From: Kineococcus aurantiacus
Lineage (GTDB): Bacteria; Actinomycetota; Actinomycetes; Actinomycetales; Kineococcaceae
Length of the DNA stretch: 64,000 bases
Direction of reading: 5' to 3'
Assembly (NCBI RefSeq): GCF_013409345.1
Contig: NZ_JACCBB010000001.1
Location: 1,488,001 to 1,552,000, forward strand
Of this stretch, positions 1 to 64,000 are shown one piece after another. Both the position numbers and the translations under genes were made by a program. Within the stretch, counting starts at the first letter, position 1. The number at the start of each line of letters is the position of its first letter. The notes beneath the pieces were generated by a model that made no database searches, was not told the DNA's origin, and saw only the letters and a program-made list of their open reading frames with translations.

Positions 1-263
1 AGGTTCGGCGGGGCGGTCGTGCGGCCGCGGACCATGTGCTGGTCCGAGCCGCAGATGTTCGTCGCGACGAGCTTCAGGATGACGCCGTGGTCGACCTTGC
101 GGCCGACGTTGGCGGGGTTCACGCCCGGGCCGTCCTTGAGCTCGAAGGTCGGGTAGTCGATGGTCTGGACCTCGACCCGGCCGGGGCCGAGGTAGGCGAC
201 GGCCCGGTTGCCGCTGGGCGTGGCGCCGTTGACGCTGAGGTCGGACGCGGTGGTGGTCGACAT
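1..263 (-). CDS. fdhA: Glutathione-independent formaldehyde dehydrogenase, N-terminal part
   Basis: The first 87 residues of a zinc-dependent medium-chain dehydrogenase are present; the rest lies beyond the window edge. Residues 19-85 (NRAVAYLGPGRVEVQTIDYP, then NPANVGRKVDHGVILK and NICGSDQHMVRGRTT) match the N-terminus of Pseudomonas-type formaldehyde dehydrogenase. That enzyme oxidises formaldehyde to formate with bound NAD and without glutathione. Cys71 in the NICGSD motif is the expected catalytic zinc ligand. The ATG at 263 follows an acceptable purine-rich leader. The gene lies downstream of the marR gene on the same strand, separated by a 22-bp perfect palindrome. The family call is firm; the substrate cannot be confirmed from a fragment. 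Confidence 0.85.
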   Translation of the reverse strand, partial: MSTTTASDLSVNGATPSGNRAVAYLGPGRVEVQTIDYPTFELKDGPGVNPANVGRKVDHGVILKLVATNICGSDQHMVRGRTTAPPN

Positions 264-283
264 GGCGGGGACCCCTCTCACGG

Positions 284-305
284 GCGCCGACACCGGTGTC
301 GGCGC
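284..305. promoter_or_regulatory. 22-bp perfect palindrome ahead of fdhA
   Basis: A perfect 22-bp palindrome (half-site GCGCCGACACC) lies 21 bp upstream of the fdhA start and 58 bp past the marR stop. As DNA it could be an operator for fdhA. As RNA it could be a terminator hairpin for marR, although no T-tract follows. The sequence alone does not decide between the two. Confidence 0.45.
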
Positions 306-363
306 TGTGGGGCCACCCAACCGCCGCCCGGCCGGTCGCGCAAGGGCGGACCGGCGGCGCCGG

Positions 364-831
364 TCACCCCCGCGGGGGGCGGGAGGCGGTCAGGAGCGGT
401 TCGCCGAGCGACCCGCCGAGCCGCTCGGTGAGGTGGGCGAGGACGTGGACGGCGTCGGCGAGGGTGTCGAGGTCGGCCGGCCTCAGGTGCTGCCGGAGGC
501 CGTCGGCGATGCGCCGGACGCGGCCCTCGCGGTCGGCCCGGAGCACCGCGCGCCCCTCGTCGCTGAGGTCGAGCAGGACCTTGCGCCCGTCGGCGGGGTG
601 GGGCGTGGTGGTGAGCCAGCCGAGCCCGACGAGCTCCTTGACGGTGACGGCCATGGTCTGCGGGCGTACGCGGCGGCGGGCGGCGAGGTCGGAGGACGTC
701 ATGGCGCCCTCGCGGTCGAGGGTGCCCAGCACGACGGAGCGGATGGGCGGCAGGGCGTTGTCCTCGTTGACGGAACGGCCGAGCGCGCCGAACACCAGGC
801 GCAGGTCGTGGGCGAGGTCCCGGGTGTCCAT
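364..831 (-). CDS. MarR-family transcriptional regulator
   Basis: A 155-residue protein with the winged-helix MarR layout. It has an N-terminal helix, a helix-turn-helix near residues 33-65 (SVVLGTLDREGAMTSSDLAA then VRPQTMAVTVKEL), a wing with the family's DGR signature (HPADGRKVLLDLSDEG), and a C-terminal dimerisation helix. Such proteins usually repress divergent genes and respond to small phenolic or oxidant ligands. It is divergent from the metal-dependent hydrolase at 893, and the 61-bp gap holds two adjacent inverted repeats that could be its operator. The ATG at 829-831 was chosen because it opens the family-like N-terminus. The ligand is unknown. Confidence 0.85.
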   Translation of the reverse strand: MDTRDLAHDLRLVFGALGRSVNEDNALPPIRSVVLGTLDREGAMTSSDLAARRRVRPQTMAVTVKELVGLGWLTTTPHPADGRKVLLDLSDEGRAVLRADREGRVRRIADGLRQHLRPADLDTLADAVHVLAHLTERLGGSLGEPLLTASRPPRG

Positions 832-852
832 GGGACGAGGCTACCGCAAACC

Positions 853-881
853 TTCAGTGACAACTGAACAGTTTCGACTGT
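853..881. promoter_or_regulatory. Candidate MarR operator, two abutting inverted repeats
   Basis: TTCAGT-N4-ACTGAA (853-868) and ACAGT-TTCG-ACTGT (868-881) sit back to back between the divergent marR and hydrolase starts and share one base. Both carry the CAGT/ACTG core, so a dimeric regulator could bind twice. The second repeat ends 11 bp before the hydrolase ATG. Confidence 0.5.
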
Positions 882-892
882 AGGGTTTCGGC

Positions 893-1516
893 ATGGAGCT
901 CACCAAGCACACCCACGCCACGGTCGTCCTCACCGAGGGCGGTTCCTCGCTGCTGATCGACCCGGGCGCCTACACGCCGAACACGCCGGACCTCCTGGCC
1001 GCCGCCGACGCCGTGCTGTTCACCCACGACCACCCCGACCACGTCGACGCCGACGCCCTGCGGGCCGAGCTGGCCCGGCGCCCCGACCTGCCCGTCTTCG
1101 GCCCCGGCTCCGTGGCCGACGCCGTCGAGGGCGTCCGCCACGTCGGCGCCGGCGACGAGTTCGACGCGGCGGGTTTCACCGTCACCGTCTTCGGCGGGCA
1201 GCACGCCCCCATCCACCCCGACCTGCCGCCGGTGGAGAACGTCGCGTTCCTCGTCGACGGCACGGTCTTCCACCCCGGCGACGCCTACGAGGTGCCCGGC
1301 GTGGAGGTGCGGACGCTGCTGGTGCCCACGAGCGGGCCGTGGGCCAAGCTCAGCGAGGGCGTCGACTTCCTGCGCGCCGTGAAGCCGCAGCGGGCCATCG
1401 CCATCCACGACCTCATGCTCTCCGAGCCCGGTCAGCAGAGCACGTCGCAGTTCACCGAGCAGCTGACCGGGACGCCGCTGGAGATCGTCCCGGTCGGCTC
1501 CACCGTCACCCTCTGA
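893..1516 (+). CDS. Metallo-beta-lactamase-fold metal-dependent hydrolase
   Basis: A 207-residue cytoplasmic protein of the UlaG/UPF0173-like metallo-beta-lactamase superfamily. The metal-binding signature is HDHPDH at residues 45-50, followed by His104 (GGQHAPIH), Asp130 (FHPGDAY) and His172 (AIHDLM). Together these complete a two-metal site. No signal peptide is present. Relatives hydrolyse lactones, phosphodiesters or other esters, and the substrate cannot be named here. The gene is divergent from the MarR regulator and probably controlled by it. Its stop overlaps the convergent beta-glucosidase stop by 11 bp. There is no clear ribosome-binding site before the ATG at 893. Confidence 0.85.
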
Positions 1517-2975
1517 GCGCCGCCGGCACCGCGTTGGCCGCCACGACCGTGGCGTACCACAGGGCGCTGTCCTTCAGGGTGCGCTGCTGGGTCGCGTAGT
1601 CGACGTGGACGATGCCGAACCGCTTGGAGAACCCGTAGCTCCACTCGAAGTTGTCCAGGAAGGACCACAGGTAGTAGCCGGTCACGGGGGCCCCGGCCTC
1701 CACGGCGTCGAGCACGGCCGCGAGGTGGTCGCGCAGGTAGCGGGTGCGCTCGACGTCGTGGACCTGCCCCGCGGTGACGACGTCGTCGTAGGCGGCGCCG
1801 TTCTCGGTGACGAGCAGCTCCAGGCCGGGGTGCTCGCGGTGCAGGCGCAGCAGCAGCTCGGTCATGCCGCGCGGGTCCACGCTCCAGCCCATGGCCGTCC
1901 GGTGGCCGGGCAGCTCGGGGAACTCGACGTCCTCGCAGGCCACCCAGGGGCTGTGCGCGCTGTTCCCGTGCCCGTCGGCCTCGGCCCGCGGGGCCGCCCC
2001 GTCCCAGGCGCGCACCACGGTCGGGCTGTAGTAGTTCACCCCCAGCACGTCCAGCGGCTGGTGGATGAGCGCCAGGTCGCCCTCGTGCACGAAGGACCAG
2101 TCGGTCGCGGCGGCGGTGTCGGCCAGCACGTCGGCCGGGTAGCTCCCGTGCAGGACCGGGTCGAGGAACACCCGGTTCTGCAGCCCGTCGACGCGGCGCA
2201 CCGCGTCGGCGTCGGCCTTGCGCGAACCCTCGGTGCGCACCCACGCCAGGTTCAGGGTGAGGGCGACGCGCGCGCCGGGCGCGGCCCGGCGGACCGCCGC
2301 CGCCCCCAGCCCGTGGGCCAGGTTGAGGTGGTGCACCGCGGCCAGCGCCGCGGCCGGTTCGGTGCGGCCCGGGGCGTGCACGCCGGAGGCGTAGCCCAGG
2401 TACGCCGAGCACCACGGCTCGTTGAGGGTGATGAACGTCCGCACCCGGTCCCCCAGGGCCGCGGCGACGACCTCGGCGTACTCGGCGAACCGCTCGGCGG
2501 TCCGGCGCGACGTCCAGCCCCCCGCGTCCTCCAGGGCCTGCGGCAGGTCCCAGTGGTACAGCGTGACGGCCGGCTCGATGCCCGCGGCCAGCAGCTCGTC
2601 CACCAGCGTCGAGTAGAACGCCAGGCCCGCCCCGTTGACCGGGCCGAGGGCGTCGGCGCTCACCTGCGGGGTGATGCGCGGCCAGGCGACGGAGAACCGG
2701 TAGGAGGCCAGCCCCAGCCGCTTCATGAGGGCGATGTCCTCGCGGAACCGGTGGTAGTGGTCGTCGGCGACGTCGCCGGTGTCCCCGCCGGCGACGCGGC
2801 CGGGGGTGTGGCTGTAGGTGTCCCAGATGGAGGGGGTGCGGCCGTCCTCGGCCACCGCTCCCTCGACCTGGTAGGCGGCCGTGGCGGTGCCCCAGACGAA
2901 ACCGGGCGGGAAGCTGCGCGCCCCGGTGCCCTCGGCGGTCTCGACGGCGGTGGGGTTGTCTTCGGTGGTGGTCAC
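1506..2975 (-). CDS. bglC: GH1 beta-glucosidase
   Basis: A 489-residue cytoplasmic glycoside hydrolase family 1 enzyme of normal length. It starts with the [18 protein letters not shown] signature. The acid/base is Glu186 in TLNEPW and the nucleophile is Glu391 in VTENGA. The expected reaction is hydrolysis of imported cellobiose or other beta-glucosides to glucose. It is the last gene of a binding protein-permease-permease-glucosidase operon, 28 bp after the second permease. This is the gene order of the cebEFG-bglC cellobiose operon of Streptomyces. A separate ATPase, not in this window, would energise the importer. Confidence 0.93.
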
Positions 2976-3003
2976 GGGGTCCTCTCGGGAAGGGGTGGGA
3001 CGG

Positions 3004-3897
3004 TCAGCCCTTGACCGCGCCGGCGATGATGCCGCTGACGATCTGCCGGCCCAGGAGCAGGAACACGACGATGACGGGCAGGGTGCCGACGAGGGTGCCG
3101 GCCATGATGATCGAGGTGTCCGGGACGTAGCCGCTGCCCAGGTTGTTCAGCGCCACCTGGACCGTCGGCGTCGTGGAGTTCAGCGTGATGACGGGCCAGA
3201 AGAAGTCGTTCCAGCTCGTCATGAAGGTGAGCATGCCCAGCACGGCCATGCCCGGGCGGGCGATGGGCAGGACGATGCTGACGACGGTGCGCGTCGAGGA
3301 CGCCCCGTCGACCTTGGCGGCCTCCAGCAGTTCGTCCGGCAGGGTCTGGACGAGGTACTGCCGCATGAAGAACACGCCGAACGCGCTGACCAGGGTCGGC
3401 AGGATCACCGACTCCAGGCGGCCGGCCAGGCCCCAGTCCGACATCAGCTTGTACAGGGGCACCACGCCGAGGGACGGCGGGATCATGAGGGTGCCGATGG
3501 TGATGGCGAACAGGGCCTTCTTGCCGCGGAACCGGAGCTTGGCGAAGGCGAACCCGGCGAGGGTGCAGAACAGCAGGGTCCCGGCCGTCGTGATCCCGGA
3601 GACGATGAGGGAGTTCACGATGGACAGCCCGATGGCCTGCTGGTCCAGCGCCGTCGTGATGTTCTGCCACAGGTAGGGGCCGGGCAGGAACGGCGGCGGC
3701 GAGGTGTTCATCTCCGCCATGGGCCGGCTGGCGGCCACGACCATGTAGTAGAAGGGCACGATGAACAGGAACGCCGTGACGACGAGCAGCACGTACGTCA
3801 CCGGTCCCGCGGCGTCGGGGGCGCGGTAGCGCCGGCGCCGGCCACCGGGGGGCGGCGGCGCGGCCAGGGCGGCCTCGCGGACGGTGGTGGCGCTCAT
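3004..3897 (-). CDS. Sugar ABC transporter permease, CebG/MalG-type
   Basis: A 297-residue inner-membrane permease with about six membrane helices. It carries the EAA-loop signature ([28 protein letters not shown]) that docks the ATPase, and ends in the typical AGAVKG tail. The ATG at 3897 overlaps the upstream permease stop in an ATGA, so translation is coupled; an open frame continues far upstream, but as a shadow of the neighbouring permease. It is the partner of the permease at 3894-4871 and the binding protein at 4946-6265. By synteny it is a CebG equivalent for cellobiose/beta-glucoside uptake (inference). Confidence 0.92.
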
Positions 3898-4871
3898 CGG
3901 CGGGCTCCTTCGGTGTCGCGGTCCCGCCAGCGGGCGAGGGCGGTGTTGAGCAGGACCAGGACGACGATGAGCAGGAACGTCACCCAGGCGATGGTGGCGG
4001 CCCGGCCCAGGGCGCCGAACGCCCACCCCTGCTGGTACATGAACAGCCCCAGCGTCTGGTACTGGTTCAGCGCTCCCCCGTCGACCCCGCCGAACAGCAG
4101 CGGCTCGCCGAACAGCTGCGTCGCACCGATCGTGGAGACGACGACGGTGAACAGGATCGTCGGGCGCAGGCCCGGCAGGGTGACGTGCACGAACTGCTGC
4201 CAGCGGTTCGCCCCGTCCAGCGCGGCGGCCTCGTACAGGTCGGTGGAGATGGACTGCATGCCGGCCAGGTAGATGAGGGCGTTGTAGCCGGTCCAGCGCC
4301 ACGTGACGATGACCGCGATCGCGATCTGGGCGCTGAGGTCGCCGTTGCGCCAGTCCAGCCCGTCGAGCCCGACGAGGGACAGCAGCCAGTTCGCCAGCCC
4401 GCCGTCGCGGCCGAAGATCTGCGCGAACACCAGCGTGGAGGCGGCCACCGAGGTCGCGTACGGCATGATCATCGAGACGCGGAACACGTTGCGCGCCCGC
4501 ATCCGGTAGTTCAGCAGGTGCGCCAGGCCCAGGGCCAGCAGCAGCTGCGGCACGGTGGACAGGATGCCGATGGTGATCGTCTTGAGCAGCGCGTTGTAGA
4601 ACTTCGGGTTGGTGAACAGCCAGGTGTAGTTGTCCCAGCCCGTCCACTCCGGGTCCGACCCCAGCTCGTAGCGGTGGAAGCTGATCCACATCGTGTAGAC
4701 GAGGGGGAAGAGCCCGAAGGCGAGGAACAGCAGGAAGAACGGGGCGACGTAGGCGTAGGGGGCGGTGACGCCCTCCAGGCGGAACAGCCGCGACCGCAGG
4801 CTCGGGCGGGGTCCGGGGGTCGCGCGGGGACCGGCGGGGGCCGGGGGCGCGGTCGTGCTCGGTGTGCTCAC
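3894..4871 (-). CDS. Sugar ABC transporter permease, CebF/MalF-type
   Basis: A 325-residue inner-membrane permease with about six membrane helices after a proline- and alanine-rich cytoplasmic N-terminus. The EAA-loop is DLYEAAALDGANRWQQFVHV, followed by the LPGLRPT turn typical of MalF-like permeases. The start at 4871 is a GTG preceded by GAGGAG. A long GC-rich hairpin separates it from the upstream binding-protein gene, probably giving more binding protein than permease. By operon position it corresponds to CebF. Confidence 0.92.
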   Translation of the reverse strand: MSTPSTTAPPAPAGPRATPGPRPSLRSRLFRLEGVTAPYAYVAPFFLLFLAFGLFPLVYTMWISFHRYELGSDPEWTGWDNYTWLFTNPKFYNALLKTITIGILSTVPQLLLALGLAHLLNYRMRARNVFRVSMIMPYATSVAASTLVFAQIFGRDGGLANWLLSLVGLDGLDWRNGDLSAQIAIAVIVTWRWTGYNALIYLAGMQSISTDLYEAAALDGANRWQQFVHVTLPGLRPTILFTVVVSTIGATQLFGEPLLFGGVDGGALNQYQTLGLFMYQQGWAFGALGRAATIAWVTFLLIVVLVLLNTALARWRDRDTEGARR

Positions 4872-4902
4872 GCGGGTCTCCTCGCGAGGTCGGCGGGGTG
4901 GT

Positions 4903-4936
4903 CCGGGGCGGGCGCCGCGCGCGGCGCCCGCCCCGG
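4903..4936 (-). terminator. 34-bp palindrome between binding protein and permease genes
   Basis: A perfect 34-bp palindrome (arms CCGGGGCGGGCGCCGC and its complement around GC) lies in the 74-bp gap between the binding-protein stop and the first permease start. As RNA it forms a very stable hairpin without a T-tract. An intra-operon attenuator or mRNA-stabilising stem is likely, as is common after binding-protein genes. Confidence 0.7.
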
Positions 4937-4945
4937 GGTTCGGCC

Positions 4946-6265
4946 TCAGCCGATCTGGTTGGCGAGGTCCTTCGAGGCGGCCTGCCAGGCGTCGGCGGGG
5001 CTCACGCCGTTGGTCTCGACCGACAGCAGGGACTGCACGAGGGAGGACTTCACGACGGCGTCCTCCTCACCGAGGATCTGTGTGGGGGCGGCCTCGGCGG
5101 CGGCGGAGAACACCTTCCCGATGGGGGCGCCCTGGAAGTACTCGTCGGTGGCGCCGGAGACGAGGTCGAACGCCCCCGTGTTGGACGGGAAGTTCCCGCC
5201 GACGCCGAAGACCTTGGCCTGCTGCTCGGGGTCGGTCAGCCACTTCACGAGCTTGGCGGCCTCCTCGGTGTTCTTGCTGGACTTGGGGATGCCCAGGTAC
5301 GAGCCGCCCCAGTTCCCGCCGGCCCCGCCGGGCAGGGAGGTGAGGTTCCACTTGCCCGCGCCGGCGTCACCGGCCTTGCCCTTGATGTAGCCGACCATCC
5401 AGGCCGGGCAGGCGATCGTGGCGAACGCGCCGCCACCGAAACCCTTGTCCCAGGCGGGGTCCTCGAACTGCTCCAGCTTGGCCGTGAGGTTCTCGGCGGC
5501 CGCGGTCGCGGCGGTGTCGAACGCCTTCTTCACGGCCGGGTTGCTGTCCCACACGAGCTCGCCGGAGGAGTCGTAGTAGATCTCCTCCTCGGTGGACACG
5601 ATGGCGTTGTAGAACCCGCCGGCGGAGTCCATCCAGGCGGTGCCCGCGGGCGCCTTGGCCTTGAACTCCCGGCCCAGGGCGAGGTAGTCGTCCCAGCTGC
5701 CCAGCCGGGCGGCCAGCTGCGCCGGGTCGGTGGGCAAACCCGCCTGCCCGAGCAGGTCGCTGCGGTAGCACAGCCCCATGGGGCCGATGTCGGTGCCCAG
5801 GGCCAGCACCTTCCCGTCCTCGGTGGTGGCGGCGGCCGACTTCCACTCGGGGTAGTTGGCGACCTGGTCACCGGCGGGGGTGCCCTTGAGGTCGGTCCAC
5901 TTGTCGCCCTGGTTGGCCACGACGTCGGCGATGCGGCCGACCTCGATGCCCTGCACGTCGGCGGCCCCGTTGCCCGAGGCCAGCTTGGTCTGCAGCGCCG
6001 GCCAGTAGTTGTTCTCCCCCTGCGTCGACTCGTACTGGATGGTGACGTCGGGGTTCTGCTTCTCGTACTCGTCGAACAGACCGGCCTCCTCGTAGCCGAA
6101 GGTCCCGAAGAGGCTGACCGTCAGGTTGGTCTTGCCGTCGGAGGCGCTGGCGTCGCTCGCGCCGGAGGAGGCGGTGCTGCAGGAGGTGATGAGCAGCGCG
6201 CCGACGAGGGTGGTCGCGGCGGCCGCGAGGGCCTTGCTGCGCGTGGTGGGCCGTGCAGTGGTCAT
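4946..6265 (-). CDS. Sugar-binding lipoprotein of ABC importer, CebE-like
   Basis: A 439-residue extracellular solute-binding protein of the family 1 type. The signal peptide ends in a lipobox (ALLITSC, Cys29), so it is lipid-anchored outside the membrane. The body shows the usual bilobal pattern: NLTVSLFGTFGYEEAGLFDE near the N-terminus, then PEWKSAAATTEDGKVLAL, and a C-terminal tail with VETNGVSPADAWQAA. It delivers sugar to the permeases encoded downstream. The ATG at 6265 has GAGGAG before it. Two LacI-type operators lie 54-100 bp upstream, so it is the first gene of the regulated transcript. Cellobiose or another beta-glucoside is inferred from the GH1 enzyme in the operon. Confidence 0.92.
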   Translation of the reverse strand: MTTARPTTRSKALAAAATTLVGALLITSCSTASSGASDASASDGKTNLTVSLFGTFGYEEAGLFDEYEKQNPDVTIQYESTQGENNYWPALQTKLASGNGAADVQGIEVGRIADVVANQGDKWTDLKGTPAGDQVANYPEWKSAAATTEDGKVLALGTDIGPMGLCYRSDLLGQAGLPTDPAQLAARLGSWDDYLALGREFKAKAPAGTAWMDSAGGFYNAIVSTEEEIYYDSSGELVWDSNPAVKKAFDTAATAAAENLTAKLEQFEDPAWDKGFGGGAFATIACPAWMVGYIKGKAGDAGAGKWNLTSLPGGAGGNWGGSYLGIPKSSKNTEEAAKLVKWLTDPEQQAKVFGVGGNFPSNTGAFDLVSGATDEYFQGAPIGKVFSAAAEAAPTQILGEEDAVVKSSLVQSLLSVETNGVSPADAWQAASKDLANQIG

Positions 6266-6318
6266 GGGAGAACTCCTCGGGCCTCGCCGGAGCGGCGGAT
6301 CGACGGTGATCAGGGGTC

Positions 6319-6365
6319 CGTGAGAGCGCTCTCACGATGGGGCTGTCTCCGTGAGAGCGCTCTCA
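6319..6365 (-). promoter_or_regulatory. Paired LacI/CebR-type operators
   Basis: TGAGAGCGCTCTCA occurs twice, at 6321-6334 (inside an 18-bp perfect palindrome, 6319-6336) and at 6352-6365. The centres are 31 bp apart, about three helical turns. The core differs from the Streptomyces CebR box (TGGGAGCGCTCCCA) by one base per half. The sites lie between the regulator's stop and the binding-protein start, so the regulator at 6440-7456 is the obvious ligand. Confidence 0.85.
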
Positions 6366-6410
6366 AGGGATGCCCACAGCATCGACCCGGAGGGTTCCCC
6401 GTGTCAACGC

Positions 6411-6446
6411 CTCAGGACCGGCACCTCAGGACCGGCGCCTCAGGAC
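6411..6446. repeat. 14-bp direct repeat at the end of the LacI gene
   Basis: The unit CTCAGGACCGGCNC is repeated at 6411 and 6425, with a third partial copy at 6439. It spans the stop of the LacI-type gene. The function is unknown and it may be a simple slippage duplication. Confidence 0.6.
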
Positions 6447-7456
6447 GTGGCGCGTTCGACGAGCTGGGTCGGGACCACGACGTCGGCCACCCCGGGCGCC
6501 CCGTCGACCAGGGCCAGCAGCAGGCCCGCCAGCTCCCGCCCCATCTCCACCACCGGCTGGCGCACCGTCGTCAGCGGCGGCGTCGCGGCCGCGGCCAGCG
6601 GGGCGTCGTCGAAGCCGACGACGCGCACCTGCCCGGGCACGGCCCGCCCGGCCGCCGCCAGCGCCTGCAGCGCTCCCGCGGCCATGAGGTCGTTGGCCGC
6701 GAACACCCCGTCCAGGTCCGGCCAGCGCTCCAGCAGCACCCGCGTCGCGGCCCGGCCGCCGTCGGCCGTGAAGTCGCCCACCTCGGCCAGCCCCGCGCTG
6801 AAGCGGCGGTGCTGGGCCCGCAGCTCGGTGCGGAAGCCCGCCAGCCGCTCCTGCCCCACGCGCATGTCCATCGGCCCGGCCACGGTGACGACCCGCCGGC
6901 AGCCGCGCTCGAGCAGGTGGCGGGTCGCGGTGCGCGCCCCGCCGACGTTGTCGGCCGAGACGAACGGCACCGTGCTGCCCTCGTCGTAGGGGCGCCCGGA
7001 CAGCACCACCGGGATGCCGGCGTCCTGCAGGTGCTGCGGCAGCGGGTCCGGCCCGTGCACCGAGACCAGGATCGCCCCGTCGACGTGCCCGCCGCGGGCG
7101 TAGCGCTCGAAGCGCTCGCGCTCGCGCTCGGTCGAGAGCACCACCAGGACGAGCTGGACCTCCCGCTCGGCGAGCCGGGCCTGAGCCCCGCTGAGGACCA
7201 GCGGGAAGTAGGAGTCGGCGAAGAACCGCTCGACCGGCTCGACGACGACCAGCGCCACCGACCCGGTGCGGCGGGTCACCAGCGAGCGCGCCGCCTGGTT
7301 GGGCACGTAGGCCAGCTCCGCGGCGGCCCGCAGCACCGCCTCCCGCGCCGCGTCGCTGACCCGGCCGTACCCGGCCAGGACGCGCCCGGCCGTGGCCCGG
7401 GACACCCCCGCGCGCGCCGCGACGGAGTTCAGGGTCGGCGCGCTCGGGCTCGGCAC
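6440..7456 (-). CDS. cebR: LacI-family repressor, CebR-like
   Basis: A 338-residue LacI/GalR regulator. Residues 8-30 (TLNSVAARAGVSRATAGRVL) form the helix-turn-helix, followed by the hinge (YVPNQAARSLVTRRTG) and a periplasmic-binding-protein-like effector domain ending with VVGFDDAPLAAAATPPLTTV. The GTG at 7456 is chosen because GGGAGA lies six bases upstream and the HTH starts right after; an open frame continues upstream but is not LacI-like. It precedes the beta-glucoside import operon on the same strand. The two TGAGAGCGCTCTCA operators downstream of its stop make it the likely repressor, relieved by cellobiose or a related sugar (inference from the CebR family). Confidence 0.88.
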   Translation of the reverse strand: MPSPSAPTLNSVAARAGVSRATAGRVLAGYGRVSDAAREAVLRAAAELAYVPNQAARSLVTRRTGSVALVVVEPVERFFADSYFPLVLSGAQARLAEREVQLVLVVLSTERERERFERYARGGHVDGAILVSVHGPDPLPQHLQDAGIPVVLSGRPYDEGSTVPFVSADNVGGARTATRHLLERGCRRVVTVAGPMDMRVGQERLAGFRTELRAQHRRFSAGLAEVGDFTADGGRAATRVLLERWPDLDGVFAANDLMAAGALQALAAAGRAVPGQVRVVGFDDAPLAAAATPPLTTVRQPVVEMGRELAGLLLALVDGAPGVADVVVPTQLVERATS

Positions 7457-7482
7457 GGTGTCTCCCGCTGGTCGTCCGTCGG

Positions 7483-7731
7483 TCAGTGGCCGCCGGGGCG
7501 GCGGGCCGATCCTCGCAGACCGCGCAGCCCGCGGACGCCGATGACGGCGATCGCCGTCCCCAGCACCAGGCTCACGACGACGAGCACGAGGTGGACGAGG
7601 AGGAACGGCTGGGCGCCGTCGTCGAACGAGCGCGGGTCGCCCCAGATGTTGCGCAGGAAGTTGGGCCAGATGAACCAGCTCCAGACGCCGAACAGGACGA
7701 GGAACCAGCTGACGGGCTTCGACAGGACCAC
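7483..7731 (-). CDS. SCO4848-family small membrane protein
   Basis: An 82-residue protein whose N-terminus (LSKPVSWFLVLFGVWSWF, then IWPNFLRNIW) matches the conserved actinobacterial SCO4848 family. Two membrane segments are visible, near residues 7-25 and 42-65, linked by a short loop with a DDGAQPF stretch. The function is unknown. The GTG at 7731 has GGGAGG upstream. As in other actinobacteria, it sits near trpS and a YihY-type gene. It ends 26 bp before the LacI start on the same strand. Confidence 0.78.
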   Translation of the reverse strand: MVLSKPVSWFLVLFGVWSWFIWPNFLRNIWGDPRSFDDGAQPFLLVHLVLVVVSLVLGTAIAVIGVRGLRGLRGSARRPGGH

Positions 7732-7778
7732 GGGGCGATCCTCCCACCCCGGGACCGGCGGCCGGCGCGGCCGCCTCG

Positions 7779-8873
7779 TCAGCGGCCGCTGCGGCGCACC
7801 AGCTTCAGCGCGCTCGCCCCGACGACGCCCAGGACGACCCCGGACAGGAACGGGACGCGGCGCCGCGGCGCGCCGGGGCGCAGGTCGTCCGGCACCTCCG
7901 GCCCCAGCGGCACGGCGAGCCGGGCCTGGGCCATGAGGTCGGGGTGCAGGGAGCCGTTGTCCTCGGCCCGGACGGCGGCCAGGGCCGCGGCCAGCAGCAC
8001 GAGGCGGCCGATGAGGTTCATGAGGACCAGCAGCACCACCAGGGTGACGGCCGAGCCGACGAAGGCCCCGCCGTCGGCGCTGCGGCTGGCGATGGTCGTG
8101 CCGAACTGCTTGAGGACGCCGATGCCGATGCCGCCCAGGACGGCGCCCTGCAGCAGGTCCCGCAGGGGCACGTCGGCCCCGGGCAGGAAGCGGAAGACGG
8201 CCAGGAAGGTCAGGGTGTCGATGACGAACGAGACCGCGAAGCCGAGCGCGGCCAGCAGCCAGCGCGACCAGGTGGAGGGCTCGAAGCCCATGGCGTCCAG
8301 CAGGAACTCCCCCGCCGCGTTGGTCGCCACGACCGAGACGACGGACAGCAGCACCCCGGAGCCGATGATGGCCATGCCGCCGAGGTCGCGCAGCTTGACG
8401 ACGGCGAAGTTGCCGCCGCCGGAGTCCTCCCCGAAGACCGCCCGCACGCCCTGGCGCATGCCGTCGACCCAGCCGATGCCGGTGAACAGCCCGGTGGCCA
8501 CGGACACCAGCAGCGTCCACGTGAGCGTCGTGGAGTTGAGGTAGTCGTCGATGTAGATGCCGTTGCCGCCGCCCCCGGCGGGGCTGGACCCCTCGTGGAC
8601 GAGGCCGGGCACGTAGTCGTTGAGGCCCGCGACGAGGTTGCGCACGACCCAGTCCCGCAGCTCGGGGGTGCCCTGCATGACGAAGCCGGTCAGGGTCAGT
8701 GCGACCGCGAGCGCGGGGAAGATCGAGAAGAAGGCGAAGTAGGCGACGCCGCCGGCCAGGACGTTGCCGCGCGCGTCGCCGTACTTCTTCCACGCCCGCG
8801 CCGGCAGCGTGCGCTGGACGGTTCCCACGGCGCTCTTGGCCTGGTCGATGGCGCCGCTCACGTCGGGCCACAC
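7779..8873 (-). CDS. YihY/BrkB-family inner-membrane protein
   Basis: A 364-residue polytopic membrane protein of the YihY (formerly RNase BN) family. The signature is near residues 30-60 (KKYGDARGNVLAGGVAYFAF, then FSIFPALAVAL), followed by about six hydrophobic helices and a basic C-terminal tail. Family members were once called ribonuclease BN; that activity belongs to another protein, and the true role (perhaps lipid or solute transport) is unresolved. The gene is 3 bp downstream of the RNA-ligase-like gene and likely co-transcribed with trpS. A glycine- and proline-rich loop around residue 100 is specific to this copy. Confidence 0.88.
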   Translation of the reverse strand: MWPDVSGAIDQAKSAVGTVQRTLPARAWKKYGDARGNVLAGGVAYFAFFSIFPALAVALTLTGFVMQGTPELRDWVVRNLVAGLNDYVPGLVHEGSSPAGGGGNGIYIDDYLNSTTLTWTLLVSVATGLFTGIGWVDGMRQGVRAVFGEDSGGGNFAVVKLRDLGGMAIIGSGVLLSVVSVVATNAAGEFLLDAMGFEPSTWSRWLLAALGFAVSFVIDTLTFLAVFRFLPGADVPLRDLLQGAVLGGIGIGVLKQFGTTIASRSADGGAFVGSAVTLVVLLVLMNLIGRLVLLAAALAAVRAEDNGSLHPDLMAQARLAVPLGPEVPDDLRPGAPRRRVPFLSGVVLGVVGASALKLVRRSGR

Positions 8874-8876
8874 CCC

Positions 8877-11353
<2,477 letters not shown>

Positions 11354-11357
<4 letters not shown>

Positions 11358-12487
11358 CCCACCCGTTCCGCAAGACGACGGTCGCCATGGCCGACGGCCG
11401 GGAACTGATCCACTTCGACGACACCGAACCGTGGTTGTCGGGCGAGCGCGTCCGCTCCGCCGTCGACCACCGGCCGCTGCCGCCCGCCGACGAGACCCTG
11501 CGCGGCGGTTCCCAGGTGCGGTTCGACCCCCTGACCGGCGACTGGATCGCCATGGCCTCCCACCGCAACGACCGCACCCTCATGCCGCCGCCGGACCAGG
11601 ACCCGCTGGCCCCCACCGTCCCCGGCGGCTTCCCCACCGAGATCGCCGACTCCAGCTACGACGTCGTCGCGTTCGAGAACCGGTTCCCCTCGTTCTCGAA
11701 CCGCATCGGCGGGCAGGCCGGGTTCCTCGACGGCGAGGAGCTGTGGCCCACGCGCCCGGCCGCCGGGCGCTGCGAGGTCGTGTGCTTCACCTCCGACACC
11801 CGCGGCTCGTTCGCGACCCTGACCCCGCACCGCGCGCGGACGGTGCTCGAGGCGTGGATCGACCGCACCGAGGCGCTCAACGCGACCGAGGGCGTGGAGC
11901 AGGTCTTCGTCTTCGAGAACCGCGGCGAGGAGATCGGCGTCACCCTCCCCCACCCGCACGGGCAGATCTACGGCTACCCCTTCGTGACCCCCAGGACCGC
12001 GACCATGCTGCGCCGGGCCCGCGAGCACCGCGAGGCCACGGGCCGCAACCTGTTCCGCGACGTCCTGGACGCCGAACGGCGCGCCGGGGACCGCGTCGTG
12101 CTCTCCACCGAGCACTTCACCGCCTACGTCCCCGCCGCCGCGCGCTGGCCCGTCGAGGTCCACCTCGCCCCCCACCGCGACGTCCCGGACCTGGCGGCGC
12201 TCACCGACGCCGAGCGCGCCGACCTCGTGGGCGCCTACCTGGACCTGCTCGGCCGGCTCGACCGGTACTACCCCGACGACCACCCGATGCCCTACATCGC
12301 CGGCTGGTTCCAGGCCCCCGCCCACGAGGGGCGCGAGGAGTTCCGGCTGCACCTGCAGGTGTTCAGCGTGCAGCGCGGCCCCGGCAAGGTGAAGTTCCTC
12401 GCCGGCTCCGAATCGGCCATGGCGGCCTGGATCAACGACACGACGCCCGAGAAGGTGGCGGCCCGACTCCGCGAGGTTTCCCAGTGA
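11354..12487 (+). CDS. galT: Galactose-1-phosphate uridylyltransferase
   Basis: A 377-residue Leloir-pathway enzyme exchanging UMP between UDP-glucose and galactose 1-phosphate. The catalytic HPH triad is His200-Pro-His202 in LPHPHGQIYGYPF, with the uridylylated histidine at 202. The C-terminal half carries HLAPHRDVPDLAALTDAE and a final HLQVFSVQRGPGKVKFLAGSE-type segment. The CxxC pair and the following histidine that hold structural zinc in E. coli GalT are missing, replaced around residues 76-90 and 148, so this is a zinc-free variant. It overlaps deoR and galK by four bases each. Confidence 0.95.
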
Positions 12488-13689
12488 GCACCGAGTTCTT
12501 CGACGCCCCCGACCGTCCCGCGACCGCGACCGCCCTGGCCCGGGGGTTCCGCGACGCCCACGGGACCGACCCCGCGGGCGTCTGGTCCGCCCCCGGGCGG
12601 GTCAACCTCATCGGCGAGCACGTCGACTACACCGGCGGGCTGTGCCTGCCGCTGGCGCTGCCGCACCGCACGTTCGTCGCGCTGCGCCCCCGCACCGACG
12701 GCGCCGTGCGGGTCCGGTCCCTGCAGGAGGACGGCGAGGTGCGCCTGGACCTGGCCGACGTCGGCGAGGGCTCCCCCACCGGGTGGGCCGCCTACGTCGC
12801 CGGGGTCCCGTGGGCCATGCGCCGCAAGGGGTTCGACCACCCCGTCCTGACCGGCGGTTTCGACGCCCTCGTCGACGGCCACGTCCCCTACGGCTCGGGC
12901 CTGTCGTCCTCGGCGGCCCTGGAGTGCGCCGTCGCCGTCGCCCTCGGGGAACTGGCCGGGGCCCCGCTGGACGACACCGGCCGGGCCGCGCTCGCCGCCG
13001 CCTGCCAGCTCGCCGAGAACGCCGTCGCGGGCGCCGCCACCGGCGGCATGGACCAGGCCGCGTCGCTGCGCTGCCACGAGGGCGGCGCGATCCTGCTCGA
13101 CACCGACGACGACACCGTCACCCAGGTCGCCCTCGACCTCGCCGGGGCCGGGCTGGCGCTGCTGGTCGTCGACACCCGCGCCGCGCACTCCCACGCCGGC
13201 GGGGAGTACGGCGCGCGCCGCGCCGACGTCGAGCGCGCGGCGCGGGACCTCGGGGTGCCGAACCTGCGCGCGGTCGACCCGGCCCGGCTCCAGGAGGCCC
13301 TGGACCGGCTCGACGGGGACGTGCTGCGCCGCCGCGTGCGGCACGCCGTCACCGAGATCGACCGGGTCCGCCGGACCGCCGACCTCCTGCGGGCCGGCCG
13401 GGCCGGGGAGATCGGGGACCTGCTGAACGCCTCCCACGACTCCCTGCGCGACGACTACGAGGTGTCCTGCCGCGAGCTCGACCTGACCGTCGACGTCGCC
13501 CGCGCGCACGGGGCCCTCGGGGCGCGCATGACGGGCGGGGGTTTCGGCGGGTCGGCCATCGCGCTCGTGGCCGCCGACCGGGTCGGCGCCGTCGCCGAGG
13601 CCGTCTCGGCCGCGTTCGCCGAGCAGGGCCTCACCGCCCCGCGGTTCCTGTCCGCCCTGCCCGCCGAGGGCGCCGCGCGCGACCTCTGA
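12484..13689 (+). CDS. galK: Galactokinase
   Basis: A 401-residue GHMP kinase phosphorylating galactose at C1 with ATP. The galactokinase signature GRVNLIGEHVDYTGG is at residues 38-52. The phosphate loop is GSGLSSSAALE and the third GHMP motif is MTGGGFGGSAI near the C-terminus. The GTG at 12484 overlaps the galT stop, giving tight coupling. The operon lacks galE, so the UDP-galactose epimerase must be encoded elsewhere. A strong hairpin follows the stop. Confidence 0.95.
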   Translation: MSTEFFDAPDRPATATALARGFRDAHGTDPAGVWSAPGRVNLIGEHVDYTGGLCLPLALPHRTFVALRPRTDGAVRVRSLQEDGEVRLDLADVGEGSPTGWAAYVAGVPWAMRRKGFDHPVLTGGFDALVDGHVPYGSGLSSSAALECAVAVALGELAGAPLDDTGRAALAAACQLAENAVAGAATGGMDQAASLRCHEGGAILLDTDDDTVTQVALDLAGAGLALLVVDTRAAHSHAGGEYGARRADVERAARDLGVPNLRAVDPARLQEALDRLDGDVLRRRVRHAVTEIDRVRRTADLLRAGRAGEIGDLLNASHDSLRDDYEVSCRELDLTVDVARAHGALGARMTGGGFGGSAIALVAADRVGAVAEAVSAAFAEQGLTAPRFLSALPAEGAARDL

Positions 13690-13700
13690 CCCCGCGGGCC

Positions 13701-13738
13701 GGGCCCGGCCACCGCGAGGTCCCGCGGTGGCCGGGCCC
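13701..13738. terminator. Bidirectional hairpin after galK
   Basis: A 16-bp perfect inverted repeat (arm GGGCCCGGCCACCGCG) with loop AGGTCC lies between the convergent galK and ABC-permease stops. There is no T-tract, as is usual in high-GC actinobacteria. Confidence 0.8.
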
Positions 13739-13758
13739 CTGCGGTGACCGGTCCGGGC

Positions 13759-14487
13759 TCACACGTCCATGCGCTGCAGGCGCACGGCCGACAGGACCAC
13801 GGCGACCACGGTGATCCCGGCCAGGACCAGCGACGCGCCCGTGACCCCCAGCGACGACACCGTCCCCAGCGGCACGTCACCGGGGATGGCCACGGAGGCC
13901 ACCCGGCGCCCGTAGGAGCCGATCGACAACCCGCGCAGGGCCGGGGCCAGCCCGGCGAGGAACGTCTCCCACAGCACCAGGTACGCCAGCCCCGCCAGCA
14001 ACCCCCGGCGGGTCAGCAGCGACAGCAGCAGGAAGAACCCGCAGTACGCCCCCGACGTGAGGACCGTCGCCAGCAGCACCCCGCCGACGACCCGCCCGGC
14101 CGGCTGGTTCACCGAGATCCCCAGCACCGCGCACGCGACGACGGCCGGCAGCGACACCACGACGGTCGCCGTCCACGCCGCCGCGAACCGCGCGAGGACG
14201 GTGTGCCAGCGGGGACGGGCGATGGCCCGCAGCAGCGGCAGGGTCCGGGCGTCGCGCTCGTCGCCGAACGCCCCGATCGCCAGCACCAGCGCCACGATCG
14301 GCACCACCAGGCCCGTCAGCAGGTTGCCCGTGAAGGTGTTCTGCACGCCGTAGCGGTTGGGGACGCTGGTGATGCCGATGACGACCAGCACCACGACCGC
14401 CACGACCACGGGCAGGACCGCGAAACCCGCCGTCCGCCCCCGCAGGAGGATGCCCCGCAGCGAGAACCCGTACAGCGTCGTGCTCAT
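13759..14487 (-). CDS. ABC-2-type transporter permease
   Basis: A 242-residue membrane protein with about six hydrophobic segments (for example VLPVVVAVVVLVVIGI and AYCGFFLLLSLL). It carries the FGDERDARTLPLLRAI loop typical of ABC-2 permeases that sit next to a stand-alone ATPase. It is the last of four genes joined by four-base overlaps and partners the ATPase at 14484-15422. The substrate (drug, lipid or peptide export) is unknown. Confidence 0.85.
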   Translation of the reverse strand: MSTTLYGFSLRGILLRGRTAGFAVLPVVVAVVVLVVIGITSVPNRYGVQNTFTGNLLTGLVVPIVALVLAIGAFGDERDARTLPLLRAIARPRWHTVLARFAAAWTATVVVSLPAVVACAVLGISVNQPAGRVVGGVLLATVLTSGAYCGFFLLLSLLTRRGLLAGLAYLVLWETFLAGLAPALRGLSIGSYGRRVASVAIPGDVPLGTVSSLGVTGASLVLAGITVVAVVLSAVRLQRMDV

Positions 14488-15422
14488 CGTCCCGCTCCCC
14501 TCGCCGCGCGCACCAGGTGCGCGAACACGCTCTCCAGGTCCTCCCCCACGCCCTCGACCCGCCGCAGGGTCGCCCCCGCCTCGCGGGCCAGCCGCGGCAC
14601 CGCCTCGGCCAGCGCCACGGCCCGCGGCGCCTCCACGAGCACGCCCGGGCGGCCCGCGCCCTCGCGCCGCACCGACTCCACCAGCCCCTCGGCCAGGAGC
14701 CGGCCCGCCAGGTCCAGGACGCGCTCGCCCTCCAGCCGCACCGTGCGGGGACGGTCGACGAGCAGTTCCCGGATCCCCGCCGGTTCCCCCTCGGCGACCA
14801 GCCGGCCGTTGACGACGACCAGGACGCGGGCGGCCATCCGCTCGACCTCCGACAGCACGTGGGAGCTCACCAGGACCGTGCGGCCCTCGGCCCCCAGCGC
14901 CGCGAGCAGGTCCAGGTCCGCTCGCCGCTGCGCCGGGTCCAGGCCGTTGAGCGGTTCGTCCAGCAGCAGCACCTGCGGGTCGTGCACGAGGGCCTGGGCG
15001 AGCTTGACCCGCTGCCGCATGCCCTTGGAGAAACCCCCCACGCGCCGGTCCGCGGCGTGGGTGAGCCCCACCCGTTCCAGGACGGCCGCCGTCGCCGCGC
15101 GGTGGTCCCGCACGCGCCGCTGCCGCGCCAGGAACTCCACCTGCGTGCGGGCGGTGGCGTGCGCCCAGGTGGCCTCGCCGTCGGCGACGACCCCCAGGCC
15201 CGCGTTGACCGCCGGGTCCTGGTGCGGGTCCCTGCCCAGGACGCGGACGGTGCCCTGGCTGGGGCGGGTCGCCCCGGCCAGCAGCTGCAGCGCCGTCGAC
15301 TTCCCCGCCCCGTTGTGCCCCAGCAGGCCCGTCACCCCGGCGTCGACGTGGACGCTGACGTCGGACAGCGCGACGGTGTCGGCGAACCACTTGCTGACGT
15401 TCTCCAGCTCGATGGCGCTCAC
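14484..15422 (-). CDS. ABC transporter ATP-binding protein
   Basis: A 312-residue ATPase with Walker A GHNGAGKST, signature FSKGMRQRVKLAQAL, Walker B VLLLDEPLNGLDP and switch histidine SSHVLSE. A C-terminal extension of about 90 residues is typical of exporter ATPases of the DrrA/CcmA type. The GTG at 15422 overlaps the preceding permease stop, and the ATGA at its own end couples it to the next permease. It powers the permease at 13759-14487 and perhaps also that at 15419-16300. Confidence 0.92.
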   Translation of the reverse strand: MSAIELENVSKWFADTVALSDVSVHVDAGVTGLLGHNGAGKSTALQLLAGATRPSQGTVRVLGRDPHQDPAVNAGLGVVADGEATWAHATARTQVEFLARQRRVRDHRAATAAVLERVGLTHAADRRVGGFSKGMRQRVKLAQALVHDPQVLLLDEPLNGLDPAQRRADLDLLAALGAEGRTVLVSSHVLSEVERMAARVLVVVNGRLVAEGEPAGIRELLVDRPRTVRLEGERVLDLAGRLLAEGLVESVRREGAGRPGVLVEAPRAVALAEAVPRLAREAGATLRRVEGVGEDLESVFAHLVRAARGAGR

Positions 15423-16300
15423 GCGTCGCTCCCCCTGGCGTAGCGGCCGCCCAGGACGGCCAGCCCCCCGACGACGACGAGCACCCAGACCACCCACGCC
15501 AGCGAGCCGGGGTTCGCCAGGTCCTCCCCGGCCAGGTACGCGGCGAGCCGGACGGGCCCGCTGGCGGGGTCCAGCGCCAGCGGCCAGTCCTCGCGGGTGA
15601 CCAGCGCGACGGCCCCCGTCAGCGCCGGCCCGACGAGCACGACGGCCAGGTAGCCGCCCACCGCGAACACGCGCTTGGCGGTCAGCGACCCGATCGCCAG
15701 TGCCAGGCTCGCGTGGAACAGCACCACGACCCCGGCGCCGCCGACGATCCCCGGCAGGTCGCCCAGGTGGTCGGTGAACCACGTCCACGGGGCGTCGGCC
15801 GTCGCGATGGACCCGACGAACAGCACCAGCAACGGCCCCAGCACGATGATCGCCAGCAGGGCCAGGGCCGCCAGGAACACCCCGGCGACGTACTCGAACC
15901 ACGACAGCGCCGTCGCGAAGTACAGGGACAGCACGCGGTCGCGCCGGTCCCGGGTGAGCATCGAGGGGACGGAGGTGGCGACGAACGCCAGCAGCACGAC
16001 GGAGTTCGTGCCCAGCAGCTGCGCGTAGCTGATGAGGTCCGTGGGCTGCACGCTGACCGCGGGCACCAGCAGCGGCACCGCGACCACCGCGAGCGCCGGC
16101 AGGTACGCCACGCCCAGCAGCAGGAACGGCCAGATCTTCGCGCTCGCGCTGCGCCGCAGGCCCAGCGGCCGGCGGATGCCGCTGGCCACGAAACTGGCCA
16201 CGGCCGACCGCCGCGGTCGCAGGGCCCCCGCGAACCGCGAGTAGCGGATGTCGTGCAGCACCGCCCGGGGCGCCCCGCCCACCGGTCCCACCGGGTTCAC
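15419..16300 (-). CDS. ABC-2-type transporter permease
   Basis: A 293-residue membrane protein with about six hydrophobic segments, an N-terminal basic region (LRPRRSAVASFVASGIRRP) and the periplasmic/transmembrane pattern of ABC-2 permeases (LTRDRRDRVLSLYFATALSW). It overlaps the upstream ATPase by ATGA and the downstream ATPase by GTGA. The substrate is unknown. Its sequence differs from the second permease, so the two exporters are not a recent duplication. Confidence 0.85.
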   Translation of the reverse strand: MNPVGPVGGAPRAVLHDIRYSRFAGALRPRRSAVASFVASGIRRPLGLRRSASAKIWPFLLLGVAYLPALAVVAVPLLVPAVSVQPTDLISYAQLLGTNSVVLLAFVATSVPSMLTRDRRDRVLSLYFATALSWFEYVAGVFLAALALLAIIVLGPLLVLFVGSIATADAPWTWFTDHLGDLPGIVGGAGVVVLFHASLALAIGSLTAKRVFAVGGYLAVVLVGPALTGAVALVTREDWPLALDPASGPVRLAAYLAGEDLANPGSLAWVVWVLVVVGGLAVLGGRYARGSDA

Positions 16301-17235
16301 CGCGTCCCCCCGGCCATCGCGTCGACGACGACGTCCTCGAGCCCGCGCGCGGCGGGGACGAGCCGTTCGACGCCGACGCCCCGCTCGGCGGCCAGGTCGC
16401 GCACGGCGTCCAGCGCGGCGTCCGGGCTCGAACTCATCCCGATGTCACCGGCCGGGGTCGGCGCGAGCCGCACCCCGAGGGGTTCCACGCGCGGCCCCAG
16501 CGCGGCGGCGAAGGCGCCGACGTCGCCGCTGACCCGCAGCTCGGCCGGGCCGGAGGGGTCGTGTCCGACGGTGACGGGCCGCTGGGCCGCGAGCGTCCCC
16601 GAACGCAGGACGACGACCTCGTCGCAGGTCCGCTCGATGTCGTCGAGGACGTGGGAACTGGCCACGACGCGGATCCGCAGTTCCGTCGACAACCGCCGGA
16701 CGATGGTCAGCATCTCCTCCCGGCCCGCCGGGTCGAGCCCGGAGGTGGGTTCGTCGAGCAGCACCAGGTCCGGCCCGTGGACGAGGGCCTGGGCCAGTTT
16801 CGTCCGCTGCTGCATGCCCAGGGAGTACGTCCCCACGGGCCGGCGCCGTTCCTCCTCCAGGCCCACCGCGAACAGCACCTCGCTGGTGCGGCGCACCGCG
16901 TCGCGCCGGCCGAGGCCGCGCAGGCGGGCCAGCGACACGCACACGTCCTGGGCGGACATGTCGTTCGGCAGGCACGGGTGCTCGGGCATGAACCCCACCC
17001 GGCGCCGCACCTCCGCACGGTCCCTCACGGTGTCCAGGCCCAGGATGCGCAGGGTCCCGCGGTCGGGGGCGGTGAGCCCGAGCGCGGTGCGCATCAGCGT
17101 CGACTTGCCCGCCCCGTTCGCGCCCAGCAGGCCGGTCGCGGGCGCGGTCATCGACACCGTCAACCCGTCGAGGGCCTGCACGGCCCCGAACCGCTTCCCC
17201 ACGTCGAGGCACTCCAGTGCCGCAGGTTCGTCCAC
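16297..17235 (-). CDS. ABC transporter ATP-binding protein
   Basis: A 312-residue exporter-type ATPase with Walker A GANGAGKST, signature YSLGMQQRTKLAQALVHGP, Walker B LVLLDEPTSGLDPAG and SSHVLDDIE. The C-terminal regulatory extension is about 90 residues long. It is the first gene of the four-gene exporter operon and is divergent from the flavoprotein oxidoreductase at 17318. The 82-bp divergent gap contains a GCACCCG/CGGGTGC inverted repeat (17248-17268) that could be a control site. Confidence 0.92.
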   Translation of the reverse strand: MDEPAALECLDVGKRFGAVQALDGLTVSMTAPATGLLGANGAGKSTLMRTALGLTAPDRGTLRILGLDTVRDRAEVRRRVGFMPEHPCLPNDMSAQDVCVSLARLRGLGRRDAVRRTSEVLFAVGLEEERRRPVGTYSLGMQQRTKLAQALVHGPDLVLLDEPTSGLDPAGREEMLTIVRRLSTELRIRVVASSHVLDDIERTCDEVVVLRSGTLAAQRPVTVGHDPSGPAELRVSGDVGAFAAALGPRVEPLGVRLAPTPAGDIGMSSSPDAALDAVRDLAAERGVGVERLVPAARGLEDVVVDAMAGGTR

Positions 17236-17317
17236 AGGCCCATCTCAGCACCCGCCGGGCCCGGGTGCCTCCCCCCTTCGGCGCGCGAGGGGTCAATCCT
17301 TCGGGAACCATCACGAG

Positions 17318-18595
17318 GTGATCACTTCGACCGACGTCTGCGTCGTGGGTTCGGGTTCGGGCGGGAAGATGGTCGCCCAGGAGCTGGCCCGCGCCGGTCG
17401 CCGCGTGACCCTCGTGGAGCGGGGCCTGGTCGGCGGGTACTGCCCCTACCTGGCCTGCGTCCCCGCGAAGTCGCTGCTGCTGTCGGCGCGCGCGGGCCTG
17501 TCGTGGGTCGCGGCGCGGGCGGTGCGCGACGAGGCCTCCTCCCACCGCGACGACTCCGCGGCGGCCGCGGAGCTGACCGGGGACGGCGTGGAGGTCGTGC
17601 GGGGCTCGGCCCGTCGCGTCGGCCCGGGCCGGGTCGAGCTCGACGACCAGGTGGTGGAGGCCGGGGCGGTCGTGGTGGCCACGGGCAGCTCACCGGTCCG
17701 GCCGCCGCTGCCCGGCCTGGACGGGGCGCCGACGTGGACGTCGGAGGACGCGCTGGCCTGCCCGGACCTGCCGCGGCGGCTGGTGGTGCTGGGCGGCGGC
17801 CCGGTGGCGGTGGAGCTGGCCCAGGCCTTCCGGGGGCTGGGCAGCGAGGTCGCGCTCGTCCAGCGCGGACCGCACCTGCTGTCGGGGGAACCGCCGTGGG
17901 TGGGTGACGTCGTGGGCGCCGCGCTGGCCGGCGACGGGGTGGCCGTGCACACCGGGGACCCGGCCGCCGAGGTCGTCGACGGGCAGCGGCTGCGGCTGGA
18001 GTCGGGGGTGGAGCTGCCCTTCGACCGGCTGCTGCTGGCGACCGGGCGCCGGCCGGTCACCGACGGCCTCGGCCTGGCCGACGGGTGGCTGACCGACGCC
18101 GGGGCGCTGCGGACCGACGCCCGGTGCCGGGTCGTCGACGGGCTGTACGCCGTGGGCGACGTCACCGGGATCTCCCCCTACACCCACACCGCCAACCACC
18201 AGGCCCGCACCGTCGTCGCCGAGCTGCTCGGCCGGGGCCGGGACGCGGACTACTCCGCGGTCCCCCGCGCCGTCTACACCGACCCGACGGTGTTCTGCGT
18301 GGGCGCGACGTCCGGTGCGCGCTCGGCCCGGTTCGAGGTCGGGGACGTCGAGCGGGCCACGCTCGTCGGGCTGTCCCGGCGGCGGGACGTGACGGGCGCG
18401 GTGGAGCTGTTCGCCGACGAGGCGGGGGTCCTCGTCGGCGCGGCCTGCGTGGGCCCCGACGCGGACTCCTGGGGGGCCGAGCTGGCGCTGGCGGTCCGGG
18501 CGCGGCTGGACGTGGAGCTGCTGCGGCACCACGTGCGGGCGTTCCCGACGTGGTCGGAGGCGATCTTCCCGGCGCTGGAGGAACTGGGGACCTGA
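17318..18595 (+). CDS. FAD-dependent disulfide oxidoreductase, dihydrolipoamide dehydrogenase-like
   Basis: A 425-residue class I pyridine nucleotide-disulfide reductase. The FAD motif is VGSGSGGKMVAQEL (residue 10 on), the redox disulfide Cys42-PYLA-Cys47 lies in VGGYCPYLACVPAKS, the second Rossmann motif is VVLGGGPVAVELAQAF, and the FAD-closing motif is GLYAVGDV. At the dimer interface the normal HPTxxE motif reads FPTWSE, so Phe409 replaces the catalytic histidine while Glu414 is kept. The protein therefore may not be an ordinary lipoamide or glutathione reductase. The GTG at 17318 precedes the FAD motif by the usual few residues; the frame is open far upstream as a shadow. The substrate is unknown. 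Confidence 0.88.
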   Translation: MITSTDVCVVGSGSGGKMVAQELARAGRRVTLVERGLVGGYCPYLACVPAKSLLLSARAGLSWVAARAVRDEASSHRDDSAAAAELTGDGVEVVRGSARRVGPGRVELDDQVVEAGAVVVATGSSPVRPPLPGLDGAPTWTSEDALACPDLPRRLVVLGGGPVAVELAQAFRGLGSEVALVQRGPHLLSGEPPWVGDVVGAALAGDGVAVHTGDPAAEVVDGQRLRLESGVELPFDRLLLATGRRPVTDGLGLADGWLTDAGALRTDARCRVVDGLYAVGDVTGISPYTHTANHQARTVVAELLGRGRDADYSAVPRAVYTDPTVFCVGATSGARSARFEVGDVERATLVGLSRRRDVTGAVELFADEAGVLVGAACVGPDADSWGAELALAVRARLDVELLRHHVRAFPTWSEAIFPALEELGT

Positions 18596-18614
18596 GTGCT
18601 GGGGTCCGGCGGTC

Positions 18615-19187
18615 CTACCGGGTCAGCCGCCGCACCACCGCCGCCCCCGCCACGGCCACCCCCGCCGCGGCGGCCACCCACGGCCCGGCCACCACGACCG
18701 GGTCGATCCACTGGTGGTGCGCGTCGACGCGGCCGGCCCGCGAGCCCACCGGGTGGTGGCCGGCTTCGGCCAGGACACCGCTCTCGGTGACGGGGTCGTC
18801 GGGGCGCCCGCTCGCCGCGGCCGTGAGCAGACCCTCGAACGTGTCGACGCGGTCGGCGGCGATGAGCAGCAGCCAGTGCGCGTTGCGGCCCTCGCTGAAC
18901 CGGTCGTAGGCGAACCGCCGGATGCGGCCGGACACCCCGTGCAGGGGGGCGGTGGTGCCGAACACCGGCGGCAGGAACGCGTGCTCGACCGACCGCTCGC
19001 GCGGGCCGTACCCCTCCGGCTGGCGGTCGGGGAACTCCCAGTGCGCGCCGTAGCCGGCCGGGTCGAACACCTCCTGCGGGACGGCGGGGCGGTCCTTCGG
19101 GTCCAGGTCGACGCCCCAGCCGGGGATGCGGGCGCGCAGCTGCTCGCTCGTCTCGGGCAGCGGGGGTTTCTGGGGCCAGTACGCCAC
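18615..19187 (-). CDS. Conserved hypothetical protein, alcohol dehydrogenase neighbour
   Basis: A 190-residue protein with no recognised enzymatic motif. The N-terminal half contains GWGVDLDPKDRPAVPQEVF and FDPAGYGAHWEFP. The middle holds an FGTTAPLHGVSGRIRRFAYD segment and AHWLLLIAADRVD. One probable membrane helix (WVAAAAGVAVAGAAVV) lies at the C-terminus, after GSRAGRVDAHHQWIDP. I recall similar proteins beside zinc alcohol dehydrogenases in other actinobacteria (memory, unverified). It starts 10 bp after the dehydrogenase stop, so it is co-transcribed and may serve as a membrane-linked partner (inference). Confidence 0.7.
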   Translation of the reverse strand: MAYWPQKPPLPETSEQLRARIPGWGVDLDPKDRPAVPQEVFDPAGYGAHWEFPDRQPEGYGPRERSVEHAFLPPVFGTTAPLHGVSGRIRRFAYDRFSEGRNAHWLLLIAADRVDTFEGLLTAAASGRPDDPVTESGVLAEAGHHPVGSRAGRVDAHHQWIDPVVVAGPWVAAAAGVAVAGAAVVRRLTR

Positions 19188-19197
19188 GGTGGCCTCC

Positions 19198-20346
19198 TCA
19201 GGCGGCGGTGGGGACGATGAGCGGCTTGACGATGCCGTCGAGCTTGGAGGAGAAGAGGTGGTACCCCTCCGCGATGTCCTCCAGCGGGATGCGGTGGGTC
19301 ACGAGGTCGCGCGGGCGCAGGTACCCGTTGCGGACGTGCTCGAACAGGCGCGGCCACTGCCGCTTCACCGGGCACTGGTTCATCCGCAGCGTCAGGCCCT
19401 TGTTCATGGCGTCGCCGAACTTCACGGCGCTCGGGACCGGGCCGTAGGCTCCCATGACGGAGATCGTCGCGCCCTTGCGCACCGCGTCGATGGCCCAGTT
19501 CAGCGCGACGGGCGAACCGCCCTGCAGCTTCAGCTTGGTGCCGGTGACGTGCTGCAGGAAGTTGCCGTCCGCCTCGGCCCCCACGCAGTCGATCGCCACG
19601 TCGGCGCCGAGGTGGTCGGTGATCCGCTTGAGGTGGACGACGACGTCGTCGTGCTCGGCGAAGTTCACCGTCTCGGCGTGCGCGAACGTCCTGGCCTTCT
19701 CCAGCCGGTACTCCAGGTGGTCGACGACGATGACGCGCCCGGCCCCCATGAGCCACGCCGACTTCGCGGCCACCAGCCCGACCGGGCCGGCGCCGAAGAC
19801 CACGACGACGTCACCCTCGCGGATGTCGCCGAGCTGGGCGCCGAAGTACCCGGTGGCCGTCGCGTCGGTCAGCAGGACGGCGTCCTCGGAGTGCATCCAC
19901 TCCGGGACCTTGACGGGACCGACGTCGGCGAACGGCACGCGCACGTACTCGGCCTGACCGCCGTCGTAGCCGCCGGTGGTGTGGGAGTAGCCGTAGATCC
20001 CGCCGACGGCCGTGGCGTTCGGGTTGACGTTGTGGCAGTTGGCGAGCATCCCGCGCGCGCAGTAGAAGCAGGACCCGCAGGAGATGTTGAACGGCACCAT
20101 CACGCGGTCGCCGGGGACGAGGTTGCGCACCGAGGGGCCGACGCTGTCGACCACCCCGATGAACTCGTGCCCGAACGTCGTCCCGACGCGGGTGTCGGGC
20201 ATGAGCCCGTGGTACAGGTGCAGGTCGGACCCGCAGATCGCCGCGAGCTCGACGCGCACGACGGCGTCGTTCGGGTGCTCGATCCGGGGGACGTCCTTCT
20301 CCTCCACCCGGACCCGGTACGGCCCTCGGTACACCATGGCGCGCAC
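19198..20346 (-). CDS. Zinc-dependent alcohol dehydrogenase
   Basis: A 382-residue cytoplasmic medium-chain dehydrogenase. Catalytic zinc ligands are Cys38 (AICGSD) and His60-Glu61 (GHEFIG). Structural zinc ligands are Cys90, 93, 96 and 104. The Rossmann motif is VVVFGAGPVGLVAAK, and the IVVDHLEYRLEKA strand favours NAD. The GTG at 20346 is preferred over the ATG three codons later because GGGAGG lies six or seven bases before it and MRAMVYRGP is the usual family start. It forms a two-gene operon with the unknown protein at 18615-19187. A palindrome 55 bp upstream may be an operator. Confidence 0.92.
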   Translation of the reverse strand: MRAMVYRGPYRVRVEEKDVPRIEHPNDAVVRVELAAICGSDLHLYHGLMPDTRVGTTFGHEFIGVVDSVGPSVRNLVPGDRVMVPFNISCGSCFYCARGMLANCHNVNPNATAVGGIYGYSHTTGGYDGGQAEYVRVPFADVGPVKVPEWMHSEDAVLLTDATATGYFGAQLGDIREGDVVVVFGAGPVGLVAAKSAWLMGAGRVIVVDHLEYRLEKARTFAHAETVNFAEHDDVVVHLKRITDHLGADVAIDCVGAEADGNFLQHVTGTKLKLQGGSPVALNWAIDAVRKGATISVMGAYGPVPSAVKFGDAMNKGLTLRMNQCPVKRQWPRLFEHVRNGYLRPRDLVTHRIPLEDIAEGYHLFSSKLDGIVKPLIVPTAA

Positions 20347-20400
20347 GTGCCGCCTCCCGCCGCGGCCGTGGGCCGCCGTCGTCGACGGGCCGCCGGCTGG

Positions 20401-20417
20401 ACCCTGGTGACCAGGGT
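20401..20417. promoter_or_regulatory. Palindromic operator candidate upstream of the alcohol dehydrogenase
   Basis: ACCCTGGT-G-ACCAGGGT is a 17-bp perfect inverted repeat, 55 bp upstream of the dehydrogenase GTG and 40 bp past the xth stop. The short spacer makes it look like a protein-binding site rather than a terminator. No regulator gene is adjacent. Confidence 0.55.
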
Positions 20418-20436
20418 GCTCCCGCGGGGCCGGGTG

Positions 20437-20450
20437 CGCCAGCGCTGGCG
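20437..20450 (-). terminator. Short palindrome after xth
   Basis: CGCCAGCGCTGGCG, a 14-bp perfect palindrome, lies 7 bp beyond the xth stop. It could be a weak terminator stem for xth. The lack of a loop and T-tract keeps the call tentative. Confidence 0.35.
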
Positions 20451-20456
20451 GCCGGG

Positions 20457-21281
20457 TCAGGCGCGGTAGGTCGCCACGACGGGGGCGTGGTCGGAGAACC
20501 GCTCGGCGTAGCTGGCGGCGCGGTCGGTCCGCACCGTCTGCAGCCGCTCCGCCAGCCCGGGGGTGACGAGCTGGTAGTCGATGCGCCAGCCGGTGTCCCG
20601 GTCGAAGGCCTGGCCGCGCCAGCTCCACCACGCGTACGGCCCGTCGACGTCCCCCGCGACGCGGCGCTGGGTGTCGACCCAGCCCAGGTCCCCGAACCAG
20701 TGGTCGAAGTGGGCGCGCTCGTCCTCCAGGAAACCGGCCTTGCCGCGGTTGCCCTTCCAGTTCCTGATGTCCCGCTCGGTGTGCCCGACGTTGAGGTCGC
20801 CCGCGACGAGGGCCTCGCGGCCGGTGTCCTGCGCGGCCCGGCCCAGCTCGGCCAGCCGCACGTCCATGGCGTCGAGGAACCGGTACTTGTCGTCCTGCTG
20901 CGGGCTGCCGACCTCACCGGAGTGCACGTAGGCGCTGACGAGGGTCACCGGCCCGATCGCGGTGTCGACGTCCACCTCGACCCAGCGGCCGGACGTCTCG
21001 AAGTGCGGGTCGTGGGCGAACCCGATGCGCACGGCGGAGAACTCGGCCCGCGTCGCGACCGCGACCCCGGCGCGGCCCTTGGCGGCGGCCTCGGTGTGGG
21101 CGACGTGGGGGTACCCCGGCAGGGCCTTGCGCAGTTCGTCGTCGGGGGCGCGGACCTCCTGCAGCAGCAGGACGTCGGGGTCGCGCTCGGCCAGCCACGG
21201 GTGCATCCCGCGGCGCACGGCGGCGCGCACGCCGTTGACGTTGACCGTCGCGACGGTCAGCAGCTTCTTCTTCGCAGGCAC
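20457..21281 (-). CDS. xth: Exodeoxyribonuclease III (AP endonuclease)
   Basis: A 274-residue exonuclease-endonuclease-phosphatase family enzyme acting in base excision repair on abasic sites and 3' ends. It shows NVNGVRAAVRRG, LLLQEVRAPDDEL with the metal-binding glutamate, the AGDLNVGHTERDIRNWKGN active-site loop, WSWRGQAFDRDTGWRIDYQL and the final FSDHAPVVATY motif with the catalytic aspartate-histidine pair. The length is normal. The start is a GTG at 21281. It follows folD on the same strand after a hairpin. Confidence 0.93.
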   Translation of the reverse strand: MPAKKKLLTVATVNVNGVRAAVRRGMHPWLAERDPDVLLLQEVRAPDDELRKALPGYPHVAHTEAAAKGRAGVAVATRAEFSAVRIGFAHDPHFETSGRWVEVDVDTAIGPVTLVSAYVHSGEVGSPQQDDKYRFLDAMDVRLAELGRAAQDTGREALVAGDLNVGHTERDIRNWKGNRGKAGFLEDERAHFDHWFGDLGWVDTQRRVAGDVDGPYAWWSWRGQAFDRDTGWRIDYQLVTPGLAERLQTVRTDRAASYAERFSDHAPVVATYRA

Positions 21282-21293
21282 CCGCGGACGGTA

Positions 21294-21321
21294 CCCGACC
21301 CCTCCGACGGGAGGGGCCGGG
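21294..21321 (-). terminator. Hairpin after folD
   Basis: CCCG-A-CCCCTCC / GGAGGGG-C-CGGG forms an 11-bp stem with one mismatch and a GACG loop, 10 bp past the folD stop. It is a plausible terminator of the glyA-folD transcript. Confidence 0.6.
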
Positions 21322-21330
21322 CACCCGTGC

Positions 21331-22218
21331 TCAGCGCAGGCCCGCGGCCCGTTCGGCCGACTCGACCACGTTGGTCAGCAGCAGGGCGCGCGTCATGGGC
21401 CCGACCCCGCCGGGGTTGGGGGCCATGAACCCCGCGACCTCGGCCACGTCGAGCGCGACGTCGCCGGTCAGCTTGCTCTTGCCGCTCGCCTCGTCGAACA
21501 CCCGGGAGACGCCCACGTCGAGCACCGCGGCGCCCGGCTTGACGTTCTCCTTCGTGACCAGACCGGGGACCCCGGCCGCGGCGACGACGACGTCGGCCCG
21601 CCGCAGGTGCTCGTCGAGGTTCTTCGTGCCGGTGTGGCACAGCGTGACCGTCGCGTTCGGGTGACGCCGGGTCAGCAGCAGCCCGATGGGCCGCCCGACC
21701 GTGACGCCGCGGCCCACGACGACGACCTCGGCCCCGTCGAGGGGGACGTCGTGGCGCAGGAGCAGGTCGATGACCCCGCGCGGGGTGCACGGCAGCGGGG
21801 AGGTGATCTCCTCCTTCACCCGCAGCACCAGCCGGCCCAGGTTCGTCGGGTGCAGGCCGTCGGCGTCCTTGGCCGGGTCCACCATCTCCAGGACGGCGTT
21901 GGCGTCGATGCCCCGCGGCAGCGGCAGCTGGACGATGAACCCCGTGCAGTCCGGGTTCGCGTTCAGCTGGGCGATCTCGGACTCGATCTCGCCCTGCGTG
22001 GCGTTGGCGGGCAGCTCGACCTGGATCGAGGCGATGCCGACCTCGGCGCAGTCGCGGTGCTTGCCGCGCACGTAGCTGGCCGACCCCGGGTCGTCGCCGA
22101 CCAGGACTGTGCCCAGGCCGGGGACGACGCCGTGCTCGCGCAGCTTGGCCACGCGCTCGGTCAGGTCGGCCTTGACGGCCGCCGCGGCGGCCCTCCCGTC
22201 GAGGACGACGGCGCTCAC
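21331..22218 (-). CDS. folD: Methylenetetrahydrofolate dehydrogenase/cyclohydrolase
   Basis: A 295-residue bifunctional enzyme converting methylene-THF to methenyl- and then formyl-THF. It contains [20 protein letters not shown] with the catalytic lysine region, [24 protein letters not shown] and the NADP-binding [14 protein letters not shown], ending with the signature [13 protein letters not shown]. The GTG at 22218 overlaps the glyA stop, so both one-carbon enzymes are made together. They share the ZTP riboswitch upstream of glyA. Confidence 0.96.
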
Positions 22219-23513
22219 GCGAACGACCCGGCCGAGGGGTACAGCGGGAACTCGGCCGTGAGCTTGGCGACGCGGGCGCGCAGGGCGTCGGCGTCGAACT
22301 CCGGCTTGAGGGCCGAGGCGATGACGTCGGCGACCTCGGTGAACTCGGCCGCCCCGAAACCGCGGGTCGCCAGCGCCGGGGTGCCGATGCGCAGGCCGGA
22401 GGTGACCATCGGCGGGCGCGGGTCGAAGGGCACCGCGTTGCGGTTGACGGTGATGCCGACCTCGTGGAGGCGGTCCTCGGCCTCCTGGCCGTTCAGCTGC
22501 GAGTCGCGCAGGTCCACCAGGACGAGGTGGACGTCGGTGCCGCCGGTCAGGACGGAGATGCCCGCCTCGACGGCGTCGGGGGCGGTGAGGCGCTCGGCGA
22601 CGATCTGCGCGCCCTCCAGGGTGCGGCGCTGGCGCTCGGCGAACTCGGGCGAGCCGGCGACCTTGAAGGCGACGGCCTTGCCCGCGATGACGTGCATGAG
22701 CGGACCGCCCTGCTGGCCCGGGAACACGGCGGAGTCGATCTTCTTGGCGTGCTCGGCCTTGCTGAGGATGACGCCCGAGCGGGGCCCGGCCAGCGTCTTG
22801 TGGACGGTGGAGGTCACCACGTCGGCGTGCGGGACGGGGCTGGGGTGCAGCCCGGCGGCGACGAGGCCCGCGAAGTGCGCCATGTCGACCATGAGGTACG
22901 CGCCGACCTCGTCGGCGATGGAGCGGAACGCCTCGAAGTCGAGGTGGCGGGGGTAGGCCGACCAGCCGGCGATGATGAGCTTCGGGCGCGCCTCCAGGGC
23001 GGTGGCGCGCACGACGTCCATGTCGACCCGGAACGTCTTGGGGTCCACGCCGTAGGCGGACACGTCGTACATCCGGCCCGAGAAGTTGATCTTCATGCCG
23101 TGCGTGAGGTGGCCGCCGTGGGCCAGCTCCAGGCCCAGGATGCCGTCGCCGCCGCGGATGAGGGCGTGCATGGCGGCCGCGTTGGCCGTGGCGCCGGAGT
23201 GGGGCTGGACGTTGGCGTGCTCGGCGCCGAACAGCTCCTTGACGCGCGTGCGGGCCAGCTCCTCGGCCACGTCGACGTGCTCGCAGCCGCCGTAGTAGCG
23301 CTTGCCGGGGTACCCCTCGGCGTACTTGTTGGTCAGGACCGACCCCTGCGCCTCGAGGACGGCGCGCGGGGCGAAGTTCTCGCTGGCGATCATCTCGAGG
23401 GTGTCGCGCTGACGGCCGAGCTCGGCGTCGAGCACGGCGGCGATCTCGGGGTCGACCTCGCTCAGGGGCAGGTCGGTCACACCGGGGGTGGTGGTGGGCT
23501 GGACGTCGGTCAC
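22215..23513 (-). CDS. glyA: Serine hydroxymethyltransferase
   Basis: A 432-residue PLP enzyme interconverting serine plus THF with glycine plus methylene-THF. Motifs include [20 protein letters not shown], the tyrosine-containing [37 protein letters not shown] and the PLP-lysine segment [16 protein letters not shown]. The length is normal. The GTG at 23513 follows GGAG. It is the first gene of glyA-folD and is preceded by a ZTP riboswitch, linking its expression to 10-formyl-THF shortage. Confidence 0.97.
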
Positions 23514-23549
23514 GTTCGCTCCTCGTACGGCGGGCGGTGGTGGCGACGC

Positions 23550-23655
23550 GGAGCCCAGGCGGACGACCCCGTGAACGGCGGGCCCCCACCCGGCAGGACG
23601 ACGGGCCCGTTGCCGCTCCCCGGTGGTGACCCACCTCGACGCCAGTCGCGGCCCG
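23550..23655 (-). promoter_or_regulatory. ZTP (pfl) riboswitch of glyA-folD
   Basis: Read on the minus strand, the glyA leader carries the conserved pfl-motif blocks in order: CGCGACTGGCG (around 23641-23651), GTGGGTCACCACCGGGGAGCG (23614-23634; shown split as GTGGGT, CACCACC, GGGGAGCG), and CCGCCTGGGC (23553-23562). The GGCG of the first block can pair with the CGCC of the last, as in the known pseudoknot. A -10-like TAACCT (23659-23664) lies just upstream. ZTP/ZMP signals low formyl-folate. The remaining 39 nt to the start show no T-tract, so translational control is likely (inference). Confidence 0.9.
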
Positions 23656-23705
23656 GCCAGGTTAGCCCAGCCGGGCGCACCGCGGCCACGAGCTCCACCC
23701 GTCCG

Positions 23706-24839
23706 CTACCGGGAGGTGGCCGCGTCCAGGACGGTGCGCATCTTGGCCGCGGTCTCGACGACCTCGGCGTCGGGGTCGGACCCCTCGACGATGCCCGCGC
23801 CCGCGAAGATGCGCAGCGTGCGGCCCTTCACCTCCGCGCAGCGCACCGCGACGACCCACTCCCCGTCGCCGTGGACGTCCTGCCAGCCGACCGCACCGGC
23901 GTAGCAGCCCCGGTCCAGGCCCTCGACCTCGCCGATGACCTCCAGGGCCGCCTTCCGCGGCGAGCCGCCGACGGCCGGGGTCGGGTGCAGCGCGGCGACC
24001 AGGTCGACCGACGTGGTGGCGGTGTCGTTGAGCAGCGCGGTGATGCGGGTCGCCAGGTGCCAGACCGCCGGGGTGGCCACGAGCTCGGGCTCGGGGGCGG
24101 TGATGGTCCGGCAGAACGGCGACAGCGCCTCGACGACCGCGTCGACGACGAACCGGTGCTCGCGGCGGTCCTTGTCGGAGGTCAGGAGGGCGTCGGAGCG
24201 GCGGATGTCCTCGTCCGGTTCGGGCGAGCGCGGGATCGACCCGGCCATGGGCCGCAGCAGGACGCTGGGCCCGCGGCGGCGCAGGAGCAGCTCCGGGGTC
24301 GCCCCGACCAGCCAGCGGGCCTGCCGGTCGGCGGGGTCGTCCAGCGGGACGGCGAGCGCCGTGGCCGAGGGGTTGCGGCTGACGAGCTCGGACAGCAGGT
24401 CGGGGATCGACCAGTCGTCGAGGGCCTCCAGCTGCAGGGTGCGGGCCAGGACGACCTTGTCGACCCGGCCGGCGCGGATCTGCGCCAGCCCGGCGCGCAC
24501 GGCGTCGGCGTACCCCGACGGCGGGGGCACCGGGCGGCTGCGCGCCACGGTCACCTGCCCGCGCGCGCCGGGCAGCGGCAGGGGCAGCGGGCCGGGCGCC
24601 GTCCGGGCCGGGCCCAGGCGCAGGGACCCGGGCCGGGTCAGGTCGAAGGGGACGGCACCGGCGACGACGACGTCGGGGTCGGCGCGCTCGAGGGCCGCGG
24701 CGGCGCGGCGCAGCTGCTCCAGCCCCGAGCCGCCGGGCACCGGCGGGCGGGGCCCGGTCTGCACGAGGGTCGACTTCTCTCCGGAGAAGACGGTGGCTCC
24801 AGCCTGCACGGCGAGCGCTACCGCTTCGGGTTCTGACAC
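23706..24839 (-). CDS. Isochorismate synthase
   Basis: A 377-residue chorismate-binding enzyme of the isochorismate synthase group (MenF/EntC/DhbC). It turns chorismate into isochorismate for menaquinone or a siderophore. Typical motifs are KVVLARTLQLEA, WLVGATPELLLRR, LRPMAGSIPRS, the HRFVVDAVVEALSPFC segment, and the C-terminal HPTPAVGGSPRKAAL and FAGAGIVEGSDP. The TPAVGG element fits isochorismate rather than anthranilate or ADC synthases. The start is a GTG at 24839, divergent from purU with a 23-bp gap. No other menaquinone or siderophore gene is nearby, so the pathway is not resolved. Confidence 0.88.
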   Translation of the reverse strand: MSEPEAVALAVQAGATVFSGEKSTLVQTGPRPPVPGGSGLEQLRRAAAALERADPDVVVAGAVPFDLTRPGSLRLGPARTAPGPLPLPLPGARGQVTVARSRPVPPPSGYADAVRAGLAQIRAGRVDKVVLARTLQLEALDDWSIPDLLSELVSRNPSATALAVPLDDPADRQARWLVGATPELLLRRRGPSVLLRPMAGSIPRSPEPDEDIRRSDALLTSDKDRREHRFVVDAVVEALSPFCRTITAPEPELVATPAVWHLATRITALLNDTATTSVDLVAALHPTPAVGGSPRKAALEVIGEVEGLDRGCYAGAVGWQDVHGDGEWVVAVRCAEVKGRTLRIFAGAGIVEGSDPDAEVVETAAKMRTVLDAATSR

Positions 24840-24862
24840 GGGGTCAGCCTAGGCTTCGACGG

Positions 24863-25720
24863 GTGAGCACGCGCCCGAGGGTCCTGACCCTGTCCTGCCC
24901 CGACCGTCCCGGCATCGTCCACGCGGTGACGGGTGCCCTCGTCGCCCTGGACGCGAACATCACCGAGAGCCAGCAGTACGGGGACCCGGACACGGGGCTG
25001 TTCTTCCTGCGGGTGGCCTTCGACGCGTCGGCCAGCGAGGAGGCGCTGCGCGCCAACCTGGAGGTCGTGGCGCACCGGTTCGACGTCGACTGGACGCTGT
25101 CGGCGGCCGACGTCCCGCTGCCGACGCTGGTGATGTGCTCCAAGCAGGGCCACTGCCTCAACGACCTGCTGTTCCGGCACCGCTCGGGGCACCTGCCGGT
25201 CGACATCCGCGCGGTGGTCTCCAACCACACCGACCTGCAGCCGCTGGCGGAGTTCTACGGCCTGCCGTTCGTGCACGTGCCGGTCGTGACCGGCGACGCG
25301 GCGTCGAAGGCGGCCGGTGAGGCGCGGCTGCTGGAGCTGGTGCAGGAGCACGGCGCGGAGCTGGTCGTGCTGGCCCGGTACATGCAGGTCCTGTCCGACG
25401 ACCTGTGCCGCAGCCTGGCCGGTCGCGCGATCAACATCCACCACTCGTTCCTGCCGAGCTTCAAGGGCGCCAAGCCGTACCACCAGGCGCACGCGCGGGG
25501 CGTGAAGATCATCGGGGCGACGGCGCACTACGTGACGGCCGACCTGGACGAGGGGCCGATCATCGAGCAGGAGATCGAGCGGGTCGACCACCGGGCCACG
25601 GCCGCCGAGCTGGTCCGGATCGGCCAGGACGTCGAGGCGCGGACGCTGGCCCGCGCGGTGCGCTGGCACGCCGAGCAGCGGGTGCTGCTGGACGGGCGGC
25701 GGACGGTCGTCTTCCGCTGA
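24863..25720 (+). CDS. purU: Formyltetrahydrofolate deformylase
   Basis: A 285-residue enzyme hydrolysing 10-formyl-THF to formate and THF. The N-terminal ACT domain (VLTLSCPDRPGIVHAVTGAL) is followed by a formyltransferase-like domain with SNHTDLQPLAEFYGLPFVHV and NIHHSFLPSFKGAKPYHQA, and the catalytic histidine-aspartate segment GATAHYVTADLDEGPIIEQE. The GTG at 24863 has no ribosome-binding site. A TAGGCT hexamer at 24850-24855 suggests a leaderless transcript. Its placement near glyA-folD fits one-carbon balance. Confidence 0.94.
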   Translation: MSTRPRVLTLSCPDRPGIVHAVTGALVALDANITESQQYGDPDTGLFFLRVAFDASASEEALRANLEVVAHRFDVDWTLSAADVPLPTLVMCSKQGHCLNDLLFRHRSGHLPVDIRAVVSNHTDLQPLAEFYGLPFVHVPVVTGDAASKAAGEARLLELVQEHGAELVVLARYMQVLSDDLCRSLAGRAINIHHSFLPSFKGAKPYHQAHARGVKIIGATAHYVTADLDEGPIIEQEIERVDHRATAAELVRIGQDVEARTLARAVRWHAEQRVLLDGRRTVVFR

Positions 25721-25889
25721 GGCCGCGCCGGTCGTCGCGCCGGTCGTCGGAAGGGGCGGCCGGGGCGGGCGTCACCGGGGGTCCGGGCGGTGTTCTCGTC
25801 ACCGTTGCCGTTTCGTGCCTTGTCGTGATCGGCCACCGTCGGCAGACTCTCGTCACGTAGCGTGATCTTCCAGCAGCGAGGAGATGACC

Positions 25890-26723
25890 GTGCCCAGCAC
25901 CCTGTCCCGCCGCCTGACCGCCGAGTTCCTCGGCACCTTCTGGCTCGTGCTCATCGGCTGCGGCTCGGCCGTGCTCGCCGCGGCCTTCCCCGACGACGCC
26001 AACGCGACCGGCATCGGGCTGTTCGGCGTCTCCGCCGCCTTCGGCCTGGCCGTCGTGACGATGGCCTACGCCGTCGGGCACCTGTCCGGCGGCCACTTCA
26101 ACCCCGCCGTCTCCCTCGGCCTGCTGCTGGCCCGGCGGCTGCCCGCGCGCGACTTCCTGCCCTACGTCGTCACCCAGGTCGTCGCCGCCACCGCCGCGGC
26201 CGCGGTCCTGTACGCGGTGGCGAGCGGGAAGGCGGGCTTCTCGGCCTCGGAGTCGGGGTTCGCCGCGAACGGGTACGGCGAGCACTCCCCCGGCGGGTAC
26301 TCCCTGGCCGCCGGCCTGCTGGCCGAGGTCGTCCTGACGGCCTTCTTCGTCCTGGTGATCCTCGGGTCCACCGACCGGCGCGCCCCGCAGGGCTTCGCCC
26401 CCCTGGCGATCGGCCTGGCGCTGGTGGCCATCCACCTCGTGGGCATCCCCGTCACGAACACCTCGGTGAACCCGGCCCGCTCCACCGGGCAGGCCCTCTT
26501 CGTCGGCGGCTGGGCGCTGACCCAGCTGTGGGCGTTCTGGGTCGCCCCGCTCGTCGGCGCCGCCGTCGCGGGCCTGGCCTACCGGGGGCTGACCGGCGAC
26601 ACCGGGACGACCGCCGCCTCCCGCGAGGGGCAGCCGGTGGAGAAGGCCCGCAGCGACGCCGCCGACGCGACCGTCGACCTCACCGCCCCCGAGGCGCAGC
26701 AGGCCGCGCGCGGCCGGGACTGA
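25890..26723 (+). CDS. aqpZ: Aquaporin (MIP family)
   Basis: A 277-residue channel with six membrane helices and both half-helix signatures, [11 protein letters not shown] and [15 protein letters not shown]. The residues around the second NPA box (NPARS, with Arg for selectivity) and the aspartate-free C-terminal region suggest a water-selective AqpZ type rather than a glycerol facilitator. The GTG at 25890 is chosen because GAGGAG ends six bases before it; an ATG at 25884 directly abuts the same site. About 40 hydrophilic residues follow the last helix. The 169-bp upstream gap shows a TCACG-TAG-CGTGA repeat (25853-25865) and nothing else clear. Confidence 0.9.
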
Positions 26724-26738
26724 CCCCGGCGGGACGGC

Positions 26739-27035
26739 TCAGCGGCCCCGGCCCCCGAAGCGGAACGGGATCGGGATGCCGCCCAGGCAGCAGACCCCCT
26801 GCACCTCCATCGGCGCCAGCAGCAGCGCGGCGCGGTAGCAGGCCAGGAAGCGCAGCGCGCTCGGCGCGAGGGACCCCAGCACGCCGCGCCGGCGCACGGA
26901 CGAGCGCACCGCGGCCGAGCAGGACGGCCCGCCGTGGGCGACGCGGTGCGCGCACGACCACCCCTTGCGGGGCGACAGCGAGCGTTGGTACCGGGCGATG
27001 GCCCAGTCGACCGACCGGGCGGCGGGGCTGTTCAT
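26739..27035 (-). CDS. yidD: YidD-family membrane protein insertion efficiency factor
   Basis: A 98-residue protein with the YidD domain at residues 10-70: IARYQRSLSPRKGWSCAHRV, HGGPSCSAAV and GSLAPSALRFLACYRA. The conserved cysteines are present. YidD assists YidC-mediated membrane insertion at the inner face of the membrane. The gene is away from rpmH-rnpA-yidC, so it is probably a second, variant copy (inference). The ATG at 27035 follows GAGGGG. Confidence 0.78.
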   Translation of the reverse strand: MNSPAARSVDWAIARYQRSLSPRKGWSCAHRVAHGGPSCSAAVRSSVRRRGVLGSLAPSALRFLACYRAALLLAPMEVQGVCCLGGIPIPFRFGGRGR

Positions 27036-27071
27036 CCCCTCACGCTAGGTGCGGAGCGGGTGACCCGCGCG

Positions 27072-28199
27072 TCACAACCAGCCGCGCCTCTTGAAGATGA
27101 CGAACAGCGTGACGCTCAGGCCGAGCATCAGCGCCAGCGCCAGCGGGTACCCGTACCGCCAGTCCAGCTCGGGCATGTGCGTGAAGTTCATGCCGTAGAT
27201 GCCCCCCACGAGGCTGGGGGCGAAGAGGATGGCCGCCCACGAGGAGATCTTCTTGACCTCCTCGCTCTGGGCGAAGCTGGCTTCGGTCAGCGACCGCATC
27301 TCCTCGTTCTGCCGCTGCCCGACCAGGGTCGCGTTGACCGTGAGGATGTCGCGCAGCTGGTTGCGGTAGTTCTCGATGCGCTCGATGGCCACCGTGACGT
27401 GGTCGGCCACGTCGCGCAGGTAGCGCTGGAGCTCCTCGTCCACCCGGTACTTGGTGAAGCCGCCGCTGAGACCGGCAAGGATGGCGCTCAGGGGCGTCAC
27501 CGCGCGCTGGAAGTCCACGACCTCCTGCGACAGCTCGTAGATGCGCCGCGAGACCGTGGGGTCCCCGGTGAACACCTGGGTCTCGATCTCGTCGATGTCG
27601 TTCTCCAGGCCCCTCAGGACCGGCCCGTAGCCGTCCACCACGGTGTCGAGGATCGCGTAGAGGATCGCCTCGGTGCCGCGCCCGAGCATCTCCGGGTCCG
27701 CCTCCAGGCGCTTGCGGACCGGCGCGATGCTGGGCGACTCGGCGTGCCGGACGGTGATGACGAAGTCGTGGCCGATGAACAGGTGCAGCTCGCCGAACTC
27801 GACCTTCTCGGAGGCGTCGTCGTAGCTGGCGGCCCGCAGCACGACGAACAGCGTCGAGCCGTAGCGCTCCAGCTTGGGCCGCTGGTGGGCCAGGACGGCG
27901 TCCTCGACGGCGAGCTCGTGCAGGCCGAACTCGGCGGCCAGGGAGTTCAGCTCCTCCTCCGCCGGCCGGTACAGCCCCATCCACGCGACGCGGCCGGCGA
28001 CCTGGCGCAGCGAGCGGACGGTGCTCACGAGGTCGGTCGGGGAGTCGACGCGGTGCCCGGCCTCGTAGACGCCGCTGTCGATGAGGCTGCTGCCGCGGGC
28101 CATCGGCTCGGAGGGGATCGCCCCGTCGAGGGCGAGGTTGCGCGAGGGCACCATGCCCCGTCGTCCCATCGACGGCAGCGGCAGACGGCGGCGGGGCAC
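27072..28199 (-). CDS. corA: CorA-family magnesium/cobalt transporter
   Basis: A 375-residue ion channel. A long cytoplasmic N-terminal domain ends in the helix running through RRIYELSQEVVDFQRAVTPL and NYRNQLRDILTVNATLVGQR. The last 60 residues form two membrane helices with the signature YGMNF, followed by MPELDWRYGYPLAL. The basic C-terminus (FKRRGWL) is typical. The GTG at 28199 has GAGGAGG upstream. No Mg-responsive leader was recognised. Confidence 0.92.
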   Translation of the reverse strand: MPRRRLPLPSMGRRGMVPSRNLALDGAIPSEPMARGSSLIDSGVYEAGHRVDSPTDLVSTVRSLRQVAGRVAWMGLYRPAEEELNSLAAEFGLHELAVEDAVLAHQRPKLERYGSTLFVVLRAASYDDASEKVEFGELHLFIGHDFVITVRHAESPSIAPVRKRLEADPEMLGRGTEAILYAILDTVVDGYGPVLRGLENDIDEIETQVFTGDPTVSRRIYELSQEVVDFQRAVTPLSAILAGLSGGFTKYRVDEELQRYLRDVADHVTVAIERIENYRNQLRDILTVNATLVGQRQNEEMRSLTEASFAQSEEVKKISSWAAILFAPSLVGGIYGMNFTHMPELDWRYGYPLALALMLGLSVTLFVIFKRRGWL

Positions 28200-28648
28200 G
28201 GCGACCTCCTCGGGGGCTCTCGGTGCGGCTCCTGTCGCCGCGCACCGGGGTCAGTGTGCCGCCTCCGCGACCCCCGCCCGCGCCGGGAGCCCCCCTCCGG
28301 CGCAGCCGGGGCGCGGCGGCCGCCCCTTCCTCCGCGCCGTCACCGTGGCGTCGCTCGGCGACGGATCGTCGCCCAGCGGAGCGCGGCGGCCGAGGATCCG
28401 GGAGGTCGCCGTGGACCACCCTGCGCGCGCGGTTCACGGCCTGCGACGTGGCCACCGGGGACGTGCCCGCCGGGCCGTACCGCGTCCGGGCCGACGTCGA
28501 GGAGGCCGGCCCGACCGCGAGCGCGCGCGTGGGCCACCTCCCCTGCGCGAACAGCCTCTTCGCGGCCGTGGCGCAGCCGTCCGGCGGGCCGACCGGCGGC
28601 CCCTCCGGCAGGATCGCCCCGTACGCGCACGAACGAGGGGGGACGGCC
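28200..28648. other. Gene-free stretch between corA and metallopeptidase genes
   Basis: This 449-bp divergent gap holds the promoters of corA and the metallopeptidase. No riboswitch, repeat or RNA gene was recognised. From about 28412 to 28648 the frame in phase with the metallopeptidase shows almost only G or C at third positions, as in real genes here. It lacks a convincing start and family similarity. Confidence 0.5.
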
Positions 28649-29566
28649 ATGAGGTACCGGGACGACGCGAGCCTGGACCCCGGTGGGGTCGAGGACCGCC
28701 GCGGCGGCGGGGGTGGACGGACCGTCGCGCTCGGCGGGGGCGGCCTGGGGATCGTGGGGATCCTGGTCCTCGTGCTCTTCCAGGTCCTCGGCGGCGGCGG
28801 GTCGGGCGGGTCGGCCCAGCAGGGCGCCTCCGTCTTCGACCAGCTCGGCTCCGGGCAGGTGCAGACCGCCGACGGCGCCCAGCTCGCCGCCTCGTGCCGC
28901 ACGGGCGCCGACGCCAACGCGCGGCGCGAGTGCGCCGTCGTCGCCGACATCGAGTCGATCCAGGACTACTGGGGCGCCACGCTGGGCTCGCGCTACGTCC
29001 CGACCGACACCGTCTACTTCCAGGGGTCGACGCAGACCGGCTGCGGCGCGGCCTCGTCGGGGACGGGACCGTTCTACTGCCCGGCCGACCGGCTCGTGTA
29101 CCTGGACCTGTCGTTCTTCGACGAGCTGACCTCCCGGTTCGGCGCGGAGGGCGGCGCCTTCGTGGACGCCTACGTCCTGGCCCACGAGTACGGCCACCAC
29201 GTGCAGCACCTGCTGGGCACGACGGACCAGGTGCAGGCCGGGGTCACCGGCCCCGACAGCGGCAGCGTGCGCCTGGAGCTGCAGGCCGACTGCTACGCGG
29301 GGACGTGGGCCAACCACGCCACGACCGTGCCGGACGACTCCGGCGCCCCGCTCATCTCCGACCTCACCCAGGACGACGTCGACCGGGCCCTGGACGCCGC
29401 CGCCCGCATCGGCGACGACTTCATCCAGACCAACCTCGGCGGCGGCCGCGTCGACCCCGGCAGCTTCTCGCACGGGACCTCCGAGCAGCGGCAGCGGTGG
29501 TTCACGACGGGCCTGCGCACGGGCGACCCCGCCCAGTGCGACACCTTCGCCACCCAGAGCCTGTGA
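28649..29566 (+). CDS. ypfJ: YpfJ-type neutral zinc metallopeptidase
   Basis: A 305-residue protein of the KPN_02809/YpfJ family. The cytoplasmic start MRYRDDASLDPGGVEDRRG is typical. A single membrane anchor (residues 30-47, LGIVGILVLVLFQVL) is followed by an external domain with Cys pairs, VYFQGSTQTGCG, and the zinc motif His179-Glu180-Tyr-Gly-His183 (HEYGHHVQHLLG). ELQADCYAGTWA supplies the third ligand. The substrate is unknown. GAGGGGGG precedes the ATG. It is divergent from corA and ends at a hairpin facing icd. Confidence 0.9.
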   Translation: MRYRDDASLDPGGVEDRRGGGGGRTVALGGGGLGIVGILVLVLFQVLGGGGSGGSAQQGASVFDQLGSGQVQTADGAQLAASCRTGADANARRECAVVADIESIQDYWGATLGSRYVPTDTVYFQGSTQTGCGAASSGTGPFYCPADRLVYLDLSFFDELTSRFGAEGGAFVDAYVLAHEYGHHVQHLLGTTDQVQAGVTGPDSGSVRLELQADCYAGTWANHATTVPDDSGAPLISDLTQDDVDRALDAAARIGDDFIQTNLGGGRVDPGSFSHGTSEQRQRWFTTGLRTGDPAQCDTFATQSL

Positions 29567-29571
29567 GACGC

Positions 29572-29609
29572 CGGACGGCCCCGCACCCGGGAGGGTGCGG
29601 GGCCGTCCG
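29572..29609. terminator. Bidirectional hairpin between ypfJ and icd
   Basis: A 17-bp perfect inverted repeat (arm CGGACGGCCCCGCACCC) with a GGGA tetraloop lies 5 bp past the metallopeptidase stop and 11 bp before the convergent icd stop. Confidence 0.85.
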
Positions 29610-29620
29610 TGCGCGCGGCC

Positions 29621-30835
29621 TCAGGCCAGGCGCGCGGCGAGGTTCTCGTCGAGGGAGCCGAGGAACTCCTCGGTCGTCTGCCAGGCCTGGTCCGGCCCCA
29701 CCAGCAGCGCGAGGTCCTTGGTCATCTTGCCGCTCTCGACGGTCTTGATGACGACGTCCTCGAGCGTCTCGGCGAAGCCGGTCACCTCGGGGGTGGAGTC
29801 CAGCTTGCCGCGGTGCGCGAGCCCGCGGGTCCAGGCGTAGATCGACGCGATCGGGTTCGTCGACGTCGGCTTGCCCTGCTGGTGCTGGCGGTAGTGGCGC
29901 GTCACGGTGCCGTGCGCGGCCTCGGCCTCGACGACCGAGCCGTCCGGGGTGGTCAGCACCGACGTCATGAGGCCCAGGGAGCCGAAGCCCTGCGCGACGG
30001 TGTCGGACTGCACGTCGCCGTCGTAGTTCTTGCAGGCCCAGACGTAGCCGCCCTCCCACTTCAGGGACGCGGCGACCATGTCGTCGATGAGGCGGTGCTC
30101 GTAGGTGATCCCGGCCTCGTCGAACTTCGCCTTGAACTCGCTCTGGAAGACCTCCTCGAAGATGTCCTTGAAGCGGCCGTCGTAGGCCTTCAGGATCGTG
30201 TTCTTCGTGGACAGGTAGACCGGGTAGCCGCGCGAGAGGCCGTAGTTGAGCGACGCGCGGGCGAAGTCGAAGATCGAGCTGTCGAGGTTGTACATCGACA
30301 GCGAGACGCCGGCGCCCGGCGCCTGGAAGACCTCGTGCTCGATGGGCTCCCCGCCGTCCTTGGGGGTGAAGGTCACGGTCAGCGTGCCCTCGCCGGGGAA
30401 CTTGAAGTCGGTGGCGCGGTACTGGTCGCCGTAGGCGTGCCGGCCGACGATGATCGGCTTGGTCCAGCCCGGCACCAGGCGCGGGATGTTGCTGATGATG
30501 ATCGGCTCGCGGAAGATCACGCCGCCGAGGATGTTGCGGATCGTCCCGTTCGGGGACCGCCACATCTTCTTGAGCCCGAACTCCTCCACGCGCGCCTCGT
30601 CCGGCGTGATGGTGGCGCACTTGACGCCGACGCCGGCCTTCTGGATGGCGTGCGCCGCGTCGATCGTCACCTGGTCGTCGGTGGCGTCGCGGTGCTCGAC
30701 CCCGAGGTCGTAGTACTCCAGGTCGACGTCGAGGTACGGGTGGATCAGGCGGTCCTTGATGAACTGCCAGATGATGCGGGTCATCTCGTCACCGTCGAGC
30801 TCGACGACCGGACCCTGGACCTTGATCTTCGCCAC
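29621..30835 (-). CDS. icd: NADP-dependent isocitrate dehydrogenase
   Basis: A 404-residue TCA-cycle enzyme decarboxylating isocitrate to 2-oxoglutarate. It is the homodimeric type found in actinobacteria and eukaryotes: [43 protein letters not shown] (in part), the [10 protein letters not shown] substrate segment and [18 protein letters not shown] near the cofactor site. The GTG at 30835 is chosen since GGAGGGG lies nine bases before it and 404 residues is the normal length; an ATG at 30865 is an alternative. It is divergent from the acyl-CoA carboxylase operon. Confidence 0.95.
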
Positions 30836-30945
30836 TGCGCTTGTCCCCTCCGACTCACTGGGCATGTCTCTCGACGTCAAGCTACCGCTCGCGCCGCCCC
30901 CAGCCTTCACCGCGGGGGCCCGCTTGTCACGTACGCTGCGCCTCC

Positions 30946-32568
30946 GTGAGCAGTCTGGAGACCCCGCAGCCGATCGACGAGCAGCTCGACCCGCGGACCA
31001 CGGCCGGTCAGCTCGCGGGGCTGCACGCCCGGACGGACGCCGCCGTGCGGGCCGCCGACGAGCGCGCCGCCGCCAAGCAGCACCCCCGCGGCAAGAAGAC
31101 CGCCCGCGAGCGCATCGCGGCCCTCGTGGACGAGGGCTCCTTCGTCGAGCGCGGCGGGCTGGTCCGCAGCCGGGCGACGGCCTTCGGGATGGCGGCCAAG
31201 CACGTCGACGGCGACGGCGTCGTGACGGGCTACGCCACGGTCGACGGCCGCCCCGTGTGCGTGTACGCGCAGGACTTCACGGCCTTCGGCGGCTCCCTGG
31301 GCGAGGAGCACGGCGCCAAGATCGCCGAGCTGCAGGACTTCGCCGCCACGACGGGCTGCCCCGTCGTCGGCATCAACGACGGCGGCGGCGCCCGCATCCA
31401 GGAGGGGGTCGCCTCCCTCGTGCAGTACGCGCGGATCTTCCGCCGCAACGTGCACGCCTCCGGCGTCGTCCCGCAGGTCTCCCTCATCCTGGGGCCCTCG
31501 GCCGGCGGGGCGGTCTACTCCCCCGCCCTGACCGACCTCACCGTGATGGTCGACGAGACCTCGCACATGTTCGTGACGGGCCCGGACGTCATCCGCACCG
31601 TCACCGGGGAGGACGTCGGCTTCGAGGAGCTCGGCGGCGGGCGCACCCACGCCACCCGCTCGGGGGTGGCCCACCACCTGGCCGCCGACGAGGACGAGGC
31701 CATCGCCTACGTGCGCGAGGTCCTGTCCTACCTGCCCTCGAACAACCTCTCGGAGGCGCCGCTGCTGCCGCCCGAGCACGTGCGCGACCTCGTCGTCGAC
31801 GAGGACGACCTGGTGCTCGACGGCATCGTCCCGGACTCCCCCAACCAGCCGTACGACATGACCGCCGTGATCGGCGCCATCGTCGACGACGAGGAGTTCT
31901 GCCAGGTCCACGAGCTGTTCGCCCCCAACGTGCTCACGGGCTTCGCGCGCATCGAGGGCCGCCCGGTCGGCATCGTCGCCAACCAGCCGCAGCAGCTGGC
32001 GGGCACGCTGGACATCGACGCCTCGGAGAAGGCCGCGCGGTTCGTGCGGCTGTGCGACGCGTTCAACCTGCCGGTGCTGACGTTCGTCGACGTCCCCGGC
32101 TTCCTGCCCGGCACCGACCAGGAGTGGAACGGCATCATCCGGCGCGGGGCGAAGCTGCTGTACGCCTACGCCGAGGCGACCGTCCCGCTGGTCACGGTCA
32201 TCACCCGCAAGGCGTACGGCGGCGCGTACATCGTCATGGGCTCCAAGGAGATGGGCGCCGACGTGTGCCTGGCCTGGCCCAGCGCGCAGATCGCCGTCAT
32301 GGGCGCGCAGGGCGCGGTGAACATCCTGCAGCGCGGCGCGCTGAAGGCCGCCGCCGAGGCCGGTGAGGACGTCGACGCCAAGCGCCGCGAGCTCGTCGAC
32401 GACTACGAGCTGCAGCTGGCCAACCCCTACGTGGCCGCCGAGCGCGGCTTCATCGACGCGGTGGTCGCGCCGAGCCAGACGCGCGTGCAGGTCGCGCGGG
32501 CCCTGCGGGCGCTGGCCACCAAGCGCGCGACGCTGCCGGCCAAGAAGCACGGCAACATCCCCCTCTGA
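30946..32568 (+). CDS. Acyl-CoA carboxylase beta (carboxyltransferase) subunit
   Basis: A 540-residue carboxyltransferase transferring carboxyl from biotin to acetyl- or propionyl-CoA. It has the N-terminal [19 protein letters not shown] motif, crotonase-fold oxyanion loops GGGARIQEG and [13 protein letters not shown], and the C-terminal [20 protein letters not shown] and [17 protein letters not shown]. The GTG at 30946 has no ribosome-binding site. A TACGCT hexamer eight bases upstream suggests leaderless translation. The following gene is the epsilon subunit, as in PccB/AccB operons of actinobacteria. The biotin-carrying alpha subunit must be elsewhere. Confidence 0.94.
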
Positions 32569-32606
32569 CCTCCAGCCCACCCACGACCCACCCGCAGGAG
32601 GACCTC

Positions 32607-32849
32607 GTGAGCGACGACGCCGCCCAGGGCATCACCGAACTGCTCGCCGCGCTGCGGATCGAGCGGGGCAACCCCGAACCGGAGGAGCTCGCCGCCCTCA
32701 CGGTCGTGCTGACCTCGCAGCTGCGGCGGCCGGTCCCGCAGGCGCCGCTGCCGGCCCCGCGGTCGCGGTGGTCCGATCCGCGCCACACCCTCGGCCTGGC
32801 GCCCGTGCCCGGCCAGGGGTCCTGGCAGGCCAGCGCCCTGCCCCGGTAG
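32607..32849 (+). CDS. Acyl-CoA carboxylase epsilon subunit
   Basis: An 80-residue protein with the short epsilon signature IERGNPEPEELAALTVVLTS near the N-terminus and a proline-rich middle ending in SRWSDPRHTLG. Epsilon subunits stabilise the alpha-beta carboxylase complex in actinobacteria. The GTG at 32607 has AGGAGG nine to ten bases upstream. It lies 38 bp after the beta subunit gene and is clearly co-transcribed with it. Confidence 0.88.
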   Translation: MSDDAAQGITELLAALRIERGNPEPEELAALTVVLTSQLRRPVPQAPLPAPRSRWSDPRHTLGLAPVPGQGSWQASALPR

Positions 32850-32871
32850 GCCCGACCCGCCCGGGGCGCGG

Positions 32872-34011
32872 TCAGTCCACGGACGTGCCGTCCTGCGCGG
32901 CCTCGAGGACCCGCAGCACGTTCCCGCTGGTCAGACCCCGCAGGTCGGCCGCCGACCAGCCGCGGTCGGCGAGCGCCCGCAGCAGCACGGGGTAGCACGA
33001 GACGTCCCCGAGGCCGACCGGGAGCTCGTCGACCCCGTCGAAGTCACCGCCGAGGCCGAGGTGCTCCACCCCGACGACCTCCCGGGCGTGCTCGAGGTGG
33101 GCGACGACGTCGTCCACGGTCGCGACGGGCCGGGGGTTGGCGTCCAGCCACGCGCGGTAGGGCGCCAGGGCCCCGGCGTCGCCCTCGGGGTCGTAGGGGG
33201 CGCCGGTCAGCCCCAGGCGCGCCTGCTCGGCCGCGGTCGCGGCGCGGTGGTCGGCGCAGGCCTGGTTCACGAAGGCCGGCACGAACGTGACCATCAGGAC
33301 GCCCCCGTTGACCCGCAGGCGCTCCAGCACCGCGTCGGGGACGTTGCGCGGGTGGTCGGTGACGCCGCGGGCGCTGGAGTGGGAGAAGACCACCGGCCGG
33401 GTCGTGACGTCCAGGGCGTCGTGCATGGTGCGTTCGTGGACGTGCGACAGGTCGACGAGGACGCCGGTGCGGTTCATCTCGGCCACGACCTCGCGGCCGA
33501 AGCCGGTGAGGCCGTGGTCGACGGGTTCACCGGTGGCCGAGGCCGCCCACGGGGTGTTGTCGTTGTGGGTCAGCGTCATGTAGGCCAGGCCGGCGCGCCG
33601 CAGCTCCCGCAGCACCCCCAGGGAACCGGCGATGCTCTGCCCCCCTTCGGCGCCGGGCAGCGAGGCGATGAGCCCGTCGGCCACCGCGGCCCGGACGTCG
33701 GCCGCGGTCGGGGTCCAGCGGAACACGTCGGGGTGGGCCAGCACGAGCCGGCGGACGAGGTCGATCTGCTCGAACGTGGCGGTCACCGCGGTCGGGTGGT
33801 CCCAGTGCGAGGGGACGAACACCGACCAGAACTGGGCCCCCACCCCGCCGGCCCGCAGTCGCGGGACGTCGGTGTGCAGCGACGGCTGTCCCGCGGCGAG
33901 ACCGGCGGCGACGGGGTCGGAACCGTAGTCCTCGCGGATCCGCCAGGGCAGGTCGTTGTGGCCGTCGAAGACGGGGTGGTCCTCCAGGACGTCGTCGCGC
34001 AGGTCGAGCAC
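32872..34011 (-). CDS. Membrane dipeptidase-type (M19) peptidase
   Basis: A 379-residue zinc dipeptidase of the renal dipeptidase family. Metal ligands lie in DGHNDLP (His and Asp near the N-terminus), Glu in PGAEGGQSIAGSL, and histidines in VFSHSSARGV. HLGLGGDFDGV and LTSGNVLRVLE complete the family pattern. No signal peptide is visible, so the enzyme appears cytoplasmic. The GTG at 34011 is the chosen start because the frame upstream is only a shadow of idi. A small hairpin overlaps its likely ribosome-binding site. Confidence 0.88.
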   Translation of the reverse strand: MLDLRDDVLEDHPVFDGHNDLPWRIREDYGSDPVAAGLAAGQPSLHTDVPRLRAGGVGAQFWSVFVPSHWDHPTAVTATFEQIDLVRRLVLAHPDVFRWTPTAADVRAAVADGLIASLPGAEGGQSIAGSLGVLRELRRAGLAYMTLTHNDNTPWAASATGEPVDHGLTGFGREVVAEMNRTGVLVDLSHVHERTMHDALDVTTRPVVFSHSSARGVTDHPRNVPDAVLERLRVNGGVLMVTFVPAFVNQACADHRAATAAEQARLGLTGAPYDPEGDAGALAPYRAWLDANPRPVATVDDVVAHLEHAREVVGVEHLGLGGDFDGVDELPVGLGDVSCYPVLLRALADRGWSAADLRGLTSGNVLRVLEAAQDGTSVD

Positions 34012-34012
34012 G

Positions 34013-34030
34013 GGGGGAACGTACTCCCCC
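34013..34030. promoter_or_regulatory. Small hairpin over the dipeptidase ribosome-binding site
   Basis: GGGGGA-ACGTAC-TCCCCC lies between the idi stop and the dipeptidase start. On the minus strand the GGGGGAG that would serve as ribosome-binding site is one arm, so the stem could mask it. Confidence 0.4.
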
Positions 34031-34055
34031 GCCCGGCGGCGGCCGTCCCGGGCGC

Positions 34056-34586
34056 TCAGAGCTCGCGCAGCTGCAGCAGCATCCACGGGCTGAAGGGCGT
34101 CGGGTCGGCGGCGACCTCGGCGCGCAGCTGCTCCAGCGACACCCAGCGGGACCCGTCGACCTCCGACGGGTCGGGGTCCAGCTCCCCGTCCAGCCGCGCC
34201 GAGAAGACCGGGCAGATCTCGTTCTCCACGGTCCCGTCGTGCATGACCGCGCGGTAGCGGAACATCGGCAGCTGCGGCTCCACGGCCGTGACGGGCGTCC
34301 CCAGCTCCTGCACGGCGCGCCGGGCGACGGCCTCGGCCGGCTCCTCCCCCGGGCCGGGGTGGCCGCAGAACGAGTTCGTCCACACCCCCGGCCAGGTGCG
34401 CTTCACCGCGGCGCGGCGGGTCAGCAGCGTGCGGCCGGCGTCGTCGAAGACCCAGCAGGAGAACGCCAGGTGCAGCGGGGTGCTGGTGTGGTGCACGTCG
34501 GCCTTGGGCGCGGTGCCGCACGGGGTGCCGTCGTCGGTCAGGAGCACGACGAGTTCCACGGCGGGGTCTGCGGGCGCGAGGGTCAC
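34056..34586 (-). CDS. idi: Isopentenyl-diphosphate delta-isomerase, type I
   Basis: A 176-residue Nudix-fold enzyme interconverting isopentenyl and dimethylallyl diphosphate for isoprenoid synthesis. The catalytic cysteine is Cys74 in TNSFCGHPGPGE. The metal and acid residues include His76 and the Glu121/Glu123 pair in VENEICPVF. HLAFSCWVFDDAGRTLLTRR is the usual N-terminal substrate segment. The start is a GTG at 34586. It lies between the amidase and dipeptidase genes on the same strand, with no functional link evident. Confidence 0.93.
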   Translation of the reverse strand: MTLAPADPAVELVVLLTDDGTPCGTAPKADVHHTSTPLHLAFSCWVFDDAGRTLLTRRAAVKRTWPGVWTNSFCGHPGPGEEPAEAVARRAVQELGTPVTAVEPQLPMFRYRAVMHDGTVENEICPVFSARLDGELDPDPSEVDGSRWVSLEQLRAEVAADPTPFSPWMLLQLREL

Positions 34587-34605
34587 CCCCGCACCGTAAG
34601 CGCTC

Positions 34606-35400
34606 CTAGGGGGTGTTGCGCGCGAGGAACGCCGTGACCCCGTCGGCGACCCCCTGCGCGGCGCGCTGGCGCCAGGCCGGGTCGGTCATCAGCGCGGCCT
34701 CCCCGGCGTTGCGCATGTTGCCCGACTCCAGCAGGACCGACGGGGTCCGCGCGAGGTTGAGGCCGGCGAGGTCGGTGCGGCGCGTCAGGCCCGGCTCGAC
34801 GAGGTCGCCCAGGTAGGTGGCCCGCGGCAGGCCCGTCGCCGCGCCGAACGCCGCCAGCAGGTCCCGCGCGGCCACGTCGGAGGCGTCCAGGACCGCGGCG
34901 TTCCCGCCGTCGGGCGCGGGCCCGGGTTCGACGACGTGGTAGCCGGTGGCGGTCGTGGGGGCACCGTCGGCGTGGATCGAGACCGCCAGGGCCGCGCCGG
35001 CGTCGTTGGCGAGGGCCGCGCGGGCGTCGACGCAGGGCCCGACGCCGGTGTCGTCGGTGCGGGTCAGCACGACCGTGACGCCGCCGGCGCGCAGCAGGTC
35101 CGCGACGCGCAGGGCGACGTCGAAGGCGTACGCGTGCTCGGGGTACCCGTCGTCGGTGGCGGTCCCGGTGGTGTTGCAGGGCTTCTCGAAGCCGCCCGCG
35201 GGGACGGGCGCGGCGATCTGCTCCGGGTGCGCGGCGTTGCCGCCGTTGTGCCCCGGGTCCAGGACGACCACGGGGGCCGGCGGGACGGGCGCCGCGGCGG
35301 GCGCGGCGCCGCTGACCGGGGGCGCGGCGGGTGCGGCCGGCGCGGGCCCGGAGCAGGCGCACAGCGCCGCCACGAGGAGGAGGACCGGGAGCCGCCGCAC
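34606..35400 (-). CDS. N-acetylmuramoyl-L-alanine amidase, probable lipoprotein
   Basis: A 264-residue secreted cell-wall hydrolase with an Amidase_3 catalytic domain. The short signal peptide ends at a cysteine-containing lipobox-like region (LVAALCACS, probable Cys16), then an alanine/proline linker of about 30 residues. Zinc ligands are in VVLDPGHNGG, the glutamate in the GYPEHAYAFDVALRV region and SIHADG; the C-terminal LLESGNMRNAGEA carries the catalytic glutamate. It resembles the stand-alone mycobacterial Rv3717 type without a cell-wall-binding domain. The start is a GTG at 35400. Confidence 0.87.
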   Translation of the reverse strand: MRRLPVLLLVAALCACSGPAPAAPAAPPVSGAAPAAAPVPPAPVVVLDPGHNGGNAAHPEQIAAPVPAGGFEKPCNTTGTATDDGYPEHAYAFDVALRVADLLRAGGVTVVLTRTDDTGVGPCVDARAALANDAGAALAVSIHADGAPTTATGYHVVEPGPAPDGGNAAVLDASDVAARDLLAAFGAATGLPRATYLGDLVEPGLTRRTDLAGLNLARTPSVLLESGNMRNAGEAALMTDPAWRQRAAQGVADGVTAFLARNTP

Positions 35401-35454
35401 AGCCCCAGCCTGCCACGGGCGGGCGGGGGGTGCGTGGTGGCTCCCGGCGCGGGG

Positions 35455-36600
35455 TCAGGCCGGGACGGGCGTGGTCGCCGCGGCGACGGCCGCGTCGAGC
35501 TCGGCGCCCAGCTGCAGGTCCTCCCCCGCCGCCAGCCGCGCCTCGAGCTCGCGCACGCGCGGGATGACGAGCTCCCCGAACGCCTCGACCTCCTCCTTGA
35601 CGTGCAGGAAACCCAGCAGCAGCAGGTCGACGCCGACGAGGCGGTAGGCCAGCACGCGCCGGGCGACCTCGTCGGGGGTCCCCACCAGGCCGGTGCGGAA
35701 ACCGTCGTTGTACTGCACGAGGTCGCGGAACTCGCTGTCCGCCCACATGCCCTTGCCGTCCTTCGTCGCGTTCCCGGCCTCCTGCACGGCCGCCCCGAAA
35801 CCCTCGACCTTGACGCGGTCGGCCTTGGCGATGATCTCCTCCAGGACGGCCTCGGCCTCGGCGCGGGTGTCGCGCACGACCGCGAAACCGTTGATCCCGA
35901 ACCGGATCGACCGGCCGTTCAGCGCGGCCTGGGCCGAGACCTCGCGCACACCGGCGGCGGCGTCGGCGATCGACTTGCCGTTCATGAAGTACCAGTCCGA
36001 GACCCGCCCCGCCATGGCCTGCGCCGCAGTGGAGTTCCCGCCCTGGAACAGCTCCGGGGCGACCTTCGGCTGGGGACGGAACGTGATGTCGGAGGCGTTG
36101 AAGAACTCCCCGGACTGGCTGTAGCCGTCCTCGCTCCACACCCCGCGCAGCAGCTCGATGAACTCCTCGGACTGCCGGTACCGGTCGTCGTGCTCGTGCC
36201 AGGTGACGCCGAGCTGCGTCGCCTCGTTCTTGAACCACCCCGAGACGACGTTCAGCGCCAGGCGGTCGTTGGTCAGTTCCTGCGCGGTCGCCGCGAACTT
36301 GGCGAGCACCCCGGGGTGCCAGAAGAACGGGTGCACCGCGGCGATGACCTTGAGCCGCTCGGTGGCCAGCAGCAGCGCCAGGGAGAACGACGTGGACTCG
36401 TGCTGAGCGTCGGCGCCGTAGGAGGCGAGGTAGCGCACCTGCGTCAGGGCGTACTCGAAACCGACGCGCTCGGCGGCGCGGGCCACCTCGACGTTGTAGG
36501 CGGGGTCGTGGCTGGTCCGCTGCTCGATGGTGGAGACGACCAGGCCCCCCGAGACGTTGGGGACCCAGTAGGCGAACTTCAGGGGCTCGTGCAGGGACAT
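35455..36600 (-). CDS. FMNH2-dependent monooxygenase, dimethylsulfone monooxygenase (SfnG)-like
   Basis: A 381-residue luciferase-like flavin monooxygenase. The start MSLHEPLKFAYWVPNVSGGL, followed by VVSTIEQRTSHDPAYNVE and YALTQVRYLASYGA, closely follows SfnG, which converts dimethylsulfone to methanesulfinate. TERLKVIAAVHPFFWHPGVL, NVVSGWFKNEATQLG and HDDRYRQSEEFIELLRG are also SfnG-like. The ATG at 36600 is used because GGAGG lies nine bases before it. The leader carries a SAM-I-clan riboswitch whose basal stem covers that ribosome-binding site, so the gene should be expressed when SAM is low. It diverges from metNIQ, supporting a sulfur-scavenging role. The flavin reductase partner is not adjacent. 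Confidence 0.8.
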   Translation of the reverse strand: MSLHEPLKFAYWVPNVSGGLVVSTIEQRTSHDPAYNVEVARAAERVGFEYALTQVRYLASYGADAQHESTSFSLALLLATERLKVIAAVHPFFWHPGVLAKFAATAQELTNDRLALNVVSGWFKNEATQLGVTWHEHDDRYRQSEEFIELLRGVWSEDGYSQSGEFFNASDITFRPQPKVAPELFQGGNSTAAQAMAGRVSDWYFMNGKSIADAAAGVREVSAQAALNGRSIRFGINGFAVVRDTRAEAEAVLEEIIAKADRVKVEGFGAAVQEAGNATKDGKGMWADSEFRDLVQYNDGFRTGLVGTPDEVARRVLAYRLVGVDLLLLGFLHVKEEVEAFGELVIPRVRELEARLAAGEDLQLGAELDAAVAAATTPVPA

Positions 36601-36614
36601 CGGTGTGCCGTCCT

Positions 36615-36691
36615 CCATCGGTCCTGGCGGTAGCACCCCCGTGGGGTTGCTGCGGCGTCGTCGAGCCAGGTCTCTCAGCCGCTCTGGATGG
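36615..36691 (-). promoter_or_regulatory. SAM-I-clan riboswitch
   Basis: On the minus strand the conserved S-box blocks follow in order: P1 CCATC (36691-36687), AGAGCGGC, TGAGAGACCTGGCTC, GACGCCGC, AGCAACC, a short P3 closed by ACG, GGTGCTA, and P1' GATGG (36619-36615). The loop CCTGGC (36665-36670) and GCCAGG (36623-36628) are perfectly complementary, giving the known pseudoknot. A separate P4 is not evident, so it may be a SAM-I/IV variant. P1' shares two bases with the GGAGG ribosome-binding site (36612-36616). A -10-like TACGCT (36701-36706) places the start of transcription at the aptamer edge. Confidence 0.88.
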
Positions 36692-36766
36692 GATCACCGC
36701 AGCGTACCCCGCCGCGGACGGCCCGTGCAGCCGAACGTTCCGGTACCCGGCCCCGACCGGTTGGGG

Positions 36767-36779
36767 GACAACGGTTGTC
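36767..36779. promoter_or_regulatory. 13-bp palindrome between the two SAM-controlled promoters
   Basis: GACAAC-G-GTTGTC lies in the middle of the divergent gap, upstream of both predicted promoters. It could bind a sulfur-related regulator. No protein is assigned. Confidence 0.4.
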
Positions 36780-36795
36780 GGAGACGCCGAAGCGC

Positions 36796-36836
36796 TTGAC
36801 GCCGTCGGCGCGGACCTGTCATGGTCGAGACAGGTC
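36796..36836 (+). promoter_or_regulatory. Promoter of metNIQ with overlapping 8-bp inverted repeat
   Basis: TTGACG (36796-36801) and CATGGT (36820-36825), 18 bp apart, make a promoter firing just at the SAM-IV aptamer. GACCTGTC (36813-36820) and GACAGGTC (36829-36836) form a perfect 8-bp inverted repeat across the -10 and transcription start. The right arm includes the GGTC that forms the aptamer's first stem. Confidence 0.55.
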
Positions 36837-36952
36837 ATGAGCGCCAGCGTCAAGCCCCGGCTCGCTGGCCGGCAACCCTGATCCGTCGTGGGGTGCTCCG
36901 GGTGAGGACCAGGTCCACGGGAGGCGTGGGCAAGGACGACCCGGGAGACCGA
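36833..36952 (+). promoter_or_regulatory. SAM-IV riboswitch of the metNIQ operon
   Basis: The leader matches the actinobacterial SAM-IV aptamer nearly base for base: GGTCATGAGCGCCAGCGTCA from 36833, AAGCCCCGGCTCGCTGG, CCGGCAACCC, GGGGTGCTCCGGGTGA, then GACCAGG (36907-36913). P1 is GGTC with GACC. The downstream P5-like stem CCACG-GGAGG-CGTGG (36915-36929) and a GCAAGGACGACCCGGG tail complete the class-specific 3' part. SAM binding should lower expression of the methionine importer. About 140 nt of leader with no clear terminator remain before metN. Confidence 0.95.
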
Positions 36953-37091
36953 CGTGACGAAGGCCTGTCGCCGCTCGCGCTGAGCACGCCCCGACCCTCC
37001 CCCGTGAGGACCCCCGCACCGAGCCGCAGCTGCGCGCCCGGTCGCTCCCGCACGCCCCGACGAGCTCATCGACGCCGCCCCGGAGGACGAC

Positions 37092-38096
37092 GTGATCGAA
37101 CTGCGCCACCTCACCAAGACGTACGGCGACCCGCCGCACGCCACCACCGTCCTGGACCACCTCGACCTGACCGTCCCCGCCGGCAGCATCACGGCCGTCG
37201 TGGGCCCCAGCGGCGCCGGCAAGAGCACCCTCGCCCAGTGCGTGACGCTGCTGACGCGACCCACGTCCGGGTCGGTCGTCGTCGCCGGTCAGGACCTCAC
37301 CGACCTGCGCGGGGACCGCCTGCGCGCGGCCCGCCGCCGCATCGGCACGATCTTCCAGTCCGACGGGCTGCAGACCCGCCGCACCGCCGCGCAGAACGTG
37401 GAGCTGCCGCTGCGCTACCTCGGCGTCGTGCCCCGCGACCGCCGCCGCCGCGTCGCGGAGCTGCTCGAGCGCGTCGGCCTCGCCGGTCACGCCGACCGCT
37501 ACCCGCACGAGCTGTCCGGCGGGCAGCGCCAGCGCGTCGGCATCGCGCGCGCCCTGGCGCTGCGGCCCACCGTCCTGCTCTCGGACGAGGCGACGTCCGG
37601 GCTGGACCCGGAGGCGACCGCGTCGATCACGGCGCTGCTGCGGGAACTGCGCGACGACCTCGGCCTGGCCATCCTGTTCATCACCCACGAGATGGACACC
37701 GTCGTCGACGTCGCCGACGCCGTCGCCCGCCTCGACCACGGCCGGATCGTGGAGTCGGCCCCGCTGCTGGACGTCCTGCGCGACCCCGGTTCCCCCGTCG
37801 GGGCGGCGCTGCTGCCCCGGCGGCCCGTCAACGCCGCCACCGGGCTCGTCGTGTGGGACGTGCACTACCGCGGCGACGGGGTCCCCGCGGACTGGCTGAC
37901 CAGCTCGGCGCGCGAGCTCGGCCACGACCTGGCCCTGCTCGGCGCCTCCGTGGGCACCGTCGCCGGGACCACCGTCGGCCACGCCACCCTCGGGGTGCCG
38001 CGCTCGGTCGACCCGGCCGACCTGCGCACCGCCCTCACCCGCCGCGGCCTGCACGCGCAGGTCGCCCCCGCCGACCGTGAACTGGACCTCGTGTGA
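37092..38096 (+). CDS. metN: Methionine ABC transporter ATPase
   Basis: A 334-residue importer ATPase with Walker A GPSGAGKST (residues 38-46), Q-loop FQSDGLQ, signature LSGGQRQRVGIARAL, Walker B VLLSDEATSGLDP and switch FITHEMDTV. The C-terminal NIL-type regulatory domain (about residues 240-334, GLVVWDVHYRGDG onward) is where methionine feedback-inhibits MetN. The GTG at 37092 follows CGGAGGAC. It overlaps metI in a GTGA. The SAM-IV riboswitch lies in its 260-nt leader. Confidence 0.95.
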   Translation: MIELRHLTKTYGDPPHATTVLDHLDLTVPAGSITAVVGPSGAGKSTLAQCVTLLTRPTSGSVVVAGQDLTDLRGDRLRAARRRIGTIFQSDGLQTRRTAAQNVELPLRYLGVVPRDRRRRVAELLERVGLAGHADRYPHELSGGQRQRVGIARALALRPTVLLSDEATSGLDPEATASITALLRELRDDLGLAILFITHEMDTVVDVADAVARLDHGRIVESAPLLDVLRDPGSPVGAALLPRRPVNAATGLVVWDVHYRGDGVPADWLTSSARELGHDLALLGASVGTVAGTTVGHATLGVPRSVDPADLRTALTRRGLHAQVAPADRELDLV

Positions 38097-38911
38097 TCCC
38101 CTCCGCGTCCCCCCTGGCGCTGCCCGCGGCGTCCGGTCTCGACACCCCGCTGGACGAGATCCCCGCCCTCATCGCCCCCGCCCTGCTCGACACCCTGCTC
38201 ATGGTCGGGATCGTCATGACGATCGTCGTCCTGCTCGGGGTCCCGATCGGGGTCCTGGTCCACAACCTGGCCCCTGGCGGGCTGCTGGAGAACCGCGTCG
38301 CGCACACCGCGCTGAGCTGGGTCGTCAGCACCGGCCGATCGCTGCCGTTCCTCGTCCTCATGGCGGCGCTCGTGCCCTTCACCCGGTTCGTCACGGGCAC
38401 CAACATCGGGATCCGGGCGGCCGTCGTGCCGATGGTCCTGGCCGGCACCGCGTTCTTCAGCCGCATCGTGGAGAACTCGCTGCGCTCGGTGCCGCCGAAC
38501 CTCGTGACGGTCGCGCAGGCCTCGGGCGCCTCACCGCTGCAGGTCATCACGTCCGTGCAGCTGTCCGAGGCGGCGCCCTCGATCGTGGGCGGGCTGACCA
38601 TCAACACCATCGCGATGATCGAGTACTCCGCCATCGCCGGGACCATCGGCGCGGGCGGCATCGGCTACGTCGCCGTCACCTACGGGTACCAGCGCTTCGA
38701 CCACGCCGTGATGATCGCCACCATCGTCGTCCTCGTCGCGCTCGTCGCGACCGTCCAGCTCGTCGGTGACGCCGTCGCCCGCGCCGCCGACCCCCGCACC
38801 CGCCGCCGTTCCCGGCGCCGCCGCGCCACCGCGCGCACCAGCACCCCCGCCACCACCCCCGCCACCACCCCCGCCACCACCCCCGCCACGGAGGAGACCC
38901 TTGTCCACTGA
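38093..38911 (+). CDS. metI: Methionine ABC transporter permease
   Basis: A 272-residue inner-membrane permease with five to six helices. It has the MetI-type coupling loop (VENSLRSVPPNLVTVAQASG, then ASPLQVI) and the conserved SAIAGTIGAGGIGYVAVTYGYQRF segment. The unusual C-terminal tail of about 40 residues is basic and then Thr/Pro/Ala-rich, with TPAT repeated four times; it is encoded by a 12-bp tandem repeat. The stop overlaps the metQ start by 11 bp. Confidence 0.94.
   Translation: MIPSASPLALPAASGLDTPLDEIPALIAPALLDTLLMVGIVMTIVVLLGVPIGVLVHNLAPGGLLENRVAHTALSWVVSTGRSLPFLVLMAALVPFTRFVTGTNIGIRAAVVPMVLAGTAFFSRIVENSLRSVPPNLVTVAQASGASPLQVITSVQLSEAAPSIVGGLTINTIAMIEYSAIAGTIGAGGIGYVAVTYGYQRFDHAVMIATIVVLVALVATVQLVGDAVARAADPRTRRRSRRRRATARTSTPATTPATTPATTPATEETLVH
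38843..38890 (+). repeat. Four 12-bp tandem repeats in the 3' end of metI
   Basis: The unit ACCCCCGCCACC occurs four times in a row (the last ends in G) and encodes TPAT per unit. The array runs directly into the GGAGGAG ribosome-binding site of metQ. Length changes by whole units keep the reading frame. Confidence 0.95.
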
Positions 38912-39809
38912 GACCCGCCCCACCCCCACCGACGACCACGGTTTCGAGGTCCGCCGGCGGCGGCTCTGGCCGTTCGTCGCCGGGGGTGCCGTCGTCGCCC
39001 TCGGGGTCACCGCCGCCCTGGTCGTCCCCCGCCTCGGCGGGGAGGAGACGGCCAACACGCAGGCCGGGGCGACGCTGTACGTCGCCACCGCCGAGGGCAA
39101 CGCCCGCGAGCAGGCGCTCATCGAGTACGTCGCGCAGGAGGTCGCCCCTGCGCACGGCATCAAGGTCGCGTTCAAGGCCCTGGCCGACTCCAACACCATC
39201 AACCGCGCCGTCAGCGACGGTGAGGTCGCCGGCACGATCTACCAGCACGAGCTCTGGCTCGGTCAGGTGCTGCAGGCGAACCCCGACTTCCGCGAGGAGG
39301 CCGCCACCCCCGTGTTCCGGTGGGGCTTCGGGCTGTGGTCGGCCAAGTGGAAGAGCCCCGAGGAGATCCCGGACGGCGGGACGATCTCGCTGTACTCCGA
39401 CCCGGCCAACGAGTCGCAGGGGTTGTTCGTGCTGCAGGAGGCCGGCCTCATCACGCTGAAGCCCGGCACCGACGTCGGTTCCGCCACGGTGGACGACATC
39501 GCCACGAACCCGAAGGGCCTAAAGTTCACGCTGCTCGACTTCGGCGCCCAGTCCCGCGCCCTGCCCGACCTGGACGGGGCCGTCGGGTACACCGAGTACT
39601 ACCTCGCGGCGAAGATCCCGATCGAGCAGCAGATCTTCGCCCCCACCGCCCCCGACGAGTTCGCCGGTCAGCTGACCATCGGCTCGCGGTGGAAGGACAC
39701 CGAGAACATCGAGAAGCTCGTCGAGACGTTCCAGGACCCGAAGGTCCAGGAGTACCTCGCCACGAACCCCGAGGTGGCCGGCGTCCTGCTCCCGCTGAAC
39801 GGCGCCTGA
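38901..39809 (+). CDS. metQ: Methionine-binding protein of ABC importer
   Basis: A 302-residue substrate-binding protein of the NlpA/MetQ family. It contains LYVATAEGNAREQALIEYVA, the KALADSNTINRAVSDGEVAG segment, YQHELWL, ISLYSDPANESQGLFVLQEA, LTLKPG-type and the PDLDGAVGYTEYYLAAK strand. The TTG at 38901 is the best start since GGAGGA lies six bases before it. The N-terminal hydrophobic segment (residues 22-44) has no lipobox cysteine, so the protein seems held by an uncleaved membrane helix instead of a lipid, which is unusual for MetQ. A long hairpin repeat follows. Confidence 0.92.
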   Translation: MSTETRPTPTDDHGFEVRRRRLWPFVAGGAVVALGVTAALVVPRLGGEETANTQAGATLYVATAEGNAREQALIEYVAQEVAPAHGIKVAFKALADSNTINRAVSDGEVAGTIYQHELWLGQVLQANPDFREEAATPVFRWGFGLWSAKWKSPEEIPDGGTISLYSDPANESQGLFVLQEAGLITLKPGTDVGSATVDDIATNPKGLKFTLLDFGAQSRALPDLDGAVGYTEYYLAAKIPIEQQIFAPTAPDEFAGQLTIGSRWKDTENIEKLVETFQDPKVQEYLATNPEVAGVLLPLNGA

Positions 39810-39821
39810 CCCCCGCCTCTT

Positions 39822-39888
39822 CCCGCTCGAAGCACGGTTCGGGCCCTCGAGGGAGTCTCTCGAGGGCCCGAACCGTGCTTCGAGCGGG
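39822..39888. repeat. Long hairpin repeat, copy 1 (30-bp perfect arms)
   Basis: The 30-base arms (39822-39851 and 39859-39888, outer part CCCGCTCGAAGCACGGTT) are perfectly complementary around a 7-base loop. It lies between the convergent metQ and TIM-barrel stops, so it can terminate both. The outer 18 bases of each arm recur exactly in copy 2 at 62332-62399, making it a dispersed element and not just a local terminator. Confidence 0.95.
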
Positions 39889-39950
39889 GAACGCGGGCGG
39901 CCAGGTGGGTCGGGCGGGTGGAGGTGGGTCGAGGTGAGGGGGGCGGGGCC

Positions 39951-40763
39951 TCAGCGGGCGAGGGCCCCCAGGTCCGCCAGGACCGCGCGAAGGTGGCGGG
40001 TGGACTCCTCGGACGGCACGGTCGGGAAGTACTCCAGGCCCACCGGGCCGTCGTAGCCGGCCGCGGTCAGCGCCCGGAACGTGGCGGCCCAGTCGATCGA
40101 CCCTGTGCCCGGTTCGCCGCGGCCGGGGGCGTCGGCGACCTGCACGTACCGCACGAGCGGGCCGGCCTGGGCGAGGACCTGCACGAGGTCCTCGGACTCG
40201 ACCCGGGAGTGGTAGACGTCCAGCAGGACGCCGAACTGCGGGGAACCGACGGTGCGGGCGACGTCGAGCGCGTCGGCCGTGCGGTCCAGCAGCGTGCCGG
40301 GGTGGTCGACGCGGGTGTTCACCGCCTCCAGGACCAGCACGACACCGGACCCCTCGACGAGTTCCAGGGCGCGGGTGTAGATCCCGGCGAGCTCGTCGTG
40401 CTGCTCCTGCCGCTTGCGGCCGCCGAACCCGGTGCCGCCCTGCACGACGATGCGCGGGCACCCCAGGTCCGCCGCGATGCGGGCCCCCTCCTCGATGCCC
40501 CGGTAGAAGTGGCTGTGGTCCTTGGGCGGGATCATGAACTGGGTGCGCGGTTCGGCCAGCTGGGCCTCCAGCCGCACCCCGGTCTCCTGCAGGGCGTCCT
40601 TGAGCGCCGCGAGGTCCTTGGGCTTGGCGGGCGCGTCCTTGCCGGTGGGGCCCCACATCTCCACCGAGGTGAAACCGGCGGCGGCCGCGGCGCGGACGCG
40701 GTCGTGGTAGTCGCCGTGCTCGGTGAAGAGCAGTTCGATGTTCGGCGCGAGCCGGTGGGTCAC
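39951..40763 (-). CDS. Hydroxypyruvate isomerase-like TIM-barrel protein
   Basis: A 270-residue cytoplasmic protein of the xylose isomerase-like TIM-barrel family, closest in pattern to hydroxypyruvate isomerase/OtnI. It shows LAPNIELLFTEHGDYHDR at the start, metal-ligand glutamate in VLVLEAVNTR, aspartate in VLLDVYHSRVE, a QVADAPGRGEPGTGSIDW strand and the final GLEYFP. The reaction is probably an aldose-ketose or keto-sugar isomerisation. The GTG at 40763 has GAGGAGAG upstream. It follows the C-deglycosidase-like genes on one transcript, suggesting work on the released (oxidised) sugar. Confidence 0.82.
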   Translation of the reverse strand: MTHRLAPNIELLFTEHGDYHDRVRAAAAAGFTSVEMWGPTGKDAPAKPKDLAALKDALQETGVRLEAQLAEPRTQFMIPPKDHSHFYRGIEEGARIAADLGCPRIVVQGGTGFGGRKRQEQHDELAGIYTRALELVEGSGVVLVLEAVNTRVDHPGTLLDRTADALDVARTVGSPQFGVLLDVYHSRVESEDLVQVLAQAGPLVRYVQVADAPGRGEPGTGSIDWAATFRALTAAGYDGPVGLEYFPTVPSEESTRHLRAVLADLGALAR

Positions 40764-40791
40764 GGGTTCTCTCCTCTGGTCGGGGGGGGGT

Positions 40792-41184
40792 TCAGGCGGA
40801 CAGTTCCACCGCGGCCCGGGCCCGGCCGCCGCCGGGGACGGGCATGTACGAGATGCGCAGGCGCTGGCTGACCTCGACGTCGTGCATGCCCGGGGCGAGC
40901 CCGCCGGGGTGGGCGACGGCCACCGTCGCGACCTCGCCGAGCTCCCAGCGGTCCTCGACGACCTCACCGAGGCCGGTCAGCGGGTAGCTGTTGCCGTGCA
41001 CCGTGAAGGTCGTGCGCTCGGGGGCGGCGCGGACGCCGTCGACGGTGACCGCCACGTCCTCGACCATGGACAGGCCCAGGCCGCGGTAGTAGGGCATCCG
41101 CACACCCAGCTCGAACCCGGTGGTGCGGCCGTCCTCCACGACGTTGCGCAGGGTGCCGGGGACGATGACGTACTTCTCGAACAC
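40792..41184 (-). CDS. C-glycoside deglycosidase beta subunit-like (DUF6379)
   Basis: A 130-residue protein matching, from memory, the small beta subunit of bacterial C-glycoside deglycosidases (CarB/DfgB type, DUF6379). It contains KYVIVPGTLRNVVEDG, GVRMPYYRGLGLSMVEDVAV, TVDGVRAAPERTTFTVHG and a C-terminal QRLRISYMPVP. In the known complexes this beta-sheet subunit completes the active site of the TIM-barrel alpha subunit. The GTG at 41184 follows GAGGAG. The candidate alpha subunit gene ends 10 bp upstream. The family assignment is good; C-deglycosylating activity is inferred. Confidence 0.78.
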   Translation of the reverse strand: MFEKYVIVPGTLRNVVEDGRTTGFELGVRMPYYRGLGLSMVEDVAVTVDGVRAAPERTTFTVHGNSYPLTGLGEVVEDRWELGEVATVAVAHPGGLAPGMHDVEVSQRLRISYMPVPGGGRARAAVELSA

Positions 41185-41194
41185 GGTCGTCTCC

Positions 41195-42184
41195 TCAGTT
41201 CTCGTGCCGGGCCAGGAGGCGCTCGAGCATGGCGTGGTGCCGGGTGACCTGCTCGACGGAGTCGACCGGGTGGGCGTCCTGGATGTGCCGGTTGCCCTCG
41301 TACTCGCTGGACAGGCACCCGGAGAAGCCGCCCTCGACGAGGACGTCGACGATGCGGTCGTAGGGGATGGAGTACTCCGTCCCCTCGTCGGTCATCTCGT
41401 AGAACTTGGCCTGGACGTGGTGGGTGCGGTGGATCTGCTCCAGCAGCATCCGCGGGTCCCGCCACGTGTAGTGGGTCGCCTGCCGCGCCAGCCCCACCTC
41501 GACGGGACCACCGCCCAGGTAGTTCACGGTGTCCATGAGGCCGTGGACGTCGCCGTGGTCGTCGTAGGTCTTCACGACCAGGTCGACGACCTCGGGCCGG
41601 GCGCCCTCGCGCAGCGCGCGCTCGGAGGCCACGCGGGGGAACCGCTCGACGAAGCACCCGAGGTCGGGCATGAACCCCAGCGCGGGGCTGTCGAGGGCGT
41701 CCATGACCTCCAGGTGCCGCAGCACCCACGGGTGGGCGTAGTGGAAGGGGGCGTGCACCTCCAGCAGCAGCTGCACCCCCGCCTCCTCGGCGTACGGGGC
41801 CGCGTCGCGCAGGACCTCCGCGGGGGTGCTGATGATGGCGCGCAGCTTGGTCGTGCCGAGCCGCACGGCGAGGTCGACGTCGCGGCGCACCGAGGCGACC
41901 TGCTCGTCGTGGGTGAGCCGGCGACCGGGGTGGCGCAGGGTGTCGAGGAAGAAGTCGTAGGCCAGCGGCCGGGTGCCGAACTCGGCCATCGTGTCGTGCC
42001 AGTCGCGGACCCACTCGTCGCTGACGTGCGGGAACCCGGGGATCGACTGCTCGGGGATGATCTCGATGTCGAGGGCACCGATCTTCGCGGCGACCGCGAC
42101 GGCGTCGCGCACCGTCATGGTCCGCAGGAAGAACTCCTCCTGGAAGCTGTACAGGCTCACCCCGCGGGTGATGCGGTGGCTCAT
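41195..42184 (-). CDS. C-glycoside deglycosidase alpha subunit-like TIM-barrel protein
   Basis: A 329-residue xylose-isomerase-like TIM barrel. Candidate metal ligands are Glu142 (LLLEVHAPFHY), Asp174 (GFMPDLGCF), His256 (THHVQAKFYEM) and Glu294 or Glu296 (LSSEYEGNRH). It begins SHRITRGVSLYSFQEEFFLR, like CarC/DfgA catalytic subunits that cleave the C-C bond of 3-keto C-glycosides with a bound metal. The DUF6379 partner follows 10 bp later, the arrangement of known deglycosidase pairs. The ATG at 42184 overlaps the symporter stop in an ATGA, so uptake and cleavage are coupled. The true substrate is unknown. Confidence 0.78.
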   Translation of the reverse strand: MSHRITRGVSLYSFQEEFFLRTMTVRDAVAVAAKIGALDIEIIPEQSIPGFPHVSDEWVRDWHDTMAEFGTRPLAYDFFLDTLRHPGRRLTHDEQVASVRRDVDLAVRLGTTKLRAIISTPAEVLRDAAPYAEEAGVQLLLEVHAPFHYAHPWVLRHLEVMDALDSPALGFMPDLGCFVERFPRVASERALREGARPEVVDLVVKTYDDHGDVHGLMDTVNYLGGGPVEVGLARQATHYTWRDPRMLLEQIHRTHHVQAKFYEMTDEGTEYSIPYDRIVDVLVEGGFSGCLSSEYEGNRHIQDAHPVDSVEQVTRHHAMLERLLARHEN

Positions 42185-43623
42185 CGGACGTCCTCCGGGG
42201 ACTGGTGGGGGCGGGAGGGGTGGGTGGGGACGGTGACGCCGGACGGGACGTCGGACGGGGCGCCGGACGGGACGTCGGACCAGAGGAGGACGACGACGGC
42301 CTGGGCGGCGACGAGGACGACGGGCGCCAGGAGGTACAGGGCGCTGATCGTCCCGGCGGCCGAGCCCGGCACCGCCGGGTCGTAGCCGGCCCCGGCGAGG
42401 GCGTAGGCGACGGCGGCCGCGCCGAGCGCCGACCCCACCTTCAGCGCGAAGCTGACGCTGGCCGACACCAGCCCCTCGTCGCGGCGGCCCGAGACCCGTT
42501 CCTGGTGCTCGACGGCCTCGGCGACCATCGTGAACATCGAGGTCATGGACAACCCGATGGCCAGCGTCGCCACGGCGTAGACCGCGACGAACACCCCGAA
42601 GCGGGACTCGACCAGGCTCAGCGCGGCCCACCCGGTCCCGCCGACGGCGAGGGCGAGCAGGTTCCCGCGGCGGATGCCGAGACGGCGGTAGTACCGCGGG
42701 GCGAGCAGGCCGCCGACGAGCATGGCGCCGGAGACGAGGGGCAGCAGGATCGAGATGGCCGACGGCCGCTGCAGCACGACGAGGGCGTAGTAGACGGTGA
42801 CGGCCAGCACCAGGCCGAGGCGGACGAAGTTCAGCACGCCGTAGACGGACGTCACGACCCACGCGCGGTTGCGCAGCAGGCCCCGCAGGCTCGCGCGCAG
42901 GTCCGCCCTCACGTCCCCCCTCGCGTCCAGGGCGACCGGCTCGGCCGCGACCGCGTGGCGCTCGCGGCACCCGGCGAAGGTGCAGGCGAAGAAGACGATG
43001 CTGAGGGCGCTGTAGAGGACGGTCGCGACGGTCCAGCCGTGCTGCCCGCCGCCGAGGGCGGCGACCAGGGGGGTGGTGGCGGCGGTGACGACGATCGTCC
43101 CGACGGAGGAGCCGACGCTGCGCAGCGCGCCCAGCTGCATCCGCTCCTCGCGGTCGCGGGTCATCATCGGCATGAGCGCGCTGTAGGGGACGTTCACCAG
43201 CGAGAAGAGGATGCCCAGCGTCAGGTAGGTGACGAAGGCGTAGACGAGCTTGCCGGTGTCGCCCACGTCGGGGACGGCGAACGTGAGGACCCCCAGGACG
43301 CCGAAGGGGACGGCGGCGAACAGCAGGTAGGGCCGCGCCCGGCCGAACCGCGTGCGGGTCCGGTCGACGAGCACCCCGATGAAGGGGTCGATCACGGCGT
43401 CGAGCAGGCGCGCGACGAGGAACAGGGTGCCCAGCAGGGCGATCGGGACCCCGGCGACGTCGGTGTAGTAGAAGAGCAGGAAGGAGCCGACGAAGTTCCA
43501 GGAGAGGTTCGAGGCGAGGTCACCGGCCCCGTAGGCGAGTTTCTCGCGGCGCCGCAACCGCGCGGGGCCGGCAGGGGCGGGGGCGGGCGGGGCGACGGTG
43601 CTCCGCACCGGCAGGTGGGTCAT
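42181..43623 (-). CDS. GPH-type sugar/glycoside symporter (MFS)
   Basis: A 480-residue transporter with 12 membrane helices of the glycoside-pentoside-hexuronide:cation symporter group (MelB-like). The N-terminal LRRREKLAYGAGDLASNLSW, the helix VARLLDAVIDPFIGVLVDRT and the cytoplasmic RTRFGRARPYLL loop are diagnostic. The ATG at 43623 follows a GGAG-type site. It is the first gene of the four-gene minus-strand operon with the deglycosidase-like pair, so it probably imports the phenolic C- or O-glycoside. A 29-bp element shared with the ABC importer genes lies 60 bp upstream. Confidence 0.9.
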   Translation of the reverse strand: MTHLPVRSTVAPPAPAPAGPARLRRREKLAYGAGDLASNLSWNFVGSFLLFYYTDVAGVPIALLGTLFLVARLLDAVIDPFIGVLVDRTRTRFGRARPYLLFAAVPFGVLGVLTFAVPDVGDTGKLVYAFVTYLTLGILFSLVNVPYSALMPMMTRDREERMQLGALRSVGSSVGTIVVTAATTPLVAALGGGQHGWTVATVLYSALSIVFFACTFAGCRERHAVAAEPVALDARGDVRADLRASLRGLLRNRAWVVTSVYGVLNFVRLGLVLAVTVYYALVVLQRPSAISILLPLVSGAMLVGGLLAPRYYRRLGIRRGNLLALAVGGTGWAALSLVESRFGVFVAVYAVATLAIGLSMTSMFTMVAEAVEHQERVSGRRDEGLVSASVSFALKVGSALGAAAVAYALAGAGYDPAVPGSAAGTISALYLLAPVVLVAAQAVVVLLWSDVPSGAPSDVPSGVTVPTHPSRPHQSPEDVR

Positions 43624-43682
43624 GCTCTCCGCTCCTTCGCGCAGGTGTCTGCCGCCACTGTGCGGCACCGCGGGCCGGGAAC

Positions 43683-43711
43683 GGAAATAGGCATCCGGCA
43701 TCGTGCGCATC
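43683..43711 (-). promoter_or_regulatory. Shared 29-bp LysR-type box, copy 1 (symporter)
   Basis: Read on the minus strand: GATGCGCACGATGCCGG then ATGCCTATTTCC. It matches copies at 57014-57042 and 60708-60736 in the pattern GATGCG-N4-ATRCCGR-N5-CTATTTCC. It lies 60 bp before the symporter start and is a candidate binding site for the LysR protein encoded at 57068. Confidence 0.75.
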
Positions 43712-43790
43712 AGCGGTGTCGATGCCACCCGGGGCCGTCCGGGGGGGGTCGTCCGGGGGCCGGGGGCCGGGGGCGCGCCCGGGCGGGGCC

Positions 43791-44465
43791 TCAGGTCCCG
43801 TCGGGGGTGAGCAGGAAGGAGGAGACCATCGAGGCCAGCCGTTCCACCATGACGTCGACCTCGGGCCCGGAAGCGCCCTCGACGGTGCTGCCCAGGCCCA
43901 GCCGGCGGGCGATGACGCTGTAGACGACGGTGTGGCACCAGTGCACCGCGGCCTCGGGGTCGGCGCGGCGGATCTCCTCGCGGTGGCGCAGCAGGCCGTC
44001 GCAGAAGGCGGCGACCTCCCGCTCGGAGGAACGCCGGCCGGCCCGGGCCACCTCGGGGTCGTGGACCGCGCGCAGCATGAAGGGCCGCAGGACGCCGGCC
44101 TCGGCCTGCAGCAGCCGGGCCAGGGCCGCGACGAGGGCGCTGACGGTCCCGGTGAGCGTGGGGTGCCCGGCTGCGGCCTCCCCCAGGGCGGTGAGGGTGG
44201 CGGCGTCGATGCGCTCCAGCTCGCGCTGGTGGACGAGGCGCAGCAGGGCGTCCTTGCCGCGCACGCGGCCGTAGATGCTCCCGGTGGAGACCCCGGAGCG
44301 TTCGCTGACCTCGGCCAGGGTGAAGGAGTCGTCACCCCGCTCGCGCAGGAGCGACAGGGCCGCGTCCTGGACGCGGGCGAAGGACTCCTTGCTGCGGGCC
44401 TGCAGGGGTTCACGGATCGCGGGGGGCGTCTCGACGCCGGAGGTGGGGAGTTTCGGTTCCAGCAC
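43791..44465 (-). CDS. TetR-family regulator
   Basis: A 224-residue repressor. The helix-turn-helix lies at about residues 25-70 (VQDAALSLLRERGDDSFTLA, EVSERSGVSTGSIYGRVRGK, DALLRLV). A ligand-binding helical domain with LLQAEAGVLRPFMLRAVHDP follows. The GTG at 44465 is the first start consistent with the family; the frame is open upstream without similarity. It diverges from the flavin reductase-monooxygenase-GH3-oxidase operon, whose promoter carries a palindrome over the transcription start, so it likely represses that operon until a glycoside or aglycone is present (inference). Confidence 0.85.
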   Translation of the reverse strand: MLEPKLPTSGVETPPAIREPLQARSKESFARVQDAALSLLRERGDDSFTLAEVSERSGVSTGSIYGRVRGKDALLRLVHQRELERIDAATLTALGEAAAGHPTLTGTVSALVAALARLLQAEAGVLRPFMLRAVHDPEVARAGRRSSEREVAAFCDGLLRHREEIRRADPEAAVHWCHTVVYSVIARRLGLGSTVEGASGPEVDVMVERLASMVSSFLLTPDGT

Positions 44466-44505
44466 GGGGACTGAACCTAGCCGAGCCGCGCGCGGCGGTG
44501 GGCGG

Positions 44506-44549
44506 TTGACGCGGCGGGAGGCCCGGCCTACAGTTCCGAATGCACATTC
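44506..44549 (+). promoter_or_regulatory. Promoter and TetR operator of the glycoside operon
   Basis: TTGACG (44506-44511) and TACAGT (44529-44534) with a 17-bp spacer form a near-consensus promoter. The inverted repeat GAATG-CA-CATTC (44538-44549) covers the expected transcription start and would be an ideal repressor site. The flavin reductase ATG follows 52 bp later. Confidence 0.75.
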
Positions 44550-44601
44550 TGATTCCACTCCGTTCGGTCCCGGCACCGTCGCCACCACCGGAAGGCCCGT
44601 G

Positions 44602-45150
44602 ATGCTCGAGCCCACGACCGCTCCCCCACCCACCCCGCTGCGCCCCGCGGACGTGTCCGACCCGCGCAGCTTCCGCACCGTCCTGGGCCACGTCCCCACC
44701 GGCGTCACGCTCATCACCACCGGCCCCACCGGCGGGTCCACCGACGGGCAGCCCACCGCGGCGATGGTGGTCGGGACCTTCGGGTCGGTCTCCCTGGACC
44801 CGCCGCTGGTCTGCTTCCTGCCCGACCGCGCCTCGACGACCTGGCCGGTGGTCCGCGCCCACGGGCGGTTCACCGCCAGCGTCCTGGGCGCCGGCCAGCT
44901 CGACGTCTGCCGCGCCTTCGCCCGCAAGGAGGACGACCGCTTCGAGCGGTTCGGCTGGCACCGCACCGCGACCGGCGGCCACGTCGTGCCCGGCGCCGCC
45001 GCCTGGGTGGACTGCGAGGTCCACGACGTCCTGCCCGCCGGGGACCACGACGTCGTCCTGGCCCGCGTCCTGGCCCTCGGCGCGGACCCCGACGTCCCGC
45101 ACTCCCTCGTCTTCTCCCGCGGCGCCTACGGCGCACCCGCCCCGCTCTGA
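44602..45150 (+). CDS. Flavin reductase-domain protein
   Basis: A 182-residue FMN-binding flavin reductase of the two-component monooxygenase type. Typical segments are FRTVLGHVPTGVTLITTG, TAAMVVGTFGSVSLDPPLVCF, SVLGAGQLDVCRAFARKEDD and the C-terminal LVFSRGAYG. It supplies FMNH2 with NAD(P)H. The next gene, 29 bp downstream, is an FMN-dependent monooxygenase, the natural partner. The ATG at 44602 follows GGAAGG; a GTG one codon earlier is possible. It is the first gene of the TetR-divergent operon. Confidence 0.88.
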   Translation: MLEPTTAPPPTPLRPADVSDPRSFRTVLGHVPTGVTLITTGPTGGSTDGQPTAAMVVGTFGSVSLDPPLVCFLPDRASTTWPVVRAHGRFTASVLGAGQLDVCRAFARKEDDRFERFGWHRTATGGHVVPGAAAWVDCEVHDVLPAGDHDVVLARVLALGADPDVPHSLVFSRGAYGAPAPL

Positions 45151-45179
45151 CCCCACCCGCGCCGACCCCGGAGGCCCCG

Positions 45180-46286
45180 ATGCGCTTCTCGCTGTTCCTC
45201 ACCACCCGTTCCACCGCCCCCTCCGAGGACCGCGCCGTGATGGACGCCCTCGTCGAGCACGTCGACCGCGGGGCCTCCCTGGGGTTCGACGCGGTGTTCC
45301 AGCCCGACCACCACTTCACCGGCTACGCGCCCCAGGCCAGCGACCCGTTCGTGTTCGCGGCCTACCTCGCGGCCCGGCACCCCGAGCTCTGGTACGGGTT
45401 CTCCGTGCAGACCGTGCCGCTGCACCACCCCGTGCGGTTCGCCGAGCGCCTGGCCCTGCTCGACCAGCTCACCGACGGCAAGCTCCTCGTGGGCGTGGGA
45501 TCGGGCACCACGCCGGAGGAGTCCATCGGGTTCGGCGTGAACTTCCAGGACACCAGCCGCCTGTCGCAGGAGAACCTCGAGATCGTCGGCCGGCTGTTCG
45601 CCAAGAAGCCCGAGGACGAGCCCGTCCAGTTCTCCAACTCGCACTACTCCGGCGCCGTCGTCAGCCGCATCAGCCCTGCGCCGTACGGGAACCGCACGCC
45701 GACGATGATGCCCGTCGCGGCCCGCCCCTCCAGCACCGAGCGCGCCGCCCGCCTGGGCCAGCCCGCGTTCATCCTGAACTTCCTGCCCCCGCAGCAGATG
45801 ACCCCGGAGAACCCGTTCGAGGTGTTCGCGGAGTCCTACCAGCGCTACCGCACGGCCCTGGAGGCGCAGGGCCACCCGCAGGCCGTCGTCGACCACGCCC
45901 TGGACTGGACCACCCACAGCTACCAGTACGTCCACCTCGCCGAGACCGACGAGCAGGCCGAGGCCGAGCTCGACGTCCTCCTGGGGCAGTACCAGCGCAC
46001 CGTCGAGCGCGAGTTCGTGGCGAACAAGAAGGCCGAGGCCATCAGCGGCGTCGACCTGCGCGAACCCACCGACGGGACGACCCCGGAGTGGAAGCGCGTG
46101 TGGTGCCTGCACGGTTCCCCCGAGACCGTCACCGCCAAGCTCAAGGAGTACGCCGACCTCGGCGTGGGGAACCTCCTGGGCGGTTTCATGGGCGGTCCGC
46201 TGACCCCCGAGCGCCGCCGGGCCACCGACCAGTCGATGCGGCTGTTCGCCGAGCGGGTCATGCCGAACTTCCGGAACAGCAAGTGA
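45180..46286 (+). CDS. LLM-class FMN-dependent monooxygenase
   Basis: A 368-residue luciferase-like monooxygenase. It shows FSLFLTTRSTAPSEDRAVMD, the FDAVFQPDHHFTGYAPQAS active-site strand, VQTVPLHHPVRFAERLALLD, GKLLVGVGSGTTPEE and the C-terminal LGVGNLLGGFMGGPL. It uses FMNH2 from the reductase encoded just upstream to oxygenate a substrate, here probably an aromatic aglycone or glycoside (inference from the operon). The ATG at 45180 follows GGAGG. It overlaps the GH3 gene in a GTGA. Confidence 0.87.
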   Translation: MRFSLFLTTRSTAPSEDRAVMDALVEHVDRGASLGFDAVFQPDHHFTGYAPQASDPFVFAAYLAARHPELWYGFSVQTVPLHHPVRFAERLALLDQLTDGKLLVGVGSGTTPEESIGFGVNFQDTSRLSQENLEIVGRLFAKKPEDEPVQFSNSHYSGAVVSRISPAPYGNRTPTMMPVAARPSSTERAARLGQPAFILNFLPPQQMTPENPFEVFAESYQRYRTALEAQGHPQAVVDHALDWTTHSYQYVHLAETDEQAEAELDVLLGQYQRTVEREFVANKKAEAISGVDLREPTDGTTPEWKRVWCLHGSPETVTAKLKEYADLGVGNLLGGFMGGPLTPERRRATDQSMRLFAERVMPNFRNSK

Positions 46287-48673
46287 CGGTCGGCCCGGGC
46301 CACGACGCGGACGTCGCCGCCCTGCCCCCCGAGGCCCGCGCCGCGGCCACCGCCGGGGTCAACGGCTGGACCGCCCACGGGCTGCCGGAGGCCGGGGTCG
46401 GCGAGCTGACGCTCCTCGACGGCCCGCTGGGCCTGGTCAGCCGCACCATGGACGAGCGCGACACCGCGACCCTGCTGCCGTCGGGCACGTCGCTGGCGGC
46501 CAGCTGGGACCCCGACCTGGTGCACCGCGTCGGCGGGCTGCTGGGGGCCGAGGCCCGCGCCGAGGGCGTCGACGTCGTCCTGGGCCCCAACCTCAACCTG
46601 CCGCGCACCCCCTTCTCGGGGCGCGCCTTCGAGATGTTCTCCGAGGACCCCCACCTGACGTCCGTCCTGGGCGCGGCGTGGATCCGCGGCCTGCAGGAGC
46701 ACGGCGTCGGGGCGTGCGCCAAGCACCTCGTCGCCAACGACACCGAGACGCGCCGGCAGGCCATGGACGTCGCCGTCGACGAGGCCGACCTGCGCGAGGT
46801 GTACCTCGCGCCGTTCGAGGCCGCCGTCGAGGCCGGGGCGTGGAGCGTGCTCACCGCCTACAACCGGGTGCGCGGGGAGCACTGCTGCGAGAACTCCGCG
46901 CTGCTGCGCGTCCTGAAGGACGAGTGGGGTTTCGACGGCGTCGTCGTCTCGGACTGGTTCGCCACCCGCGACACCGTCGCCTCCGCGCGCGCCGGGCTGG
47001 ACCTGGAGATGCCCGGCGGCCCGCGGTTCTTCGGCCCCGCCCTGGCCGGGGCCGTGCGCGCCGGGGACGTCGACGACGCCCGGCTCACCGACGCCGCCGA
47101 GCGGGTCGCGCGGCTGGCCGAGCGGGTCGGGCGGCGCGCGGGGTTCTCCGCTCCCCCGGCCCCGGCCCCCCTCGCACCGGCGGAGCGCGTCGAGCTGCTG
47201 CGCGCGGCGGCCGCCGCCGGCACCGTCCTGCTCCACGACGACGGCGGCCTGCTGCCGCTGCGCACCGGGGCGGGCCGCACCCTGGCCGTCCTGGGCCCCG
47301 ACGCCGTCGTGCCCTGCCTGCAGGGCGGCACCTTCGCCAAGGTCACCCCGGCCACCCGGCCCACCACCCCGGCGCAGGCCCTGGTGGACGCGTTCCCCGG
47401 CGCCGAGGTGGCCGTGGCCCCCGGCTGCGCGCCCCCGGGCCTGCAGCCGTTCGCCGAGGTCGTCCTGGAGGGTTTCGCCCCGGGCGCCGAGGAACCCGGC
47501 GCCACCCAGGTCCGGCCGACCTCGACGTTCGTCTGGTTCGGCGAGATCCCCGGCATCGGCGGTCCCGGGGTCGGGGGCCGGGTCCGGGTCAGCACCGAGT
47601 TCACCGCCGAGGTCGAGGGGACCCACGAGCTGCTGCTGGGCGGCACCGGGAACGGCGTCCTCCTGCTCGACGGTGAACCGCGCGCCACCTGGGCGGCCCC
47701 GGACCCCGCCGACGTCATGGGCGTCGTCGCGCGCGCCGACACCGTCGCCACCGGGGTCGCCCTGACGGCGGGGCAGCGCGTCCGCGTCGTCGGCGAGTTC
47801 GACCTCGTGCCCGGACGGGTCCAGTCGGTCACCCTCGGGTACCGCGCCCCGGCCCCGGCGGGGCTGCTCTACGACGCCGTGGCCCTGGCCGCGCGCGCCG
47901 ACGACGTGGTCCTCGTCCTGGGCGACGACCGCAACGCCTCCCGGGAGAGCGCCGACCGGACGACGACCCACCTGCCGGCCGAGCAGCTGCGCCTGCTGCA
48001 CGCCGTCGCCGCCGCCAACCCCCGCACCGTCGTGGTGCTCGACGCCGGGCACCAGGTCGACACGTCGTGGGCCGGTGAGGTCGGGGCCGTGCTCGTGCCC
48101 TGGTACGCCGGGGAGGAGTTCGGCCCGGCGCTGGCCGAGGTCCTGCGCGGGGACCGCGAACCCGGCGGGCGGCTGCCGCTGACGTTCGCCCGCTCCGACG
48201 CCGACTACCCCGGCCACGGGGTGGGGCTCGACGACGACCTCGTCCTGGACTACCGCCGCATCGAGCCCGCGGGCGCGGCGCACTTCCAGGCCGGCGGGCC
48301 CGTGCCCGCCTACGCCTTCGGGCACGGCCTGGGCTACACGACGTGGCGGCTCGGCGCGGTCCAGGCCGAACGGGACGGCGACGACGTGCTGGTGCACGCC
48401 GAGGTCGAGAACACCGGGGGGCGCGCCGGGGACGACGTCGTGCAGGTCTACGGCCGCGCACCCGGCGCGACGCGTTCCCGGCTGGTGGGTTTCGCCCGCG
48501 TGCACGCCCCCGCGGGGGCGAAGGTGGGGGCCACGATCAGGCTGTCGCACAGGGCGTTCCGCCGGTGGGACAGCACGGCGGGGCGCTGGGCCGTGCCGGG
48601 CGGCACGCACGTGCTGACCGTGGCCCGCTCGGCCGCGGACCCGCAGGCGCTCGAGCTGGAGGTGGAACGGTGA
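46283..48673 (+). CDS. GH3 beta-glucosidase with PA14-like domain
   Basis: A 796-residue cytoplasmic glycoside hydrolase family 3 enzyme. The (beta/alpha)8 domain carries the catalytic nucleophile Asp224 in VVVSDWFATRD and the KHLVAND substrate loop at 148-154. The second domain holds ADDVVLVLGDDRNASRESAD. A PA14-like insertion lies around residues 415-500 (GTHELLLGGTGNGVLLLDGE), and a fibronectin-III-like domain ends the protein. This architecture is common in glucosidases acting on plant aryl glycosides. No signal peptide is present, so it acts after import. It overlaps both neighbours by four bases (GTGA). Confidence 0.9.
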   Translation: MTVGPGHDADVAALPPEARAAATAGVNGWTAHGLPEAGVGELTLLDGPLGLVSRTMDERDTATLLPSGTSLAASWDPDLVHRVGGLLGAEARAEGVDVVLGPNLNLPRTPFSGRAFEMFSEDPHLTSVLGAAWIRGLQEHGVGACAKHLVANDTETRRQAMDVAVDEADLREVYLAPFEAAVEAGAWSVLTAYNRVRGEHCCENSALLRVLKDEWGFDGVVVSDWFATRDTVASARAGLDLEMPGGPRFFGPALAGAVRAGDVDDARLTDAAERVARLAERVGRRAGFSAPPAPAPLAPAERVELLRAAAAAGTVLLHDDGGLLPLRTGAGRTLAVLGPDAVVPCLQGGTFAKVTPATRPTTPAQALVDAFPGAEVAVAPGCAPPGLQPFAEVVLEGFAPGAEEPGATQVRPTSTFVWFGEIPGIGGPGVGGRVRVSTEFTAEVEGTHELLLGGTGNGVLLLDGEPRATWAAPDPADVMGVVARADTVATGVALTAGQRVRVVGEFDLVPGRVQSVTLGYRAPAPAGLLYDAVALAARADDVVLVLGDDRNASRESADRTTTHLPAEQLRLLHAVAAANPRTVVVLDAGHQVDTSWAGEVGAVLVPWYAGEEFGPALAEVLRGDREPGGRLPLTFARSDADYPGHGVGLDDDLVLDYRRIEPAGAAHFQAGGPVPAYAFGHGLGYTTWRLGAVQAERDGDDVLVHAEVENTGGRAGDDVVQVYGRAPGATRSRLVGFARVHAPAGAKVGATIRLSHRAFRRWDSTAGRWAVPGGTHVLTVARSAADPQALELEVER

Positions 48674-50220
48674 CGGGACGGTACCCGGACGCGGTGGACG
48701 TCGCGGTCGTCGGCAGCGGGCCCGCGGGGGCCGCGTGGGCCCGGACGCTGCACGAGAACGCCCCGCAGCTGCGCGTGGCGGTCTTCGAGGTCGGGCCGGT
48801 GCTGTCCGACCCGCCGGGCGACCACGTGAAGAACATCGCCGACCCGCGGGCCCGGCGCCGGGCGCAGCGGGCCTCGGAGGGGCCGGCCGCCGAGGCCGAC
48901 GCCGACCAGCCGCCCGCGAGCGCCGACGGCCGGCGCGGGCGGCCCGGCACGTTCCTGCTCGGCGACGGTTTCGCCGCCGGCGGCACGGGACTGCCCGTGG
49001 GGGCGATGTCCAGCAACGTCGGCGGCATGGGCGCGCACTGGACGTGCGCGTGCCCGCGCCCCGGCGGCACCGAGCGCGTCGACTTCGTCGAGGACCTCGA
49101 CGAGCTGCTCGACGAGGCCGAGCGGCTCCTGGGGGTGAGCGCGCAGGCGCTGGCCGACGCGCCGCTGGCCGGGCAGGTGCGGCGGCTGCTGGGGGCGGCG
49201 CTGGACGCCGACCGCCCGGCCGGCCGCCGGGTCCAGCCCATGCCCCTGGCCGTGCGGCGGGAGGTGGACGGGACCGGGGCGGGCCGCCTGCACTGGTCCG
49301 GTCCCTCCGTCGTCCTGGGCGACGTCCTGGATCACGGGGTCGGGCTGCACCCCGAGACGCTGGTCGAGCGGGTGCTGCGCGACGACGGCGGCGCGGTCCG
49401 CGGGATCGCCGTGCGCGACCGCCGCGACGGGACGGCGGCCGAGGTCGCCGCCCGGGTCGTCGTCGTGGCCGCCGACGCCCTGCGCACCCCGCAGCTGCTG
49501 TTCGCCTCCGGGGTCCGCCCGCGGGCCCTGGGCCGCTACCTCAACGACCAGCCGCAGGTCCTGCTGGCCGTGCGGCTGCCCGACGAGGTCCTCGCCGGGG
49601 ACCCCGTGGACGAGCACGCCGGCACCGCGATCGACGGCAGCAGCGGCGTCAGCTGGGTCCCCTTCGACGACGACCGGCACCCCTTCCACGGGCAGGTCAT
49701 GCAGATGGACGCCTCCCCGGTGCCGCGGCCCGACCTGCCCGCCGACCGGCCCGGCGCCTACGTGGGCCTGGGCTGGTTCTGCGCCAAGGACGTGCGCGAG
49801 CAGGACCGCGTCGAGTTCGACGAGTCCGCGACCGACGACTACGGGATGCCCGCCCCGCGCGTGCACTACGGCCTCACCGCCGTCGACGCCGAACGGCTCG
49901 CCGCGGCGAAGGCGGCCATCACGGCGGCGGCCCGCGCGCTGGGCCGCCCCATCGACGACGCGCCGATCGAACTGCCCGCGGGCAGTTCCCTGCACTACCA
50001 GGGCACGACCCGGATGGGCCGCACCGACGACGGCACCAGCGTGTGCGACGTCAACGGTGAGGTCTGGGGAGTCCCGGGCCTGTTCGTCGCCGGCAACGGC
50101 CTGATCCCCACCGAGACGGCCTGCAACCCCACCCTGACCACCGTGGCGCTCGCCGTCGGTGGCGCCCGGCACGTCGCGAAGAACCTCGCGCACCGCACCG
50201 AAGGAGGAGACGGCTCGTGA
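48670..50220 (+). CDS. GMC-type FAD oxidoreductase, C-glycoside 3-oxidase-like
   Basis: A 516-residue flavoprotein of the pyranose oxidase branch of the GMC family. The FAD motif is VVGSGPAGAAWARTLHE (from residue 13). It has GGMGAHWTCACPRPGG, the ALRTPQLLFASG motif and a C-terminal catalytic pair His442 (SLHYQGTTRMG) and Asn486 (ACNPTLTTVALA). It resembles CarA-type oxidases that oxidise the 3-hydroxyl of glycosides, which is needed before C-deglycosidase cleavage. There is no Tat or Sec signal. It overlaps GH3 and the next TIM-barrel gene by four bases. The exact sugar position oxidised is inferred. Confidence 0.85.
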   Translation: MTGRYPDAVDVAVVGSGPAGAAWARTLHENAPQLRVAVFEVGPVLSDPPGDHVKNIADPRARRRAQRASEGPAAEADADQPPASADGRRGRPGTFLLGDGFAAGGTGLPVGAMSSNVGGMGAHWTCACPRPGGTERVDFVEDLDELLDEAERLLGVSAQALADAPLAGQVRRLLGAALDADRPAGRRVQPMPLAVRREVDGTGAGRLHWSGPSVVLGDVLDHGVGLHPETLVERVLRDDGGAVRGIAVRDRRDGTAAEVAARVVVVAADALRTPQLLFASGVRPRALGRYLNDQPQVLLAVRLPDEVLAGDPVDEHAGTAIDGSSGVSWVPFDDDRHPFHGQVMQMDASPVPRPDLPADRPGAYVGLGWFCAKDVREQDRVEFDESATDDYGMPAPRVHYGLTAVDAERLAAAKAAITAAARALGRPIDDAPIELPAGSSLHYQGTTRMGRTDDGTSVCDVNGEVWGVPGLFVAGNGLIPTETACNPTLTTVALAVGGARHVAKNLAHRTEGGDGS

Positions 50221-51152
50221 CCTACCGCTGGGCCTACATGGACCACTGGCGCGTGGACACCCCGCGCGGACCGCAGACGCAGTACGCCAACCGCCGCCTG
50301 ATGGACGACTTCGTCAAGCAGATCGCCGCGGTCGGCTTCGAGGGCCTGGACATGTTCGACTTCCAGGTGTTCGGGCTGACCGGGATGTTCGGGTCCATCG
50401 GGAAGTACCAGGAGTACCTCCAGGACCACGGCATCGCCAAGATCGTGAACCTGTTCCGCGGCATCATGTACGACCCCCGGGTCGCCGACGCGCACGTGCG
50501 CGGGACCCACGACGAGATCGTCGAGAGCACCCGCCGGATGCTGGGGATGTGGTCGGACCTGCAGATCGAGAACCTCATCGTCATGCCGGCCAGCCTCTAC
50601 ACCTCGACCGCCCCCGTGACCGACGACAAGATCGCCGCGGCGGCGGAGTGCTGGACGCGGGTGGGCGAGATGTCCCTCACCGAGTTCGGCGTCCGCACCA
50701 CCGGCCACCACGAGTTCTTCTGCGCGATCCGCACCTTCGAGGACATCGTGCGGTTCTACGAGCTGACCGACCCCCGGTACGTGAGCTTCTTCTGCGACAC
50801 CGCGCAGCACTGCATCGCCGGGGTCGACCCCGTGGAGCTGTACGAGCGGCTGCACGACCGGGTCTCGGGCTTCCACTTCAAGGACACCCGCCAGCAGGAC
50901 ACCACGGGCGCCTACCAGCACCGTCCCGACGCCGAGCTCATGGCGCCGCAGACCGACCGCTGGTTCCACGAGATGGGCACCGAGGGCGGCCTGGTCGACT
51001 TCCAGCGCCTGGTGCGGGCGATGGACGCCCACGGCTACGACGGCTGGGTCACCGTCGAGCACGACAAGGCCAACATCGGCGGCGACTACGCCGAGAGCAC
51101 CGCCCTGTCCATGTGGTACGCGAAGCAGGTCCTCGGGAAGGTGGCGTCGTGA
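50217..51152 (+). CDS. Xylose isomerase-like TIM-barrel protein
   Basis: A 311-residue sugar phosphate isomerase/epimerase-family TIM barrel. Metal-ligand segments are GHHEFFCAI (Glu), FFCDTAQHCIAG (Asp), GFHFKDTRQQD (His) and WVTVEHDKAN (Glu). It begins MTYRWAYMDHWRVDTPRGPQ. Such proteins isomerise, epimerise or eliminate on (keto)sugars. It is coupled to the GMC oxidase by a GTGA overlap and to the next barrel gene likewise, so it probably acts on the 3-keto product. It could itself be a lyase cleaving the oxidised glycoside. The substrate is not known. Confidence 0.82.
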   Translation: MTYRWAYMDHWRVDTPRGPQTQYANRRLMDDFVKQIAAVGFEGLDMFDFQVFGLTGMFGSIGKYQEYLQDHGIAKIVNLFRGIMYDPRVADAHVRGTHDEIVESTRRMLGMWSDLQIENLIVMPASLYTSTAPVTDDKIAAAAECWTRVGEMSLTEFGVRTTGHHEFFCAIRTFEDIVRFYELTDPRYVSFFCDTAQHCIAGVDPVELYERLHDRVSGFHFKDTRQQDTTGAYQHRPDAELMAPQTDRWFHEMGTEGGLVDFQRLVRAMDAHGYDGWVTVEHDKANIGGDYAESTALSMWYAKQVLGKVAS

Positions 51153-52105
51153 GCATCCGCCGTGCGTACGCGGTGAACCAGTGGAAGCCGAACTTCGACG
51201 ACTTCTGCCGCCCGGACGCGCACCTGCGCGCGTTCAAGACCGTCGTGGCGGCCGGTTTCACCGGGGTGGAACTGCGCGGGGGCACGGGCCGGTGGGACCC
51301 GCTGGGGCGGCCCTCCTCGATCGAGAACACCTACGGTTCGCTCGCGGCGTTCGGCAAGGTCCTGACCGACGTCGGGCTGGCCGCGGTGAGCAGCTGGGCC
51401 GTCGACCCCGGTGAACCCGTCGACGAGGAGCTGTCGCACGGGCGGTCGGTGCTGGACCGCGGGCAGCACGCCGCGATCGTGGAGTGGGCCCGTCCCTTCG
51501 CCGCCGCGCTGGCCGAGCTGGGCGGTTCGCGCCTGGTGGTGCGCGCCCTGCCGGCGGCCTGGCAGGTCGGGGCCGTGGACGACGCGGCGGTCGCGACGGC
51601 GGCGGAGTGCTTCGACGCGCTGGGGGCGATGACCGCCGGGCACGGGGTCCGCGTCTCGCTGCACGCCGACGTGCTGTCGGCCGCCGCCGACGACGACGTG
51701 CTGGACCGGCTGCTGGCCGCCACCGACCCCGCCGTCGTGGGCCTGACCGTGGACACCGGTGAGCTCACCCTGGCCGGGCTGGACCCGGTGGCGGTGGTCC
51801 GGCGGCACGCGGCGCGGCTGGACCACCTGCAGCTGAAGGACACCCGGTTCGTGGACACCGCCGGCGAACGGCTGCGACCGCACGCCGAGCACGCCTTCCT
51901 CACCGCCGGCGGCGACCGCGAGGTCGAGCGCTGGTTCTTCGAGGTGGGCACGCGCGGCGGCCTGGTCGACGCGCCCGCCGTCCTGGACGCCGCGCGCGGC
52001 GCCGGGTACGACGGGTGGGTCGTCTTCGAGAGCGAGCAGACGCCCAACCCGGCCTCGAGCGTCATGCTCAACGGCTGGTACGCCGGGCACCGCCTGGGTC
52101 TGTGA
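51149..52105 (+). CDS. Xylose isomerase-like TIM-barrel protein
   Basis: A 318-residue TIM-barrel protein related to the preceding one in fold but not closely in sequence. It starts with SIRRAYAVNQWKPNFDDFCR and has the barrel signatures GFTGVELRGGTGRW, VGLTVDTGELTLAG (Asp), RLDHLQLKDTR (His) and WVVFESEQTPNP (Glu). It is the last gene of the five-base-pair-spaced operon running from the flavin reductase. The GTG at 51149 overlaps the preceding stop. Isomerase, epimerase or keto-sugar lyase activity is possible. Confidence 0.8.
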   Translation: MSIRRAYAVNQWKPNFDDFCRPDAHLRAFKTVVAAGFTGVELRGGTGRWDPLGRPSSIENTYGSLAAFGKVLTDVGLAAVSSWAVDPGEPVDEELSHGRSVLDRGQHAAIVEWARPFAAALAELGGSRLVVRALPAAWQVGAVDDAAVATAAECFDALGAMTAGHGVRVSLHADVLSAAADDDVLDRLLAATDPAVVGLTVDTGELTLAGLDPVAVVRRHAARLDHLQLKDTRFVDTAGERLRPHAEHAFLTAGGDREVERWFFEVGTRGGLVDAPAVLDAARGAGYDGWVVFESEQTPNPASSVMLNGWYAGHRLGL

Positions 52106-52253
52106 CCGTGGCCGTGCCCGGTCCGCCGGGCACGGCCGACCGCCCCCCGGACCGTCCGCCGCGGCGCTCCCCACCCACCGGGGACGGTCACCGGGACCGG
52201 AGCGTCCTGCCGTCCGTGGAACACCGTCGCGCCCGCGGTTGCTGACCCGGGGT

Positions 52254-53432
52254 GTGAGCACCCACGACACCACCTCGCCCCGCACCCCCGCAGCGCCCGT
52301 CGACCTCGGCGCCTCCTGGCCGGGCGACACCGGGAGCGACCGTGCCCCGACACCGGTGCGCACGCCGCCGGAGGGCGCGCACGCCCTGGTGGTCGGCGCC
52401 ACGGGCATCACCGGTTCGGCGCTGGTGCGCCAGCTCCTGGACGCCGGGTGGCGCACGACGGGCCTCTCGCGCCGCCCGCCCGCCGACGAGCGCGCCGCGC
52501 ACGCAGCGGCCGACCTGACCTCGCGGTCGTCGCTGGAGCAGGCGCTGGCCGACCTGCGCCCGACGCACGTCTTCATCGGTGCGTGGGCCAGGCAGGACAC
52601 CGAGGCCGAGAACATCCGCGTCAACGGCGCGATGGTGCGTGACCTGCTCGCCGTCCTCGGGCCGCAGGGCTCGGTGCGGCACGTCGCGCTGGTCACCGGG
52701 CTCAAGCACTACCTCGGGCCCTTCGAGGCCTACGGCCAGGGCGAGATGCCCGACACGCCGTTCCTCGAGGACGCCGCGCGCCTGCCGGTGGACAACTTCT
52801 ACTACGCGCAGGAGGACGAGCTGTTCGCCGCCGCCGCCCTCCACGGCTTCTCCTGGAGCGTGCACCGCTCGCACACCGTCCTCGGGCACGCCGTGGGCAA
52901 CGCGATGAACATGGCCTCGACCCTGGGCGCCTACGCCGGGGTGCAGCGCCACCTCGGCCGGCCGTTCGTCTTCCCCGGCTCGCGCGAGCAGTGGGACGGC
53001 GTGGTCGACATCACCGACGCCGACCTGCTGGCCGACCACCAGGTGTGGGCCGCGACCACCCCGGCGGCCGCGAACACCGCCTTCAACGTCGTCGACGGCG
53101 ACGTCGTCCGCTGGCGGCGCCTGTGGCCGGCGCTGGCCGCGCACCTGGGTCTCGAGCCGCAGGGCCCGGGCGAGCAGCCGCAGCCGCTGGAGGCTCAGAT
53201 GGCCGGGGCCGAGGACGTGTGGGCCGACCTCGTCGCCGAGCACGGCCTGACCGAACCGGACCTGGCCCGGGTCGCGTCCTGGTGGCACACCGACGCCGAC
53301 CTCGGCCGCCCGATGGAGGTCATCGCGGACATGACCCGCAGCCGCCTGCTGGGCTACACGGGCTGGGTGAGCACCGAGCGCGCCCTCCTGCGCCGCGTCG
53401 ACGCCTACCGCGCGCAGCGGCTCGTCCCCTGA
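52254..53432 (+). CDS. PRISE-type short-chain reductase (enone reductase family)
   Basis: A 392-residue SDR-family protein of the progesterone 5-beta-reductase/iridoid synthase-like (PRISE) group. The NAD(P) motif GATGITG is at residues 48-54. The unusual catalytic lysine and tyrosine of PRISE enzymes correspond to Lys151 in GLKHYLGPFEAYG and Tyr183/184 in NFYYAQED. Members reduce activated C=C bonds of enones. The GTG at 52254 has GGGG ahead; about 40 low-complexity residues precede the Rossmann fold. It lies 148 bp after the TIM-barrel operon and before the padC locus, so it may reduce an enone aglycone such as a chalcone-like phenolic (speculative). Confidence 0.82.
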   Translation: MSTHDTTSPRTPAAPVDLGASWPGDTGSDRAPTPVRTPPEGAHALVVGATGITGSALVRQLLDAGWRTTGLSRRPPADERAAHAAADLTSRSSLEQALADLRPTHVFIGAWARQDTEAENIRVNGAMVRDLLAVLGPQGSVRHVALVTGLKHYLGPFEAYGQGEMPDTPFLEDAARLPVDNFYYAQEDELFAAAALHGFSWSVHRSHTVLGHAVGNAMNMASTLGAYAGVQRHLGRPFVFPGSREQWDGVVDITDADLLADHQVWAATTPAAANTAFNVVDGDVVRWRRLWPALAAHLGLEPQGPGEQPQPLEAQMAGAEDVWADLVAEHGLTEPDLARVASWWHTDADLGRPMEVIADMTRSRLLGYTGWVSTERALLRRVDAYRAQRLVP

Positions 53433-53438
53433 CCCCCG

Positions 53439-53480
53439 GGTCCACCTCCGGCTGCACACCCGGGCAGCCGGAGGTGGACC
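53439..53480. terminator. Bidirectional hairpin after the PRISE gene
   Basis: A 17-bp perfect inverted repeat (arm GGTCCACCTCCGGCTGC, loop ACACCCGG) lies 6 bp past the PRISE stop, facing the convergent marR gene. Confidence 0.85.
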
Positions 53481-53583
53481 GGTGGACGGCGCGGGTCACC
53501 GGTGGAGCAGGCCCCGGCGGCGACCGTGCGAGCGGCCGGCGTCCAGCAGGGTGGGGAAGCGGTCGCCGGTGCGGTGATCCACG

Positions 53584-54117
53584 TCAGCGGGTGCGGCGGC
53601 CGAGGTCGCTCATCGGCCCGGGTGCGCGATCGTCCTCCCCCCGAGAGCCGTCCTCGGCGTCGAGGACCTCCAGCAGCCGGCCCACCACCGCGACCAAGGC
53701 GGGCAGCGACGCCCGCTCCTCGGCGCTCAGGCGCGCCGCCGCGGACGCCACCGTCGTGGCGCTGGCCCGGTCGTAGCGGGCCAGCAGCGTCAGCGCGGCC
53801 GCGGTCGCGCTGACGCTGACCACGCGCAGGTCGCCGCCGCCGGGGGCGCGTTCGGTGAGCCCGGCGGCGCCGGTCGTGCGCAGCAGGTTGCTGATCGTGG
53901 AGCGCGCCAGCCGCAGCGTCGCGGCCAGCTGGCTGGGGGTCAGCGGCCCGCGCTCGGCCAGGAGCCGCAGGAGCTCGACCTGGGCCTCGGGCAGGTCCGG
54001 CAGGCCGGCCAGCTCCCGGCTGCGCCGCAGCACCTTGCGGCGCAGGGGGCCCAGGAGGACGGAGAGCTCGGCCGCGGGGCCGGCGGCGGGGTCGTCCTGC
54101 ACGTCCCCATCCTGCAC
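53584..54117 (-). CDS. MarR-family regulator of the phenolic acid decarboxylase
   Basis: A 177-residue winged-helix regulator with HTH around residues 50-90 ([34 protein letters not shown]) and a shortened wing ([14 protein letters not shown]). It is divergent from padC with a 47-bp gap, where the -10 box overlaps an inverted repeat. Repression of padC relieved by hydroxycinnamic acids is likely by analogy with other phenolic acid decarboxylase regulators. The GTG at 54117 is used; an internal GTG at 54102 is also possible. Confidence 0.8.
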
Positions 54118-54129
54118 CGGGCGGGTCCC

Positions 54130-54160
54130 TTGACCCCAAGTGGTTTTGTCTGCAAAATCA
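54130..54160 (+). promoter_or_regulatory. padC promoter with overlapping operator, leaderless
   Basis: TTGACC (54130-54135), a 17-bp spacer and CAAAAT (54153-54158) place the transcription start at or next to the padC GTG at 54165, so the mRNA is probably leaderless. The imperfect 20-bp palindrome TG-G-TTTTG-TCTG-CAAAA-T-CA (54141-54160) covers the -10 box and suits the divergent MarR protein. Confidence 0.7.
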
Positions 54161-54164
54161 TCGG

Positions 54165-54689
54165 GTGACGACTCCAGCAGCTCAGGACCACGTCCCCGTC
54201 CAGGACCTCTCGGGGCTGGTCGGGCACCGCCTCACCTACACCTACGCCAACGGCTGGCGGTACGAGATGTACGTGAAGAACGACCGCACCATCGACTACC
54301 GCATCCACTCCGGCATGGTCGGCGGCCGCTGGGTCAAGGACCAGGAGGTCGACCTCGTCCTGCTCGACGAGGACAGCTACAAGCTCTCCTGGAACGAGCC
54401 GACGGGCACGTCGGTCGTCGTCAACGTGATGCCCGGGCGGCGCCGCCTGCACGGCACCATCTTCTTCCCGCGCTGGGTCGAGGAGGACGGCACCAAGACG
54501 GTCCTCTACCAGAACGACCACCTGCCCCTGATGCGCAGCTACCGCGACGCCGGGCCCACGTACCCGATCCACGTCGTGCCGGAGTTCGCCCGGATCACGT
54601 CCTTCGAGCACGTCGGGACCGACGACGAGAGCGTCATCGCCACCGCCCCCGGCGACCTGCCCGCCGGCTCCACCGACCAGGAGGACTGA
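54165..54689 (+). CDS. padC: Phenolic acid decarboxylase
   Basis: A 174-residue cofactor-free lipocalin-fold enzyme decarboxylating p-coumaric, ferulic or caffeic acid to vinylphenols. It matches the PadC family closely: [59 protein letters not shown] and [15 protein letters not shown]. Expected catalytic residues are present: Tyr25, Tyr27, Tyr33, Arg46 and Glu78. The length is normal. The GTG at 54165 appears to be at the transcript's 5' end. It is divergent from its MarR regulator and followed 2 bp later by a hydrolase gene. Confidence 0.95.
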
Positions 54690-54691
54690 CC

Positions 54692-55519
54692 GTGGAACCC
54701 GAACCCCTGCCGGGCCCCGCCCCGGACCGCACCCACCGGGTCGGCACCTCCGACGGGCTCACCCTTGTCGTCCACGCCTGGGACGCCCGCGCGACCGACC
54801 CCGGGACCGGCCCCGGCGCCCACCCGGTCCTGCTGCACCACGGGTTCAGCGCCAGCGCCCTCGTGGAGTGGCCGCGCACCGGGCTCGTCCACGCGCTGCT
54901 CACCGCCGGGCGCCGCGTCCTGGCCCTCGACGCCCGCGGGCACGGCGGGTCGGACAAGCCCCACGACCCGGCGCGCTACGGCGAGGCCCGGATGGCCGCC
55001 GACGTCGTCGACGTCCTCGACGCCCTCGACGTGCCCGTGGTCGACCTCGTCGGGTACTCCATGGGTTCCGTCGTCTCGCTGCTGGTCGCCTCCGCGCACC
55101 CCGGGCGCGTGCACCGCCTGGCCGTGGGCGGCGTCGGCGCGGGGATCGTCGAGGTCGGCGGCGTGGACACCCGCGCCCTGCCGGCCACCCGCCTCGCCGA
55201 GGCGCTGCGCTCACCGGACCCCGAGGCGATCACCGACCCCCTGGTGCGGGGTTTCCGCGAGTTCGCCGAGCAGACCGGCAACGACCTGCTCGCGCTGGCC
55301 GCCCAGGCCGACGCCGTGCACGCCGCGCCCCTCGCCCTGGACCGGATCACCGCCCCCACCCTGGTGCTGGCCGGCGACGCCGACCCGCTCGCCGAACGCC
55401 CCGAGGTGCTCGCCGGCGCCGTCCCCGGAGCCCGCCTGCAGCGGGTGCGCGGCGACCACGGGCAGGCGTTGCTCGACCCGGGGTTCGCCGCCTCGATCAC
55501 GGGGTTCCTGGACCGCTGA
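54692..55519 (+). CDS. Alpha/beta-hydrolase
   Basis: A 275-residue serine hydrolase. The nucleophile is Ser123 in LVGYSMGSVVSL. The acid is Asp229 or Asp231 in LAGDADPLAE and the base is His256 in RGDHGQAL. HHGFSAS provides the oxyanion loop. The GTG at 54692 is 2 bp after padC, so the two are co-transcribed. A feruloyl/cinnamoyl ester hydrolase feeding PadC with free hydroxycinnamate is attractive but inferred. Other lipase-like roles remain open. Confidence 0.88.
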   Translation: MEPEPLPGPAPDRTHRVGTSDGLTLVVHAWDARATDPGTGPGAHPVLLHHGFSASALVEWPRTGLVHALLTAGRRVLALDARGHGGSDKPHDPARYGEARMAADVVDVLDALDVPVVDLVGYSMGSVVSLLVASAHPGRVHRLAVGGVGAGIVEVGGVDTRALPATRLAEALRSPDPEAITDPLVRGFREFAEQTGNDLLALAAQADAVHAAPLALDRITAPTLVLAGDADPLAERPEVLAGAVPGARLQRVRGDHGQALLDPGFAASITGFLDR

Positions 55520-55535
55520 GGCCGCCCCGCGGGGA

Positions 55536-55569
55536 CGGCCCCGGCACCGCCCGCGCGGTGCCGGGGCCG
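55536..55569. terminator. Bidirectional hairpin between hydrolase and binding-protein genes
   Basis: A 14-bp perfect inverted repeat (arm CGGCCCCGGCACCG, loop CCCGCG) lies between the convergent alpha/beta-hydrolase and binding-protein stops. Confidence 0.8.
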
Positions 55570-55573
55570 GTGC

Positions 55574-56905
55574 TCAGCCCTTGTCGTACGCGGCGTCCAT
55601 GGCCGTGAGGACGTCGGCGGTCGTCGTCTGGCCCGTCAGCAGACCCTGGACGCCGGTGCCGAGCGCGTCGGTCACCGCGCCCGAGCTCCACGTGATGTAC
55701 CCCAGCGGGGCCTGCTTGGACTGGTCGGCCAGCAGGTCGGAGATGCCCGACAGCTGCTCGGGCACGCCGCCGGCCCCCTCGGCGGACAGCGACGTCAGGG
55801 ACAGGTTCCCGGAGATCTTCGCGAAGGCGTCCTGCTGGGCGGGCTGGGTGGCGAACTCGACGAACTCCTTCGCCGCCTCCAGGTGCTCGCTCTCGGCCGA
55901 GACGGCGATCGCGTTGGACGTCGTGACGGTCAGCCGCGTGTCGTCGGCGGTCGCCCCGGGCGGGACGGCCACCCCGAACTCCTGACCGGGGGTGGCGGCG
56001 CTGATCTCGGTCACCGCACCGCCGGGGGCGAAGATGCCCAGGGAGGACCCGCTGGTCAGCGCCTGGGTGATCTCGGGGAAACCCGCACCGGCGACACCGT
56101 CCTGGAAGCACCCGGCCTGGTTCATCGACACGATCGCGTCGAGCGTGCGCTTCCACTCCGCGCTCCCGGCGAAGGTGACCTTCCCGTCGGCGCGCTGGGC
56201 GTTCCAGTCCGGCTCGGCCGCGTAGACGGAGCTGGAGGCGAACTCCATCGTCATGAGCGACAGGTTCCCCGGGTTGGCGCCGGCGACCGCGAACAGCGAC
56301 TTGCCCTGACCGCGCACCGTGGCGCACTGCTGCAGGAGCTCGGGCAGCGTCGTCGCCGGGCTCAGACCGGTCGCGGTGTAGGCCGTCCGGTTGATGATCT
56401 CGGTGCTCGGGGACACGTCCAGCGGCACCGCGTAGACCTCGCCGTCGGTCTCGAAGAGGTCCTTGGAGCTCTCCGGGACCGCCTCCGCGGCCCAGGACTC
56501 GTCGGTCAGCGGGGCCACCAGGCCCGCGTCGGCCAGCGTCAGCAGGGCGTTGGTGTTCCCCGTCCCGGGCGACCCGTAGAACACGTCCGGGGCGTTCCCG
56601 CCGCGCAGCTGGGTGCGCAGGACGTTGGAGTAGGAGTCGAGCGGGGTCTCGACGACCTCGACCTTGATGTCGGGGTTCTCGGCCTCGAAGGCCTTGGCCA
56701 GGGCGCGGTACGGCCCCTCGCCGCTGGTGGGGGTCTCGGTCGCGAAGCGGATCGTCACGGGGCCGTCCCCGGCGGCGGCGTCGTCCCCCGACGAGCACGC
56801 CGCGGTGGCGGCGGCGACCGCTCCGGCGAGGAGGAGCGCCGCGGCGCGGCGGCGCCGGCCCACGGACCCGGACGAGGAGCGGAACGAGGGTTTCGACGTG
56901 GTCAT
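55574..56905 (-). CDS. Sugar-binding lipoprotein of ABC importer
   Basis: A 443-residue family 1 extracellular solute-binding protein. A long basic signal peptide ends at a lipobox (TAACSSG, Cys37). The body has VTIRFATETPTSGEGPYRAL, NPDIKVEVVETPLDSYSNVL, DVFYGSPGTGN and LVEFATQPAQQDAFAKISG-type C-terminal segments. The ATG at 56905 has GGAGAA before it. Its permeases are encoded at 58799-60595 on the same strand, beyond LysR and an unknown gene. The LysR-type box at 57014-57042 lies 109 bp upstream. An oligosaccharide or glycoside is the expected ligand. Confidence 0.92.
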   Translation of the reverse strand: MTTSKPSFRSSSGSVGRRRRAAALLLAGAVAAATAACSSGDDAAAGDGPVTIRFATETPTSGEGPYRALAKAFEAENPDIKVEVVETPLDSYSNVLRTQLRGGNAPDVFYGSPGTGNTNALLTLADAGLVAPLTDESWAAEAVPESSKDLFETDGEVYAVPLDVSPSTEIINRTAYTATGLSPATTLPELLQQCATVRGQGKSLFAVAGANPGNLSLMTMEFASSSVYAAEPDWNAQRADGKVTFAGSAEWKRTLDAIVSMNQAGCFQDGVAGAGFPEITQALTSGSSLGIFAPGGAVTEISAATPGQEFGVAVPPGATADDTRLTVTTSNAIAVSAESEHLEAAKEFVEFATQPAQQDAFAKISGNLSLTSLSAEGAGGVPEQLSGISDLLADQSKQAPLGYITWSSGAVTDALGTGVQGLLTGQTTTADVLTAMDAAYDKG

Positions 56906-57013
56906 GGAGTTCTCCTGACAGCGTTGTCGGGTGGTTCCGGACGGGTTCCGGGGTGTCGTGCGCCGGGGTTCCCCGGCGCCTGCCCCGATTCTGCCGAGGC
57001 GGGGAACCGGCGG

Positions 57014-57042
57014 GGAAATAGCGGTTCGGCATGGTGCGCATC
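57014..57042 (-). promoter_or_regulatory. Shared 29-bp LysR-type box, copy 2 (binding protein)
   Basis: Minus-strand pattern GATGCGCACCATGCCGA then ACCGCTATTTCC. It lies between the lysR stop and the binding-protein start, 109 bp before the latter. It shares 24 of 29 positions or more with copy 1. Confidence 0.78.
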
Positions 57043-57067
57043 GTCCCCGGTGATGCCGGGGACGTCG

Positions 57068-58012
57068 TCACACGAGGGCGACGGGAGCGTCCTGCGGGAG
57101 CGGGGCGTCGGCCGGCAGGCTGCGGGCGGCGTCGCGGACCAGGCGCCGGAACCAGCGGTGCCCGGCGTCGTCCTGCAGCGACGGGTGCCACCAGGCCGCC
57201 TCGCGCAACGTCGTGCGGGGCAACGGGACACGGACGCGGTGGACGACGTGGAGCAGTTCGGCGCGGGCGACCAGCCGGTTGGGGACGAGGGCGAGCAGGT
57301 CGGTCCCGGCGACGGCGGTGAGCAGCAGCGCGAGGCTGTCGACGACCAGGTCCACGCGCGCCCCCACGACGAGTTCGTCGACCTGGCGGTCGGCGGCGGT
57401 CCCGCCGTGGTCGGCGAAGGCGCGCGCCCAGCGGGAACGCCGCAACTCGTCCTCGTCCAGTCCCCCGCCCGGGCGCGGGGTCCCGCTGATGCACACCCAG
57501 TGGTCGTCGAACAGGTCGGTGCTGGGGATGCCGGACGTCTGGCCGCGGGGGGTGAGGAGCAGGTCGGCCGACCTCAGGGCCGTCTGCGGGTTCTCGATGG
57601 CGGCGGCGTCGACGCTGGTGATCCTGACCTTGACGTCGGGAGCCTCCCGCCGCAGGCGGTCCATGAACAGCGGCGCCAGGACGGCGACGGCGTAGTCGGA
57701 GGAGATGAGGTGGAACTCGCGGGTGGAGTTCCGCGGGTCGAAACCCGGGGTCGGCTTGAGGGTCTCCTCCGCGCGGCGCAGGACGTCGCGGACCCGGGAG
57801 ACGAGGTCCTCGGCCAGCGGGGTCAGCTCGTAGTGGGACCCGACGCGCACGAGCAGCTCGTCGTCGAACTGCCGGCGCAGGCGCCCCAGGGCCGCGCTCA
57901 TCGCCGGCTGGCTCACGCCGATGCGCGCCCCCGCGCGGGTGACGTTCCGCTCGGTCAGCAGCGCGTCGAGGGGCACGAGGAGGTTGAGGTCGGTGTTGAG
58001 CAGGTTGACCAC
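57068..58012 (-). CDS. LysR-family regulator
   Basis: A 314-residue LysR-type regulator. The N-terminal HTH covers residues 5-60 (NLLVPLDALLTERNVTRAGA, RIGVSQPAMSAALGRLRRQF). The inducer-binding domain follows, with FHLISSDYAVAVLAPLFMDR and LLTPRGQTSG. The start is a GTG at 58012. The gene sits inside the minus-strand ABC importer locus, and three 29-bp boxes precede the importer's two transcription units and the GPH symporter. It is therefore the probable activator of glycoside uptake. Confidence 0.9.
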   Translation of the reverse strand: MVNLLNTDLNLLVPLDALLTERNVTRAGARIGVSQPAMSAALGRLRRQFDDELLVRVGSHYELTPLAEDLVSRVRDVLRRAEETLKPTPGFDPRNSTREFHLISSDYAVAVLAPLFMDRLRREAPDVKVRITSVDAAAIENPQTALRSADLLLTPRGQTSGIPSTDLFDDHWVCISGTPRPGGGLDEDELRRSRWARAFADHGGTAADRQVDELVVGARVDLVVDSLALLLTAVAGTDLLALVPNRLVARAELLHVVHRVRVPLPRTTLREAAWWHPSLQDDAGHRWFRRLVRDAARSLPADAPLPQDAPVALV

Positions 58013-58076
58013 GAGGCGCTCCCGACGTCGTCGTCCGGCTCGGACCCGGCGGTCCGTCGTCTGGGGCAGGACGGTA

Positions 58077-58802
58077 TCAGAAGAAAGCTTCTGATTCTAG
58101 GGATCCGAGGAGGTCCGCCTCCCCGGCCACGACCTCCAGGCCCAGCCCCCCCGGCGACGTCCACCGGCGGACGGCGGTCCACCGGTCCGAGCCCACGCGC
58201 AGCCCCGCCGCACCGCCCGGCGCGCTGCGCAGCCGCGGCCCCTGCCCCCGGCCCGGCGCCGCCCAGCCCACCGGCGGCACCCCGAGCACCCACGACGTCC
58301 AGCGCTCCAGGGCCTCGTCCGGGACCGGCACGTCGACCCCCAGCACCAGCGGCGGGTCCTGCACGCACAGCCGCGTGCTCCCGTCCGGGTGCAGCGGGCA
58401 GGTCAGCGCCGCCCCCGCCACCCACTCCCGGTCCTGGCGCCAGTGCAGCAGCGTCTCCGCTCCCCCCGGGTGCACCACGCGGTAGTCCTCCCCGGCCCAG
58501 CCGGAGGAGACGACCGCCCCCTCCAGGCCGGCCCGGCCCTCCACGACCCCCACCATCCGCCGCAGGTGGTCACCGTCGACCGGGCGCCACGTCAGCCGGG
58601 TCACGGCCGCGCGCGGGCCCGGGCGCAGCACGACCCGGCAGCCGTGCGGGTCCGTGCAGGTCCGCAGGACGTGGACGTCCCCTCCCCCCGCCGCGCCGGG
58701 CCCCGGCGACGGCACGAAGCCCAGACCGACCAGCACCTCGGCGTCCGCCCCGGGGGCGGGGGTGCTGAACTCGACCTCCGTCAGCCGCGCCGCGGCACTC
58801 AC
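58077..58802 (-). CDS. Unknown protein coupled to the ABC permease
   Basis: A 241-residue soluble protein that I do not recognise with confidence. The segments SAAARLTEVEFSTPAPGADA, VVLRPGPRAAVTRLTWRPVD and TSPGGLGLEVVAGEAD suggest two beta-rich repeats, vaguely like a VOC (glyoxalase/dioxygenase) fold, but no metal-ligand set is clear. The GTG at 58802 overlaps the permease stop in a GTGA, so it is translated with the importer. Roles in sugar or aglycone chemistry are possible. Confidence 0.6.
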   Translation of the reverse strand: MSAAARLTEVEFSTPAPGADAEVLVGLGFVPSPGPGAAGGGDVHVLRTCTDPHGCRVVLRPGPRAAVTRLTWRPVDGDHLRRMVGVVEGRAGLEGAVVSSGWAGEDYRVVHPGGAETLLHWRQDREWVAGAALTCPLHPDGSTRLCVQDPPLVLGVDVPVPDEALERWTSWVLGVPPVGWAAPGRGQGPRLRSAPGGAAGLRVGSDRWTAVRRWTSPGGLGLEVVAGEADLLGSLESEAFF

Positions 58803-59635
58803 CCCTTGACCCCGCCCGCGAAGCCCTGGATGAACCTCTTCTGCGCCAGCAGGTAGAGCACCAGGACGGGGACCATCGACAGCAGCACCGCGGCGAACAC
58901 CACGTTCCACCGCGACACCAGCGTCCCGACGAAGCTGTACACGACGACCGGAAGGGTCACCGCGTCCGAGCCGTTGAGGAACACCAGCGACGTGAAGAAG
59001 TCGTTCCAGACGATGAGCCCGGCGAGGATGGCGACCGTCCCGGTCGCCGGGGCCAGCAGCGGGAACACCACCCGGGTGAAGATCGTGAACCGGCTCGCCC
59101 CCTCCATCTGCGCCGCCTCCTCGTACTCCTGCGGCAGCGAGCGGGTGAAACCCGAGTACAGGAACACCGCCAGCGGCATGAGCATCCCCGAGTACGCCAG
59201 GACCATCCCCGTGCGGGTCCCCAGCAGGTCCAGGTGCCGCATCGCGCTGTACAGCGGCACCTGCCCCAGCTGCGCCGGCAGGACGATGGCGACCAGGAAG
59301 CTGGCGAACGCGGCCCGGCTCCAGCCGGTCGTGATGCGGGTCAGCGTGAACGCGGTGATCGAGCCCAGCGCGATGAGCACCACGACGCTGCAGCCGGTGA
59401 TGACCGCGCTGTTCAGCGCCCCGGTGACCAGGCTGTTCTGCCCCTCACCGCCCAGGGCCTGCCGGAAACCGTCCACCGTCAGCGGTGAGGCGGGCGAGAA
59501 CGCCGACGTGCTCACCGAGTCCTGCGTCGTCTTCAGCGAGACGTTCAGCAGGATGAGCAGCGGCGAGAAGACGACGAGCGCGGCGAGGACGACGAGGACC
59601 TCGCGGACGGCGGTGCGGCGCGTGTAGCGGAACAC
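58799..59635 (-). CDS. Sugar ABC transporter permease, MalG-type
   Basis: A 278-residue inner-membrane permease with about six helices. The EAA-loop is EYEEAAQMEGASRFTIFTRV, then VFPLLAPATGTVAI, and the typical tail is KRFIQGFAGGVKG. The GTG at 59635 is 3 bp after the upstream permease stop. It pairs with the permease at 59639-60595 and the binding protein at 55574-56905. No ATPase gene is nearby; a shared MsiK-like ATPase is likely (established for many actinobacterial sugar importers). Confidence 0.92.
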   Translation of the reverse strand: MFRYTRRTAVREVLVVLAALVVFSPLLILLNVSLKTTQDSVSTSAFSPASPLTVDGFRQALGGEGQNSLVTGALNSAVITGCSVVVLIALGSITAFTLTRITTGWSRAAFASFLVAIVLPAQLGQVPLYSAMRHLDLLGTRTGMVLAYSGMLMPLAVFLYSGFTRSLPQEYEEAAQMEGASRFTIFTRVVFPLLAPATGTVAILAGLIVWNDFFTSLVFLNGSDAVTLPVVVYSFVGTLVSRWNVVFAAVLLSMVPVLVLYLLAQKRFIQGFAGGVKG

Positions 59636-59638
59636 GGG

Positions 59639-60595
59639 TCACTTCTCCTTGCGTTCGCGGAGCAGCAGCATCTGGACGAGCGCGCACAGCAGCACGATCG
59701 CGGTCATGACCAGGGCCAGGGCCGAGCCGTAGCCGAACCGGCCGTTGACGAACGTCTCCTTGTAGACGCTGGTGGCCAGGGTGTCCGAGGCACCGAACGG
59801 GCCACCGCCGGTGAGGGCCTGCACCTGGTCGAACACGCGCAGCCCCTGGACGAGGATCATCGTGCTGGCCACCAGGATCGTCGGGCGCAGCGCCGGCAGG
59901 ACCACGTGCCGGAAGCGGGACCAGGGACCGGCCCCGTCCATCGCGGCCGCCTCCTCGTTCTCCGGCGGCACCCCGGCCAGGCCCGCGAGGTAGATCACCA
60001 TCGTCAGGCCGATGTGCTGCCACACCATGACCGTCGTGATGGCCGGCACCACCGTGAGCGGGTCCCCCAGCCAGGTGCGCTGCAACGACTCCAGCCCCAC
60101 CGCGCCGAGGACCTGGTTGATCGGGCCGTCCTGCTGGAACAGGAACTTCCAGACGTACGACACCGCCAGCGGGCTGAGGACCACCGGGGCGAACAGCACG
60201 GTGCGCAGCACGTACCGGCTCTTCAGCTGCCGGTTCAGCGCCACCGCGAACGCCATGCCCAGCACGTTGGTCAGGACCAGGAACGCGACCGCGATGACGA
60301 CGGTGTTCAGCAGCGCCCGCAGGGGCGCGGCACCCGTGAGGATCTCCCGGAAGTTCGCCAGACCCACGAACTCCGGCGAGCGGAAACCGTTGAAGTCGGT
60401 GAAGGCGTACGCCGAACCGGCGATCGTCGTGGCGTAGTGGACCGCCGCGATGAGCGCCAGCGCGGGCAGCGACCACCACCAGGCGGCCACCCGCGAGGCG
60501 GCGCGCCGGCGCCGCGGCACGCGCCCGCCCCCACCCGGGGCGGGCGGCGGCACCGAACCGGTGGCGTCGGGCCGGACCGCCGCGGCCGGGCTCAC
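59639..60595 (-). CDS. Sugar ABC transporter permease, MalF-type
   Basis: A 318-residue permease with about six helices and the EAA-loop ENEEAAAMDGAGPWSRFRHV, then VLPALRPTILVASTMI. The N-terminus is proline-rich and cytoplasmic. The GTG at 60595 gives normal length; the frame is open up to a GTG at 60706, which would begin right at the LysR-type box and is less likely. It is the first gene of the permease-permease-unknown-lysR unit. The box at 60708-60736 lies about 113 bp upstream. Confidence 0.88.
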   Translation of the reverse strand: MSPAAAVRPDATGSVPPPAPGGGGRVPRRRRAASRVAAWWWSLPALALIAAVHYATTIAGSAYAFTDFNGFRSPEFVGLANFREILTGAAPLRALLNTVVIAVAFLVLTNVLGMAFAVALNRQLKSRYVLRTVLFAPVVLSPLAVSYVWKFLFQQDGPINQVLGAVGLESLQRTWLGDPLTVVPAITTVMVWQHIGLTMVIYLAGLAGVPPENEEAAAMDGAGPWSRFRHVVLPALRPTILVASTMILVQGLRVFDQVQALTGGGPFGASDTLATSVYKETFVNGRFGYGSALALVMTAIVLLCALVQMLLLRERKEK

Positions 60596-60707
60596 CGGCG
60601 GGACCTGGATCGCTGGGACTGCTGCAGCTCGTGCACGTCGAACTCCCGGGACCTCGTCGTCAGGGTGAAGGCTCTCCCGCCGAGTTTCCGCGAGCGGTGA
60701 CCGCACG

Positions 60708-60736
60708 GGAAATAGTCAGTCGGTATACCCCGCATC
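60708..60736 (-). promoter_or_regulatory. Shared 29-bp LysR-type box, copy 3 (permease operon)
   Basis: Minus-strand pattern GATGCGGGGTATACCGA then CTGACTATTTCC. The conserved blocks GATGCG, ATACCGA and CTATTTCC keep the same spacing as the other two copies, while the intervals differ. It lies upstream of the permease operon and divergent from the DHA2 exporter. Confidence 0.75.
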
Positions 60737-60881
60737 GAGGACCCGGATGGGCGCACCGGCACCGCGGGCGCTCCCCGTCCGCCACCATGGGAGCGACGGT
60801 GGGGTCGGGGTCTCCCGGCCCGTCGCCGGGCCGCACCGGCCCCGAGCGCGCCGAACGCCCCGTCGGACGACGGAGGTCCCC

Positions 60882-62315
60882 GTGCTCGACCCCGACCCGG
60901 TCCACGACCGCACCGCCGCGGCCGTCCGGCTGCGCCCGCTGCTGTGGTGCCTCGTCCTCACCACCGCCCTCGGGGCGCTGGACCAGACCATCGTCGCGAC
61001 CGCCCTGCCGACGATCGTGACCGACTTCGACGCCGTCGACCGCTCGGCGTGGGTGCTGACCGCGTACCTGCTGGCGATGTCGGTGGCGATGCCCGTCGTG
61101 GGGTCCCTCGGCGACCGCTACGGCGCCGTGCGGCTGCTGCGGGTCAGCGTCGTCGTGTTCGTCGCGGCGTCGGTCGTCTGCGCGGCGGCACCGGGCGTCG
61201 AGGCGCTGGCGCTGGCCCGCGCGCTGCAGGGGCTCGGCGGCGCCGGGATGCTCGTGCTGCCGCAGGCGCTCGTCGCCGACGTCGTCCCGGCCCGGGACCG
61301 GGCCGCGGTGCTCGGTCCGCTGGGCGCCGTGTTCGCCGTCGCCACCGTCGTCGGGCCCCTGCTGGGCGGGTGGCTGACCGACGCCGGGTCCTGGCGGCTG
61401 GTCTTCTGGATCAACCTGCCCACCGGCGGGCTCGCGCTGCTGCTGGCCTGCACCGTGCTGCGCGCCGGGCCCCGCCCCGCGCGCCGCGGGCGGTTCGACG
61501 TCACCGGCACCGCGCTGCTGGCCCTGAGCACCTCCGCGCTGGCCTGGGCCGCGGCCGTCCTGCCCCGGCAGGGCTGGGGGGTGACCTCGGCCGTGGCGGT
61601 CGCCGGGACGCTCGTCGTGGTCGCCGTCTTCGCCGGGCACCAGCTGCGCAGCGCCCACCCCCTGCTGCCCGTGCAGGTGCTGCGGACCCGGGGGGTGTCC
61701 CTGTCGGCGTTCCTGGCCGCCACCGTCGGCTTCGGGATGTTCGGCGTCATCGCCTACGTCCCCAGCTGGGTGCAGGGCGTGCACGGGACCTCCGCCACCG
61801 TCTCCGGGCTGCTCCTGCTGCCCGTCACCGCCGGCCTGGTGACCGGGGTCAACACCAGCGGCCGCCTGGTGCGCCGCACCGGCCGCTGGCGCCGGTACCC
61901 CGTGGGCGGGTGCGCGCTGGCCGCCACCGCCGCCACGACGCTGGCGCTGGCCGGTCCCCACCTGCCCCTGCCGGCGACGGCCGCCGTGCTCGTCGCCTTC
62001 GGCCTGGGCGCGGGGTCCTTCATGGCGCTGCTGACCGTCCTGGCCCAGGACGCGGCGCCGCGCCACCACGTCGCGGGCATCACCGGGACCGTCGCCTACG
62101 TCCGCGAGACCGGGGCGACGGTCGGGACGGCGCTGCTGGGGGGCCTGCTGGCGGCGGGGCTCGCGCACGCGGCCCCGCAGGCCCTGGCGGGTGACGACTA
62201 CGGCCGCGCCTTCACCCCCGTCTTCCTGACCGTCGCCCTCGTCTTCGCCCTGGGGGTGGTCGCCGCCGCGCTGCTGCCCCACCGCGACCTGGGCACCGGC
62301 GACCCCACCGGCTGA
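60882..62315 (+). CDS. DHA2-family (14-helix) MFS exporter
   Basis: A 477-residue drug:proton antiporter of the EmrB/QacA type with about 14 membrane helices. The motifs are LDQTIVATALPTIVTDF in helix 1, GSLGDRYGAVRLLR (motif A) and PLLGGWLTDAGSWRLVFWIN with the family's motif C region. The GTG at 60882 has a perfect GGAGG five to six bases upstream. It diverges from the permease operon. Export of a toxic phenolic or vinylphenol product would fit the neighbourhood, but a general multidrug role is equally possible. Confidence 0.9.
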   Translation: MLDPDPVHDRTAAAVRLRPLLWCLVLTTALGALDQTIVATALPTIVTDFDAVDRSAWVLTAYLLAMSVAMPVVGSLGDRYGAVRLLRVSVVVFVAASVVCAAAPGVEALALARALQGLGGAGMLVLPQALVADVVPARDRAAVLGPLGAVFAVATVVGPLLGGWLTDAGSWRLVFWINLPTGGLALLLACTVLRAGPRPARRGRFDVTGTALLALSTSALAWAAAVLPRQGWGVTSAVAVAGTLVVVAVFAGHQLRSAHPLLPVQVLRTRGVSLSAFLAATVGFGMFGVIAYVPSWVQGVHGTSATVSGLLLLPVTAGLVTGVNTSGRLVRRTGRWRRYPVGGCALAATAATTLALAGPHLPLPATAAVLVAFGLGAGSFMALLTVLAQDAAPRHHVAGITGTVAYVRETGATVGTALLGGLLAAGLAHAAPQALAGDDYGRAFTPVFLTVALVFALGVVAAALLPHRDLGTGDPTG

Positions 62316-62331
62316 CCCGGCGTCCCGGCGT

Positions 62332-62399
62332 CCCGCTCGAAGCACGGTTGGGGCCCTTGGGAAGCGGTTCCCGAGGGCTCGAACCGTGCTTCGAGCGGG
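62332..62399. repeat. Long hairpin repeat, copy 2
   Basis: The outer arms CCCGCTCGAAGCACGGTT (62332-62349) and complement (62382-62399) are identical to those of copy 1. The inner stem is diverged but still pairs, with one mismatch and a few G-U pairs, down to a GCGG loop. Base changes on the two arms are largely compensatory. Both copies are followed by GGGAACGCGG-like sequence and a GT-rich stretch, and both lie between convergent genes. Confidence 0.92.
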
Positions 62400-62465
62400 A
62401 ACGCGGCCGGGTGGGCGGAGCCGGCCGGGTGAGTGGGGCGGGGGTGGGGTCGGGCGGGGGTGGGG

Positions 62466-62744
62466 TCAGACGGGGGTGGGCACGACGCCGGCCAGCACGA
62501 GGCAGGACACGGCCAGGACCAGCAGCACCGCCACGTCCACCGCGCGGGAGCGGACCGCGAGCGCGCCCGCGACCCGCACGGGCAGGACCAGCCGCAGGAC
62601 GGCCGCGACCGCGAGGTCGGCCCCGAGCAGCACCCCGCCCGGGGCCGGCCCCGCCAGCAGCGTCACCAGCAGGGCCAGCGCGATCCCGCCGACCAGGGCC
62701 AGCAGGACCGCGTTGCCCGGGGTCGGGACGCGCTCGGTGGACAC
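62466..62744 (-). CDS. DUF3017-type small membrane protein
   Basis: A 92-residue protein with three hydrophobic helices (AVLLALVGGIALALLVTLLA, a VLLGADLAVAAVLRLVLP segment and AVDVAVLLVLAVSCLVLAGV). The pattern and the position just downstream of purH fit the actinobacterial DUF3017 family, usually found with purH or folD. The function is unknown. It lies 24 bp after the purH stop on the same strand. Confidence 0.7.
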   Translation of the reverse strand: MSTERVPTPGNAVLLALVGGIALALLVTLLAGPAPGGVLLGADLAVAAVLRLVLPVRVAGALAVRSRAVDVAVLLVLAVSCLVLAGVVPTPV

Positions 62745-62768
62745 GCCCGCGACGCTACCGGCGCGGCC

Positions 62769-64000
62769 TCAGTGGGCGAAGTGCCGCGCGCCGGTGAAGT
62801 ACATCGTCACGCCGGCCTTCGTCGCGGCCTCGACGACCTCGGCGTCCCGGATCGACCCGCCGGGCTGCACGACGGCCTTCACCCCGGCGTCCAGGAGGAT
62901 CTGCGCGCCGTCGGCGAAGGGGAAGAAGGCGTCGGAGGCGGCGACCGCACCGGCGGCCCGGTCCGCCCCGGCCCGCTCCACGGCGAGCTTGCAGGAGTCG
63001 ACGCGGTTGACCTGGCCCATGCCGACGCCCACGGACGCGCCGTCCTTGGCCAGCAGGATCGCGTTGGAGCGCACCGAGCGCACCGCGCGCCAGGCGAACT
63101 CCAGGTCGGCCAGGGTTCGCTCGTCGGCGGCCTCCCCCGCGGCCAGCGTCCAGTTCGCGGGGTCGTCGCCGTCGGCGTCGACCGCGTCGAGGGTCTGGAC
63201 GAGGACGCCGCCGGAGACGTGGCGCCACTCCCGGCCGCCGCGGGCGTAGCCCTCCGGCAGCTGGAGCAGGCGCACGTTCTTCTTGGCCTGCAGCAGTTCC
63301 AGCGCCTCGGGCTCGAACCCGGGCGCGATGACGACCTCGGTGAACACGGGCGCGACCTGCGCGGCCATGGCGGCGGTCACGACGCGGTTGGCGGCGATGA
63401 CCCCGCCGTAGGCCGAGACCGGGTCGCAGGCGTGCGCCTTGGCGTGGGCGTCGGCGACGTCGGTGCCCGTGGCGACGCCGCAGGGGTTGGCGTGCTTGAT
63501 CACCGCGACAGCGGGGGCGGTGAAGTCGTACGCGGCGCGCAGGGCGGCGTCGGCGTCGACGTAGTTGTTGTAGGACATGGCCTTGCCGTGCAGCTGGACG
63601 GCCTGCGCGATGCCCGGCGCGGACGTCGGATCGGCGTAGACGGCGGCCTGCTGGTGCGGGTTCTCGCCGTAGCGCAGGACGGCCGTGCGCTCCAGCGCCA
63701 GGCCCGCGACGGCCGGCCAGCCCTCGTCGCCGTCGTCGAGCGTCTGCTCGGCGAACCAGGACGCGACGGCCGTGTCGTAGGCGGCGGTGTGCGCGAACGC
63801 CGCCGCGGCGAGCCGCTTGCGCGCGGGCAGGTCGAACCCGCCGGCGCTGACCGCGGCGAGGACGTCGTCGTACTTCGCGGGGTCGACGACCACGGCGACG
63901 CTGGGGTGGTTCTTCGCGGCGGCGCGGACCATCGACGGGCCGCCGATGTCGATCTGCTCCACGACCTCGTCGTACCCGGCGCCGGAGGCGACCGTCGCGG
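62769..64000 (-). CDS. purH: AICAR transformylase/IMP cyclohydrolase, 3' part
   Basis: The last 410 or so codons of bifunctional PurH; the start lies beyond the window. The end of the IMP cyclohydrolase domain ([20 protein letters not shown]) is followed by the complete AICAR formyltransferase domain: [26 protein letters not shown], the catalytic [31 protein letters not shown] and a C-terminal [11 protein letters not shown]. It performs the last two steps of purine synthesis using 10-formyl-THF, the cofactor monitored by the ZTP riboswitch at 23.6 kb. Confidence 0.97.

Follow-up and report, generated by a model that had tools for sequence, protein, structure and literature searches.

A candidate aerobic C-glycoside catabolic locus of Kineococcus aurantiacus with a conserved luciferase-like monooxygenase and GH3 gene pair

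The window, a 64,000-nucleotide stretch of the Kineococcus aurantiacus genome, carries at positions 39951-60736 a group of genes whose core we identify from sequence as a C-glycoside deglycosylation locus, comprising the beta and alpha subunits of a C-glycoside deglycosidase (CGD) and a glycoside 3-oxidase (Table 1). One gene string runs leftward (TetR, symporter, CGD alpha, CGD beta, TIM barrel) and another rightward (flavin reductase, luciferase-like monooxygenase or LLM, GH3, 3-oxidase, TIM2, TIM3), an arrangement that we interpret as two divergent operons with a linked ABC importer/LysR unit. The symporter gene overlaps the CGD alpha gene by 4 bases, the CGD alpha and beta genes adjoin, and the GH3 start overlaps the LLM stop, again by 4 bases. 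The regulators of the region are TetR, MarR and LysR.

Table 1. Features of the locus in window coordinates.
Feature	Position	Strand	Evidence or remark
TIM-barrel isomerase-like protein (hydroxypyruvate-isomerase-like)	39951..40763	-	PF01261 134 bits
CGD beta subunit	40792..41184	-	CGDB PF19906 134.6 bits, cut-off 27.6
CGD alpha subunit (TIM barrel)	41195..42184	-	PDB sequence matches
GPH-family glycoside:cation symporter	42181..43623	-	TIGR00792 326 bits, cut-off 231
TetR regulator, divergent from flavin reductase operon	43791..44465	-	PF00440
Candidate TetR operator	44535..44552	.	1 mismatch to TCAGAA-N6-TTCTGA
Flavin reductase (small component)	44653..45150	+	PF01613 122 bits
LLM (large component)	45180..46286	+	PF00296 154.6 bits
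GH3 beta-glucosidase-like protein	46283..48673	+	PF00933/PF01915/PF14310
GMC glycoside 3-oxidase	48694..50220	+	GMC domains; PDB matches
IolE-like TIM barrel TIM2, proposed enol-ketose hydratase/dehydratase	50217..51152	+	PF01261
IolE-like TIM barrel TIM3, TIM2 paralogue	51149..52105	+	PF01261
PRISE enone reductase, likely passenger	52356..53432	+	PF22917; PDB progesterone 5-beta-reductase 267 bits
MarR, phenolic acid decarboxylase (PAD), alpha/beta hydrolase trio, likely passenger	53584..55519	.	Family scans
PAD	54165..54689		Part of trio
Alpha/beta hydrolase	54692..55519		Part of trio
ABC sugar-type solute-binding protein	55574..56905	-	PF01547
LysR regulator	57068..58012	-	PF00126/PF03466
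Candidate operator, exact copy	58077..58094	.	65-82 bases upstream of LysR start
Protein without family match, between LysR and permeases	58077..58802	-	63% identical homologue in congener G005
ABC permease	58799..59635	-	PF00528
ABC permease	59639..60490	-	PF00528

Gene calls and Pfam/NCBIfam scans recovered all gene families named in an earlier note on this DNA. Its C-deglycosidase alpha/beta pair came through the refuting check set in that note, absence of a CGD-beta family match at 40792-41184, as PF19906 was returned there, and also stands on PDB chain matches; its CarA-like oxidase, three TIM barrels (PF01261) and both importers (the GPH symporter and the ABC set at 55574-60490) were likewise borne out, and TetR and LysR belong to the set by Pfam family and by homologues at related loci.

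PDB relatives of CGD beta include chains named DgpB, DfgB, DgpB1 and AgCarC2 (7bvr, 7bvs, 9m3b, 7dnm), and its best matches, 8qvc_B and 8umc_B, are both named only DUF6379. CGD alpha matches 8qvc_A (353 bits), DgpC1 of 9m3b (146), 7bvr_A (119) and 7dnm_A (96). It retains the metal ligands E147, D179, K271 and E305 and the catalytic residues H149 and E307 (AgCGD2 numbering); at the seventh such position, metal ligand H269, it has Gln, and here 143 aligned sequences divide into 39 with Gln and 104 with His. Replacement of this residue by Ala dramatically reduces activity in characterised enzymes. The pair is a sequence relative that probably works in a CGD-like way, and the Gln type raises the question of which metal ligands C-C cleaving chemistry really requires.

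Among solved oxidases, the GMC enzyme is nearest PsG3Ox and CarA, with PDB matches to 7qf8 (568 bits), 7dve (544), 8qve (454) and 9fl2 (218); its substrate loop reads ASPVP then RPDLPAD, the PsG3Ox loop ASPVPLADD. We take 8qvc and 8qve to be proteins of the C-glucosyl flavonoid cluster of Deinococcus aerius. If this link holds, that cluster supplies the nearest relatives of both CGD subunits among solved structures, although 8qvc keeps His269 where our CGD alpha has Gln, and the oxidase lies nearer PsG3Ox/CarA than 8qve (568 and 544 versus 454 bits). The CarA + CarBC and PsG3Ox + PsCGD systems, as presented in the main texts of PMC8563793 and PMC10646112, have the same make-up by sequence family, with an FAD glycoside 3-oxidase encoded close to CGD alpha and beta subunits. 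Relative to those accounts, the present locus differs in its Gln for His269 and in holding LLM, flavin reductase, GH3 and TetR genes, and a term search of both main texts did not return the word monooxygenase.

Of the TIM barrels, TIM2 is 79-81% identical to homologues at Streptomyces, Amycolatopsis and Thermocatellispora loci, and its predicted structure (pLDDT 89) matches IolE best and also matches AtHYD and 3-keto-glucoside lyases; judged on this model, the fold match is generic. TIM2 and TIM3 fall short of the myo-inosose dehydratase model TIGR04379 (68 and 84 bits, the latter for TIM3, cut-off 290), and TIM2 was rejected both as a CGD alpha and as a true IolE, being a weak IolE relative by sequence. 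AtHYD belongs to the Agrobacterium GlycDH-OGE-HYD-reductase operon, which, as far as PMC10628242 sets it out, resembles our locus in C3 oxidation, elimination and hydration and in its TIM-barrel enzymes, but differs in its oxidoreductase and eliminase families. Gfo/Idh/MocA had no match among 20 island genes scanned, and a literature search on 3-keto-glucose hydratase gave no result.

The ABC unit has homologues in actinobacterial CGD loci, mostly 50-59% identical for permease 58799-59635 (one at 32%) and 51-59% for permease 59639-60490 (two at 35-37%). No importer ATPase gene was found among the genes scanned in 55574-60490. The gene at 58077-58802, guessed by eye to be a VOC dioxygenase, had no match in Pfam or NCBIfam and that assignment was rejected. 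A LysR 50-53% identical to ours lies immediately upstream of LLM in Arthrobacter-group genomes.

The LLM, a Bac_luciferase subunit (PF00296), adjoins the flavin reductase gene (PF01613). Of 39 actinobacterial genomes tested that carry a CGD relative, 17 have an LLM homologue, the 17 not being phylogenetically independent, and 22 lack one. GH3 adjoins LLM in 17/17 other LLM-positive genomes, with the 4-base stop/start overlap in 16 of them (19/20 loci), and LLM lies on the CGD contig in 16/17, 2-34 kb from CGD. Further homologues in these genomes, counted for some genes over available sequence, are those of TetR (14/17), flavin reductase (13/17, available sequence), the solute-binding protein (10/17), the 39951-40763 TIM barrel (9/17, available sequence) and the symporter (6/17); TIM2 and TIM3 occur together in the same 10/17. 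Within the genus, CGD is present in 3/11 genomes, the same three that carry LLM, and LLM is found in 0/8 congeners lacking CGD. Background draws from the class (394) and phylum (396) contained no LLM beyond the source genome, and in the literature searched LLM was not reported from C-glycoside loci. On these comparisons, LLM, flavin reductase and GH3 look integral to the locus, which supports the idea in the earlier note that a monooxygenase takes the route further than deglycosylation.

A shared candidate operator is consistent with this grouping. In other genera TCAGAA-N6-TTCTGA is again found upstream of genes for LLM, flavin reductase, TIM barrels and CGD, and with at most two mismatches it was present in 8/8 TetR-positive loci left out of its derivation. 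The real half-site gave 3 exact sites and 10 sites at two mismatches; 119 permuted half-sites averaged 0.008 exact sites. One control half-site, GAATCA, gave 15 sites at two mismatches, outnumbering the real half-site there, besides 6 at one mismatch and 1 exact. Because 10 of the 15 are shifted by 3 bases from one of the real sites listed, we read it mainly as the same palindrome in another register; the other five coincide with no real site (L003:14450, L013:5679, L014:9946, L017:9895, L019:5101). The bases of the exact copy at 58077..58094 also encode the end of gene 58077-58802, as they do in G005 (L106:3717-3734).

Based on these observations, we suggest that the locus probably serves the aerobic breakdown of aryl C-glucosides, and probably also of some O-glucosides, plant compounds of which the former hold their sugar by a hard-to-break carbon bond. 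After glycoside uptake, GH3 would take off O-linked glucose, the GMC oxidase would form the 3-keto C-glycoside, and CGD alpha/beta would eliminate the aglycone to leave 2-hydroxy-3-keto-glucal, which TIM2/TIM3 and the 39951 TIM barrel may hydrate or isomerise towards central metabolism. Together with its flavin reductase, LLM would oxygenate the aglycone, later ring cleavage being encoded elsewhere, and TetR would repress the units via TCAGAA-N6-TTCTGA until a substrate-derived inducer appears. In the published accounts considered here, aerobic C-glycoside breakdown has been followed to the release of aglycone and sugar product; LLM, tied to these loci by linkage, start/stop overlap and the candidate operator, offers a concrete, testable entry to the steps after aglycone release and can serve as a practical marker in searches for such pathways.

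More tentatively, and against somewhat unfavourable odds, the loci may form an aerobic C-glycoside regulon, not previously described, that is shared by several actinobacterial families, with a single type of TetR operator governing deglycosylation, IolE-like enol-ketose processing and GH3-coupled LLM. LLM would then open the released aglycone and supply extradiol ring cleavage, leading to complete mineralisation of plant C-glycosyl phenols, and the Gln-for-His CGDs would form a separate type. In favour of our main reading, several genera have cassettes of extradiol dioxygenase, FAH and FAD monooxygenase close to their CGD or LLM genes. Within the genus, an extradiol dioxygenase is present in 3/3 CGD genomes, yet also in 4/8 CGD-less ones, and was rejected as a strict CGD partner. 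Close to the CGD loci of some relatives lie sets of an FAD monooxygenase, a glyoxalase-family dioxygenase and a hydrolase that resemble the fde/ifc A-ring flavonoid systems as outlined in PMC11069340; LLM is a different flavoenzyme class, and, against our main reading, the window has no homologue, at 1e-15, of the ring-cleavage cassette of this kind in Pseudarthrobacter (FAD monooxygenase plus glyoxalase-family dioxygenase).

This empty search would suit a self-contained sugar-harvesting locus in which LLM performs a type II Baeyer-Villiger or other oxidation of the 3-keto-glycoside or 2-hydroxy-3-keto-glucal, a reading that we consider unlikely. It would agree with the LLM/GH3 overlap, with the shared gene string of LLM, oxidase and TIM2/TIM3, and with the type II BVMO structures that appear beside 7bip among the fold matches of LLM; that model (pLDDT 71) is of low confidence and supports class only, so substrate inference from it was rejected. 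The nearest sequence matches point away from the sugar, being luciferase (8cbb) and RslO1 (7bip, 23% identical in the fold comparison), for which an anthracene moiety is the presumed site of action. RslO1/RslO2, as described in PMC7221717, are likewise an LLM and a flavin reductase encoded in the same cluster, and act on a polycyclic aromatic, but in rishirilide biosynthesis, whereas our locus is probably catabolic. Moreover, oxidation-elimination-hydration-reduction routes, as far as PMC10628242 covers them, require no oxygenase, and in 7/17 LLM-positive genomes the available sequence yields no TIM2/TIM3 match, an eighth matching at just 23-24% identity.

Also improbable, in our estimate, is a mainly O-glycoside system, in which GH3, the 3-oxidase and a beta-eliminase would act on O-glucosides and C-glycosides would be minor or irrelevant. 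PuCGE, as far as its published description extends, cleaves both 3-keto O- and C-glucosides, GH3 adjoins LLM in all 17 genomes, and a metal ligand of known CGDs is replaced by Gln here; nevertheless, CGD alpha/beta and the PsG3Ox/CarA-type oxidase belong to families characterised on C-glycosides.

It is very unlikely that LLM-GH3 is an unrelated cassette hitch-hiking with CGD loci. LLM is missing from 12/29 tested genomes with a Gln-type CGD alpha at the query locus and from 10/10 with the His type, as hitch-hiking would allow, but linkage recurs under shifting gene order in six families (which we take to be its own, Geodermatophilaceae, Streptomycetaceae, Pseudonocardiaceae, Streptosporangiaceae and Micrococcaceae), the candidate operator is held in common, and CGD-less congeners and background draws lack the pair's LLM.

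Finally, the earlier note had extended the pathway through PRISE, PAD and the hydrolase, which lie between core and ABC unit in this genome; such a single 20 kb aglycone route is highly improbable, since PRISE, MarR, PAD and hydrolase have no match in 96 related stretches searched, and the syntenic locus of G005, which has the core and the ABC unit, contains none of them. PRISE and PAD were thus rejected as pathway steps on distribution. With four genes unmatched in those stretches and off-locus in congeners, the proposed enone reductase/decarboxylase route is therefore probably a neighbourhood artefact of one species, and these enzymes are most likely chance neighbours despite their attractive annotation. 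Both PRISE and the trio are located elsewhere in G005 and G007, unlinked whether or not a congener has CGD: PRISE occurs in 9/11 genomes of the genus, independent of CGD, and the MarR-PAD-hydrolase trio is kept together, away from CGD, in G001, G005 and G007.

The island's genes were defined by a codon-usage gene call and domain scans, which recovered all the gene families named in the earlier note, and the locus is very probably a C-glycoside locus of known kind. That note's refuting condition joined a lack of any family match of the putative small subunit to C-glycoside deglycosidase (CGD) beta subunits with absent induction or activity on glycosides; the gene matches PF19906 at 134.6 bits, far over the cut-off of 27.6, so the family test does not refute the idea. 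CGD alpha matched eight different solved sequences at E <= 0.001 (among them 8qvc_A at 353, 9m3b DgpC1 at 146, 7bvr_A at 119 and 7dnm_A at 96 bits), and several of the matching PDB entries also contain chains named DgpB, DgpB1, DfgB or AgCarC2. For the GMC oxidase the best matches were 7qf8 (568 bits) and 7dve (544 bits), identified as PsG3Ox and MtCarA in excerpts of PMC11673046, then 8qve (454 bits), with others at or below 218 bits.

Two gene strings diverge from one intergenic region, and a third unit lies further right (see table). By gene-call coordinates, 4-base overlaps join the symporter to CGD alpha, the luciferase-like monooxygenase (LLM) to the GH3 gene, the GMC oxidase to TIM2, and TIM2 to TIM3. 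Because of this gene spacing, the strings and the third unit may be viewed as putative operons. The gene between LysR and an ABC permease in the third unit has no family match, and its only homologue among the stretches searched is in the congener G005.

Features of the locus, candidate operator sites and related CGD loci
Feature	Position	Strand	Detail
Second luciferase-like monooxygenase	35455-36600		PF00296
ABC ATPase and NlpA-type lipoprotein genes	37092-39809		beside island
TIM barrel	39951-40763	-	leftward string
CGD beta	40792-41184	-	leftward string
CGD alpha	41195-42184	-	leftward string
Leftward string	from 44466-44652	-	TetR, GPH symporter, CGD alpha, CGD beta, TIM barrel
Divergence point	44466-44652		intergenic
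Candidate operator	44535-44552		TCAGAA-N6-TTCTGA, one mismatch
Rightward string	from 44466-44652	+	flavin reductase, LLM, GH3, GMC oxidase, TIM2, TIM3
Flavin reductase	44653-45150	+	rightward string
LLM	45180-46286	+	rightward string
GH3	46283-48673	+	rightward string
GMC oxidase	48694-50220	+	rightward string
TIM2	50217-51152	+	rightward string
TIM3	51149-52105	+	rightward string
PRISE	52356-53432		enone reductase
MarR, PAD, hydrolase	53584-55519
Third unit	55574-60490		permease, permease, family-less gene, LysR, binding protein
Candidate operator	58077-58094		TCAGAA-N6-TTCTGA, exact
Family-less gene	58077-58802		third unit
MFS_1 transporter	60882-62315
Second CGD locus, part 1	L110:8517-20000		CGD alpha-like, CGDB, GMC oxidase, GPH-type symporter, ROK protein
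Second CGD locus, part 2	L110:8517-20000		LysR, catechol-2,3-dioxygenase-like (extradiol), S9-like hydrolase, cyclase homologue
CGD loci with extradiol dioxygenase (1e-15 match)	L016, L020, L023, L037, L041, L056, L057, L063, L068, L071

A CGD alpha scan of GTDB genomes returned 87 relatives, and 20 island proteins were compared with the best 80 loci of the 87, each of at most 21 kb. The oxidase, TIM barrels, symporter, TetR, flavin reductase, LLM, GH3 and ABC genes recur. PRISE, MarR, phenolic acid decarboxylase (PAD) and hydrolase had no matches in these best 80 loci. A second search, at 1e-6, covered 96 stretches, some of them short and several sharing one genome: the 80 loci, four stretches from the congeners G005 and G007, and 12 extended stretches. 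It too had no match for these four genes. The own genome is 5.03 Mb and of high GC, and among the 11 genomes compared in its genus CGD alpha and LLM occur in the same three (own, G005, G007), PRISE in nine and PAD in four. In G005 the core adjoins the permease-LysR-binding-protein unit, with one GST-like gene replacing the PRISE-to-hydrolase segment; in G007 the core alone was found within the 38 kb examined. The MarR, PAD and hydrolase genes are grouped but distant from CGD in G005 and G007, and are likewise grouped in G001, a congener without CGD. Since these four genes are absent from the related stretches and sit elsewhere in congeners, they are most likely passengers. The longer catabolic route of the earlier note thus holds in half: the monooxygenase recurs at CGD loci, and the PRISE, MarR, PAD and hydrolase genes most likely drop out.

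The LLM was sought in 39 genomes, all actinobacterial, behind 39 of the 80 loci. It matched at 1e-60 or better in 17 of them, and GH3 adjoins it in all 17; counted with the own family, the linkage presumably spans six families. The LLM contig has the same size as the CGD contig in 15 and a near-identical size in G469; in these 16 genomes LLM lies 2-34 kb from CGD alpha (worked out by hand), and in the seventeenth, G468, whose assembly is fragmented, it is on another contig. The LLM stop and the GH3 start codon overlap in 19 of 20 loci (16/17 LLM-positive genomes and 3/3 in the genus). Among 396 phylum draws (1e-70) and 394 class draws (1e-60), with at most five candidates per genome scored among the matches listed, LLM was found in the own genome only; CGDB was present in five of the 394 class draws, own genome counted. 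Partners in the 17 genomes, for which the amount of sequence covered differs, were oxidase (16), TetR (14), flavin reductase (13), TIM2, TIM3 and binding protein (10 each) and LysR (9). With coverage thus unequal, a TIM2/TIM3 match was absent in seven, and the separate TIM2 and TIM3 matches of Amycolatopsis acidicola are only 23-24% identical. Arthrobacter-group loci have the order flavin reductase, LysR, LLM, GH3, TetR (L128, L129, L137; in L130 the flavin reductase was uncalled, yet matched in protein search), and their LysR is 50-53% identical to that of the window, linking the third unit with the core. LLM-GH3 is a conserved and, it appears, hitherto undescribed module. None of the papers listed by the literature searches connects luciferase-like monooxygenases to C-glycoside deglycosylation, which, with few subscription papers covered, is weak evidence of novelty; a term search of PMC10807413 gave no monooxygenase, luciferase or operon.

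An inverted repeat is conserved in the TetR/flavin reductase intergenic region in an alignment of three congeners, and two such motif hits, as in the window, were reached in 2/100 shuffles of it. Conservation of the right-hand site may be partly coding because the site overlaps a gene end. Eight TetR-positive loci of other families, outside the motif derivation, hold 3 exact sites (in two loci), 6 at up to one mismatch and 10 at up to two; the last reach 8/8 loci, and 10/10 fall outside called gene bodies. Means for 119 permuted half-sites were 0.008, 0.06 and 0.55, respectively; the top control, GAATCA, gave 1, 6 and 15 sites, and of the 15 ten overlap real sites while the remaining five do not. 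In the 667 kb of the 34 loci where no TetR was called, there were 0 exact sites, 3 at up to one mismatch and 8 at up to two. The motif lies upstream of flavin reductase (L015, L106, L108), LLM (L017, L018), TIM2 (L011, L014, L015, L018), the 39951-type TIM barrel (L009), CGD alpha (L013, L019), LysR (L106, L128-L130) and a binding-protein gene (L020); several two-mismatch hits have no such neighbour. These sequence patterns suggest a candidate operator shared across the locus genes and the loci of other genera.

On the sugar side, the described route runs from C3 oxidation and elimination to 2-hydroxy-3-keto-glucal, followed by hydration and reduction (excerpts of PMC10628242), and the metal chemistry of CGD alpha/beta has also been described (excerpts of PMC8563793). 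The window's oxidase and CGD would likewise oxidise at C3 and eliminate to 2-hydroxy-3-keto-glucal, which TIM2 and TIM3 would process. TIM2 is unusually conserved: its counterparts in the Streptomyces, Amycolatopsis and Thermocatellispora loci share 79-81% identity with it, where CGD alpha reaches 64-67%. A TIM2 model (pLDDT 89) had IolE as first match; AtHYD and 3-keto-glucoside lyases also matched, but many sugar isomerases match about equally well. Position 269 of CGD alpha (AgCGD2 numbering) is a metal-ligand His in 104 of 143 aligned sequences, some sharing a genome, and Gln in 39, namely the window (as Gln258) and 38 others; the six other positions checked are all kept in the window and vary very little across the alignment. 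Five solved CGD chains have His there (aligned by eye), and its change to Ala dramatically reduced activity in characterised enzymes, according to the same excerpts of PMC8563793. Sorted by this residue in the query locus, LLM was found in 17/29 Gln-type and 0/10 His-type genomes.

LLM is a luciferase-type flavin monooxygenase, and its relative RslO1 presumably targets an anthracene moiety (excerpts of PMC7221717). In some relatives, extradiol dioxygenase genes lie near CGD or LLM along with cyclase, FAD-monooxygenase and fumarylacetoacetase (FAH)-like genes. As a raw count, an extradiol dioxygenase matched within the stretch covered in 10/80 CGD loci, and these ten often also carry FAH-like and FAD-monooxygenase genes. 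Presumably they belong to Actinobacteria, Bacillota and Bacteroidota, and their gene content points to a possible wider link between C-deglycosylation and ring cleavage. The relatives' dioxygenase sets are similar to the A-ring pathway that excerpts of PMC11069340 describe for fde/ifc clusters. A further CGD locus, again with an extradiol dioxygenase, lies at 3.97 Mb in the own genome (G000:C1 ~3966500-3978000). Because of that locus and the relatives' cassettes, we prefer the reading, as yet unproven, that LLM acts on the aglycone side; against it count the lack of a ring-cleavage gene of that kind in a homologue search of the window, and the presence of an extradiol dioxygenase in 4/8 congeners that have no CGD.

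The MFS_1 transporter, of a common family, may export the aglycone, since homologues of it occur in 6 further CGD loci among the 44 with gene calls, that of G005 included. The second luciferase-like monooxygenase (213 bits) lies 3 kb outside the island and has a homologue near the G005 copy of the locus (L107), where an ABC ATPase/NlpA-type lipoprotein unit also follows the core.
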